Origin: Sipunculus nudus
Lineage: Eukaryota; Annelida; Sipuncula; Golfingiida; Sipunculidae
Reading direction: 5' to 3'
Assembly: GCA_026874595.1 (NCBI GenBank)
Contig: CM049314.1
Coordinates: 57,274,300-57,338,299, forward strand
DNA: 64,000 nt
In this document: in pieces, positions 1-64,000 of the stretch
Position numbering within the stretch: position 1 is the first letter of the stretch
How the letters are laid out: each line of letters opens with the position of its first letter
Program-made: the position numbers and the translations under genes
Notes under the pieces: generated by a model
The model's database searches: none
What the model saw: the letters and a program-made list of their open reading frames with translations, nothing else
Told to the model about the DNA's origin: nothing

Positions 1-27
1 ATAGCCCTGCAATAACCTCTTTCTTGA

Positions 28-175
28 AAAATGTCATATTCCTCAGAATTTAAGGGAATGTATAGGAAATGACCCTCTTATGACACATCACTTGGCATTA
101 TTCTTGACAGCTCAAGACCAAAAATTGGCATTTCAAAGGTGTGGCCATGCACAGAGGAGTTGTGTGATAAAGGTG
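28..175 (+). repeat. Dispersed repeat, 3' part (related to 7455-7585)
   Basis: This stretch resembles 7455-7585 on the same strand: both run through a CTCAG...GGAAAATGA-type segment, then GACACA, then a shared GGCATTATTCT block and an AAGACC/AAGAAC block. The left part of the copy is outside the window. Family not identified. Confidence 0.5.
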
Positions 176-2026
176 GAGTGGCACCACAGTCGGTTGTAAT
201 ATAAATTAAAGGGAAACTGATATTCAAACCAAAAGGAAATGTTGCCATGGCATTCAAATAAAGTTTAAGAGTAAAGCCTATAAAATCTTGAAAAAGTCAC
301 TTCAGTCCACTTATATTATGCAAAACATACTAACACACGTCATGCGTGCACCATGTGCACGTCAATGGTCAAGCATCAGCAGTCTCTCTTGAAGCAATTT
401 TTTAAGCATGATGCACACTTATTACATGGGGAATTCCTCTTCATGACATAACTTCAGAGAGGGTTTCCCTCACCAGCATACACATTCAGGATTAAACTTG
501 AAACATGTTTGCAGCGTTAGTTTATTTTGAATTTGTCACAGACCGCATGCATGACGCTTGATGCACACGTGTTAGTCTGTTTTGTAAATGTTGCCTTGAG
601 ATGGATTCTCTTTAAAACCTGAAAGTGTCTGGTAGGTAGCAGTAGAGGTAATGTAATTCATAAGATCCAGAGCTTACTTCAAGAGCACAATACCAGAGAG
701 ACCTTGTTATCCTAAACCGCATGGAGAAACAAAGATATACCCTCGGGTACTGTCCAGGGGCTGGTTGTTTGAAGTCATATTAGTAAGGTTTATAACATTA
801 GCATGGGAGTTACTTCTGTCGGCCACTGATCTGCTTAACCTAGCAGTAATGCTGTAGAACTCCAATGTAGGTTTCCTTTTGTGATTGCATCAGGACCCGC
901 ACGACATGAGGCAGACCCAGGGCTGTGCCCTACAGCTTGTCCCTAGTGTTTGTTTGAAGGTATATTAGAGATGTAAGATTTACTAGTATCACAAATTTAT
1001 AAAGTACATATAACCTCAAATATCTAAATTGAAATGAAAATAAAAATTGTTTGGATAGTTGAGGTTATTGATATGTGAGTTCAGACATTTTCAAGAAGTA
1101 TTTTGCTGGTACATTGATAGCTACATTTGGCATATCATTTTAAATGTTCCATTAACATGATCCTGGCATAGAGTAACGTTATTTCATCATATCATTTTTA
1201 ATTGTCATTAATTATATTTTCCTTTCAAAGCTGCAAAGCATGTAATGGGGTTAATTTTGCTTCCTTTCCTTAAATTACAGGAAAATAAGAAAAAAGAGAT
1301 TCTGCTCTAACAATGTTTTTCAGTAATATCATCTATACCATATTTGTAGCATGTCTATAATTGTGCTGTTGGATTTGCTCAGTTTTGCTGTCTCAGATAA
1401 AAGGAAACTAGGTGGAATTCTCTTAAACAACTCAGGCCCTAGCTTGCATGATCATCATCATATGAAAATAAAATTAATATATGGTGCAATGTCCCCACAT
1501 CAGTGAAATTTGAATTTGCGAATTCATTGAATGAACGCACTTTTCTTAATGATTGTGGTTGATTCTTTATGAAATTATCAATGTTCCCCTTTTTTAAAGA
1601 ATTTATGTATCTGGTATCAAATGGACCAGTTTCCCACTCTTGTGATTTCCCATGAGGAAATGAACAGATTAATATTATTTCACTAGAATAGCTCACTCTG
1701 AAGTCTTAATAAAATCCAAGGGCCCAATTAATTATTTTAATTATGATTAATGGATTTTCTAGTTTGTATTCATATGAAATTAAACAGAAAGACAACTGAC
1801 TGATTCATTTTGAAATATAATTTGGTTTAATGAAGATTTAATGAAGGTTAAACTGGGCAGGTCCCAAATGAAATAGGATCATGCCGATTTGTCACATATC
1901 TCTTCCATCGGGATAGAGCATGCACTGTCATCAGTTGATCCATCTTAGAATAAACATGTCTTTGTTTTCAGAAACTGAAATCCAATTGTAAATAATTACA
2001 TACCTACAGTGTTTACTGATATAATT

Positions 2027-3641
2027 GTATCCGCCAAAACAGAGTTTTGCGGATACTATGTTTTCAGCTGCACGCCGCCGCCGCCACTGCGTAGGTGTCC
2101 GGAGAACTCCCCCGTAACCGCTGGGCGGAATTTTACGAAACCCGGGATTATGTTCGGGTCACATGTGAACATCTGCGCCCCGATTTTGTTTGGACCTCTG
2201 ACCTTTCCTCTGCGCTCTGCGTCCGTTTGTGCGTCTGTTTCCACACATAAACCCACATATCTCGGGAACCGTTTGACCGATCAGGAAAATTTTTTTGCAC
2301 AAATGTAGCCCTTGGAGAGCTTTATAACATACACAAAAAATGGTGGCGCCACCTGCAACCATGTTTGCATAGTGTCCATCTGTTCGTCTGCCTTGGGTTA
2401 AAATCACTCATATCTCTGCAGTGACTTGACTAATTCACCTGAAATTTGGCATGCGTATACATCCTGGATAGCTTTTCTGATTTTGTGACAGGTTGCGCCA
2501 CCTACATTCACGTTTACGCTGCAGACATCCAAGCTCATATCTCGGGAACCATTTGACCGATCAGGAAAATTTTTTTTGCACAAATGTAGCCCTTGGAGAG
2601 CTTAATAACATACACAAAAAATGGTGGCGTCACCTGCAACCATGTTTGCACAGTGTCCATCTGTTCATCTGCCTTGAGTTCAAATCACTCATATCTCTGC
2701 AGTGACTTGACTAATTCACCTGAAATTTGGCATGCGTATACATCCTGGATAGCTTTTCTGATTTTGTGACAGGTGGCGCCATCTACATTCATGTTTACAC
2801 TGCAGACATCCAAGCTCATATCTCGGGAACCGTTTGACCGATCAAGAAAATTTTTTTGCACAAATGTAGCCCTTGGAGAGCTTTATGACATACACAAAAA
2901 ATGGTGGCGCCACCTGCAACCATGTTTGCACAGTGTCCATCTGTTTGTCTGCCTTGGGTTAAAATCACTCATATCTCTGCTGTGACTTGACTAATTCACC
3001 TGAAATTCGGCATGCGTATACATCCTGGATAGCTTTTCTGATTTTATGACAGGTGGCGCCACCTACATTCACGTTTACGCTGCAGACATCCAAGCTCATA
3101 TCTCGGGAACCGTTTGACCGATCAAGAAATTTTTTTGCACAAATGTAGCCCTTGGAGAGCTTTATAACATACACAAAAAATGGTGGCGCCACCTGCAACC
3201 ATGTTTGCACAGTGTCCATCTGTTTGTCTGCCTTGGGTTAAAATCACTCATATCTCTGCTGTGACTTGACTAATTCACCTGAAATTCGGCATGCGTATAC
3301 ATCCTGGATAGCTTTTCTGATTTTATGACAGGTGGCGCCACCTACATTCACCTTTACGCTGCAGACATCCAGCTCTCTTGATTTTATGACAGGTTGAGCC
3401 ACCTGCATTCTAGTTTATGCAGCAGACATCCAAGCTCATATCTTGGGAACCGTTTGACCGATTGGGCCAAAGTTTTGCATGTGTATAGTTCTCACTTAGC
3501 TCTTTATCATACACAAAACTGGTGCCATCACCTGCATCCATTTTTGCTCAGTGTCCATCTGATTGTCTGCCACGGGCTAAAATCACTCATATACATGTAG
3601 TGGTTTGACTTATCTGCCTTAAATTTTGCATATGTATACAA
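2027..3641 (+). mobile_element. 281-bp tandem array behind a 5' hairpin (Helentron-like, 3' end missing)
   Basis: Starts with a long hairpin at 2027-2056 (GTATCCGC paired with GCGGATAC plus an inner CAAAAC/GTTTTG stem), then a GC-rich head to about 2240, then four to five tandem units. The marker CTCGGGAACC recurs at about 2261, 2541, 2822 and 3102, giving a period near 281 bp; a diverged last unit lies at 3390-3641. Each unit carries two GGTGGCGCCACCT boxes; perfect copies are at 2342, 2903, 3052, 3182 and 3331. The hairpin head and the following ATACTATGTTTTCA match the head of the element at 55642. No matching 3' inverted repeat is visible, so the copy is probably 3'-truncated. The several short open frames across the units are by-products of the repeats. 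Confidence 0.8.
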
Positions 3642-4368
3642 CAAGTTTCTAGAAGGAGTTCTGTTACAGACAGCCAAGAAGTAAGTGTTCCCTCAACAAA
3701 CCAGAGAGCTACATACTGTATATATGAAACCCAAGTTGCTGCAGTAGCTCTCATCTGAAACTGTTCGGCATAGTGCTTCAGTTTCATATACTGTAGATCG
3801 AGGAGTCTCAAATATCAAAGGTCATAGCAAAGTTTTAGTGGCAATGCACAGAGTTTATGTGGTAGTTTATGTAACAATGGTTATCTCAACAGTGCCTATG
3901 CTTTAAATTATTGATTGCCATACCCTGGATCTATCAGCAGATATGTGTAAACAAATCTATTTACAAGACTGCTGAAGTGGTTCTTGTATCAAAGGATTTC
4001 TTTGAGGTGGTATCAATATTTACATGCACAGCATATCTGTCTCCTTTAAATCGAATTTAAAATCAGATCAGTTTGAACTTATTAGAGCAGTGTTGAATTT
4101 TGGAACATCTCAAAAGCATAATTTGATCAGCTGACCATAGAAAATTATTGTTGTTTTATGTTTTAATATAAAAATCACAGACTAACTGATGGATGATCTG
4201 CAAACAACAGAAGAGCTTACCTAACTCCCACACATCTGTTGGTGAAGGTTATGGGAGTGCAAGAGTTAATGTGATAGCAAAAGTCTGCAATCTTAAGTAA
4301 TCAAACTAAAAAGAACTAAGTCATCTCAATATGGTGCTTACATTTTCAGTTTTCTGTTTATGTGTAAA

Positions 4369-4404
4369 TGTGAATGTGTGTGTGTGGTGGAGAGAGAGAG
4401 AGAA
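4369..4404. repeat. TG / GA microsatellite
   Basis: A short TG-rich run followed by a pure GA run. No gene attached. Confidence 0.8.
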
Positions 4405-7079
4405 GCTGAGAAAGTAATAAAATGTAAATATTATGTATTTGAAAAAATCATTGAACTTAAAAAAAACTCAAGAAAAGCCAGAAAGGTTGAGTGTTTGACA
4501 GTTAGAAAAAAAAGTTTCCTCAGGTTTCTTATATCTGTTCAACATTATAAAAAAATGCATAACAAACACTGGTGAAATTTTTTAAAAATTTGAATCTCAA
4601 GAATCATATCAGTTTAACATCTTTTAACTTCCTATGTTTACACACTTATCAGCTCATTACCTCTAAACGATAAATGTTTCTGCATAAATGTATGCAGTTG
4701 TTAGTATAAAAAAATTAAAATATGTGTAAGGTCACTTTAATTCAGGTCTCTCCATGGTTGGTCTTGGAAAAGCACTTGGTTTTCTTGAAGTACATAAATG
4801 AGAGAGCGAGAAGGAGAGAGATATATATATTTCGTGAACTGATTGCAGACTAACTTTGAATATAACAAGAACATACAGGCCGTTTATTCCCAAGTCCACA
4901 GTGACAATAACCCTAGGAAGACAGTGTCATCCCTTTAGAGAGTCACCCTTAGGATTCCAGTAAACTGGTGTACAAATCAATAGGGAACAAGCTCAGAGAA
5001 TTCTTAATTCCTCACTCATATAGATTTTCAATAATCTCCAGCAGTCAAACCAATTCCATCAGTACAAAAGGTATAAACCTAAACCTCATGACAATTTGGA
5101 ACTCTCTGTGATGTTATTTGAAACTTCATCTGAATTTAATTGTTTCTGCTGGTAATTAATGTGCAGCGGACCAGTATCTGTCTGTGAAACTTTTGTGAAG
5201 CTGTCAGATTGGTCTGCTAGATTCTCACTGTGTTATTGAACAGCAGTGAATGGTGGGATAGATATTGTATCTCCTGACTTGTGTTAAAAATTTATAAAGC
5301 AAGTAGAAGTGGGTGCCAGTCATGTTTATCAGTTCTCCTGATATCTAATTATTTTGACTTTAAAGTGTGCATTTTCTCAAATTTGTTCAATATATGGTTC
5401 AGTAGAAATGTTGGCTGCTGAAATATATATTCATCTGTTCACTATAATCTGCATTATTTAATTGATTTCAGAAAATGTTTATGATGTTCAATATTCTTTG
5501 TTTGATTGGTCAATCTGTAATTTTATGAGCTTAAGTGTTCCCCTTAGTTAGTGTCTCCAGGAGCTCCACTTCCATACATGATGCCCAATACATCATGCCA
5601 TACATGAGATCAACCAAGATCTTTGTCATTTTCTTCTGAGAGAGTACCATATATTATCTTCTTCTTGAAATGGACCTTAAACTTAAAACTCTTCTTATTG
5701 CTGTCTTTTCTTCCATGCAGTGGAACCTTTTCTCTTTTTCTCTTTTAAGTTTTATTTGGGGCTCCACTCTACTTGAAATCCTACTTCCTCAGATGGTCTA
5801 TCGCTTAAAGTTATTAACGTAGACTGTGATATATTACCAGAAAGCCTGCGTTCACTTTGTGCTCCTTTTGTAAAGTATGATTCTATTTACCTCACTTTGT
5901 CTGGTTCTTGCAGTGCCTTTTTTTCAACCAGTCAAGGTTTGTAGCAAGCTTTGTAAAAGAAATTGGTTTGTAGGTTTTGGCAGCGACAATAAGGATGTGT
6001 AGCCTTAATTTCAAAGCTGTCGGCTCTTGTCAAGGAATTGACTGGTTGACAGGATTGTATGACTAATAGCTCTAGCAAGCAAACCCACCAGTTTAAATTG
6101 GTGTCAAAATCAATTTGTCCCCATCAGTGAGCGATTAGATTCCGGCAGCCACTGTTCTCACATAAACTGCCCCCAAGGTTTGAAGACCAGGTGGGGATTC
6201 TGGGATGTTACATTTTATTGTAAACCCTCCAAGGCCTCTGGAGAAATGTCTGGCTTTGAAACCCATGGGACCGCAGCAATGTCTTCATCGGTGATAAAAT
6301 ATATGGACTGAGTGATGAATTTGTCTGTGCCGGATGACTCCCCATCCGGAGGACGGAAATTGCCTGTTTTCAGGAAGAAGTTTCACCTTAGTTTGCATGG
6401 GACTTTATTCCCTTTATTAAGTCTTGCAGAATCCATGGAAAAAGCAGTGTATTTACGACCTTAAATTACCCTTAATTGAATAATGAGCATATTAATAGAT
6501 GTGTTTGACACTATATAAACTGAAAGTTCAGTATTTAAATGTTTTATTCAATGTTTCACTCTAATACAAGGAAAAATATCTGAAGTAATCTTAAGATGCT
6601 GTGGAGTAGATTTAGAGGGGAAAAAAGTTAAAATCATCGATGTTTGATGAAGAAAATAAAAATTCAAAATGGAGTTTAGAAATGAAATGTCTCTTTGATT
6701 GTTTTCTCTTAAAAACAACAAAATGCATTTATGGTTCACAGAACATGATTATTAGGGACTATGAGGACGTTGTATTAAGTATAGAGGAATGTGTGTGCAT
6801 GGCTTCATGTACTAGCTGGTAACTAATTTTTAAATGAACCATATTAACAAGTTAAGATAGGGATACTGCAATTCATCATGATCGTCCTCCTGGAAATATT
6901 CTAGAAGTAGATTTTGTGTCCACTCCCACATGTTTCATATATTAGTGTCTGTTGCTTTGTAATGTTTGTCCTTGAGTCTGAACTGTCTGTCACAGAAAAT
7001 TATGCCATACTAAAAATTACTTAAAATTGTTACATCAAATTAATTGGAGGCCAGACTGTTTATTACATCCTCCACATAG

Positions 7080-7600
7080 TTAAAGTTTACATCCATGTTT
7101 CTTTGCTGATTGTCTGTTTGTAGGATTAAGCAAAAACTACTGAACAGACTCCCACAAATTTTTTGTGGAGCCCATCTTTATAAATTTTGATGCAGATCCA
7201 GCTACAGGGGTGGATCCAGTTGGATAGTTTGGCCAGAAAGAGTTAATTGTGCCCCCTATTGAATACCAGTTTTGTTCACTTACTCAACATGAATCATGGT
7301 GAGCCATTCCCACAGTGCTTATTTGCTTTTTACCCGTTCATAATTTTGCACTTTAAGACCAGTTCAGTTTCATTTACACTACAAAGCTCACCCTGCATGT
7401 ATACCCACTGGATATAGAGATAATGGGGCATCAACAGTTCTTTTGAAAAATGAAATGGAATCTCTCAGGATTTGTGAGAAAACATGGAAAATGAACCCCC
7501 TTAGGACACAACTGGCATTATTCTCACCAGTTAAAGAACACAACTGTGCATATCAGAGGCATAGGCATGTAGTAGGAGGACTACTGTCAGTTATAACTTA
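7080..7600 (+). repeat. Dispersed repeat with TTGTCTGTTTGT head
   Basis: Contains a TGTCTGTTTGTAGGATTAAG head followed by AAAAACTACTGAACAGACT, similar to the segment near 53470-53560. The part from 7455 resembles the window-start repeat at 28-175. Probably one old dispersed element; no coding capacity or clear ends seen. Confidence 0.5.
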
Positions 7601-10212
7601 GGTATATATTTACTTCCATCATGAGCATGCAGGCCTTCCAAATATTTGTTTAGTGTCATTCTTTTATTCTAAGATCAGGGAAAAAATGTTTTGCAGCACT
7701 CATTTAACATTTTAAAAAAAAATGAGCTCCAGTTGTATTACATTGTGAAATTGTCCAGAAAGAGCAAGTTTATACATGTACTTCACACAGTATCTGTGTG
7801 CAAGTGTCCAGCATGTATTACAGCATGTACAAAAATGACCTTATCTGCATGATAAGGCTTATAGATGGTCCGGTCCTTTTATCTTTCATTTTGAGAAATA
7901 CATATAAATATGTATATATTTATATTTTTATATACACACGTAATATTTGCTTTCCAATTTTTATCTGTGTAGACACTTGTGTAATATATATGACATGTTT
8001 TATTCAGTTTTTGTAACAAAATATTGTAGATAAACCTAAATATTGCCTCATTATACCCTTATTTTCTAACCTTTTTAAAAGCAAATTACAACAGGACTTT
8101 ATTTTTGGGTCATTTACTGATAATTTTGAAGGAGTTTTGTCGTTGGATATGATTTGGTACACTCAGCCAGAAATAAAAAAAATGGCAGTCTTATTGACTG
8201 TTATTAAATATAATTATCAGTAATGGTCCCAGTAAGTGTAAAAGATGGAAACCTACTATTGCATATCCTATATTTGTATCCCTTTATTGGACTTGGATGG
8301 GGTCAAGGATATGAGGGCAGGTAATAGAGTCCAGTGTTACGTAAAATTCCTTTGAACGATTGGAGTTTAATTGAGGTTTGCACGACCAACGCACCACCTC
8401 AGACCCAGAGAGCGTGTGCTTGTTATTGATTCTTTACGAATTTTACATCCTTGCTCACAGTGGGCTCTCCCTGTGGTTATCAGCCTCTGTCACAGCCCTT
8501 ACTTAGGCTGTGGTGCAAAGTTATATTTATTTACTCCGAGCAAGCTTGTTACTCTGGAGAGAAGCACATCTGGTGTGTGATTGGTTTTGATTGTGCCAAC
8601 TGCCATCTAATTCTGTGACTATCGCTGGCTGATGGGGAAATTAAGCTCTGATGACGATTTATAATAGTATGTCTGGTCATGTGACTGCATGGTCACATGA
8701 TTTTGTGATCAAAACTTTATAAATAGATTTTACAAGCTGCAGATATGTTTGGTGTGATCCTGTTTAGAGGATATCAGCTCATCAGATATTTTAATCATTA
8801 TACAACCTTTAAACAAGTGTCTGAAATTGATCTCATCAATCACTGAAAGCACCATAACATGAAAACCCTTCATGATGTTCTTGTTAATACTCAGAAATAT
8901 GGATGTGTAAATTAATATGTAAACTGTGGAATGATATCTATCGCATACCAGACACCTGAGGAGAAAACTAAGACACTGCATTATTGTAGCAAGATGCAAA
9001 GAGCCGGGTGATATGGAATACCATAGTTTTATTCATGAACTTCAGTATGTGTTAGACAACATGACACTGCAAGTTTATAAATAAAACTGCAAAATCACAA
9101 AATGCCACGAGGAGAAACTGATAAAACGTACCAGAAGATTTTACACAGATCCTGCTGTAATCTTGGGTGGTTGGCATCACTGATTGGATTTTACTACACT
9201 ATACACGCAGGGCATACACAGACATTGATATGGGTAAGAGAGATACTGTTATACATATGGATCATATGATTTTGTCTTTGCTGTCTGTTGTGTAATTATT
9301 GAAGTTACAGTTAATCAGTGTCAGCTTCATTATGAAATGGGCACATAGTTATTACTGATTGATTTAATTGCATGACAATTAAGGTATTTATTCTTGTCTC
9401 ATCAGTAATAGTGTGACATCTTTCTGCATTGCTTGATACTTCTAATATTATCATAAGATTCATAGATGTGGTCTTACTTTGCAAGCTCCACAGCTAACTT
9501 GAGTGTTTCTTCAGCCCTGTTATTTTCAACTGGTTAGTCTAAATGTGAAATCATACCATTTCATTAATTAAAACTCCAAGATGTTTAAAAAATATTTTAC
9601 ATGATGAAATGAAAAAAAAAGTTTTATTATTATATATGTATTTATAAATAAAATGTCATAGAAAATAATATTTATATTATGTTTACTTTAAATTGTTGAA
9701 TTTCCCTTGTGTATTGATGAACTACATCTTTTTTCTTTTAGTTCATATACAAATGAAGAGTTTACCTGATCATTAACTGGCCACAAAAAATTTCATACTC
9801 ATTAATTTTGTGGATTTATCTTCAAAAGCGTTTGTTTGGGAATAAATTTTGATCTTTTCACTTCAAATCAGACTCATTAGAAGCATAAGTATACAGACAA
9901 AAAACTATACCACTTCTGAACATGTTATACATACCTAGTGAATCCTTCTACATAACATATATTGTATACTTTATGAGGCCAGGCTAGGTAAAAAGGAAAA
10001 CTACATTTACAATGCTCAATTTCAGTTCAAAATAACAGCAACTTAATATTTAACCATTTTACCAAAAATTTCATCAAGTATCTTAATTTTTAAAAATGGC
10101 ACTGTTACTCCTGTATTCCATAGGATTCTGCAATCACAATAATTAGGAAAAATGCACATTTTAATTAAAAATATCTTTAATCAACAATCTACCAGTCATG
10201 GGTACTCATTTT

Positions 10213-13200
10213 TAGCTCAAGCTGACTCTAAGTCATCTGAGCTATAGCGATCACCCTTTGTCCGTCATCCGTCCGGCCGTTTGTCCGTAAACAGGGCACA
10301 AATCGTAACCGCTGGACCTGTAATCTTCTCACTTGACATCCAGGGAGATCCATGAAAATTCTCAATGAAAACCTGGAATTAGGTCTCTGTTACCCATATT
10401 CTTTGAGCTATGGGGCTCCGAAGTACCCCCAAGAGTAATGGAAAATTTGATACAAAAAGCTCAAGTATCTGAACAACTAATGCATTGATCACCATAATTC
10501 TTTGCATATATATTGATCATGGAGTGTTCCATCAGTTTCTGCAGACTGGTGGGGCTACCTATATTTTTTAAATTTTTTTACGATTTTTTTTTCTTTATTT
10601 TTGAGACCTTAAAAAAATGTGGTCATCTGTTTACAGAGCACAAATCGTAACCACTGGACCTAGAATCTTCTTTCTTGACATGCAGATAGGTCAATGAAAA
10701 GTCTCTTTGGAAACCTGGAATAAGGTCTCTGTTACCCATTTTCTTCTAGCTATTGGGCTCTGAAATACCCCCCCAGAATAATGGAAAATTTGGTATAAAA
10801 GCTCAAGTATCTGAACAACTAATGCATTGATCACCATGATTTTTTTGCATAGATATTTGTCATGGAGTGTTCCATCAGTTTCTGCAGACTGGTGGTGCCA
10901 CCTGTATTTTTCAATGTTTTACGATTTTTAGCTCAGCTGACTATAAGTCATCTGAGCTATAGTCGTGGTCCTTTGTCCGTCGTTCGTCCGGCCGGCCGGC
11001 CGTCCATTAACAGGGCAAGTTTTAAAACCGTTGGACCTATGAATCCAAAATTTTGCATACAGTTAGGTGTCCACAAAATCTCCTACCATACTGAAAATTG
11101 AGTCATTAGGACTTCGTTCCTTCGAAATATTAAGGAAAAACCTCTGTTTTCCATAAAAAAAAGCCATTGTTACACTCGAAGGCTGCCTAATATCAAAACC
11201 ACTGGTCTGTTTTTGATCATATTTTGTATTCATATTCTTCCATACATTGTCTATTAACATACCAAAACTTAGGGCAGTATTGGGTATTGTTTTGAAGTTA
11301 TTAGCCCAAATATAATGCAATTTTTTAAAAATCAGGAAACATATTTCCTCATTTAACTTGAGAATTCCTGAAGCTGGAGTAAAACTTCACCAGGTGTGAA
11401 ATGGACTAATAATTCCAGTAAATAATTAAAGTTGAGATAGTAATTAGCACAATGATGTTGTTTGTCCCACATTCAACTAACTGTATATACTTTATTTGAA
11501 AAGATGGTTTTATTTTATCAAATTTACTGAATCTTTTATTTTGGTGAATAAAATTAAGCATGTACTGAAAACTCCAATGTACAAAACTTTTTAATAGTGA
11601 TTCAATGAATAACCTTGAAGATGCCATGTTATGGATTTATTTTCTTTTAAATTCAGTTTAAACATTTGTGATTTAAAAATAATAAAATATATGTGTATGC
11701 ATAATATGACCCAATATGAGCTAAACTCTGGATAAATTATGATTGCAACTTAGAATTCTGATATTTTAACTTATATTTTCAGATTTTTTTATTACAAATT
11801 TATAAAACTTGTAAATAAAAAAAAAATGAATATGATAAAAACCATTAATGGAAAAAGTGGATATGCTAAAAAAATAGGCTTAAATATAAAATTAAATGCA
11901 TTATTCCCTTGAAAGTGATATAGGTATTAGTCCATTCTGTCCACTTGCCTGTCCATCTGTAAATTTTTTCATATGCATCACAGTATCTCAAAACTTTAAC
12001 TGTTTTTCTTCATGACAGTCTTCTCAGAGTATAAGTTTTGCAATCATATATTCAGAACTTTATTATAACCAAGTAGGAGGGCCCCTATCCTTTTAGCTTC
12101 TCATATGCTTGTATATATGAAAAACATTACAATAGAATATTTTGCATGTTTTGCATTTGCAAACATTTCAGACTTCAGCTGAGCACCGTGACCCATGGGT
12201 CCCTTGTTTTTCTCTATTTTTGAGACCTTAAAAGATGCAGTCATCTGTTAACAGGGCACAAATGGTAAACACTGGACCTAGAATCTTTTTATCTTGACAT
12301 GCAGGGAGGCCCGTGAAAGGTCCCCTAGGAACCTGGAATTAGGTCTCTGTTACCCATATTCTGTGAGCTTTGGGGCTCTCAAGTACCTTGCAGAATAATG
12401 GAAAATTTGATACAAAGGCTCAAGTATCTGGACAACTATTGCATTGATCACCATGATTCTTTGCATGGATAATAATCATGGAGTGATTCATCAGTTTTTG
12501 TAGACAGGTGGCGCCACCTGTATTTTTTTCAATTTTTTTTACATTTTTTTCTCTATTTTTGAGACCTTAAAAGATGCGGTCATATGTTAACAGGGCACAA
12601 ATCGTAACCACTGGACCTAGAATCTTCTATCATGACATGCAGGGAGGCCCATTAAAAGTCTCCTTGGAAACCTGGAATTAGGTCTCTATTACCCATAACC
12701 TCTGAGCTATAGGGCTTTGAAGTACCCCAAAGAACAACTTAAAATTTGATACAAAAGCTCTAGTATCTTAGCAAATTGTGCATTAATTGACATGATTTTT
12801 TGCATGCATATATATCATGGAGTGTTTTATCAGTTCTTGCAGACTGGTGGCGCCACCTGTATTTTTTTGTATTTTTTTTTTTTTAAGATTTTTTTTTCTC
12901 TATTTTTGAGACCTTAAAAGATGCAGTCATCTGTTAACAGGGCACAAATGGTAACCATTGGACCTAGAATCTTCTATCTTGACATGCTGGGAGGTTAATA
13001 AAAATATCTCCGTGGAAACGTGAAATTAGGTCTCTGTTACCCATATCCTCTGAACTATGGGGCTCAGTAGACCCCCAAGAAAAACTTAAAATTTGATACA
13101 AAAGCTCTAGTATCTCAACAAATTGTGCATTAATTGCCATGATTCTTTGCATGCATATTCATCATGGAGTGTTTTATCAGTTCTTGCAGACTGGTGGCGC

Positions 13201-13748
13201 CGCCTGAATTTTTTCCAATTTTTATGCATTTTCTCTCTATTTTTAGACCTTCAAAGATGCGGTCGTCTGTTAACAGGGCAGGGAGGTCAATGAAAAATAT
13301 CTTTGGAAACCTGAAATTAGGTCTCTGTTACCCATATACTCAGAGCTATGGGGCTTATAAGCACCCTTTGCATAATTGAAAATTTGATACCAAAGTAGGG
13401 CAAAAATCATAACTATTGGACCCAGAATCTTCTCAGTTGGCATCCGGAGAGTTCCTCAAAAGTTCTCCCCTCAAAACCTGAAATTGGGTCACTCTGACCT
13501 ATATTCTCAGAGTTTTTGGGTATGTTTGAGCATCCCATAAGTAATGAAAAATACACACAAATTGCCAGGTTCCTCAGGAAAGGCTGGTTGGATTGTCATC
13601 AAATTTGGTGTGCTAATGAGTCTTGATGAACTTAAGCTAAAATGCATAAATGATGATGCCACCTATATTATCTTAAACAGTTTCCTGTGCAAGGACATAT
13701 TGTCAACATGTCAGTCGGCTGAGCATCATGACCAACCGGTCACTTATT
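10213..13748 (+). mobile_element. TAGCTCAGCTGA-family element with about 335-bp tandem units, interrupted by a nested copy
   Basis: Left end at 10213 is a TAGCTCAAGCTGAC...GTCATCTGAGCTA hairpin followed by a CCGTCC-rich tract. The right end has TCGGCTGAGC at 13715-13724 (inverted relative to the left end), then the short palindrome GACC-AACC-GGTC at 13730-13741 and a T-rich end. Between lie five to six units with marker GGCACAAATCGTAACC-like at 10296, 10631, 12256, 12595 and 12942, a period of about 335-347 bp. Units end with GGTGGCGCCACCT (perfect at 12507 and 12846, variants at 10891 and 13193). The second unit is split by the element at 10929-12206. Architecture suggests a non-autonomous Helentron-like element; no transposase seen. 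Confidence 0.8.
10929..12206 (+). mobile_element. Nested TAGCTCAGCTGA-family element
   Basis: Begins with TAGCTCAGCTGACT, loop ATA, AGTCATCTGAGCTA (14-bp stem, one mismatch), then GTCCGTCGTTCGTCC. Ends with TCAGCTGAGC (12175-12184, exact inverse of the left-end GCTCAGCTGA), the perfect palindrome GACCCATGGGTC (12190-12201) and CTTG at 12203-12206 followed by T's. It interrupts a tandem unit of the host element: host text ...TTTACGATTTT precedes it and TTCTCTATTTTTGAGACC follows it, as in uninterrupted units. Its interior at 11380-12120 is closely similar to 40345-41100, so it shares a subfamily with the copy at 38693. It encodes nothing recognisable. Confidence 0.82.
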
Positions 13749-14397
13749 TAAAGAAGTGATTTCTTTAAAGTATGGCCTAGCATTGACCTTTTTAAGTTAT
13801 AAGCATATTACAGAATTATTGTCCTTTGTTTCAAAAGAGGATTGTTAAATTGCTTCATGATTGATGAGTGGGGGAGGGTCAGAGTTTGAATGTGACAAAG
13901 ATTGATTCTTCCTTTTGTCAAATGTTAATTTAGATCTCCAAAGAGCTGTATACTAGGGAAGTTTTCATCTTTGAAGTCATAATGGATGCATGTGGACTAT
14001 TTTCTGCCATGAAATGGGTTCTGGAAAGGAGACAGTATTCTTTTGACAAACCAGCCTATGTTGAAAATTTCATTTTAAGTTGTGTATATATTATGCGTTC
14101 ATCATGACCAATTTTGTCATGACAAGCATTTACAATGAAAAAAAGTGACAAATGTAAGAAAAAATGAAAACTTGCTAATTATTGTTACCATAAAAAAAGT
14201 TTTTTTATCTTTTAATTTGAGTTTAAGGATCTTCAAACAGTGATTTCATTATCCCTTCTCCAAGTAAAAGAATTGTTCTTATTGTTTGTTCATATTTATC
14301 CAGATCACAGGTGTTGTAGTGGTTTTTAGGGGACTGGGTAAAAGTGTTGGAAGGATTCGGATGAAATTTTGTGGAGGAATATTATAAATAATATATA

Positions 14398-14480
14398 GTA
14401 AAAACTCTCTTAACAACCACCTCGGTTTATTGACCACCTCAAAATAACAACCAATTTTTCTCAGTCCCAATTCTCTTTCA
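14398..14480 (+). repeat. MITE-like end (AACTCTCTTAACAACCACC)
   Basis: A TA-flanked segment beginning AGTAAAAACTCTC and running through ACAACCACCTCGG. It resembles the ends of the pogo/Tigger-type MITEs at 46651 and 59482. The opposite end was not located. Confidence 0.35.
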
Positions 14481-16069
14481 GGTCAAGCAAACATATTCCA
14501 AATCTCATTATATTATCATATAACAATTGCCTATGAAAAAAATATTCATAGAGATTTTACATAAAATGAGCTCAGCTCCTGGAGGAAAAACATTTTTTCT
14601 ATCAATTTTCCTAAAAAAAACATGAGGTTATGTGATTTGTTCAAATACTATTGGCACATCTATGAGCACTGTCAACTCAGCAGTGACGTCACACACTGGG
14701 AAATCCCCTGTGACTAAAAATTCAAGATCTCAGTGAAAGCACAGTATTTCTGCCACTGTCAGTCCCAAATTTTCAGGAGGGAATAAAAACAACATGCATT
14801 ACTAGATCTGAGTTGTTGATAAAATTCAGTCCATGATGTCACGTGTAAGAGCCAATCAAATCAAGGCAAAGTCTGGGATCTGTATGAAATCTTCCATTCA
14901 CACAACAAACGCACGAGGAGTAGATTTACTTAACCTTTTGCTCTTTATATCAGACCTTGTTAAGGATTCTTCATAATTGCAAGATAGGGATGACCATCAT
15001 CATTCACAAGGTCTAAGTGAAACATTTAGTGTAAATTCCCAAATGGTGTGTGAAGGGTCCACTGCCTGCATAACACATGCACAGACACAATGTGAGCCGC
15101 AAAGCTGGCTTTTGATGGAACCATTGAGGTAGTGAACCATGGCATATTTCATGCACCAATTACATGCTACCCATTGAAGGTTAATCAGGCTTCTGGTAAT
15201 ATTCTTGATCTTGAGATGTTGAGTGGAGGTATATATGGGGTCTCTCAGTGCTTTCTAGTTTGTTTATGTTTGGATTTGGTAAATCTGACTTGGGTATATA
15301 AGGCCAATACAACAGAAGCACCCACATAGAATTGGAAATTGGCCATACATCCTAGCATAAGAGGACACTGCACAGCCCCTAGCTTTTTGGCAAAGATTAT
15401 TGCAAACTCATTTGCGTTTCCATACCAGCAGGTCTAAGGAACCTCTCATCAGTATTTTTATTACGAATATGAAAGTCAATCATTCCCGGCAAATATACTC
15501 TGATCCAAAGCCAGGCAGAAACCCCATTCTTTTATTGAACCTTGATCCTTTGATATCATTACTTAAACATGAAAGGAAAATATCTTTGTATCATTGCATC
15601 ATTTAATTTTGCCTGTCAGATATAACAAGCCTAATCTAATCTAGAATATGAAAGTCTAAAAACAGATAATCTGTTTGATAAATTGATCGAGCGAGGGATT
15701 TTTACACCCTGAAGTGTTCCAGAGGTCTATCTTATGTCTGGGAATGCAGTTTTTTTTATTAACTTTTTTTCGGTGGTTTTCTCACAGCCTGCAGTGCATG
15801 GTCCCCTTTGGCAAAGGTTAACAGTGCTTCTGCTGTGAGGTCTAAACTAATTTTCAGTGGAAGATTTTGTGTACGATATGGTTGGAAAGAGCTGCCAAGT
15901 TTGAAGCGAAAGGTGGCGTGATTTATTGCCGTAGCCTTCACCTTAAAGTGACGTGTGACAGATCAGGTTGAAGGGACATCACTGATGACCTTCAGAAGTT
16001 GGGACATCACCATCCTCCTCTCAGTCATGTGATTGTCACAAAACTGCTGGGGGAAATGTTTCCAGGGGG

Positions 16070-16258
16070 TAGAATGTGGCCCAGTGGTTAAGTAGACTTC
16101 CGAGTTGTAGGTCCTTAGATCAGTTTGAACCCTATCTGTGTCTCTAAGGAAAAATTTTGAAATCTTGATATAACTCAGAGATTTTGTGACCCTATGACTC
16201 GTAACAACAGGATGACATCAGGACTATCCTAGCCCCTGTGCATAAAATTGCCTCCATA
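16070..16258 (+). repeat. tRNA-derived SINE head
   Basis: TGGCCCAGTGG at 16077-16087 fits the RNA polymerase III A box consensus exactly. AGTTTGAACCC at 16122-16132 is a slightly degraded B box, 45 bases downstream, the spacing found in tRNA genes. The segment between does not fold as a full tRNA with a clear anticodon arm that I can see, so a SINE relic is more likely than a functional tRNA. The body continues to about 16258 with no clear tail. Confidence 0.55.
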
Positions 16259-16500
16259 GGGAGGTTATGCTTTCATTCCTGTAAATTTGTTTGTGTGTTT
16301 GTATGTTTGTTCACAACATAACTTGAACAATCATGAACAGAATCTCATGAAATTTATGGGCATTTTGGGAATAGACCAAGGAAGAATAATTAGACCCATG
16401 ATCCAAAAACATCATAAAGGAATATTCACAAATGTACAGTTACTTATGCATGTATGATCCTGGGAATATAGACCCAATAAGTGAATGGGGAGGCTTGTTT
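16259..16500 (+). repeat. Dispersed repeat related to 44385-44640
   Basis: Shares TTTGTTCACAACATAACT, then AATCATGAA...GAATC, then AAT...GGGCCA/AGACCAA-GGAAGAAT blocks in the same order with 44385-44640. Same strand. Probably a short interspersed or MITE-like family; ends not defined. Confidence 0.6.
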
Positions 16501-18768
16501 TTGTGAGAATATAGATTTCTTGTTCTTAAAATCCAGAAGGCATAAAAATAGCATATTATTTCCATAGAGTTGTACTTCATATATCTTCATTCAGAAGAAA
16601 GTGCCAGCAAGAGGACGTGGACTAGGTTTAAAAAGAAAAATCATATTTGCTTGATACTCATTCTCAGTAGCTCCTTCATGTATAAAGAAATATTTACTGG
16701 AGCTTAACGAAAGAAGGTCATGTTTTCACCAGCGTCTAGCTGTTCATCTCCAAAAAAGACTTTTTCCACAAGTTGACTTGTTTTCACCTGTGAATGGTGA
16801 CAGAACAATTTTCACTATACTTTCATGTATTTGTCCTGGTACCATTAATATTATATTAATATTGCAGGTGCTATTTAAGGTTGATATTAGATTGATATTA
16901 GATTAATATATTATACATATACTCTGTGTTAGTTACTTTATGGAAAGGTTACAAAAAATGGAACTCTTGAAAAAAAAACTTGAAAATTAAAACAAAAAAT
17001 AAAATTAAATCCTTTTGAATGATAAGCCAACCAAAGTAAATTATAGTAAACTTCCTGCACAGCCAGTGCCAACAAGTTTTACTTGATTGACAAGTGATGC
17101 AGCTGGCCTTCAGAGAAACTTTCAGAATGAGCCATAGCTAGACTGACATCTTGTGGCAGGAACATAAATTAAACTTGTCTTGCAGCTGCTTCAAGCTGTA
17201 AATACCCAGCATGGTTTATTTGATTGTCTGAAACTTCACTTTTTGTCTGAAAAGAAGTAATTTTAAAAGAAAATGTGTATGACCAGGAAGGGATCTATCT
17301 GTCTGTTTGAAAGCACTACTTCCTGACAAAGGAACTCACACTTTAAACACAAAGTCTTGGTAGAAATATGCCAATACAAAGTAGGAGGTCATTCAATCTA
17401 CCTGATACAACGGTTTGCAAGGGATTTTATTTCTCCAAGCTCTATAAATGATTTATCCTATTGGAAGTATGTAGCAACATTTATTATTTTAATTTAGATG
17501 TCCAGTGCTGCTTGTGTTTTATCCTTGTTCACACTTTTTTCGGTGTTGACAATTTTTCATACAATTTTTGCTTCTGACATTGTTTTCAAGTAGGTGATTT
17601 CAGGCTGTTCATTCATATATTTTTTAAGTTTTTTAAAGCTAGTTAGTTTATCACCTTGGCAATTTATTCAGAGAATTTTTGGCTGTTCTTTAAAATTATC
17701 AACAAAATTACCAGAACTGTAAAGGCCTCTTCTATAACTAACCACATTACTGCAGATAATAGGCTTTGAGCTTACCGTATTTATTCCAATTTGGCGACCA
17801 CTTCAAAATGATTAATTTTCTCAGAGGTCGAGATAATGGAGGATATTTGAAAATTATCTTCCTTCTGAAGTTGTGGTGGTCGAGAATTTAGAGGCATGCG
17901 ATTGGATAACCCTCCCTAGAGACGCCGAGCCGCTCTGACACTCGAGCGGTCATATGGTTTGAGTGATAATATGGGAATTTAAGTTCTAAATTGTTTTGTT
18001 AGCATTACAGTTAGTAAATTCCTACAAACGGGCTTCCTACCATCATGTGAATTACACAGAGTCCTCAAATGATTAATCAGACTGAGCTTATTCACTTTAC
18101 AAAATGATTACAGTCACTACTTCACGTGTATGTATGATGTTTCCCTGTCCTTCCCTTGACACAAGACGGCAACCCGTGTTTCTACCAGTTGTCTCAAGTT
18201 TACCCACCAGGTGGCGATACTTACAGACCGAGAGGGACAAGCGGCTGAATTTAAGTTTGAATGTAAGATGGTATTTTAGATATATTTTATGGGGTGTACC
18301 ATATATCATATATACTGCATACTTGACCTATCGGTATTTGCGATAATGTATTTAAGATACCTACGATTTGAATTTGAGTCACGTGTACTCATGCTTACTC
18401 ATCCACTCAATCATACCACAACTGCGCTCAGCGTCCAGTAGGCAAACAAGACAACACTTAATGTCACTTTATTACACTGTAGTAAATGACATGTTTTCCG
18501 ATCTTTAAATAACAACAGGCAAACCTAATTATCATAACGAAAGATCTTTATAGCACCTGTGGATGTTACTGTAAACTAATTAACAGTTCTTGATTTTTCC
18601 CTTTGATCATTTTCATTATTTTCTTTCAGATTTAGCTCACTAATGTTGATTTCTCCCTAAAATAATTCAAGTTCTATCTCAGCAAGGTTCTGAACTTAGA
18701 GTAATGTACTAAAAGGAGCATTAAACTGTTTCCTGATTAAACTGAGGAAAAACAGCCCATTCAGTCCA

Positions 18769-20076
18769 TTAATCAAATCCATCAAACTCATTGTCATCAC
18801 ATTCATCTTCGCCCTCAAATAGTTCCTTCAGATATTGTTCGTTAGCTCGCAGTTGTTATTCACATCGGTTGAGATGTGTGCTGATGCCGGTTACTTTAAA
18901 CGATCTCCTGATCAGTTCACCTTTGGCCTGCAGCTCCTGGTAGGCAACTCCTATCCAGTTGCACAACATCTGTTTTGTTGGCGATTTGATTCTGTCGGAA
19001 TTCAGTCCTCCTTCATCTACACTGTTCATGATAAAATCACACCACTGTTTCCTCAGAGATGCCTTGAATGGCCTGTTAATGGACACATCAAGGAGCTGTA
19101 TTTTGGAGGTGCATCCTCCGGGAATCACCGCAAGTGCAATGTTGCTTCTCTTGAATTGCCGCTTCACTGGTGGAGCTATGTGAGCTCTGAAGCTGTCGAG
19201 CACCATCAGTGCACATCTGCGTTTTGTAAACGGTTTAATGATTTCCTTTATATACATGTCCATAAGCTCTTGATCCATCCACGCTTTTTCTTGTACACAA
19301 ATTACAAATCCTTTTGGCGATTCAAGTTTCAGCTGCCTTTTGCCCTTGAATATGACCATTGACGGCAGCATCTTGCCGCTTGCCGTCACTGTCAAGACAA
19401 CTGTGATGTGGCGTTTCTCCGCACCTGTACTCCGCATACGTACTTACTTGGCTCCCGCTTCACTGATTGTTTTCCCGGGTACCACGTCGAAATATGCTGG
19501 CGTCTCATCCACATTTAGGATCATGTCATCCTCAATTTCTTCTTCTCTCCATATGGTATCTACAAACTGATGGAAACTGCCTATTTTATCCTCCAACTGA
19601 TCAGGCAGCTTTTGGGCGATGGATGTACGCGCGCGAAATGTTAGTTCATGGCGTCGCATAAACTTCTGCAGCCAGCCTCGTGACGCGGCGAATTTAGGAT
19701 CCTTTTCCTGTATGATTCTTTTCGCATATGCACACAACATCTCAGACGTCACCGGCAACTGAAGATCCTGTTGCACGAGCACCCATGCAACGATCTGGTT
19801 ATCCAAATCTTCACCCTGTACATGTCCTAATACTGATCTCTGCAGGGAACAATCATCAAGGCCAGCCTTCATCCACATAAATAGGGTGCTTGGCTTTATG
19901 CTGAGTCGTGCAGCCGTAGGACGAATGCCGTATAATTTGGCCTCATTTACTGCATCCAGCTTTTCCTTGAGCGTATACTGTTGACAGTTTGCATGTTTAC
20001 TTGCTGTTGCGGCTGTATGTAGCACTGGTACTGTCACCATCTCATTGTTATCTGGCATGTCCTGCGACTTAGGCAT
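18769..20076 (-). pseudogene. pogo/Tigger-type DDE transposase, broken by two in-frame stops
   Basis: One continuous reading frame of 436 codons on the minus strand, from the ATG at 20076 to the TAA at 18769-18771. It is interrupted only by TAA at 19444-19446 and TAA at 18856-18858. Domains in order: a psq/CENP-B N-type helix-turn-helix (about residues 33-70, YTLKEKLDAV...STLFMWMK), a CENP-B type DNA-binding HTH (about 89-148, with SRGWLQKFMRRH), and a DDE domain. Likely catalytic acidic residues are D190 in LNVDETPAYFD, D294 in VLDSFRAHI and D330 in IQLLDVSINRPFK. The PGGCTSK motif before D330 is typical of the pogo superfamily. After the second stop the frame continues into an acidic tail ending FDGFD, as such transposases often do. 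The length is near the usual 430-500 residues. I did not find convincing terminal inverted repeats; a CAGTGACATCTC end at 20963 is a candidate. It is unlikely to be active as written. Confidence 0.85.
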
Positions 20077-20199
20077 GCTTGGCCTATCATATGGTGTCTA
20101 GCGTGGTCTTCCCACTGGACGCTTGGTAGGGCGTGGTCTGTTTGGCGAACACAGTGTAGAAGGTTCCTGCACAAAAAAAGATATTTTAATTGCTATACA

Positions 20200-20445
20200 T
20201 ATACACATATTATATACACACATACATATATTATATACACACACAAGCATATATTCTCTCTCTCACACACACAAACATATATGCTCTCCTTCCTTCATTT
20301 TTCTTTCTGTCTCTCTCTCTCAATAACACATATTAAATACATTATACACCCAGCGATTTTATATAAACCTAAGTATATACTATATTATTAATCTTTCTTT
20401 CTTTTCTGTCTCTCTCTCTTTCTCTCTCTCTCACTATATAAATAC
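20200..20445. repeat. TATATACACA and CT-rich microsatellites
   Basis: Alternating TA/CA tracts at about 20200-20285 and CT-rich tracts at about 20290-20325 and 20391-20435. Low-complexity DNA next to the transposase relic. Confidence 0.8.
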
Positions 20446-20962
20446 CTCAAAAATAATTAATTGCTGCATTATCCGTTAATCAAGGTCAAACATTCACCGT
20501 AATTATATAACTTCGATATATGAAGATAAAGATGTTTGAATAAGCAAAATGTATTTACAATTTAAGGAAAATATTTTACAAATGTGCTACACAGAATTAC
20601 AAGAACGTATTAGCATTTACCTGAAGCTTAGGAAAGTTGTCTTCCCAAGGAGGCAGAGGTCGGAAAAAGTCTCGTATCGTGGTCATCATGAGTGGTGAAT
20701 GTTGAACATTGCCTGTGGCAACCATTTATATACATTTTCATATTTAGAAGCATAACAGACGGTAACCTAGTATATGAAAAGTTTCATTAATTAAAATTTA
20801 TTTATACTTTTTCATACTTTTCTCAGACAAAAATATGACACATGTTTCTTGAAATATTTTATACATTTGTCATGAGATCAGCACTGGATGCTTGCAAAAG
20901 TATTATAACAGGGCAGAGATCATGTTTAATAAAGCATATATATATTGTATCATTAGAAATTA

Positions 20963-21030
20963 CAGTGACATCTCACTACCTGTTTGACCAGCCAAAGTGG
21001 TCAGGTAAGTGGGGTGGTCATATTTTGCTG
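20963..21030 (+). repeat. TA-flanked CAGTGACATCTC terminal repeat-like end
   Basis: TA followed by CAGTGACATCTCACTACC, then TTTGACCAGCC. This form resembles the CAGTnnAACCTC ends of the MITEs at 43649, 47957 and 59168. It could be the right end of the pogo-type element whose transposase lies at 18769-20076, or a separate MITE; no partner end was found. Confidence 0.35.
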
Positions 21031-21290
21031 GAATTTATTATGATGATTTACACTAGTGATTCAGCTCAGCTGCTTATGCACTTAGGAAGACTTTCCATTA
21101 CTGGTCATCATGTTTTTTATCATATATTTGTCTTCAAAGACTCCTATAATCTAAACAAAATGTATGACAGAAAAAGGAATACATTTTAAGTTTGCAAATT
21201 TACTTTAACCTTCAGTGCATCCTAATACTTGACAAAATTATAGTTTCTCCCCTATTGCCATGCCTTGGAAATGCCCATTTTTATACACCC

Positions 21291-21840
21291 GTCATATGAC
21301 AGGAGTATAATGGTTTATCCACCATCTGTTCATCCGTCTGTCCATCCATTAACTTTTAGTGTCACCGCCAAAACTTACCAGGGCTTTAATGGATTTTCAA
21401 GAAACTCACCATATCTACTTATCAACAGATTATATAGCCCTTGGTCGATTATGGGCAAAATCCATGCATATTTAGTCAGGTCACGGATCACTAGGCTACC
21501 TTGTGGTGTCGCAGTGATAACTTCGAATGAATGATTTTTTTATAAAACTCATCAGAAATGTTAATCAGTGTAATACCTAAGTTTAATTTCCTGTAAAATC
21601 CAAGCATATTTAATGAGGTCAGAGGTCACCACACTCCTATGGATTTTCATGAAACTCATTATACATATTTAGCAATAGAGTTTCTCATCAGAATTATCAT
21701 CAAAATTCATGCATATTTAATGAGGTCAAAGGTCACCAGATACATGACTGGCATATCATGCAAGTTTGCGGTGCTCTTGTTAGTTTTGGAAATGTTAGGA
21801 ATGATGCCTAGTGTGTCCTTTTCCCCTAAATCCTAAGAAA
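21291..21840 (+). mobile_element. TTATACACCCGTC-type element fragment
   Basis: Begins with an imperfect hairpin TTATACACCCGTCATATGAC-AGGAGTATAA, then CATCCGTCTGTCCATCC. It continues with diverged repeats marked by ATGGATTTTCA, AAACTCA and GAGGTCAAAGGTCACCAG. The fragment at 53604-53960 has the same head (TTATACGCCCGTGTAAGACAGG) and interior. The 3' end is not visible, so this is a truncated copy. Confidence 0.6.
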
Positions 21841-22601
21841 CTTGCCATTACTTTGTGAAAGGGTCTATTACGGCACCATCTGTCCAAAACTACATGAACA
21901 GTATATCCCATAGAAGAACTCAGCCCATGGAAAACTCAGTCCCTGCTTAAATTGACCTGTCCTTTTGCAGGAAGGGTTAATATGATAGTTTGTTCAATAA
22001 TCACAATTATTAATAAATAGAGTTCACCTAAATGATCAAATAAAGTATGGATGGTCATGGTCCACTTGCTGAATCATTTTTGCCTTCATAAAGGTGTTTC
22101 TAGATACATCACCCAGTTATTAAACCAAATATTCAGTGGTTTGAAAAGGAGGAATGTGGTGGCTTATCCCTGCATAAATGATTTTGGGGACTTCAAGTAT
22201 GTGCTGGACATGAGTTAATCAGTTGTTCCGAATGCCAGCAGATGTCAGCACTGTATGGTCATCCTGGCACTAGTTTTGTCATATAGGTTCACATGTAGGT
22301 TCATATGCATCATTGATTTCCTGGATTGTCCTTGAAAATTAAAGAATGTCATTGAGTTAAAATTCCGAGCTTGGACAGTTTAAAAAAACATGGTTTTTGA
22401 GAATATGTCCCTAAAATTTTGTGAAACCATCTTGAAAAAAAACTGGTTTAACATCCTTTTAGTATTGTTCCAATGGATATACCAACAGAATTATTATTGT
22501 TATTCTAAATTTTTAATCATTCCTATTCATAAACATATCCAAACTTTTGTTTAAAACCCAATTGTTGTATATTTAGTGACATCTAATATTTCTGTCCTTT
22601 T

Positions 22602-23938
22602 TAGCCCTCAGCCCTTAGGCTGATGGGCTATTGTTGTCACCCAAGCTGTCCGTCCGTCCGTCCGTCCGGCGTCCGTTAACTTTTACCTTGTGAGCGGGAT
22701 ATCTTGAAAAGGATTCACCGTCAGAATTTTATTTCCTCGGTAAAGATGTTTATCGACAAAATCTCGGTCAAGTTCGAAGATGGGTGACCTTGACCTATTT
22801 TTCTACATTTAAGAGCTGATTATAGAAAAACACTTAGATGCTTATTACTCAGGAACCATTTAGTGGATTTTCACAAAACTTACTATGGTTATTGGGACTG
22901 ATAGTCTGTACCTGCTATACAAGTTTGGTGGCGCCACCTACAATTTCTGATTTTTAATGGATTTTTATCGGATTTTTCAACTTTTGGCTTGTGAGCGGGA
23001 TATCTCAAAAAGGATTCACCGTAAGAATTTTATTTTTTCTGAGAAGATGTATATTGACAAAATCTCGGTCAAGTTCGAAGATGGGTGACCTTGACCTATT
23101 TTTCTACGTTTTAGAGCTGATTATAGAAAAAAACACTTAGATGCTTATTACTCAGGAACCATTTGGTGGATTTTCACAAAACTTACTATGGTTATTGGGA
23201 CTGATAGTCTGTACCTGCTATACAAGTTTGGTGGTGCCACCTACAATTTCTGATTTTTAATGAATTTTTATCGGATTTTTCAACTTTGGGCTTGTGAGCG
23301 GGATATCTCGAAAAGGATTCACCGTTAGAATTTTATTTTTTCTGAGAAGATGTATATTGACAAAATCTCGGTCAAGTTCGAAGATGGGTGACCTTGACCT
23401 ATTTTTCTACGTTTTAGAGCTGATTATAGAAAAAACATTTAGAAGCTTATTTCTCAGGAACCATTGGATGGATTTTCACAATACTTACTATGATCATAGG
23501 GACTGATGGTCTGTAACTGCTGCACAAGTTTGGGGGCGCCACCTGCAATTTCTGATTTTTTATTGAATTTTTCTTGGATTTTTCAACTTTGGCCTTGTGA
23601 GCGGGATATCTCTAAAAGGATTCACAATAGGAATTTTATTTCTTTGGTGAAGATGTATATCGACAAAAATCTCGTTCATGTTCGAACATGGGTGACCTTG
23701 ACCTACTTTTCAAGGTCACAGAGCTTAAAATAGAATAAAACTTAAAAGCTTTTTTTTCAGGAAGCATTTGGTGGATTGTTATGAATCATGGTACATACCT
23801 CTCCATTTTAAATTTATAACTGAGATATGTACAGATATCAACAATGTGAGAACAGATATTTAGTACTTGTTACTGTTACCACCTCTAAACACTGTTCTTT
23901 TGGCTGAGGGCTTTTGTCAGCTTTTGCTGATATTCTAG
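22602..23938 (+). mobile_element. AGCCCTCAGCC element with 302-bp tandem units
   Basis: Left end is a TAGCCCTCAGCC...GGCTGATGGGCTA hairpin (22602-22630) followed by a GTCCGTCCGTCC tract. Right end has GGCTGAGGGCT (23902-23912), the exact inverse of left-end AGCCCTCAGCC (22603-22613), then a TCAGC-TTTT-GCTGA hairpin (23917-23930) and CTAG at 23935-23938 followed by TT. The interior holds four units marked by TTGTGAGCGGGATATC near 22688, 22988, 23291 and 23595, period about 302 bp. Each unit carries GATGGGTGACCTTGACCTA and a GGTGGCGCCACCT box (perfect at 22927; one mismatch at 23230 and near 23532). Complete at both ends; no coding sequence. Confidence 0.82.
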
Positions 23939-26278
23939 TTGTCAGTTATTTTAGAAGATTTACCATCTATATGAAGTATTAAAATGTACATTAACTGTAT
24001 TTACCTCTGTATCATGTTAATGATCTCTGTATCGTGAAAACATGGAAATATTTAAGCTTTCATATAAATGAACCCTGGCTTCCCTTTATTTATAATGTCC
24101 CTTGCTAATTCTCTTCTTTATAGATATATCTAACAAGGATTCGCATTCTTGGTGTTTGTGTTTATCATATTTCACAATTCTTAAAGAGACCTATTCTGAT
24201 ATCTGACATCTAGTAACTAAATATAATCCCTTGAACCTTTTATAAAAAATAGGCCAGGAAATGCTGATCCTGCTAATTATAGGCTGTTAGTTATGTTTAT
24301 ATGCACATGTTTATAACATGTGAGGGGGAAGGCCAAAATAATCCAAACACATTCAAGAAGGGCATCTTGCAACAAGTCTGAAAAACCAGATTTTTGGAAA
24401 GGGTGCCTTTGCAAATAGTGATCTTTTAACCTTTGCACATATACAGCAACTAACTTAAGGTCCTTGGTGTTTTCATTTGTTAACATTACTGTGTTTACAG
24501 ACAGCTTTTATATAAACAAGCTCACTCATCCATCTTAGGGATTCTGTTAGAACTTTTCATAAGAAGAATTATCTAGAGTTGAATAACATGAAAGCAGACT
24601 AAATCAGAATTCACAGAAATTCAGAATTTTCTTTAGAAAAGGCATGTAAATAGCTGACTGAAAGTATCAGCTGTGGTCAGTCTAGAAAGTTTGGTCTTCA
24701 CCTGGTTCTCCATGGGGAAACAAACTATGTTTATGACACAGATTGTCCCTTACTTGATTTTGTTGCTTGAGACCTTATTAATTAAGGCTAGGGAAAAGCA
24801 AGAAATATCCTCTTCCCACATTTTGATTCACAAACCCAAAGAACAGACAACACATTATCATGAATCTTTTAATGAGAAATTCAGGTTTCCCAGGTATTTT
24901 AGAATTCCTTGAACAGTCAAAGAAGGTCAAAACAGCATAAAGAGTAAAACTGTCCTGTGATTATCATGAGAAGTATTAAAAAGTTATAACAAAAATTCCC
25001 CATTTCTGGAAAAAGTTTTTTAATGAGTCACTGCCCTTCATTTGTCCTGTAGAGCATAATCGCAGAAATTGCTTGTATTATTTTCATGGCCTGACAATCA
25101 TCAGCAATAAAATTTACCATAACAACAGCAGAACATTCGTAATTAAAGCTGCTGCATGACCCATGCTTTCATAGATTAAATTGAAGAAAATTCTATTGAA
25201 TCTAGGGCAGAAGTAAATTAACTTTATTAATATATATTTGCTGCAGATGTATCTGTAGCCTCAGAGGTCTTTCATGAAATAGTATGAATTTTCTGCAGCT
25301 CACATATGAAAAGTCAAAATGTCTTTAAAGCACAATTTTGCCAAAATAATGAGAATTAATAAAGCTGTTATTGAGCTCTGTAGAAAGCTGTTACATTGAA
25401 AACCAAATCTTTTAGTTGAAGAGAAACTTGTTGGAGTTATATGGAAACAAAAAAATAAGGTACAAATATGAGGCATAAAATACAACAGTTTTGGGGAGGG
25501 GAGGACACAATGGAAATGGGACATGCAAAGCTTGTACAACACACAAAGGAATAACTAGAGGGCTTGGGTGTGCCTATAACACCTGGAGGGATCTGTCCGC
25601 AGGTAAAAATAAAACCTGGAGATGTCCATATCTTTATTAATAGGGCCTAGATTTGTATTATATCTTTCCCATACACTTCTTAATCACGTTTGCACAGTTA
25701 AGGGTACTTATATTGCAAATGTATAAAGTATTAATTAAGTTTTTCAAACATACCTCACCCGGAGATGACCCAGAGGATTTCCTTGGCCAGTGCCTTACTT
25801 ATATATTCAGATCCATGCCAAAATATGATTATTTGTTCCCTGACCCATCTCCATGAAACTGATCTTGTAGTTATTGGGTAATTATGGTAACAACAAAACT
25901 GAGAAAATCAAACAAACAAGGCAAGAAACTTAATAATTAAAAGCAGACCAATAAACAGATCATCAGACAGGGTTGAATTCATAACCTGCTTGTTACAGGT
26001 AATGAAGCAAGGATGCAAGTTGCTTTGAAAGAAATAAAACATAATTTAGGAATTATTATAAGGTATATTGGAGAAAATTTAAGGTTCCTTGAAATATACC
26101 TATTGTGTTTGCAAATATGTATTATATTTTTTGAGTACTTGTGACATTCATTGTTTTTGCATAAATGTGCAGAATTATAAAAGCAGAAATCTTCGTGTCT
26201 TTTGTAGCTATATGGTAATAAAATTATGATATATTGTGTCTATTGCAACCAGTTTGTGACATGTTTCTATTGTTACAG

Positions 26279-26356
26279 CTTTACGATCGCATCAACACCA
26301 GGTCCTCCACACCCACCAAACCTCCCCCATCCGACTCTGTCCAGAAAACACGAGAG
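26279..26356 (+). CDS. CASK: CASK internal exon: end of L27-N and start of L27-C
   Basis: A 78-bp exon encoding 26 residues beginning LYDRINTRSS and ending SDSVQKTRE, bounded by a TTACAG acceptor and a GAG/GTAAGT donor, phase 0 at both ends. It matches the vertebrate CASK segment LYDKINTKSS...NPPSDAVQRAKE position for position, apart from a variable proline-rich linker (TPTKPPPS here). CASK is a cytoplasmic membrane-associated guanylate kinase with CaM-kinase-like, two L27, PDZ, SH3 and guanylate-kinase domains. It organises synaptic and epithelial junctions; in the family, the first L27 binds SAP97/DLG and the second binds LIN-7. This exon supplies the last helix of the first L27, the linker and the start of the second. 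The reading frame continues without a break into the exon at 46892. Other p55-type MAGUKs have L27 pairs too, but the residues fit CASK best. Confidence 0.92.
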
Positions 26357-26461
26357 GTAAGTCACCAGTTACATGTCTCGGGTACAGATACAGGGCAAAT
26401 GCACAAGTAGAAGAATGTTAAGTTACTAACGAGTATTGAATTAATATTGAGAATTGGATTT

Positions 26462-26625
26462 TAGCTCAGCTTACCAAAAAGTCAGAGGTCGACTGTCTCT
26501 CTTTGGCCATCGTCCAGCTTGCCATCTATCTCGTTTTATGTTAACAGGGCACAATTAAGTCATAACTATTGGACCTACCACCTTCTCACTTGACATCCAG
26601 GGAAGTCCTTGAAAGAGTTGTGAAT
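26462..26625 (+). mobile_element. Truncated TAGCTCAGCTGA-family fragment
   Basis: Begins TAGCTCAGCTTACC and carries the family interior (TTAACAGGGCACAA, CTATTGGACCTA, CTTCTCACTTGACATCCAGGG) seen in the element at 10213. It stops after about 160 bp. It lies roughly 105 bp downstream of the CASK donor at 26357. Confidence 0.7.
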
Positions 26626-26767
26626 GGGCTTTTAAATCATGTTTGAATATTATGGTAAAAATGAATTGATAGGTGATTGATTATTAAACATTTATTTCAT
26701 ATAAGTTTAACATCATTTGAAAATAAAGGAAATGCAAGCACACTCATGTGTCTTGGTCAGTTGTAAG

Positions 26768-27207
26768 ACCTTTGCCATGAGTATCATCTTCTGTTTTAAA
26801 GAAAAGATAAAGTCTGTTATTGATTGCATTCTTGGAATATTGTTGTTAAATGTTTATTGCTGTAACCAGTTTTCTTCTACTATACATATGGGTTGTGTAA
26901 TTTAAAAAAAAAAGAGTAATGTGTTCCTACATTATTACAGCATTGTTAGTAAAAAAATAACTCATGGAATGGCATTTATTTATTGTTGAAAAAGATTGCA
27001 TAAACTGAACTACTGACACTATTGAAATTCCTTACAAAATAATAGATCATTCTAGGTGACTATCTGGCAGTTCAATATTTTTAGTTGTGAGCCTTGAGAG
27101 TGTTTTCTTCAAAAAAGAAAAAATACAGGACTGAAAAATAACCCTATATAAACAGCCATCATAGAATACTTGTAAAAGTATATTATTTGATATCATATGC
27201 CATGGGG
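26768..27207 (+). repeat. Diverged direct duplication, copy A
   Basis: Shares a long ordered series of blocks with 30708-31125: TTGCCATGA-TATCATCTTCTG, CAGTTTTCTT, CAGCATTGTTAGT, GAAATTCCTTAC, ATAGATCATTCTAGGTGAC, TTGTGAGCC. Identity looks about 75-80 percent with several small indels. It could be an old segmental duplication or two copies of an undescribed dispersed repeat. Confidence 0.75.
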
Positions 27208-30200
27208 CACTCAACAGATAACCCAGACAGGTTCCCTATATATGTTTATTTTTTAATTGATATTTAATTTTAATAAATATATTTTATTAAAAATGAATTG
27301 ATATTGGTATTGTATTGTAAAAGAAGCTACCAAAAAGTTCCAAATGATAGGTCTCTAGTCCTGATGTTCTTGCTATTACACATTAATTGTTTTGTGGCAA
27401 CTGCAACAAATGATGCTAGATGGCGATAGTGACAATTAAACATGGGCAGGCCATCTCTTGTGTGATTTATTCCATGTGTGATAGACAAATATTGATTTGT
27501 CCAGACACACTTAGAAGCCTTTTGAAGATAACGCCAGCAAACATTGTCCAAATTAATAGCTGAGGCTGTGAAACATGATTCATCTGAACTCAAAACAGTG
27601 GCCTGACCTCCTTTCTTAAAAAAAACTACAGACCATTTTTTTTATTATTCAAAATGAGGCAAGGACAGTACAGCAGCTGAGAATGCCTGTCCTGACATGC
27701 TGACCTGCAGTACATCTTACTTTGTTCCCTGACTGTAAGTCCTTCCCAGAACACTGCTTTCGGGCTGCTCTTTTTTAATATAAATGTGCTAGGATGTGTG
27801 ATGGTATGTACTAATGGTAGGATTTGTTGTAAAATCATATTTGATGATTGAAAGATAAATAACAACCGATTAATCAGTTATTGTATGTACCATCTATATT
27901 ACCTTGAACTATGCTGTATAGAAATTTACCTAAAATATTAACCAAGTAAACTCGCTCTTGGACATCACACTGAAAGCTAGGTCAATGTAATTGATTGGTT
28001 TTGCACACTTTCATTGCACATGCGCATGGGTAGGTTTTAATGCTGTTTGCTGATTTTTTGCCCCGTATATGACAGAAAACATTATTTATCAGGAAAATCT
28101 GACTACTTTGGTTCTTTTGATGTGCCCATACATATTTTTTTGTGATCGATTATGCAAAAATGCAATCAGTTTAATCGATTATGAAAGAAAACTAGCAATC
28201 ATCAATATAATCAATTAATTGGCATACCACTAGTATGTAAACACAATAGATGGTCACAACTTCATTGCCGAAGAAAATTATTTGAAGTGACATGTTTGTT
28301 ACCATAAGTTATGGAGGTGATCAATTTATAAAGAAACGAGAGCACACAAATATCAGTTCATCCACCAAATCTGCACATTTCACTTGGTTTAAGAGAAAAT
28401 GAAAATAAAAACATTTCCCAGCCAGGTTAGTTGCACGGGCATTTTTGTCAACTACTGTTTAAATATGAACTACATTTTCTTTCTTGAATGGAGTATTTTG
28501 TTGCTTGACAGCTGGTAATCTGCAAAAACCAGTTTTTAAATAACATTTTGATAAAGGCATATTTTGTAAATGCAGGGGCTGCAGCCATTTGATCCAGACA
28601 TATTAAAACTATTCCCATTAAATCTGAAGGTCTTTAGACACTCTATAAATAGCATAATTTAGTTCATGAAGAAAGAACAATTTAAATTCCATACCCAAAT
28701 TGTATGAGTTTCACTTTATGTGATATGTCAATTTATTCAGAAAGATTTTATTAAATCAAATTTGGTGGCTCTTATCTGTAGTTTATTATTTAAACTTTAA
28801 ACATATTTATCATCTCATTTACATTGAGTCAAAAGGATCACCAGCATCAGAGTCTGAGCCATTATTCTCCATATTTTTTGTGAACACAGTCATTGCCATT
28901 TAGGGACAATTTTAAAAGGAGCCTAGTTCCAGCTTTATGGATATAATATCAAAATTGTCATTCAAACAATATGATGTCGGCCTCCATGGGGTCACTAAAA
29001 GGATGGCTGGACTAACCTGCTGTTTATTTGTAATAAATCTACATGTCCTTGGTGGCAGAAGTGGGATGAACCAAGAGGACCCGATGGACCACCAGAACGA
29101 TAACAAGCCAAGACCTTCTTGTTCTTCTGCTGCTGTCTTGCTCTCTTGGATCATTTATCACGATGGAAAACATGAGACTGACTAAAATGTATGGCTTTCA
29201 CAGCCTCCAGGGAACACTTTGCTGTTTTCCCCTGAGGATAAAGTAGCTATTATGGATGATTTCTTATGAAGAAAGAGATACTTATCTCAGTTGCCACAGA
29301 AGTTTCTTATCATCATTTCTTCATAAATCTTGTAAATATTGAGAGGAAAATTTTTTATGGCCAGCATAAAATGAATTAATGAATCTGTTTTGATGATTTT
29401 GAGCTCAAGACAACTATCTGGTTGAAATGAGATTACATTTCTTCCGGGAAATTTTCAATTTCTTCCGCCTAGAAATGTGTTATCACACTAGGACAAAGGA
29501 ACATAATTTGAATTTTATTAAGACACTAACTGTATATTTTATAATAAAAGAAACATTCTGAGTCTGAGATATGGATTAATTGAAGGCCTTGGTGTCTAAA
29601 TTGCTGTGAAATCTAGATGCAAATACACGGAGAGCATAAACAATATGAAGGAGCTTCACTTAGAGTATATATTTCTGTCATTGTGTATTGGCTTGTCATT
29701 TCTCACATAAAACAGCAGGAAGGAGCCCTCAAAGTAAACTCTTTTTGTTCAAAGCAGAGGACAAACTCTTGTTATGAATCCTTTTAAATATCAAAGCACA
29801 GCCAAAGCCATGTTTTGAAAAAAGGAAAGACAGCTTTATAGATGAGCAATTTGATATCCTTTAACTTTACCATGTGCTGGTATCTGCTTTATCCTTTTGT
29901 TTAAAACAAATGTTTGTGGATTGATATGAGTTTTCTTTTTAAAAGATTCTTTTCAAGTTTCTTCTTTATGTCTTCCTGCATCATCTTGATGAATCTACTG
30001 TTGCTCATAGATAAGGTATAATCGTAGAAGGCGACCTTCCCTTTTTATCAGGGTTCATCTTCCACTTTGTACATTCTACAGAACATCTGTTCCTTCAGAA
30101 GGAATGAATTACCATTAGAATAACTTTGGTGGTATTTCTTGACAAGGAATCATGGGACAAGCAAGGATGTACAAAAGTCATGTTCACGTTGAAAGGCAGA

Positions 30201-30707
30201 CAGATATTGCATCCACTGCCTTCAACCATATTTCTGGCCCAGACTAAAATCTGCAAGTTTCTTTTAATCTTCTATTGCCCTTTCCAAGATGAATGATGTT
30301 TGGCTTTTTGCCAGTGATGTTGGAAGCGTGTCAGGTAGAGATTGGAGCTAACTTATTTCAGATGGGCACAGCTATCATACCTCTAGCTTTGATTGCAAGT
30401 CCAATGCTTTTCTTCTGATATTGATTCAGAGGTTTATTTACTGCCAACATATGTCTGCAGATATGTGCTGCAACATCATAGACAGTCCCAATATCAGCTT
30501 CACCATCAACCAGATCAGAGAAACAAATTTATCAAATGCCTCGCAAAGGTCAGAGGCAGTGATCAAAATAAGCACATCGCTATATTTTCTGGATTTTAGA
30601 CATGCTCTGGACTGACAGGTCTGGCTTTCCTGTGACACATAATGCAGTTTTCCCTATGGAAGCCCAGTGTTTCAAATTAGCTTAAAAGGTCAGAGCAGTT
30701 CCTTTTC

Positions 30708-31125
30708 ACCATTGCCATGAATATCATCTTCTGCTTTAAAGGAAAAATAAAGTTAATTATTGATTGCGTTCCAGGAAATCAATATTTTTTTTATTGCTGT
30801 CACCCAGTTTTCTTGTACTACAAATGAGTTGCATATTTTATAAGAACAAGAATATTGTGTTCCAACATTATTGGATATTGCACAGCATTGTTAGTGAATA
30901 ATTAACTCTTGGAAAGGCAATATCCATTGAGGAAAGAGTCCATTAACTGACCTACTGACCCTATAGAAATTCCTTACTCGGAACAATAGATCATTCTAGG
31001 TGACCCTCTGGTAGTTCAGTATTTTCAGTTGTGAGCCATGAGAATGTTTTAACAGGACCGAAAATAACCCTGAACAGGAATAATAAAATACTGGTAAGAG
31101 TATACAAGTTATCATTCCATGGCAT
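30708..31125 (+). repeat. Diverged direct duplication, copy B
   Basis: Partner of 26768-27207, same strand, about 3.94 kb downstream. The blocks occur in the same order. No open frame is conserved between the copies. Confidence 0.75.
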
Positions 31126-32164
31126 ACTAAAATAAAAAAAATCCAAAAAAAAAAAAAAAGCTTTTGAAGTCTACATTTATATAAGGCAGTTTTCAAAATG
31201 GTCAACATCAGTCTGTTTGTCAATTTTCTTTACAAGCATTTGAAATAATATGGTAGTAAATTTTATTATTTTATGACATATTATTTTGCACTGTAAATTG
31301 CTGTTTTTGAAGTAAAAGAATTTGGTAAATTGTAAGCACACCATTTACAAAAATCTTCCCCATTGATAAAAAAGGCAGATCAGTGATAAAATGTACCTGA
31401 TATATGCTGTAGCAGACAAACACATCACTCAAGATGAGAGATAACTTTATTAGATCTAGCAGAAATGGGGTTCCTAACATAAACCCTGCAGTAATGACTG
31501 TACATTAATGTTACAGTCATGTCTTATATCGGCAGAGGACACAAGAGGGTAGTTCTGTGGTACATGATGATAATTCTTCTTCTGCATAATTGAAGAATAT
31601 TTGATTATGAAATTCCTGCTGGTTTACTGCTTTAGGCTGGAACATTAATCATAAAAAATAATTGGCCCCATGTGTGCAGATAAAGGCTACTATATAACAA
31701 GCTTACAAGACTATGCTGATTCTGTGCGCTGGGATATACAAGTCTTGTAATGGTAAAACTTGAATGCTTCTCCACAGTTTACAGAATCGAGACACAAAAA
31801 AAAAATGATTTTCCCTACTACAGGATGGCTATGTTTATATTAGGGATGCAAATGACAGTGTTAACAAGGTCAAAGAAGAAAGAATCTCATAATTAGAAAA
31901 TCCATGGAATGACATTTCATATTCTTGTGGATGTCATGTGTTAATCAAGGACTGGCTGGCCAGGGTGATACTGATATAGTAGGGACATACTTTTTCGCTG
32001 GCTCAGTTTCAAATTTTTTACATTTTTGAAGGAGAAATTATCGCAAAAATTAAACCTTCGTGAACAAGACACCACATTTGCACAGTTGAACAGTAATTTA
32101 TCCTATATCTTCAATTGCATCTGAGGTTTATTGTGCCAGTAGTGGCAATATAAGCATACATTTT

Positions 32165-34053
32165 TAGCTCAGCTGACTATAAGTCTTCAGAGCTATAGTC
32201 GTGGTCCAATGTCCGTCGTCCGTCCGTCTGTCTGTCCATCCGTCCGTAGATGTGGCAAGTTTTGAATCCGGAAGACCTAGGAATCCAAAATTCAGCATAA
32301 TAGTAGATGTCCCCAAGATCTCCTACCAAGCCGAAAACTGGGTCTTTGCGACTTTGTTCCTTTGAGAAATTAAGGAAAAACCTCAATTTTTTATTAAAAT
32401 CCTATTTTCACACTTCAGGACTGCCTAATATCAAAACCACTCATCTGTTTTTCCTCATATTTACCATTAATATTCCTCTATATAGTTCCTATGTACATGC
32501 CAGAAATTAAGTCTGTAAAATATAAATTCTTTAAGTTATGGGCCCAAACATAATGGACTTTGTAAAAAATCAGGAAAAATAATAACTCACTTAACATGAA
32601 AAATTTTGAAACTAGAGTCTATTTTCTCAAGTATATAACTATGTTTAATTAAGATTCAAATGTTTACCCAAAATTAGATCTGAATTTTGTAAATTTTTTA
32701 AGTTATTAGCATAAAAAAAAATTCAGTACCTTAAATTTTGCCCAACTTTGACCATGGCACGTTTTTTTCCTGTAAGCACCATTGATTTAATTTTCACAGC
32801 ATGTAAACATAAATATTTAGTTTGCTTAAATCTGAAATTTGAAAATAAAAGCATTAAAATTAAGCTAATTATTGATTTTTTTTCTGTAGTCATTTATTTT
32901 GATTACAGATGCAGGGTCCCACTCCAGGTCACTGGAAGTCAGCTATGCCAGGGTTTCTGATTTTGATTTGTTACAGTCACTGGGGGAGATCCCCTGCTGT
33001 GACAGGTGTACAGTTATTCTCATATCACCACCCCAATCATCCCCCCCCCCCTGCAAACCCAACCCACCCAGTGTTATGCAGCAATTGTTATTGTTTTCAC
33101 TGTATATCCTTAATTGTAATGCTGTTTCCACTCCGATATGCAAAAACTTTCCTTGAAAAAATAATTCAAGGTGTAATTCAGAAGATGCAATGTTGTGTAA
33201 TGTAGCATTTTTAAAGAAATCAATTTTCTTTTAAATGATTTTAACAAATATAATTGAACCCATCAGTATGCTTAAATTATTATAAAATATGAAGCACATT
33301 ATGGATAAATAAAGACACAATTAAAAATTGTGAAATCTAAATCAAGTATTGTTTTTAGATATTTATTGTTTTGCAGATTTAAAAGATATATTTTTGTGGT
33401 AAAAAATAAATAAACATTTGTATGCATGATGTGGTGTTATCTGACAAGATTGAGATTTATGATGATGCAATTGAGAATTATGAATCAACTTTTATATTCA
33501 GATATATATGTTAAATTGGAAATGTATAGAAATATAAACTTAAATTAGAAAATAATTGATGTGATAAAAAAATGACGATTTAATACAAACATTTGTTCAT
33601 TATTTTCCTGCCTCCGCAGAATTTGAGATCAGGCTTTGTTTGCCCTGTTTTATATTGTTATATAGCTATATTTCAACTGTATACATTTCATAAAAAAAAT
33701 ACATATATATTTAATAATATATATTATACAAGAAAATAGATTCAATTGAACAAATGTGTAAACTACTGAAATGTCAACAGTTAATCGAAAAACCAACTAA
33801 TGATCATGGTAATAGTACAGATCATTTGTTCACAAACTGCTCACATGCTTTAGTTTCAACATTAGGAAACACATGGTCAGGTCACAAAATATTTTTTGCA
33901 ACAATTTCTTGCTCATCAATACAAACCAATCATATAAACCAACCATGGCCTTTATTACCTCTTCCTCTTACACTTTATCTCCGTTTGATATTATTTTAGA
34001 TTTTTACCTTCAAGGTTAACATCAGCTGAGCACAGTGACCCATAGGTCCCTTG
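32165..34053 (+). mobile_element. TAGCTCAGCTGA-family element with endonuclease-like relic
   Basis: Left end TAGCTCAGCTGACT...GAGCTATAGTC, then GTCCGTCGTCCGTCCGTC. Right end TCAGCTGAGC (34022-34031), near-palindrome GACCCATAGGTC (34037-34048), CTTG at 34050-34053 and T's. The left 350 bp match the copy at 38693 (AAGGAAAAACC, CTTCAGGACTGCCTAATATC, CCTCTATATAGTTCCTATG). Near the right end lies a decayed endonuclease-like frame (33733-33912). Confidence 0.8.
33733..33912 (+). pseudogene. Relic of an APE-type endonuclease domain
   Basis: About 60 residues reading KIDSIEQMCKLL...QQLIEKPTNDHGNSTDHLFTN, then VSTLGNTWSGHKIFFATI. The pattern LxQLIxxPT-x-D-x-GN-x-x-D-H-x-x-TN followed by a YWSDHK-like motif is characteristic of the C-terminal part of endonuclease domains in LINE retrotransposons, and of the similar domain reported in some Helentrons. 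The usual SDH reads SGH here, so a catalytic aspartate is missing. The frame has no start that fits and ends in unrelated sequence at about 33999. It lies inside the mobile element 32165-34053; whether it came from the element's autonomous ancestor or from an inserted LINE is open. Confidence 0.5.
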
Positions 34054-36490
34054 TTTATGTATGATAATTTTAATCATATCCGTATGTAATTTTCTGTATA
34101 TTGGCTACTACTGCATGAAGAATTTCCACCTACATGAGTGTGTGTATTCAATGTTCCTTGAGCTCCTCATGCAATTGGTAAGATAATATTGCATACATAT
34201 CAACTAACTGAAAAAAAAAATGTTATGTGAACTAGCTGTGTAAATAACTGTATGTTGAATCACAAAAATGAAACCCTCATGAAACATTGAAGAAGTAAGA
34301 ATCACAAATATTTAACCTTGCAAATATGAAGACAAAAAACAGTATTGAAGACGCGGCTCTTTATAATTGTAGTAAACGAAACTTTAATTCAGTAACATGA
34401 ACGCATCTTAGAAAAATACAAAGCACAGTAAAGATCTGTATATCCACATGTGAAAACATCAGCATTTGACAGCTGACACCAGTCTAGAAACTTATAACTG
34501 GCTGATATAGATATTGCAGCTCAGTATAATAGAGCATCTAGGGGGACTTATGATATATGACAGACCATGATAAAGAATCCATAGAACTTTAAAGTGTTTT
34601 TCGTTTCTTTAATTCAGATATACCTTTACTGTTATATAAGGTTGTCACTTCCATGCATGTGTGGTTTCTGAGGCGTGATACTGATAAAATGCCAGCTTTC
34701 AAGAAAACTAGCCCAAAACAGCAAATGCATGGGTACAGGCTGCTGGAAAGGAATAAATGATAGTAAGAATAAACACATCACTGGGAACACAAGTTACTTT
34801 TATTTAATAGAAGTCCTCAAGTCTTCATAAAGTGTGAAGGAAGGATGCAAGTGAAGTTATTTCATATAAATAGAAACAAAGGCACCGAAAAAGGTGGCAA
34901 AACAAAGAGAAGATGAAAATGTTAAATGTGTCAGGGTGTACTTGTTTTCTTACTTAATAGCATACAAATGCATGTCAGACTTTCTTTCTCCAATTAGCTG
35001 TAGAGGTGTGGATAAAGGCTGACTTTCAATGTATTTATACATGGCTTGTTGGATTCCACAGATAATTAATGCAAATAGCCGAGGGGAGTCTTTGAGGATA
35101 TGTTAATGTTTCATGGCAGATGGATCCTGTTGTTTGAAGCTTCTGGTGTTTAAACTCAAAACAGTATAAAAAGTACTCACATACTCACCAATGTAGTGGA
35201 AATAGTTTTTTTTTAAGCTGGGCCATGTTAACTAGTACATGCCAGAGCCAACTGGCTTTCACAATTTTTGCAGTATAAAGAGTATACTCCCCCTTAACTT
35301 GATTGCCTAGTATTAGCATGTCTGATAACACACCCTGGTCTGACAAGCCAGTGCCATGGTCCAATTACCTTATCTTTTTGAGTTGGCTGACTTTTCAGTA
35401 TCAGTCTATCAAAATATTGGGAACATAAAATTCAACAAATTGTTTCCTGAATAATTTAAAAAAAAACAAACAAGGTTAATTCTGACAGGCCAGACTTAGT
35501 CCAAATAGCTAAGGTCTTGATGAGCAGAATTTGGGGAAGTTATAAGGTTCACACTTTCTGGAGTCAACAATTGTTGAATATTCGTCAACTGATCCCACCA
35601 GTTCTTCAAAAAGGAGACTGACATTGCATACATACAAATGTGGAATGAAGAATAAGCTGTGCATTCAGGACTGATGTAGTTCGAACTAGCCCTGCCGAAA
35701 TTCCAGGAATGCTGCCAATTCCCCAAATATTAGGTAGTCCAGGGACCAGAGCATTAGAGGTGTTCATTTAAACCTCATGGTATTTTGACAGGTTTTAACT
35801 ATGTTGGATTAATATATTTTGGTCCTCTTCATCTTCATTGCCCTCCAATTAGTCACAGAAAAGAACTTGGACTCCATGTCTTTGATTAAAAAAATAAATG
35901 ACCAAAGTACACAGAGATAATGGTAGACATGTATAAAAATCAAGCAGTTGAGTTTTTTTCTGGGCCCACTTAGGTTATGGCCAACAGCGAGCCAGAACAT
36001 TGATATTCGTGTTTAATGAATATTAATGAGACCCTGTGAGCTTAAACCTGTAGATTCAGCACCTGATATGGAGGTGCCAGGCCAGTGGGTCAGGGAGGGA
36101 GGCCAGAGGGAAAAAATCATTTAAAATTTATCATATCAAGGAGAGCCGCTAATTACCTCAGTGCTTCCAAAGAACACTGTAGTTACCTTTACTCCAGAGG
36201 ATTTCAAGTTCTTGATATTTATGAAATGGGAATTATTGTGAAAATGAAACTTTCATGAATAAGAGGTTCCATTGTTGAAAGCAAATTTAAAGGTAAATAA
36301 TATATTTTTTGAATATAATAAAAGATTTTGCTTGTTCACATATTGCTATTAAGAATTATATCAGATCTTTCAAATGATCCGCCTTTAATGATTGAATGAC
36401 AGTGTCCACTTGGTTGATGTTTCCTTGGTCCCTATGCAATTATATAGATTTTGCACACATTATATTTGATTTAGTCAATTCATGTGATAG

Positions 36491-37042
36491 TGGTTATAAC
36501 CACTCTGCCCGCACAAAAATAACCCCTGTGCAGCAAATGTGCAATCCCTTTGCAATACATTTGCTGAACTATTTGCAGAATATGTACTGCATATATCTGC
36601 AGCACATGTGCTGCATACATATGGAATTGGAACAAATACTGCAAACACCTCGCAAACACTTTGCAAACACACTTGGTGAAGAATTAATAAACCATATACA
36701 AAGGTACTGCAATCACTTAGCAAATATTTTGCAAAGCCACTGTAACAGCAATGCAAAGTAATTGAAAAGGTTTTGCAAAGCCACAGCAAAGGCAATGCAA
36801 AGCTGTTGCAAAGGTTTGGCAAAGCTACTGCAAAGTAAATGCAAAGCTACTGCAAAGGCTTTGCAAAGCAACTGCCGAGGCAGTGCAAAGCCACTGCAGA
36901 GGCTTTGCAAAGCTACTTCAAAGGCAATGCAAAGCCACTGCAAAGGCCACGGCAGAGGCAATGCAAAGCAACTGCAAAGGCTTTGCAAAGCTACTGCAAA
37001 GGCAATGCAAAGCCACTGCAAAGGCTATGCACATCCACAAAG
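36491..37042 (+). repeat. 21-bp minisatellite rich in TGCAAAG, with palindromic left edge
   Basis: Starts with the perfect 14-bp palindrome GTGGTTATAACCAC (36491-36504). A GCA-rich lead-in follows, then about 300 bp of a degenerate 21-bp unit of the form ATGCAAAGCCACTGCAAAGGC. Because the period is a multiple of three, long frames stay open on both strands (for example KATAKAMQSHCKG repeats at 36762-37050). These have no sign of being real proteins. See 42925-43495 for a related array in inverted arrangement. Confidence 0.8.
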
Positions 37043-38692
37043 AATTGAGAAAGATGTTATTATATTAATTGTTATGATATTAAATAATTATGAAAAGAAT
37101 GAAGTGTCCATGTTTGATACAAATGTAAATGTTCAGGATTTTCACCAACAGCCAGCACTTTATCTGTTACCTGACGGAATGCCATATTATATGATTATTA
37201 AAATGATTTCCTAAACAAGAGTACTGCAAGAGTGCATAATATGCCTGTCATAAGACCTCATAAGTTATTTCAAGATTTACTGAAAATCAAACTCAGGTGA
37301 GATAATTTTATGAGTTAATTGTGAGTTTTCTAAAAATCCACCCAATTCCTGATTATTTATCATTGTGATACCAAAGTCTGATAACCTCAGACCTAATAAG
37401 ATATGCACAGATTTTGTCAAGAATAAAACTCATGTGAGAGAAATTTATTGATAAACATTCACAAACATGAAAATCCATCAAATTTCTAGATAGTTACCAA
37501 AAGTTAATGGACTGATTGATGTTTCCCTAAATTGTTTCTAATGGCTTGCTTAATCTCTGCAAGTGACTGCCTCTTCAGCTGTTCACAATATGCGCAAAAC
37601 CCTGTAAAACAATAAGACATTTATTTACAATTGAGTGAAAACTGATTAAAAAATAACTACTGAGTATGACACACCTGTGATTAATATCAAGGCAAACTGA
37701 ATACAACAACAGAAAGAAGGCCATATATAAGTGCCCAGTGCCCACTTGTGTCAGTTATGTTAGAATAAAAATTATGGTTAATATATTTCAGAAGAATGAT
37801 TACTAAAATGATTCATTAGATTGATTCATTCATCTACGTTCAGATTCCATACATAACCATCACTGAAAAAATGTTAAATTTTCTATACTAGTTGTAATCA
37901 GCAAGTTTTACAAATGTGCAAGCAAAAATCCATTTTAAAGATCTTGTTTGATTATTTGTCTTTAAACTTTGTACCCATATGGTGACTCTTTACTTGAATA
38001 AGTGATGCCTGTGACAGCTGTAAAACCTTACATATCAGCTGTATACATGAAAAATTAATGTCATTTCAAAAATGAAAGGGGACAACATTACCTTGTAGGG
38101 CTTTATGGGTTGCAGCTTTATTTCAGAAAATAGCTAAATTATAACTGACATGGCCAATACTTGTAGATTCAACAAATAAAAGGGGCTACTGCAGCATTTG
38201 AGTGCTGATAAAGCTTTATGTAGGTTTTTAACTGAACATTCTTGTCAGAGAGGACAACCATAAATTACATCAATATGTAAACTGGCTGCTGACTCTTGAA
38301 TCTTTCACACCTGTCTGCAGATAGGACAGCACTAAAAACAGGCATGCTCTTGGCTTATGAAACACATATTGTTTATTTGCAGGGCAAAACAAGATGACTG
38401 AAAGTCATCTTTGTGCATTCACTGGTTTAAACATGCAAAAAGAACTGAAGTAGTGCAAGAGTACTCACCAATGAGACATTTTTCAGCAATAAATTTCCCT
38501 TTCTTGTTGACAAACACAGCTTGGCCTTCAAATCTTGTAATGGCCGGAAGTGGAAGCTGTCCATACCAAGTGTGTTATTTGATATACCCTCCCTGTATCA
38601 CAGCCAGTGAGTCCAGTAAGTTCTTGGCTGAGTCTGGCTGAGGATTGGGGGGGGGGGGGGATTATTTATCTTCACTATTAAATGCAGATTTT

Positions 38693-41600
38693 TAGCTCAG
38701 CTGACTATAAGTCATCTGAGCTATAGTCATGGTCCATTGTCCGTCGTCCGTCCGTCCGTCTGTCTGTCCGTCCGTCCGTCCGTCCGTCTGGATGTCAGTC
38801 CGTAAGACTGGCACATTTCGACACCGTTGGACCTACGAATCTGAATTTCGGCATACAGTTAGATGTCCCCATAATCTCCTACCATGCCAAAAATTGGGTC
38901 AATAGGACTTCGTTCCTTTGAGATATTAAGGAAAAACCCCAATTTTTTATTAGAAATCTATTTTCACACTTCAGGACTGCCTAATATCAAAACCACTCAT
39001 CTGGTTTTCTTCATATTTACCATAAACATTCCTCTATATAGTTCCTATGTACATGCAAGATATTAAGTCAGTATTATATAATTTTAAAAAAGTTATGGGC
39101 CCAAGAATAATGGAAGATATTTGGTCACTTAAGACCAAAAGTGTTAAAGGTAGGGACTTTTTTCCAGTAATACAACTTTAATTAATCAAAATTTAATTGT
39201 ATACCAAAAATTAGATCAAAATCTGTTAAATTTTTTTAAATATTGGCAAAAATATAAAATTGGTACCTTAAATTTTGCCCAACTTTGGCCATGGCACGTT
39301 TTTTTCCTGTAAGTACTGTGGATTTAATTTTCACACCATGTATACATAAGGATTTAATCTGTTAAAATCTGAAATTTGAAAATAAAAGCTGCAAAATTAG
39401 GCTAGTTATTGAATTTTTTTGGAGGCTCTTGTTGTATTCCCTTACATTGTCAAGCAGTCCACTTTGATGACTGTAGGTCATTCAGTGCACATCTCTATGC
39501 TCCCCAGGCTGTTGACATAATTTTAGATGTCCCCAAAATCTCCTACCATACCGAAAATTGGGTCATTAGGACTTTGTTCCTTCGAGATATTAAGGAAAAA
39601 AACTCTGTTTTCCATAAAAATAAGCCATTGTTACACTTCAAGGCTGCCTAATATCAAAACCACTGATCTGTTTTTGATTGTATTTAGTATTCACATTCTT
39701 TTATACATTTTCTATGAACATAAATATATTTACTCACCTAACATGAGAATTGCTGAACCTAGAGACTTTTTTCAGGAATATAACTTTATTTAATCAAGAT
39801 TCAATTGTTTACCCAAAATTAGATCTGAATTTTGCAAATTTTTCAAGTTATTAGCATAAATAAAAAATCAATACCTTAAATTTTGTCCAACTTTGGCACT
39901 GTTGATTTAATTTTTCCAGCATATATGCATAAGGATTTAATCTTTTAAAATCTGAACTTTCAAAAGAAATTGATTGGAATGAATAGCTTTTATTCATGTT
40001 TTCATACACCATGTCAAGTGTTGTTTACATCTAGCCCACCTAGTAGTATGGCCTTCACTTGCATTATGTAACCCACCCCAGGCAGCTTACCTTGGCCCAG
40101 CTTGGCCACTACTAGCAGGCTTCCCCTCTGCCCTGCACTCATCCCCCCAGCTGGTGCATAAACTAGATGAATGTTATAATTTTTCTGTATTCTATTTTAT
40201 TCTTGGACATGCTACATTTTAGATTTTGTATTGAACCACCAGGGTTACAATGATTAAAGTGTACATTTAATTGTGTCCACAAAGTGGTGTATTGCTGTGA
40301 AAGTGTGGATGTTCATGAGATAAGTAATCCCTTACTTCAGAAGAGTAAAAACTTCACCAGGTGTGAAATTGACTATTAATTCCAGTAATTAATTAAAACT
40401 GGGATAGTAATTAGCACAATGATATTGTTTGTCCCTCATTCAACCAACAGTGTGTATACTTTATTTGAAAAGATGTTTTATTTTATCAAATTTACTTTTA
40501 TTTTATTTTGGTGAATAAAATTAAGCATGTCCTGAAAACTCCAATGTGCAAAACTTTTTAATAGTGATTCAAAGAATATTCTTGTAGATGCCATGTTGTG
40601 GCATTATTTTCTTTTAAAATCAGTTTAAACATTTATGATTTAAAAATAATAAAATATATGTGTATGCATAATATGACCCAATGCTTTTTACTCTGTATAT
40701 ATAATGATTGCAACTTTTGCAACAATTCTAATATTTTAACTTATATTTTCAGGTTTTTAATTAAAAATTTATAAACCTGTAATTAAAAAAATGATTCAGA
40801 TAAAAACTTCTTAATGGAAAAAGTGGATCTGCTTAAAAAAATAGGATTATATATAAATTTAAATGCATTATTCTCTTGAAAGTGAAATAAAGGTATTAGT
40901 CCATTCTGTCCACTTGCCTGTCCATCTGTAAATTTTCGTATGCAACACAGTATCTCAAAACTTTTACTGTTTTTCTTCATGACAGTCTTGTCAGATTATT
41001 AGTTTGCAATCATATATTTAGAACTTTACTATAACCAAGTAGGAGGGCCCCTTTCCTCTTAGCTTTTCATATTCTTATATAAATGAAAAACATTACAATA
41101 GAATATTTCTACATCCACCTTCGTGCTGCCCTCACTTTTCCCTTCTCCGAACCCCATCCCAAAGTTAGCCTCAGTAAGCAAGAACAAGATGAATCAGATA
41201 TATTCATACTTTAATATTTTGTATAACTATTCGTCCATAGGTACCTATGTACATGCCAGAAATTATGTCAATATTGTGTAATATGTAGACATAGTGGGCA
41301 TCACAATAATGTACATTGTCAAGACTAAAGAGATATTGTGTCATACAGTCACATATTCATAAATCACTTCATCAGCATAGTTAATCATAACATCATATCT
41401 GTCAAATTGAACGCTTGCAGACTACCATACACTTTAGATCCACTAACAAATAGCCTTATCATCATTCTACTACTGCTTATTACTGCTGTCATTGCATTCA
41501 TATTTGCTCAAATATATCACAATTTTCAACCCCTCCTAAATAAATAAAAAATAAACCACTTTATTTGACTCTATTAATCCATCAGTCAGGTAATTTCATT

Positions 41601-41754
41601 TATCATTTACTCACATATTACATTACATTCCTTTATAATAGCCCAACATGTACATGATATTCATAAGCTTTATCGACTCGATATAGTATCACAGTGGAGA
41701 AACATTTATAGTCCAATCACGATCAGCTGAGCGCCGTGACCCATGGGTCCCTTG
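38693..41754 (+). mobile_element. TAGCTCAGCTGA-family element, longest copy
   Basis: Left end TAGCTCAGCTGACT-ATA-AGTCATCTGAGCTA hairpin followed by about ten CCGT/CTGT units. Right end TCAGCTGAGC (41723-41732), perfect palindrome GACCCATGGGTC (41738-41749), CTTG 41751-41754 and T's. The left part matches 32165-32510. A second internal head-like segment begins near 39524 (ATGTCCCCAAAATCTCC), so the copy has an internal partial duplication. 40345-41100 matches 11380-12120 of the nested element. The window near 41400-41545 has a hydrophobic open frame that I cannot assign. Confidence 0.82.
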
Positions 41755-42924
41755 TTTAAAAAAATGTCAATGCTTTGATAAATCCTGTTGATTTTCTATG
41801 GCAATATTTTACAGCTGGAAGACAGGTGTGTTATATAACTTTTAAAAAACCAGTATTATAATATATTAGATTAATGTTTAGGATTTCCTGTTATTGATCA
41901 GTAGCATACTACATTTATACCCCAAGTTCTTTATTTATGAAGTAATTATCAGTGGTGGTTAATTGGTTGCTGAAATACTTGTATACTAATATATACTACA
42001 TTCCATAGGAAATAATGTTTCTTTATCAATAGCACATAATATAAACATTATGAAATATAGTCAGTTTATTTAAAATTGCATTTTGAGTAAATTTTACTGC
42101 ATGAGTATTTACTGTAATGTTATATGTTTACACCACTGAAGGTATAAATCAGATTAAAAAAAGTAGCAGAATAATATATTTAATTATTAGTACCAAATTT
42201 CTCATATATACCAAATTCTGAGGAAGCTGGTTATTTTTATACCCATAATATCATACTTCTTTATTAAATACTCAATTAAAATTCATTTTGTTTGAAAACC
42301 ATGTTGAAGTTGAGACTTGGAAGTTTAGATAGATCTGCCGCATTTGTTCCCTTGGAAAACATCTAAGTCCTATATTTTGTAGAACGGTAAGCCTCGGTAA
42401 GTATATAAACTTATAACTTCATGTGCAGCTCACCTACATCTCCCATACAATTTGCATACATTTGGAATATATATTGAATCGCTTAAGTTCAACTCCCTTT
42501 TAACTGGGTTAAACAAGCATACAACTCCTTTATAACTCACATATAATAGTGTCTGACTCAATATAATATAGCTGCAATATAAATATATAGCATCCTTCCA
42601 TAGCACTTAAAATTATAAAGGAAATATAGCCCTTCTAAGGGACATATATTTCCCATGATGGACATAATTTTCGTAAGGGGTTACATCCATCCACCCCTGA
42701 AGCAGCCTGTCCCCTTATCAGTGGTATTTTCATTGATGTCCTGAAAATTTCATCAGGTGAACCACTTGACTGTAAATGGTTGATGATGCTTAACTAATGT
42801 TCAAAGGAGCTAGAAGATTTTAGTTTCACCATGAATTATACTGTGTTTCCACTTGCTTAAAAAAACTATAAATATAAACCAAATTAACCTGTATGGAGTT
42901 TTGCTGTCATAAAAAAAAATAAGT

Positions 42925-43495
42925 TACCCTTTGCAAAGTATTTGCCACCAAAGTTTAACCAACAATATGCAAGTATTTCTGGTCACCTAAAAATGACTAA
43001 GTCACCTTTTGCAAAGCATTTGCAGCCAGAAGAATTAACCAGCATCACTTTGCCACTTACTTGTGTTCACAAAAATTAACAAAGTATTTGCAATCACAAA
43101 ATAAACTAAGTGACCCTTTGCAGAGTATTTGCCACTACAGCATAGAGGCTAAGTAACCCTTTGCAAAGTATTTGCGACCACAAGATTAACTAAAGCACCC
43201 TTTGCAGAGTATTTGCAAATATAGCATATAAGCCAAGTTACCCTTTGCAAAGTATTTGCGACCACAAAATTAACTAAAGTCACCCTTTGCAAAGTATTTG
43301 CCTAAATAACAGTGAGCCAGGTAACCCTTTGCAAAGTATTTGCCATAAATAATTGAGCTTTGCTAACTGTTTGCCGTAAATCATGGCAAAGGGTTTGCAA
43401 ATACATTGCAACTATATTATTCTCTGGAACATGTGCAGCACATATGCAGCAAATATCCTGCAAACAGTTTATTCTGTGTGGGTTATATATAGGTC
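42925..43495 (-). repeat. About 42-bp minisatellite rich in TTTGCAAAG, inverted partner of 36491-37042
   Basis: CCCTTTGCAAAGTATTTGC recurs near 42927, 43113, 43157, 43198, 43242, 43283 and 43325, a period of about 42 bp in the right half. The right flank 43420-43495, read on the minus strand, gives TATAACCCACACAG then TTTGCAGGATATTTGCTGCA and GCTGCACATGT. This parallels the + strand at 36494-36616 (TATAACCACTCTG, TTTGCAGAATATGTACTGCA, GCAGCACATGT). The two arrays therefore form an inverted pair about 6.9 kb apart. Confidence 0.65.
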
Positions 43496-43648
43496 TTTTG
43501 TATGATAAAAATGGAACCCTTGCAAAAAAATGAAAACTGAAAATCACGAAATTTTATCCACGTGAATATGAAGCCAACTACAGTATTTAGAACAAAACTG
43601 TCATAATGGTAGCCATGCTGCCCTTAAAACTTGTTCTCTACATATATA

Positions 43649-43828
43649 CAGTCCTCGTTGTGTCGAAGTCAAAGGGACCCTCAGACAACTTCGACACATC
43701 CGAGGTTCGACACAAGCGGGTTTTATTTCATGATATTTTAACTAAAGTTGCCCGGAATATCGAGTCTGTAACTTCGAAATAAGCGGGGTATTCGACTTAA
43801 GCGAGTTCAACACAACGAGGTTTCACTG
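43649..43828. mobile_element. 180-bp pogo/Tigger-type MITE
   Basis: Flanked by TA on both sides (43647-43648 and 43829-43830). Left end CAGTCCTCGTTGTGTCGAAGTC; right end read inward CAGTGAAACCTCGTTGTGTTGAA. Inner segments ACTTCGACACATCCGAGG and CTTCGAAATAAGCGGGG continue the imperfect palindrome. The CAGT ends and TA target site are those of Tc1/mariner-pogo elements. No coding capacity. Confidence 0.8.
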
Positions 43829-44384
43829 TATTTTGATGCAAAATCTTAGGTACCACATAAATGGCTGGACCATGTGTTTGCTAGGATATGCTGAATATAT
43901 ACCAAAAATGTTTAAAATTTAGCTTTATAGACTCTCTGGCTGCAGTAGTTGTTATTCAGTAATTAGATTTTATGTAAATTAAATAATTATTTAATTAATA
44001 CTGGAAATCCAATGAGTAATAATGGATTAACTTCAGATCAAGAGAATTACATGGGGTTATGGGATCCTTTTGATCAACATATCTAACTTTTATTATAACA
44101 TCAACCTGGTTTGTTTTTAGCAATTTCCCCTGATCCCCAAGAGTTTATTGAAATTGAGTTTTACCACAAGAGGTGCCATAGGTCTCGTGAGTTATGCTTG
44201 TACCGGCGGATCCCTCCTCTGTGAAGAGTTTATCCATTGATTTTATATTCAGAAGGGAACCAACTTTTATTTCATGCCAGAAGCTGCTTGGGCAGAACAA
44301 CAAACAATAACAATCAATTTATGCCCATACTGTTCAGTACATGGTATAGCAGGATATTATTTAATTGCATTTGTCAGGAGGGTA

Positions 44385-44640
44385 TGGGTTCATTCCCAGT
44401 TGTGTGTGTGTGTGTGTTTGTTCACAACATAACTCATGTAATCATGAATGGAATCCCATTGAATTTTTAAGGCCCCTTTGAGAATGGGCCAATGAAGAAT
44501 CTGTTAGATTTTGGTGTGGGTCAAGCTCATAATCTGGATTCTGGAAGGACTTCCAAGAATATCCACAAATGTCCAGCTACATAAGCCTGATTAGAAATGG
44601 GAATATGGGCTAAATAAGTGAATGCAAACACTTGTTCTGG
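44385..44640 (+). repeat. Dispersed repeat related to 16259-16500
   Basis: Contains a (TG)n head, then TTTGTTCACAACATAACTC, AATCATGAATGGAATC, GAGAATGGGCCAATGAAGAAT and ATATCCACAAATGTCC in the same order as 16259-16500. Confidence 0.6.
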
Positions 44641-44959
44641 AAAATATACATCAATGAACCTTGGAATATATGGATGAATAATTGAATGAAAATGTACATG
44701 CCAATAGGTGAACAAATACACAGATTGCAGAGTAACCCACATAAAGCCTGCATTCCTGAGAATGCATAGTTTTGTATGAAACCCTGGCATTTTAGGACTT
44801 AAATGTGCCCATAAAAAGATAACACTAGGACACATTAACTTATAGGACCATGCACCTCAAAGACCGCAAAAGTGATCATTCTAGACATTAATGATGAGCC
44901 ATACTTTAGGAAGAAACTAAAAATAGTAATTCTCATTACATAGGGGAGGCTGGTTTAGT

Positions 44960-45920
44960 CTCGGGGCAGGTCGTCAGGTGGCAGAATATGGCATAGGAAA
45001 AGAAATAAACGTAAAATATTAATCTGGTTAAGGGGGGTGCCTCTTATTTGAAAACAATAATAATATTAATGCTATAGAATCTGCGACCTTTTTCCTGCTG
45101 GGGGTGCCATCTTGGTTACGAGAACGGAAAAGTGAGTGATAAATGGAGCAGGGGCTCTTTAAAAAATTATTACGATCAATTCTTTTATATCTAAGAGGCC
45201 TGCTATTGGACTGAGGTCCTGGAGGCTGCTGCTGTCAGTGCGTAACCAGCACGAGACTTTATGCCTTTAACCGGAGAACGAGGGGATCAGAAAGATTCGG
45301 AGCATGGTAGCGATCAAGAGAAAGGAGTCAGTCACATGGGGCATTGTCTTCTTGGCAGTTCCCCATAATGAAGGCAACTTGTGTTCATGTAAATAAAAGG
45401 CCTTCTGACATAAGGCCAGCTGAAATGTTTAATTAAGGACTTCCAAGATGAGCAGGAGAGGTTCCCAATGAGGACAGATCAATATTTAACGCACCACCCA
45501 GAAGATCAAGATCTGCCGAATGCAGTGCCACAATATCGATGTGCCTGGACCAGTGGACATTTTACATAGAAGGTAGAACCAATTGCGATCATAGCAGATT
45601 GTGTTAGCTGCCGGTGCGCATATGAGACGTTCTCCACCGCTATTGATTCTCGGGGTAAGCCAAAACAGCTCGAGGATCCGGGCATTCTTGTGAACATCAC
45701 AGACGCTCTGTCCACCCATCGGGGAGAGGAGAGCATGTAAGATTCTACGAACTTGTGGCGTTGGGTAATTTTATTATCTCAGCACAGGCAGGCATTTGGA
45801 TGCATTACCGCTATAATGGACTGTGACATTAGCACATGGACTCTGAGGATCCGCTGTATGTCATGACCTGAAATCCAAATTTGCGTGCAGTGTCTGCTAC
45901 CCGGTTATCAGGAACTGAAG
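44960..45920. other. Non-repetitive, less AT-rich island of unknown role
   Basis: About 950 bp clearly richer in G+C and CpG than its surroundings, without tandem structure and without resemblance to the other repeats here. Short open frames on the minus strand (45486-45736) overlap in two frames and resemble no family I know. It lies about 1 kb upstream of the second CASK exon. It could be a cis-regulatory region, an unrecognised repeat, or a non-coding exon. Confidence 0.3.
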
Positions 45921-46552
45921 GTGATACCGCACCAGTGCATGGTTTTTCCAAAGTGAATATGTATAGTTGTTTTGTTGTTTTTGTTTGTGGTATTTTTATA
46001 TGTTTGCTGACATACTCAAGTTGATGAATTAATATCTGTCACTGTATATGCCACAGGAAAAAGTTAGTAATATTTATGTTTATTCATAATGAACATAGAT
46101 ATAATAGATGTTTCAAATATGTTGACTGTTATTTTAGTTTTCAAACTTTTAAATCAAAATTTCTACAAAAAAAGCTAAACCTTTAAGTTCATATATTTTT
46201 ATTCTGTTTGAAAAGCTTTTCATAGCTGCCAAAGGGATATTTTAGTAAATGTGCAGCATTTAGAAATTAACCTGCTGAATCAGCTGAAGTATAGGATTCA
46301 CTTTTAAGGACCAGTAAATCCATAGTGAATATTTGTAAGATAATTTCATATTTATTTGTTTTTTTTTGTGTGGACACAGCAGGATTAGGATATGTGTTTA
46401 TTGCAGAATTAGGTCAGTAAATATAATTTTCACAGTTAACCAGTGCCATATTGTTTTAGACGGAAGGTAGATATAGTATGTGCATTGACATGCATGCTCA
46501 TTATCTTCAAAGAACACTGCCAGATTTCATACTTTGTTGAACACATATTAAT

Positions 46553-46565
46553 ATATGTGTGTGTG

Positions 46566-46598
<33 letters not shown>
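46553..46598. repeat. (TG)n microsatellite
   Basis: About 45 bp of TG dinucleotides with one interruption, 290 bp upstream of the second CASK exon. Confidence 0.95.
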
Positions 46599-46603
<5 letters not shown>

Positions 46604-46650
46604 TGATTTAACAAATACCAGGAAACATCCATTTGTTGGGAGCTTTGTAT

Positions 46651-46791
46651 AATGGATGATCTCTCTTAACAAGGATTAAGATGGTCCCATAGTAAGATGA
46701 TTAACAGGTCTGGAACTTTAGTATGATCACCTTTCTACAACAGAAATAGATTCAGGCCTCACTAGGTGTCTGTAAAAGAGAGGTTCCACTG
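46651..46791. mobile_element. Short MITE just upstream of the CASK exon
   Basis: Right end GAGAGGTTCCACTG followed by TA. Read inward it gives CAGTGGAACCTCTCTTTTACAGAC. The left end after TA reads ATGGATGATCTCTCTTAACAAGG, an imperfect match. About 141 bp long and 100 bp from the acceptor at 46891, so it may sit close to the branch point. Confidence 0.5.
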
Positions 46792-46891
46792 TATATGTCA
46801 TAGTATATTCATATACTCTGAGACAATGTATAATTTGTACTTTAGTGCCTTTTATCATGGATTTAAATGTTCTTTGTTCTCTCTTTGACAG

Positions 46892-46978
46892 GTTCTGGAG
46901 TGCCTAAATAGCTTACCAGGTGATGTTGTGACATTTTCTGATGAGCTAAGACATCTTCTAACACAGCCCCATTTTATG
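46892..46978 (+). CDS. CASK: CASK internal exon: core of L27-C
   Basis: An 87-bp exon encoding 29 residues, beginning VLECLNSLPGD and ending ELRHLLTQPHFM, between a CTCTTTGACAG acceptor and an ATG/GTAAGT donor, phase 0 at both ends. It aligns with human CASK VLEEISCYPEN...ELKRILTQPHFM; the LTQPHFM end is identical and in CASK is followed by ALLQTHD, so the next exon should begin there. The segment forms the first two helices of the second L27 domain, the surface that in CASK joins LIN-7. Human CASK is two residues shorter in the loop between the helices (residues 10-16 of this exon). The exon following it was not found in the remaining 17 kb. Because both recognised exons are multiples of three and symmetric, skipping either one would keep the frame. 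Confidence 0.92.
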
Positions 46979-47956
46979 GTAAGTAAGCTTCACTGCACAT
47001 AGTTTGTGAACCTAGATACAGTAAATGCCTGTGTATAAGTTCAGAATGAATTTAAACTAAATAAACATCTGCAGTGATGCTCCAGCATATTTGCTAATTT
47101 GTCACATACTACAAGATCTTTACTGGCAGTCTTTGTGCTAATTAGAATGCTGGCATTTCCTAAATATTGTACAGATATCAACTTTGACCTAAAAAGCACT
47201 TTGTTAAAATCTTTTACACAAGTATATACAGCATGTGTAAATGTGATGTCTATCCAAATGAATCATTAAGGTGTAAACCATCACATTAATGTTTTCATCT
47301 TTGCCCGAGCAGATGCAGCTGTGATGGACTGTATTTCACCCTTGCACTTTATTCCAAATCTTTAAACTATTACATTGATAAACTGATATTTAAGCATCAG
47401 GAATTCCATCACTCTCCCCTGCATTCATTAGAATGGCCAATTACCTTGATATTTGTTCAGTTTACACAATAATGATGGACAAAAATTTAAAGAGAGCTCA
47501 TCAAGTGTACATGCAAGATAGGAATCCAATAAATAAGATGTTGCACACAGACAAAGTTTATTCTTTACAACCATTTTCCTGCTAATTTGTTCAGTCAAAC
47601 CTTGGCATGCTTACTAGTGTGTACTTATACATTGATATTAAATTAGTTACATATAAGTTGGGAGCAGAACTTAAGGGTTGCCTTTTAAGATCAATCTTGA
47701 TCATGTGTTGCTGGTTGCTTGTGCTCTGGTTGTTATGCTGTCATCATGTAAAAGCAAAAATGATAATACATTGAAGGTAAGTTTTTCTTTTATTTGTATA
47801 TTTTTTAAGATTTAGCATGGATCATATCTGACTGAATTTTAAGTTATTTTCATATGCTGATTCAGTAAAATTAAGTCTTCAGATATATTTGTAAGAAGAT
47901 GATCAGCTCCAGGGCTTCTGTTAAGCAGACATGGTCATGTCAGTGTGGTGCATATA

Positions 47957-48134
47957 CAGTTAAACCTGTGTTATGAGACCACCCACAGGACTAGCCAAAA
48001 GTGGTCTTAATTCACAGGTGGTCTGATTAGACAGGTCAATTACAGCCACTGTGAATGCTTTTGGTTCACCCAAGGGTGGATTAAATAGACAAGTGGTTTT
48101 ATAAGTGTGGTGGTCTTTCAGATAAGTTCCACGG
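47957..48134. mobile_element. 178-bp MITE of the CAGTnnAACC type
   Basis: TA flanks on both sides (47955-47956, 48135-48136). Left end CAGTTAAACCTGTGTTATGA then GACCACC; right end read inward CCGTGGAACTTATCTGAAA then GACCACC. Internal GTGGTC repeats. Size and ends group it with the MITEs at 43649 and 59168. Confidence 0.65.
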
Positions 48135-49982
48135 TAGTGTGATTAAACTTGGCCCAGAATAAAACACTGGTACAGAGTGGGGTTCATTAACAAACCCCCT
48201 CCCCTCCCCCCCCCCTAAAAGAAAAAAAAATAAAATGAATAGAAAAATAAATTAAACACAAAACAATATCTGTCTGGTAAAAGGTATATGTTAACTTTGG
48301 AAGCTTATAAAACCCATAAATCCATATAGTTTGAATTATCATGTTTATCATGGGATAGGGGGACAGTTATTCACAGAAAATGATTTTCTGTGTTCACATA
48401 ATTGAAACCAGAGAGTGGATGAAAAGACTGGAACAATGAGGTTAATATTATATTTGCAGTGAAAACAAGGAATTTAAACTTAAAGATAACATGATGACTT
48501 TGATGGTTTTGTTTTAAGAGTTAATTGGCAGTTTCTTTAAATTTGCATCATTGCATTTTACTTTCTCGGTTAACAGCATTTTGATACTGTGTTTGCCTAT
48601 TTGGTTGCAAGGGTCTCAAATACGCTATATTTACGTGAAATGAAATTATCACGAAAATAAACCCTTTGTGAATAAGAGGCCCCGTCTTCAAAGGCTAGTT
48701 GAAAGGAATAAGATTGTTGTTATAAATGATGTCAAATTTTTTAAATTATCTACCAATGTTGAACAATAATTTTTACTTGTTTGATGTTCACTTAGGTCTG
48801 TCTAATGGTGATGATTTAGCACACATATTATTGAATAAAATCATTTCATATATTTTTGTATTGTGATATTATGAAAAATCTCGCAAGAAAATAAAAATCA
48901 TGAAATTCTAACTTCCTTAATAAGAAGCCAGTCACTGTATGTAAACAAGACTTTGTAATAACAGATCCCCTGTGTACCATCCAGGGGGGAGGGGGGGGGG
49001 GGTGGAGGATTGTGAGAAGGTACTGATGTGACGGATAAAATATGTATCTGAAAGAGTGATAAATATACAAACCAGGGAATATGAGATGTAATACATCTGT
49101 AGGTTAACCACGTGGAAAATTAGATCCTGTACAAAGAGACTATAAAAGATTAAGTGCTACAACCAAAGAAATTATTATACAATAAAAATATTGATTTTTC
49201 TCTGTTTGCTTTCATGATTCTCTGAGAACCTCAGAATTACAGTTTGAAATCATCGGTATAGAGGTTTGTAATTGCTGAATTTCAGCCCTGGCTCTCTTGT
49301 TCCAGTGCTTGGCATGAAGGGTGTGTCTAATTGGCGGACATATAAATACATCATGCCCAGTGGTTAGGTCAATAAGCTCTCAAGCAGACCAGCTCATTTG
49401 GGATTGATTGAGTTTGCATCACTGATGGAACTCCTTTTATGTGCTGAAATCAGAGCCCGGATGTACATGTCCCTACTGCAGGCACTTCCGTAACAACTTT
49501 AGAAAGTCGTGACAGTCCAATGTAATGCAATAATATATGCAGCAAACTTTATTCCACTTTCCAGAATGTCTGCCATCACAGTGTCCACAAGATCCTGAGT
49601 TAGAATAAGATATAAAATTTGCAAGGCAAGGTGCAAACCTGATCAGATTTTATTATTAAACCTTACCTCAAGCCGGTGGATTCAGGGGCACCTTCAATCC
49701 CCGCCCCCCCCCCCCAGCCTCCTTTGACCTAAAATCTCGGAAATGAAATTCAGATGTTTAATATGGAAAAATCGCACCCATTTGACTTGATATTTGTATC
49801 CCTCCCTACACACACACTTACACTTCAAAATCCTGTTTCCCCCCCCCCTCCATTGTCATATTTGTAAAATTTTTAAGTGAGAAAAAAATCATTACTTTAA
49901 AATGTAAGGAATAGATTTCCACACTACCTGTTTGGCTATGTAAGCATCATATCAGACATCACCCATCAAATTTAATGTTTGT

Positions 49983-50839
49983 TGCTTGCCAGAAATCTTT
50001 TATTTCAGCAAGCATGATGGTCACCTGCATATGTCTGTTTGTTCATTTGTCACGACTCTACAGGCCACAATTTTGCAGCAATTGCTTTCAAACTTGCACA
50101 ACTGTTAGACAAATGAAAAATACTGGAACCCTAATGTTTTTGGTCAAAATAAGTCAAGGTCATCAAAAAACTTTTTTGTTTTATTTCATCATAATTTCAT
50201 CATTATTAGTCATATCTTCACAAGTTTAGGCTCGATTTCTTCCTCCTAGCCTTCTCCATAACCAGGTCTGGTTGAAGGGTCTTGATCTTGTGTCAGTTTG
50301 TCAGTATGTCTGTCTGTTAGTCAGTTGTTTTCGGTTGCGCCTGCTTCCTGGTTCTTGCATCTTAGTTACAGCATACTACAGGCCACAGTTTTGCAGGAAT
50401 CATCTTGAAACTGGTACATCTCATGTCTTACACAAATATCTCAAAAGTGATTTTTCATTTTCTAGATATGGTCGCTAGGGGGCCCTGCACTCCCACCTCC
50501 CCAGCATATCATTTTCTGGCCGGCCAGCTGTCCCAATTTCTTTTTTGCTGGTTCATGTGTCTTACATATAACATTCTTCAGTCCTTAGTTTTGCTGGAAT
50601 CACTTTGTAACTTACATATATCGTATGTCTTAAAGATTTCTAGATGTTCTATGTGTATTTTCTAAATGGGTCAAAGGTCAAGGTCATCAAAACACACGAA
50701 AAACTTATTGCCTTCAAACTTTCACAATATTGGTCTTATCTTCACAAGCAATGACTCATTTTCTCCCTCTTCTTCCTTGCTCATTCATCTGACTATTTCT
50801 GTGTCATTTCCGGCAAGCACTCGACCTTAGGTCGTCTAG
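49983..50839 (+). mobile_element. TGCTTGCCAGAAA element with Helentron-like ends
   Basis: Left inverted repeat TGCTTGCCAGAAA (49983-49995), also pairing with ATTTCAGCAAGCA (50002-50014) as a hairpin. Right inverted repeat TTTCCGGCAAGCA (50807-50819), matching the left one at 12 of 13 positions. It is followed by palindrome CGACCTTAGGTCG (50822-50834) and CTAG (50836-50839) with T's. The interior has three diverged units marked by ACAGGCCACA(G/A)TTTTGCAG near 50061 and 50379 and a weaker one near 50575. Complete and non-coding. Confidence 0.78.
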
Positions 50840-51029
50840 TTTGGGGTATCAATTTTCACTGTTGATAACTCCTATCTGTTGATAATCATATAAAAAATAT
50901 CTTTTCTTATATTATAACCCAATTGGTGGGTCATTTTGTTTCCTCAGGTGTCCTGGACACCTAGGTGATATCCACAATAGCAATGACCAGGCTTTGAATC
51001 CCTCCAGAGAGGGCATGGTACCTGTGTCA

Positions 51030-51110
51030 AGGAGGTTAAGTTTTCATCCTTTTTCATTTGTCTGTTAGCAGGTTTTTGTAAAACTTACAAATCTTTTTTT
51101 AAGAAGGAAA
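51030..51110 (+). repeat. Fragment of the TGTCTGTTAGCAGG dispersed repeat
   Basis: GAGGTTAAGTTTTCATCC followed by TTTGTCTGTTAGCAGG and TTTGTAAAACTTAC; the same order is seen near 53450-53520. Short and without clear ends. Confidence 0.5.
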
Positions 51111-51291
51111 AGATGGCACTCAAGCGCCGTAGTTGAAGAAGTCAGGGACCCCAGCCCTAGGGGTTCATTCAGCAACAATAAAGATGATATCTAATTGAAT
51201 GTTTAATCACAATCTATTTACTGTTACGCCCAAAGATTAGGAGAATTTTAGGGGAGATAGAGATAATAAGCTAAGGTCTATAAATATTATA

Positions 51292-51654
51292 CTAGGTGCA
51301 AGGTAAGATCAAACTGACTTGAAAAGGCTGCTTGCTTAGTTGATGTGATGTTTGTCTCTTTCTACATAGGATGCGGTAGGATTTATCTAGAGAAGAAACA
51401 AATGTAATTTTGGCTATTGAATGCTTGCAAACATTCGTTAAGATTTGTATTGAGTTTATATGTTTTATCCTGTAGTGTTGAGGGATTGTTCTATCATGTA
51501 ATCTTTTAACAGTCAGTGTGTTTGTGCATGCTCTTAATACTGCTGTTTTAGTGAACCTACTAACTCTTAAGACTGCTCTGAGGGCTTTATTTTGTTGAAC
51601 TTCTAGTTTATGTAAGAGTGTCTTAGCTGCACTTAAGAAAGCTATGGATCTCAT
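51292..51654 (-). pseudogene. C-terminal relic of a non-LTR retrotransposon polyprotein
   Basis: A 120-residue open frame on the minus strand. Residues 10-60, KTLLHKLEVQQNKALRAVLR...TAVLRACTNTLTVKRLHDR, fit the conserved region that follows the reverse transcriptase domain in Jockey/I-like LINEs (LxKLExxQNxALRxxLGxxRxTxTxxL...PLxxR). No reverse transcriptase catalytic motif is present and the upstream frame is not continuous, so this is a 5'-truncated, decayed copy. The remaining 60 residues resemble nothing I can name. Confidence 0.5.
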
Positions 51655-52799
51655 TTACAACCTTTTCATTGCCTGAGAATTGAAAATAAACAAGCCTTGC
51701 AAACTGATGATGTCAGTCAATTGAAGGTGATGCACAACCAGTCATTGTGACTCATTTACAGGCAGCCATAGACATAGCAAGTGTACCACATGTCTCACTA
51801 CCTCTGTCCATCTAAATTTTCATAATATTTCTTTCAAATTTATTTAGTTTGCAACTACACATTAGTTATTATCAGAGGAGATAAAATATTGTATAGAACT
51901 GTTCAATTCAAAGTTATCTGCTGATGGAATGCATCTTAGTTTGTCACTGGAGTCAAGACATATATAAGCAGTAGTGATATACTTGTACTTCCAGTAAAAA
52001 GAAAATCCATAATGATGGCACATGTTGCTAAAACCTTTCTTATATCACAAAGTATCACCTTCTACCTTTAAATACATATTTTGACTGTGCTGTTACCTTG
52101 CTGGTAATGCTTATTATTTATCTGAAATTATTAAAGGGGCGGTCCTAGGCCAAAAAAAAAAATAAATAAATAAATTTGGTTCTCAGGCACTGTTTGTCAA
52201 TTCTAACCCAATGCATAAAAAATTTGATTTAGATTTTCATCCTCCAAGAAGATAAAATGATACAAATTTGCTAAGATTTCCTTTGTTATTTAGTGCCTTT
52301 ACCTGTTTAGCAAAATAATCTGTTATTATCATGCTTTTCCTTGATCATATGACATTTTTATCAAAACATACAAAAAAGGTAAAAAAAACATTCGCCCGCC
52401 CATACTGATTTCTTTAAAAAAAAGTGCCAGTGAACCATTCTTTTATATTTTTTTGGCTCACACACAAGATTCTGTGCTGGCTGTTTGTGTTTTTGGGAGC
52501 CCATATTTTTTTTTTTAATGTTTGAAGAGGCAGACCTGTTTTATTTCTTATATATAAATGATGAATTTACTATTTGGACACTACGTAAGCTGATTCTGTA
52601 GACACTGGTGCATTAAAAGCACAAAGACTCCAGGATATAATGTGATTGTTTCCATGGACTATTGATATATGACACTGAAGTATTGGAAATTCTTTAAGCT
52701 TGCTAGTACATGAACCCTGTGTAGGATCCTCAATTAGTGACGTATGAATTTTCTTAAATCTTTTGCGAGCATAAGAGATCATTCACTTTAAAGTCTTCG

Positions 52800-53289
52800 G
52801 TGGCATTGATGTTTTGTTTGTTTGATAGTGCACCATACAATACTGAGCTGATGAAACAAAAATTCCCCGAACTCTGGGATGCTCAAGGTCACAGGGTTAC
52901 AAGTGTCCAGTCGCTTGACTCCATCCAGCAGACGTAGTCAATATATTCATCAGCTTTTACAAGCTGTGGCTGCTGCCGGGGTCACTGAACAAGCACTGTA
53001 ACACAGCCAGATAGGGACCCCGCTCTAACTAGAGAAGCTGTTACTCAGTAGAACTGGAGGATGTTGTGAAACCGGAGAAGCAGTGCCCTACACGTAACAT
53101 TGTGTCCTAAAAGCCAGTACTTCAGGTTTTATTCACTTCCATCACACAGTACTGTAGCAGCACTGCCACGCTTGCCTGAGGGGTTTCGGTGAAAACGGAC
53201 AAGGTGTGAGCTACTGTAGAAACACTCCCAGACAAGTGGTTGAGTGTTTATCCGCTAAGATATTACGAGGATTTCTGCGGAACAAGCCA
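52800..53289 (+). other. Exon-like non-repetitive island ending in a splice donor
   Basis: About 490 bp richer in G+C than the flanks, without repeats. It ends in CAGCTGTGAG/GTAACG at 53289/53290, which fits a splice donor. No frame is open throughout, so if transcribed it would be a 5' untranslated exon. In Drosophila a shorter CASK isoform is made from an internal promoter; an internal start here would sit downstream of the L27-C core. This is inference with no TATA or initiator evidence. Confidence 0.2.
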
Positions 53290-53449
53290 GCTGTGAGGTA
53301 ACGATCCATGTAACCTTCACATCTGAGTTCATGGCCTCTTATTGATAATATCGAAAGGTGGTTCTCCAGTTATATCAAGCAGAGCATTCAATGAATCTTA
53401 TAAAAATTATGATCTGTAAAAGGTATTACCCTAGCTTAGGAGGATTTAT

Positions 53450-53600
53450 GTCTTCATCCATATGTCTGTTTGTTTGTCTGTTAGCAGGCTTATGTAAAAA
53501 CTACTGAAAGTATTCCCAAGAAACTTTGTCAGCAGGTGGAACAGCAGGGGAATATCATTATTTTTTTATGAAGATCCAGATAAAGGGAGGGATTAAGTAG
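53450..53600 (+). repeat. Dispersed repeat with TTGTCTGTTAGCAGG
   Basis: GGAGGATTTATGTCTTCATC, then CTGTTTGTTTGTCTGTTAGC and AAAACTACTGAAAGTATTCC, similar in order to 7110-7170 and 51030-51110. Ends near the start of the next element at 53604. Confidence 0.55.
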
Positions 53601-53603
53601 GTT

Positions 53604-53960
53604 TATTATACGCCCGTGTAAGACAGGCCATATTTCAGGCAGTGTGCATCTGTCTGTCATTTAACTCGCAATCGCTGAGGTAACTTGCCTGGGATTGAAT
53701 GAATTTTAACAAACCTTTATGTAACAATTTACCAATAGATTATGTGGACGGAGTTGGATTTTCAACAAAGTTCACTAATGTTTCATGAGGTTAGAGGTCA
53801 ACAGGTTTCTTTCTGGTTTCATTGGAATAACTTTGCTTTGATGGATTTTCATAAAAATTACTATAAATATTTATCTCCTGAATTAAATTATTAGCCAATA
53901 TTTAATGAGGTCAAAAGCCACCAGACAAATGAGGGGCAAATCATGCATTTATTCTTGCTC
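53604..53960 (+). mobile_element. TTATACGCCCGTG-type element fragment
   Basis: Head TTATACGCCCGTGTAAGACAGG, then CATCTGTCTGTCATTTAAC and repeated ATGAATTTTAAC / ATGGATTTTCAT with GAGGTTAGAGGTCAACAGG and GAGGTCAAAAGCCACCAG. Related to 21291-21840. No 3' end found. Confidence 0.55.
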
Positions 53961-54735
53961 ATCTCCTGGTGGAGGTTTAGGCTCTATAGAGTATCATCCT
54001 GAAGCTTCAATAACAGCATGGACAAGGGAAGTATAATATCTTAGATTTGTCACCTGTAGTGTGACAATGAAGGCTGTTAAGTACAGAGATTGTCATGTTC
54101 TTCATAGTGGAATTGTAGCTATTTGTGGTGAGGCAGCAGAGGGGGTATTTGTAAGATCCCCAAGGACCAGCATAAATGATCCACTCTCCATACATACCAG
54201 AAGTGGCTCAGAGATAAATGTGAGCTTAGTGATCCATGCTGGGAGAGTGACCAGTAGGGGCAGATGGATGCCCAGCAGTGGAAGGCCAGGGTTAATTACG
54301 TGGGAATGACACATGCAAGGGAGTCTGCTTGGGATAATGGCGACTGGGATTATCTGAGCATGTGCCTGGTCCATCTACACGTTTCAGGGTATTATCACTG
54401 GATATCACTTCTTGTAGGTTAGGGCCATGACCTCCAGTTAACATTTTTGGGTGTTTTTGAAAATTGTTACACAATAATACAATAACAGATGATACATGTG
54501 TTATTATCAGGCTTTCTGTACCTTTGGTTTGCTCTGCATCTCATATTTTATCCAGATTTTCATGTAATAAACATTTCAAGTTAGATGAAGGACAAAATCC
54601 CATCCCTGGTCATGGAACTGGTTATGGATTGGTTATAATTATTGCCAGTATAACGATATTTTATGTAATTAGTATGACTCCTTTGTATCATCTAGAAATG
54701 ATGATAACAAATGGTTGCTCAAGAATTTTAATTCA

Positions 54736-54806
54736 TTACCCCAGAAATAATATTATGATTTTATTAAGTTTTACCCCAGAAATAATATAATGATTTTTTT
54801 TAAGTT
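54736..54806 (+). repeat. Two-copy 35-bp tandem duplication
   Basis: TTACCCCAGAAATAATAT starts at 54736 and again at 54771, each followed by an AATGATTTT/ATGATTTTA and AAGTT block. Confidence 0.9.
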
Positions 54807-55641
54807 TTAACCTTTTCATATTGGATATTACAGTTTTATTCAAAGCAATGTTTCATGTTTCAAAGTGTGTTTTCCCAAAGCACATTATATCCTGTAGGTC
54901 ATGTCTAGTACAAAGCCATACATTTAGTTTCATTTTGTGCCCATTTACACAGGCAGCAAGAATGGAAAGACGTTTTTTGTCCAGTCCAGGCAGAACCCAC
55001 TATGGGTGACTCAGTGGCTGCAGGTTATGGGCGGTACATATGTAAGGTGACTATAGGGACTTGTTGTGACATTTGTGCCAGCATGTCTAATGCAAGATAT
55101 TTGTCAAATGTCAACCACCATTATTCCAAGCAGCTTTGTCATTGCATGACCAAGCAGCTATTTCGTACATTTCAAATCTAAGCCTGACTTGATCCGAATT
55201 TGTTTTACCTAATGGTGAGATTGATTGCATGATTACCGCCTGTATTAGGATCAAATTTCTTGGTGTATTTACATTTAATCATGCTTTCTGGTTCTGGTAC
55301 TCCTTCTGTGTTGTTCATCATAAATCAATTATATGAAATTATGATATCAGCATGCCTTTCATCCCAGGCCAGTTTCAAAATCAATGAAATACGAAAAATA
55401 GCAGCTGCTTTCAGTGCCCCCTGGTGTTTGTCTTAAAATAGAAGAACAGTTGCGATTCAAGTCCTGACATCTAGTAGAAGATTTAGGTGGTGTTTAGAAC
55501 AGGCGGCATTGACTAGTCAAAATTGTTACATTTAACCTGTGTTTCCTTGTGAGCATATGTGGGTATATGCATAAAAAAATTAGGTGTGTTTCCATGTGCC
55601 TTTAAATTCATATATGTATGAACTGATAGGTGTGTGTAATT

Positions 55642-57777
55642 GTATACCCAGACAAAGTCGGGGGATACTATGTTTTCATACCGGTCCCGCTGCCGCTGCT
55701 GCATATAAATCTTGTTGGTGCGATAACCCAAAAAATATTTCATGGAACTTTACCAAACTTGGTATATGTATAGATATAGGTAAGAGGATGATGCCTATTT
55801 AAAATGAGGTCATGACCTTTCCTATAAGAGTGGCCTTGACCTTGAATATTGCCATGTATCGTGAAAATCACACACCTCTAATGATATCTCCAGTGTTGAT
55901 AGCCATATGGATTTCAAACATGACTTATGTATGGCCCACCACTAAAGTAAGAACCCTAGGGTTCTAGGGTCATGAGGTCAAAGGTCAAGGTCACTGGAAT
56001 GGCATCTTAAAAGATACTGTGGATGCATTTTAAGCCAAACTTTCATCCCAGGTCTTCCTTCTTGAATATATAGCTCACTTGCCAATAGTGGATGATCCAT
56101 ATCAATTTTGGGGTCACAAGGCCAAAGGTCAAGGCCACAGGAGCTATCTGTCCAAAAATTAGTTTCTGGATGATAATTCGTGCTTTTATTGATGTATTGA
56201 TTTCAAACTTGACTTATATATGTCCAATTGAAAAAGCAAGACTCCAATTGATTTTGTGGTCATGAGGTCAAAGGTGAAGGTCACAGGAGACATCTGTCAA
56301 AAAATTAGTTTCTGGATGATAATTCCTTCTTTTATTGATGTATGGATTTCAAACTTGACTTGAATTTGACCCATTGGAAAAGCAAGACCCGAATTGATTT
56401 TGGGGTCATGAGGTCATTGGTCAAGGTCACAGGAAACATCTTTGAAAAGATGTGGATGCATTTTCAGCCAAACATTTCATCTCAGATCTTTCATCTTGCA
56501 CATATAGTTCACCTGCCAAGAGTTGAAGACCCCTATCAATTTAAAGGTCACAAGGTCAAAGGTGAAGGTCACAGGAGCCATCTGTCCTAAAATTAGTTTC
56601 TGGATGATAATTTCTGCTTTTATTGATTTATGGATATCATACTTGACTTGTATATGTTCCATTGGAAAAGCAAGACCGAAATTGATTTTGGGGTCATGAG
56701 GTCATTGGTCAAGGTCACAGGACACATCTTTGAAAAGATGTGGATGCATTTTCAGCCAAACATTTCATCTCAGACATTTCATCTTGCACATATTGTTCAC
56801 CTGACAAGAGAGGAAGAACCCTATCAATTTTGAGGCCACTAGGTCAAAGGTGAAGGTCACAGGAGCCATCTGTCCAAAAATTAGTTTCTGGATGATAATT
56901 CCTTCTTTTATTGATGTATGGATTTCAAACTTGACTTGTATTTGACCGATTGGAAAAGCAAGTCCAGAATTGTTTTTGGGGTCATGAGGTCAAAGGTCAA
57001 GGTCACAGGAAACATCTTAAAAAAGATTGTGGATGCATTTTCAGCCAAACAATTCATCTCAGATCTTTCATCTTGCACATATAGTTCACCTGGCAAGAGT
57101 TGAAGACCCCTATCAATTTTTAGGTCACAAGGTCAAAGGTGAAGGTCACAGAAGCCATCTGTCCTAAAATTAGTTTCTGGATGATAATTTCTGCTTTTAT
57201 TGATTGATGGATTTCATACTTGACTTGTATATGTTCCATTGGAAAAGCAAAACCGAAATTGATTTTGGGGTCATGAGGTCATTGGTCAAGGTCACAGGAC
57301 ACATCTTTGAAAAGATGTGGATGCATTTTCAGCCAAACATTTCATCTCAGACCTTTCATCTTGCACATACAGTTCACCTACCAAGAGAGGAAGAACCCTA
57401 TCAAATTTGAGGTCACAAGGTCAAAGGTTAGAGTCACAGGAGCCATCTGTCCAAAAATTAGTTTCTGGATGATAATTCCTGCTTTATTGATGTATAGATT
57501 TCAAACTTGACTTGTATATGTCCCATTGGAAAAGCAAGACCTGAATTGATTTTTGGGTCATGAGGTCAAAAGTCAAGGTCACAGGACACATCTTTAAAAA
57601 GATCAAGGTCACAGGACCAACATCTTCAACAAGATTGTGGATTCATAGATGGAAGAAACAATAAATATGCCAAGTGTCAGCATATGCTGCTAAAAATGGG
57701 GGCCTATTCTTAAAGGGGGGGGGGGGGCTACTATGTCTGGGGATACTCTGGCACCTGCGGTGCCAAGAAATGTCTAG
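55642..57777 (+). mobile_element. GTATACCCAGACA element with exact 288-bp tandem units and AGGTCA boxes
   Basis: Left inverted repeat GTATACCCAGACA (55642-55654), which also pairs with GGGGATAC (55661-55668). Right inverted repeat TGTCTGGGGATAC (57734-57746), matching at 12 of 13 positions. It is followed by hairpin TGGCACC-TGC-GGTGCCA (57749-57765) and CTAG (57774-57777) with TT. In the interior, AGGTCATTGG/AGGTCAAAGG boxes fall at 56411, 56699, 56987, 57275 and 57563, exactly 288 bp apart. A second series lies near 56553, 56841, 57129 and 57417. Each box has the form AGGTCAAAGGTCAAGGTCAC. The recurring short open frames starting ATGGATTTCAAACTTGACTT arise because 288 is a multiple of three. 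Confidence 0.85.
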
Positions 57778-58084
57778 TTGCACAGTGGATCTAACTGGTC
57801 TTCCTAAAAGAGAGGCTAGAGCTATGTCATTACCTGAAATAACTGAGTTCACTCAGATCCTATTCCTGAAAACTGCTCTTTTGGCGATTTTCACACATAT
57901 ACGCACTTGCACATATATGCTTGTGGACACATGGAAACACTCCAGTTGCAAAATCATATTAGCGATTGTTTATGCTTATGTGCATATACACACACATGGA
58001 AACACAGCTTTAAGAGGATACAAGTATATTTGTTTTAGGAATCATTAACCCTTTATTTAGAGAGGGCTGTGTATAGTTACGTAT

Positions 58085-58260
58085 GCAGGGAGTTTATGTT
58101 TTCACCCATGTTTGTTCATTGGTTTGTGTGTCTGTAAAGTTAATGCAATTAAAATCAATTAACTCCCAATAGAATTTATGGAGGATTGGGAAACAAGCCA
58201 GGGAAAACACATTAAATTTAGGTGCGAATCAATATAGGTTGGGGTTTTTTCTCTGGTTTC
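58085..58260 (+). repeat. Dispersed repeat related to the 16.3 and 53.5 kb copies
   Basis: GGAGTTTATGTTTTCACCCA, then GTTTGTGTGTCTGTAAAG, AATTTATGGAGGATTGGG and CCAGGGAAAACACATTAAAT. The block order resembles the repeats at 16259 and 53450. Boundaries unclear. Confidence 0.4.
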
Positions 58261-59167
58261 CTACATTTTTAGATATTACCAATAAAACACCACAATCCAA
58301 GCCAAAGAGAGTGCTGAGGATTAGTTATTATAACTGTTTGTACAATCCATGTAAAATAAATGAAGTTAAAAGATCCAGTGTCATTGTGTCACTTTGGTAG
58401 AGGTGTATGCTCCACTGAGCACCTTTCTGTGGGATATATTTTTTTCTGTTTACTTTAGGTAATATTGTTTCATGGTTCTGATATCTGCAGGTTATGTGAA
58501 TTTGATCAACTGTAGTCCCAGAGATATAACCTTACCTGGGATGACTTTTCTTCATGTCATTACTGGTTCAGCAGTCACACAACCAACCAGTCTCTTTGCT
58601 CATTGCTGGCATCAATATCAGCATGCCCAAAGCCAGTCACAGGTTTTATGCCTTTTTCACAATCTTTTTATTTTCCTGTACTTGGTAATATCATGGCTCA
58701 GGAATACTTGGAAGGATCTAAAAACATTACTTTTAAAAAGGAAGAACTGAGATAAAAACACCATTTTAAAGATTGTTTGACAGTCTATTTGGCTGTTGAT
58801 TTTCCTGCTTTGGCCTCTCATTGTGAGATAAGGAGGAGCCCGCTGTCACCTAAATTGTTTTGTTTTATTTGATGAGTGACAGCTTGGTCTAATCATGGTA
58901 AACCATCAGGGGGCCTTCTTGCATTCTGAAGTCTTAGGGTTACATTACAATAATTATTATTGCCTTTGAAGAAAGAATGCCTGTGCTGATCCAGTAATAT
59001 TAAAAAGCCTAATGACAATCAGGTCGAATTTCTGAGACAAAAAACTCCTCATTTGTTAATATTAAATGTCTTTAGCCTGGCTTAGAATCATGGATGAATC
59101 CCTGTGGCATTTGATTAGTGATACTCCATAATTTCTTTGGGTTTTTATGTCATTATTGCATTAAATA

Positions 59168-59343
59168 GAGTGAAACCTCGCAATTGCCACCACCAATGAG
59201 ACCTCCATAAAGTGGTCACATTTTCAAAGTGGTTGTCTGAGCGATGTCTGATATAAATAGAAAAAATAAAGAATTTGGACTGAAAAAGTAGTCGTTATTT
59301 TAACATGGTCCTTAAACTGAGGTGATCGCAATATGTTTAACTG
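59168..59343. mobile_element. 176-bp MITE of the CAGTnnAACC type
   Basis: TA on both sides (59166-59167, 59344-59345). Left end GAGTGAAACCTCGCAATTGCC; right end read inward CAGTTAAACATATTGCGATC. The left C has mutated to G. Length close to the MITEs at 43649 and 47957. Confidence 0.7.
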
Positions 59344-59481
59344 TACTAATTGTAAACAAACATTAATTATCACTGTGTGGTGAAGGGATAGTGCTCCCCA
59401 TAATATAACCATGCACACAAGAGACAAATATTGTGTTTACTTGTTGAAAAATCTAGAGAGAGAACAACTGTTTATACCATA

Positions 59482-59560
59482 CAGTGCAACCTCCCAATAA
59501 CAGACATTGGTGGAGCCTGGCTGTTTGACTATGATAAAGAGGTGTGAGGTTTGGAGAAGG
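59482..59560 (+). repeat. Single MITE end (CAGTGCAACCTCCC)
   Basis: TA followed by CAGTGCAACCTCCCAATAAC and AGACATTGGTGGAGCC. The opposite end could not be placed. Confidence 0.4.
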
Positions 59561-59683
59561 TTAACAGATCAACCTGTAAGGTAAATATGGAGGAGTGAGC
59601 AGATGTTCCTTTGTATGTGATAAAGTAAAACTGATGTTACCTGATGTTATATGATGTTTGACTAAATATACACTTTTATGATT

Positions 59684-60677
59684 AGTCCAGAACTGGATGC
59701 TGACAGAAACGCCAACACCCTCCTTCCCTAATATCCCGCCCTGTCAGCCAACAGCATGAAAGTCACATATTCTTTCTTCCACCTGATAGATCAGGCTTGA
59801 ATGCTTGTCCCTGCTTAACGCTCAAATTCCAGTCCTAGCTACAGAATGTTTGACATCAGATTTATGAGATGTAGAATGCGTTATCTTCTGACAGTGATAT
59901 CATGCTTTCCCCCAAAAGTTGCCTATAATCACTAAATTTGTGAATGAAAGTGATGTTAACACTATCCTTTATCTCATAAATGTACCAGTATACTTTTCAT
60001 GTAAAATACCGGATATCGCTAATGCAGCTTCTCGTGTAGATGGAGGAGAAAAACGACTGGTTGGCGCAGCCGGAAGCTTGTTTGTGCAGGCAAGCGTGAT
60101 TCAGCAAGACACTCATTAACACAGACAAAACTGACAGTCCCAACTTTGTTAGCTTATACGTGCTATAGAATCACATTAATTAATATTATCATTGAATAAT
60201 TACAAGGTTACAATTGTTTCGTACCATAAGGTATCATAATTCAAGGAAACTTGCAAAATATGAAGTTTATCAAAGACAAAAGCCCTGTGTACGTTTCCCT
60301 TAAATCATCCGCTACAAGGCAGTTGATTCAAGATCAAATTCTAATGCAAACCATGCCGAATGCAGAATTTTCTTCTGTCTTTTCATGATCTGTATTATGG
60401 TTTAACATGCAAAATAAATATGATGAATAATAAGTATCAAGATGATCAGCAATTAAAAACACAATGTCCAGTGCCCACACTGCCATGCTAAATGAATGGG
60501 CGAGTCAGGCTGGACGCTAGGGGGCACTAGTTGTTTGCCTGCAATTTTTCAAGCAGGCAGTCATTTACTGCCTCCACACACGAGAGTATCGGTATTAGCG
60601 ATATCCTGTGTTGGATGTGTGTGTGTGTTGGGGGGGGGGGGGGGGGGATGAGACCTGTTAATGTCCAGTTCTGGACT
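59684..60677. mobile_element. 994-bp non-autonomous DNA element with interrupted terminal inverted repeats
   Basis: Outer ends AGTCCAGAACTGGATGCTG and, read inward from the right, AGTCCAGAACTGGACATTA, continuing to ACAG in both. ATT flanks both sides (59681-59683, 60678-60680). Inner inverted repeat: 60011-60046 (GGATATCGCTAATGCAGC, CTCGTGTAGATGGAGG) against 60571-60606 read inward (GGATATCGCTAATACCGATA, CTCGTGTGTGGAGG). The left arm has about 250 bp between outer and inner repeats and the right arm about 70 bp, with a TG and G-17 run. No transposase. Confidence 0.7.
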
Positions 60678-63600
60678 ATTTGATGATGTACTCATCTATG
60701 GCTTCATCACAGCTAAGCTACTCACCGTACTAACTTATTTATGTACGTGCAATATTGCCAATAACTGTGCCAGTTATGTTGAACCAGCATCACAGGAAAT
60801 ATACAGGCATGGCAGGTCTGAAAGCAAGTTCAGTGTCATGCACAGGAAAATATATGTGTAGAAATCTCCCTCGGATGAAGTGCAGAAGATGGATCGTTGG
60901 GGTCTTTATAGACCAGTGAATTCATCTGTAACCACGGTCATAATTCAGCTGGCTCGGACCTTATTTTACCTTAGGTAGCCACCACTATGAAAGGCCCATA
61001 TAACTCTCTCATTACTCGCACTACCATGCCCTGAGAAACCCAGTTTCATCACCAGTGGATTGGAATTGATAGTGAATGGCTGCCGTGATTTACTGTCAGC
61101 TAGCAAATCACCATGGTACAGTGTGGCCATATAAATATGAAATAAACGAGGCCTCCCACAGGGACTGATATGACCATAATTATGGTAGTGTCAGTATGGG
61201 AAATTAGCTATTCCCACAACACCTACAATTAAATAACTTATCACAAAAGCCAGACAAAATGTGATGTTTGTTACATATGCTAATTAGGCTGCTGACCTTT
61301 GAGCCAGTGTTATTTACATAAAAATTTGTACAATATTTTGCATCATTCTTTTATAACCATTGGCTTAGCCTGGTTAGGATCCCTCTTCAGGGTTACATAA
61401 TTTACCATTCATGAGCAATGGAACCTTCTGAACAACAAAACTGTATATATACACTCTTATAACTTTCTTGAAATATATATAAATGTTACCTTCAATATTT
61501 TTTCATTATGCTTCTATTTTATATTTGAGGATATATTAAATATTGACTGTTTTACATCCTACTAATTATTAAATTCCTTGAGCCATTGAAATCTGAATCT
61601 GAAATACTTTAAAATTTCTTGTCATTCTGCTATAAAAGTAGAAATTAGAAATTTATGTAAAAATCTGATGAATCATTAAAGAGTTTATACTCCTTAATTA
61701 ACCCTAGATTTGTTAAAGGATAAAGATATAAACATGTGTTTAAAAAGTTGTTAAATGTCAAAGAATTTAGGGAAGACTGATATAGAATTGTTTGAGACAA
61801 CAATCAGCAATTAAGAAACTAGCTCTAGGAATTATTGATAAATATAACTTCGTAAACTGGCAAGTTGTTATGGAATATGAAAATATCGTGACCAGCTGTC
61901 ATGTGATGCAGGTGATATCAAATGATTGCTAGTGTTAATAAGGTGTTAATTATGAGAACGAAGAGCTAAGAAAGCGAACCACTTTAAACAAATTGTTAAT
62001 TAAGGTCGCATTGGTAAATTGAATGTGATGTTCACAGTTAAATAAGAACCAGACCACTGATTAAAATGTAATTCAGTTAATGTCTGGTGTTATGGATCTA
62101 TCCCAGAAGCCACCAGTCATCCATCCTGTGTAAACAAACTCATTTTCTGAAGAGAAATATTGATAAATTTAACCTCAGGGGAGAGTGAGGTACTTGACAG
62201 TGGTATTCAGTGAAAACTTTGCAAAGAATATACCACCCTGTGAAAAAAATATAGAAGGATTGAAATGTAAAATGCTTTGTTTAAAGTGTATAACATTTGC
62301 ATTTATCAGATCAAAACTTGAGGCAGAAATAATGAGTATCTGAAATAGCTTTGAGGGTGACAGGTACATGTTTGTCTGAAGATTTCCAAGAATGAGGTGG
62401 CATGAGTGGTCTTACAACTAAACATGACAAGAATTCGATCTCAGTGTCGGACGAGACAGATTTTGCTGACTTGCACTTTTGTGATATTTCCTGCCCTGTT
62501 TTTTCCTGCCACTTAGAGTCACTGAAACTGAGGTCCACTATTGTAGTTTTTACAAGAATGAGGTGTTTGTTTTACATTCCAGCCTGAAGGGCATAGCCAT
62601 CGTTGACAGTCTGAAAAGGAACCAAAGTCTCTGATGTTGTTTTAAGACCATCACTAAGCATTTGTTCAGCATACCTGTGGCACTTTGAAATGTTCGATGT
62701 ACTTTTGCTTCCTCCCATTGGTGTCCTATAGTTGTCTTGTAGCTAGAATTATGTTTTGTTAAAACAAATATGGATAAGATTTTATGTTTGCATGGACGAA
62801 TCTTCCATATTGTTTCACTCATTATATCACACATCTTTTTAAGGGCCTGTGGTGATTAGCCCCCTTTGTTTTTTTTGTCATGTAGACTAGGTACCCTAAA
62901 GCTTTATAGCTGCAAAGAAGTAATTTTCCAGAATCTCAAAGTAAATTTTGATTGAATATTTTGTGTATTAATTCCAAAGTACATTTTATATAACTGAATA
63001 TGAGGAAAATTATTCTTGGAGGTCTTTTATGTTGAAAGATAATTGCCTGTTTGCTTAATGACCAGGGAAATTTCATCAGAGCTGAACTATGATTAACCGT
63101 GTTGTTACCCATAAATTGCAATAAATATATCTTCCAGTGACAAAAAATCACAAGAATGTTTTGTGTTTGTTTATTGCCTTTAAATGTCATAAACCATCAC
63201 TTTTAAAATATTACTATCCAAAGGTAATTTAATCTTTTGAATTACACAGAACCCTAGTTTTAAAACCAGTTAGCCATGACAATTATGTGCCGATCAACAA
63301 ACCTCATGGAGGAACAAAGAACCAGAGCCATGAAGAGTGTACTATTGTCTGTAAATGTCCCAGGATTTCAGGAAGAAGAACTGTTACATTTAAAGTACTT
63401 TTCTGGTGTTCTCAGACCACTTTGTATGTTTTATGGTTTATCTTTAATGAAATTGGAGTTGAGACAGTTTCATGTGAAGACTAAAAGTACATTGCTCAAA
63501 CAATCAACATAAAAAAGAGCCAAGCCATGCTGCTGGGTGTACAGATAAAGTCTAAAGCTGGCCTCCCATCAACCAATTTTTCTGGCTGTTTTTTTTTTTT

Positions 63601-63732
63601 TTTTTAAATCCAGTAGAAAAAAAATTGGCTGTGAAAAGCCATGACAGTGTCAAGGATTTTCAAGCCCATTGTTTTATCTGGCTGGAAAATTTGGTAGATG
63701 TGATGGTGGAATTAAAAATTTTGGCCAATTTT

Positions 63733-63850
63733 TAGCTTTGCTGACTATAAGTCATCTGAGCTATAGTCGTGGTCCGTGTCTGTCCATCTGGCTGTTAACA
63801 GGGCACGTTTTGAAACCGTTGGACCCATGAATCCAAAATTTTGCAGTTAG
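63733..63850 (+). mobile_element. TAGCTCAGCTGA-family 5' fragment
   Basis: TAGCTTTGCTGACT-ATA-AGTCATCTGAGCTA hairpin, ATAGTCGTGGTCC, then TTAACAGGGCACGTTTTGAA and CCGTTGGACCCATGAATCC, as in the copies at 10929 and 38693. Similarity stops near 63850, well before the window end, so it is a truncated copy. Confidence 0.7.
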
Positions 63851-64000
63851 TCACCATAGCATTGTCAGTTAAGCGAGCTTGGTAACAGAGCTGCATCTAT
63901 TAATTCCAGATAAATCTCAGTTCTGTAACATTTTTCACCTACCATTAAGATGCCAGGGATTATATACTTTACTGGGCTTGTATACCTGTCCTGCTCATGT

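Follow-up and report, generated by a model that had tools for sequence, protein, structure and literature searches.

What kind of element gives several repeat families with different ends one and the same terminal design within a single stretch of the Sipunculus nudus genome? We analysed a window of 64,000 nucleotides (the whole stretch) and hold with high confidence that it contains members of several non-autonomous Helentron (HINE) families of high copy number, which a Rep mechanism would have moved. HINEs are a kind of element already known (PMC4067079; in oyster, PMC7492417).

A preliminary description had reported the shared design in four families, here F1 to F4, and re-reading of the letters, a scan and fold calculations confirmed both the design and its positions. 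In each family, a palindromic 5′ subTIR has an inverted copy some 20–30 bp inside the 3′ end, and an additional palindrome lies beyond this 3′ subTIR, close to the terminus and on the 3′ side only. F1 (22602–23938; all coordinates given here are for + strand elements) begins with the hairpin subTIR TAGCCCTCAGCC, contains tandem units of about 303 bp and closes with the inverted copy (23902–23912), the palindrome (23917–23930) and CTAG up to 23938; both ends are common to other genomic copies. F2 (49984–50839) has a 5′ hairpin subTIR of the GCTTGCC..GCAAGC type, diverged interior units, an inverted copy at 50807–50819, a palindrome at 50822–50834 and CTAG up to 50839. In F3 (55642–57777), the 5′ hairpin GTATACCC..GGGGATAC is followed by tandem units of about 288 bp, the inverted copy (57734–57746), the palindrome (57750–57764) and CTAG up to 57777. 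The local folding that had been claimed for the ends is present, but the F3 5′ hairpin (−4.6 kcal/mol) and the F4 3′ palindrome (−1.8 kcal/mol) are weak.

F4 proved more intricate. The copy previously placed at 10929 is a real F4 element (10930–12206, with a 5′ hairpin, the 3′ palindrome GACCCATGGGTC and CTTG), but it is not free-standing: it sits in a T-run, splitting the array of ~340-bp tandem units of a larger related element (10214–13746). Two further copies (32166–34053 and 38694–41754, the latter with an internal duplication) end in CTTG, and a 5′-end fragment lies at 63734–63870 (right limit approximate). The termini CTAG (F1–F3) and CTTG (F4 copies) thus stand as described, except that the outer element ends in CTTA. 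The 5′ half of another HINE, with a hairpin at about 2027–2055 and 280-bp units, occupies 2027–3650 (right limit approximate); its ends are F3-like only at E = 0.006, and a search for its 3′ end found none. The families had also been called unrelated, which is true of the ends of F1, F2, F3 and F4 but not throughout, as the outer element bears F4 ends, the half-element is F3-like and interior units are common across families.

The scan required a 5′ hairpin after TT, an 11-nt inverted copy (at most one mismatch), a palindrome, and CTAG or CTTG followed by T. On the + strand it returned seven raw matches at five places, of which four are genuine (F4 at 10930, F1, F4 at 38694 and F2) and one (54685–56650) is spurious; the − strand of the window gave none. 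F3, the copy at 32166 and the outer F4 element were not picked up. One hundred dinucleotide shuffles, both strands included, gave a mean of 0.18 matches and a maximum of 2, a statistic that is post hoc because the rule was written after the examples had been seen.

Do copies elsewhere in the genome have the same boundaries? For F1, 14 copies were compared, including that in the window; one lacks a 5′ match to the search expression and two share flanks by duplication. AGCCC is preceded by TTTTT in 13 of 13 5′ ends, T follows CTAG in all 14 3′ ends, and the flanks beyond are unrelated. The expression used for F4 3′ ends, which itself demanded CCCT[TAG]G, matched 28 ends in 23 of 30 loci: 26 have CTTG, one CTAG and one CTGG, with T next in 27. 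Among the 17 F4 5′ ends matched, 13 have at least five T's upstream, and the remaining four have 4, 2, 0 and 0. All four fetched F3 5′ ends read ATTGTATC, and the 3′ ends read CTAGTT in three cases and TTAGTT in one. The boundaries therefore coincide with the inverted repeats and the CTAG/CTTG ends, in fewer copies than the 100 or more that the preliminary description had called for.

Empty sites define the target. Among 33 matches crossing the junctions, those in L003 and L006 are the element's own 3′ end, two pairings of L016 have the same 3′ end, and many others repeat the window array; four empty-site cases were kept. F1 in locus L004 is flanked by T5 and T4, and the empty site in L066 has T7. 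F4 in L010 is flanked by T5 and T1, against T4 in the empty site, so a TT duplication is excluded there. The F4 copy inside the outer element of the window and that in L033 likewise have paralogous empty sites in T-runs. Nothing is duplicated beyond possibly one T, and duplication of one T is indistinguishable from a T carried by the element. Insertion is thus into TT or T-rich sites without the target duplication of a cut-and-paste mechanism.

We next turned to elements that could supply the Rep. The Helitron_like_N profile gave 143 matches (150 of 195 candidates scored). Rep motif 2, read in 30 loci, is RGSPH in 26, RGWPH in one and RGLPH in one, and was not found in two. Serine instead of leucine in this motif is the Helentron-type residue, according to the available part of PMC4067079. 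All three frames that were scanned (C4, C7:31578448 and C13:66180677) contain OTU, DUF6570 and Helitron_like_N domains, with OTU (PF02338) above the cut-off and in the same frame as Rep in all three.

The new observation of our study is a pair of Rep-bearing loci, one on each of two chromosomes, that open with the F2 hairpin GCTTGCCGGAA (C4:36163192 and C7:50469823) and carry F2-type arrays. Both loci (L043 and L052) are among the 26 with the Helentron-type serine; of the two, the OTU scan covered the C4 one. The position of the C7 hairpin was predicted from colinearity and then fetched; the two hairpin stretches are 96.8% alike over 598 bp, and their left flanks differ. Spanning at least 22.9 kb, the Rep-bearing stretch begins with satellite-like arrays and, in both elements, has Rep on the strand opposite to the hairpin end. 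In C4, C7, C2 and C3, 6–7 kb separate the Rep domain from an F2-type array. The 5′ subTIR of the Rep-bearing element agrees with the genome-wide F2 3′ subTIR at 11 of 11 bp (a partner would have at least 11 identical bp in the subTIR and the same 3′ end as well), and the F2 copy of the window differs from it at one of the 11 positions. Since the C7 Rep frame is open for 276 aa only, C4 is the one of the two with established intact coding. The stretches read do not contain the 3′ end of the Rep-bearing element; C7 and several relatives still match where the last stretch stops. An inverted-repeat search of the C4 and C13 flanks for autonomous ends yielded chance-like pairs only; no end was found for the C13 lineage or the C11/C17 pair either, where homology extends beyond the DNA fetched. 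For a 192-aa ORF near the C13 element (locus L072), Pfam gave no match, RPA included, at E values up to 0.1. The expectation of autonomous copies with the same ends finds partial support in the 5′ end of two loci for F2, with no Rep-bearing partner linked to F1, F3 or F4 in the loci read. Judged from these sequences, the F2 end family appears tied to the Rep-bearing element through the 5′ end and the array alone.

Might the window elements be something other than HINEs? Cut-and-paste MITEs, with the inverted ends acting as TIRs of a DDE transposase, would account for the short inverted repeats at each end and the high copy number, and the window has frames that we take to resemble a DDE (pogo-like) transposase. 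MITEs, however, combine TIRs with a target site duplication, a combination not found here: the repeats are asymmetric, the extra palindrome is confined to the 3′ side, and the empty sites show extra T's only, L010 excluding TT. We consider this origin highly improbable. Derivation from canonical Helitrons, rather than Helentrons, seems to us just as improbable. The 3′ palindrome is of rolling-circle style, the CTAG of F1–F3 fits CTRR, and one Rep locus in 30 has the Helitron-type RGLPH; yet of the canonical features (5′ TC, 3′ CTRR, insertion between A and T, no inverted repeats) CTAG is the only one matched. The ends instead have inverted repeats and a 5′ hairpin, the serine predominates in motif 2, and the C4 element with the F2 end encodes an OTU protease domain.

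A narrower objection concerns the F2 hairpin beside the C4 and C7 Rep, which could be a later HINE insertion next to an unrelated Helentron. Of 45 other long matches, 28 are indeed 98–99% identical to the first 1.26 kb of the C4 element, as opposed to 95–97% between C4 and C7, and the partner's 3′ end is unseen in a reading with two gaps, of 2.9 kb (C4 ORF region) and 1.0 kb. Against this, the same junction recurs on two chromosomes, at a position foretold from colinearity, and the place of the array relative to Rep is constant in C4, C7, C2 and C3. Moreover, the 8601 bp at C4:36161951–36170551 match the F2 3′ subTIR (up to two mismatches allowed) in the hairpin's own arm only and contain no matching palindrome; the Rep locus has one match, with two mismatches and no palindrome. 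A later insertion is therefore unlikely, though less so than the two alternatives above.

The ends of F2 are also informative genome-wide. Its 3′ end, in the order TTCCGGCAAGC, palindrome, CTAG and T, has thousands of exact copies (2453 matches, 1284 + 1169; reversed control, 0), counts that come from pattern and end searches. The first 100 ends listed come from contig C1 without exception; 56 of them close the stem with C-G, 43 with T-A and one with C/A. They are counted as copies, some of them in tandem clusters, and not as independent events. The stem is thus kept by paired changes (99 of 100 listed places are paired), and with 2453 copies available for study this paired change offers a natural data set on what a termination hairpin requires.

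For HINEs, we propose that the Helentron Rep/helicase would nick the element end and displace one strand beginning at the 5′ hairpin subTIR. Displacement would halt at the 3′ subTIR and palindrome, followed by CTAG or CTTG, and the product would enter a T-run without target duplication. Such rolling-circle movement with hairpin-based termination fits the structure of the ends, and the OTU-Rep Helentron would be the one that moves F2; for F1, F3 and F4, our guess is one Rep lineage per end family. The Helentron-like assignment of the preliminary description holds as far as boundaries, empty sites, Helentron-type Rep in the genome and two Rep loci with the F2 5′ end support it. Its modular system with swappable ends fared less well: interiors share modules and ends differ, but no swap of ends between families was seen and only F2 is tied to Rep. 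A more far-reaching picture, which taken as a whole we regard as possible but doubtful, is that each end family marks a separate lineage of giant Helentrons. F2 would represent OTU-Rep elements of at least ~23 kb with a satellite-like 5′ array and opposite-strand Rep; HINEs would retain the ends and a piece of the array, scattered satellite units being copies of autonomous 5′ arrays. The stem's switch from C-G to T-A suggests that Rep would go by the shape of the 3′ hairpin and not by its letters, and lineages with a different (herpes-tegument-like) protease would own other ends.

The pearl repeats of bivalves have a tandem interior flanked by HINE-type ends, and the window elements have the same layout, a likeness of descriptions rather than of sequences. 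Pearl repeats have been re-categorised as non-autonomous Helentrons, according to the available part of the oyster study (PMC7492417). The same part describes Crassostrea gigas Cg_HINEs that, like ours, combine unique flanks with satellite-like central repeats in many elements and have T-rich targets and empty sites without target duplication (a likeness of described features); arrays of all 13 satellite-like clusters studied there are central repeats of non-autonomous Helentrons. Ten autonomous oyster Helentrons could not be related to Cg_HINEs (PMC7492417, in that part), unlike the present case, where the 5′ end and array connect one end family with a Rep-bearing element. HINE/DINE-1 elements and Helentrons of mite, mosquito and Drosophila, as far as the available text of PMC4067079 covers them, have the same palindromic subTIRs with a matching 3′ subTIR, 3′ palindrome, central repeats, T strings, TT insertion and Helentron-type Rep motif, with several families in one genome, each defined by its subTIRs; Helentron-Da-40 is a partner with Rep in minus orientation. 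The Rep-bearing stretch found here differs from those systems, compared by description, in its length and in having satellite-like arrays first. Where a HINE family has the 5′ end and tandem array of a Rep-bearing element, one can test directly which partner HINEs have and where their central repeats come from.

All HINEs recognised in the window lie on the + strand. Outside it, copy pairs 10 kb–2 Mb apart agree in strand in 38 of 57 cases (permutation, 0.01) and cross-family pairs in 24 of 38 (0.07). F2 ends listed on C1 agree in 38 of 49 pairs at 10–300 kb (0.04), an excess due to a single cluster (6 of 9 once it is removed); at 0.3–2 Mb they agree in 59 of 103 (0.56). A general strand rule for HINEs was rejected because F2 ends without the cluster agree with F1/F3/F4 on C1 in 10 of 29 pairs (0.98). 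These tests used best-scored or first-listed places only, with copies within 10 kb collapsed and, in one of the two analyses, with the window, C4:289481, C4:60749167 and C5:92028766 left out by hand. T-runs were rejected as an explanation of the window: outside the elements there are 121 T-runs of at least five against 169 A-runs. A possible HINE at L072:3230–4074 was dropped, as a T-run at one end makes it resemble a fragment of a retrotransposon, and the point where L066 and L068 diverge, considered as a Helentron 5′ end, belongs to another HINE family, being its 5′ end on the reverse strand.

The repeats of the window belong to a known kind of element, the non-autonomous Helentron (HINE), and had been correctly observed. 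We read the cited stretches of the window (C9:57274300-57338299, in a genome of 1.43 Gb and 153 contigs), scanned for the architecture, folded the ends and checked the end letters again. The inverted repeats, palindromes and CTAG/CTTG ends attributed to four families in the preliminary description are present: F1 (22602-23938), F2 (49984-50839), F3 (55642-57777) and F4 (32166-34053, 38694-41754, and 10930-12206 nested in an outer F4-related element at 10214-13746). The scan matched F1, F2, two F4 copies and one spurious stretch on the + strand of the window and nothing on its - strand; 100 shuffled windows gave a mean of 0.18 matches over both strands, under criteria that were post hoc, set after the examples had been seen. 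The scan is strict, since it missed F3, one F4 copy and the outer F4. Every HINE end recognised in the window lies on the + strand, and outside the elements T-runs are no richer on that strand. A general strand rule for HINEs is unsupported; an additional set agreed in 10 of 29 pairs. On the - strand, 18856-20097 holds two adjoining open frames (18856-19443 and 19444-20097), which we take to resemble a pogo/Tigger-type DNA transposase.

Genomic copies share these boundaries. For F1 (3499 first-look candidates, 40 scored), ends were compared in 14 copies, eight with flanks, including the window copy, and six fetched; one had no match to the 5' expression. TTTTT directly precedes AGCCC in 13 of 13 copies, CTAG is followed by T in all 14 and by TT in 12, and information falls steeply outside the end positions. 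Two of the 14 have flanks in common and are a duplication. For F4 (10743 candidates, 40 scored, 30 loci compared), 28 3' ends were matched in 23 loci by an expression that itself demanded CCCT[TAG]G; they read CTTG in 26 cases, CTAG in one and CTGG in one, with T next after 27. At least five T's lie ahead of 13 of the 17 matched F4 5' ends, and 4, 2, 0 and 0 ahead of the remaining four. Among the fetched F3 copies (7987 candidates, 40 scored), ATTGTATC is common to all four 5' ends, and the 3' ends read CTAGTT in three and TTAGTT in one. The 5' side of F2 and F3 is without the T5 seen in F1 and F4, the genomic copies read beginning TTTATT- or ATT-. The repeats and CTAG/CTTG ends coincide with shared boundaries in F1, in F4 and, in fewer copies, in F3.

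We then joined the two flanks of each of 20 insertions, counting the window F1 and the inner F4 twice (in the window and as a locus), and compared the joins with available sequence, which yielded four clear unfilled relatives, all in T-runs. The F1 copy at locus L004 has T5 and T4 around the element, versus T7 in the uninterrupted repeat of L066. The F4 copy at L010 lies in another F4 copy, with T5 and T1 versus an empty T4; a TT duplication is therefore excluded at that site. In the window, the inner F4 interrupts a T-run in the array of the outer element, the array's other units representing the empty state, and the F4 copy at L033 has T5 and T4 versus T8 in its relative at window 52373-52450. 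The one or two extra T's at filled sites are element-borne, unless one T arose by duplication; no duplication longer than one T was seen at the four sites, and none of the cut-and-paste type. HINEs are described in PMC4067079 as targeting TT and carrying strings of T, which matches these extra T's.

Helitron_like_N has 143 matches in the genome (150 scored of 195 candidates). Rep motif 2 in 30 loci read is RGSPH in 26, RGWPH in one and RGLPH in one, and was not found in two; S at this position denotes Helentrons and L Helitrons, according to PMC4067079. The 1204-aa frames of loci L041, L050 and L043 (hereafter the C4 element, after its contig) each contain DUF6570, OTU and Helitron_like_N. For L043, the Rep region gives a match to Helraiser (E 1.7e-6), and the whole frame of the C4 element is 2229 aa. 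Another Helentron lineage has a herpes-tegument-like protease domain (PF04843, E 8.5e-13) in place of the OTU of the F2-type lineage, at the start of the long frame ahead of Rep (L071:2905-4500, C13:9106153-9107748, + strand); a paper on herpes-tegument-like deubiquitinases names Helitrons 35 times (PMC9741609). The 5' hairpin of a further HINE family, ATGCCCCCGCC...GGCCGGGGCAT, adjoins a Rep frame at L066:457 on the - strand. This end sits at an A-run, a T-run on its own strand, and L068, 98% alike to L066 onward from 457, carries different sequence there.

F2-type units form a ~331-bp array at a distance of ~7 kb from the Rep domain of the C4 element. A genome search with this array and its right flank (4126 candidates, 40 scored) located C4-type arrays 6-7 kb from the Rep domains at C7:50482167 (95% alike), C2:7643210 (90%, in part) and C3:43366583 (91%, in part), in place and orientation as in C4, and a less alike one (84%, in part) about 8 kb from that at C7:16041919. 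Stand-alone copies were also found among those scored, one of which (C4:79424068) is flanked by two F2 3' ends. Outward of the array, the C4 DNA terminates in an F2 hairpin, TTGCTTGCCGGAATC...GATTTCGGCAAGCA, with GCTTGCC at C4:36163192. Its 11-bp GCTTGCCGGAA and the genome-wide F2 3' end repeat (subTIR) are exact reverse complements of each other; the window F2 copy is one base off. Colinearity forecast the end of the corresponding C7 element (L052) at about C7:50469810, and the hairpin was found there in 1100 bases fetched, with GCTTGCC at 50469823. The C7 end is 96.8% identical to C4 over 598 bp, and the left flanks are different.

With the same hairpin at C4 and C7 beside different left flanks, a Rep-bearing element thus starts with the F2 end in two separate insertions. 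A less likely reading is that the hairpin beside Rep is a later HINE landing: in a search with the C4 F2 end (4311 candidates, 39 scored) that gave 45 other long matches, 28 of them are 98-99% identical to the first 1.26 kb of C4, a closer likeness than that between C4 and C7. Of these 45, 35 start at query 1219-1240 and 10 start ~60 bp further in, and none extends leftward past that start. However, the hairpin junction is common to two loci, and between the C4 hairpin and the array no F2 3' end was found save the hairpin's own arm.

In both C4 and C7 the hairpin-to-CTAG direction and Rep are on opposite strands, which is unusual but known, since PMC4067079 reports one Helentron with a minus-orientation Rep, most being plus. 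The C7 copy looks decayed, its Rep frame staying open over no more than 276 aa. The stretches read, which reach C4:36186051 and omit C4:36181552-36182551 and C4:36170552-36173439, do not contain the 3' end of the C4 element, and where they end C7 still matches C4 (97%), along with several relatives of lower similarity. Provided that it is a single element, the C4 element therefore measures at least 22.9 kb. Of the expected autonomous copies with the same ends, two Rep-bearing loci show the F2 5' end and array; their 3' end was not found within these stretches.

The oyster study could not relate 10 autonomous elements to Cg_HINEs (PMC7492417), and a literature search whose coverage excluded most subscription journals found no report tying a bivalve HINE to a Rep-bearing element. 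What appears new is the F2 partner, seen in two separate insertions and recognised via its 5' end and array, together with a paired stem change. Exact matches to the F2 3' end pattern, of 25 fixed bases, number 1284 forward and 1169 reverse in the genome; the reversed control has none. The first 100 ends listed all come from contig C1, some of them in tandem clusters. Their outer palindrome pair is C-G in 56, T-A in 43 and C/A in one; the counts are of copies belonging to a few subfamilies and do not represent independent events. A simultaneous switch on both sides of the stem is nevertheless what a needed hairpin would predict.

The interiors share words as well. The window contains TCAAGGTCA 17 times against 0.45 expected for its whole length, and 15 of these lie within F1, F2 and F3; the palindrome GGTGGCGCCACC, counted on both strands, gives 16 occurrences (eight sites), confined to F1, the outer F4 and an F3-like 5' half-element at 2027 (the 2027 element); and AGGTCAAAGGTCA occurs three times, twice in F3. 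The TCAAGGTCA and AGGTCAAAGGTCA words of the F1-F3 interiors resemble nuclear-receptor half-sites. Local alignments of the outer F4 with the 2027 element (E 4e-8), of F1 with the outer F4 (E 2e-5) and of F2 with the C4 array (E 4e-42) point to units distantly akin between elements; most remaining cross-family alignments are short words or have weak E-values. In the modular system with swappable ends proposed earlier, the shared words and alignments uphold the mixing of modules in interiors, but no end swapping was shown. Such sharing fits the oyster Cg_HINEs, which PMC7492417 describes as unique combinations of flanks and central repeats.

At C11:79011812-79020848, six F2-type matches run head-to-tail with a step of 1552-1554 bp, less than 250 bases from the contig end (79021090), possibly a chromosome-end satellite built of HINEs. 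At C5:92030380-92087038, matches to the F2 5' part recur every ~13.82-13.88 kb, as would be seen with a tandemly repeated large unit. Some elements, at C2:66718683-66718932 and C15:61666899-61667208, are preceded by several tandem copies of the initial ~60 bp of the F2 5' end (hairpin and microsatellite).
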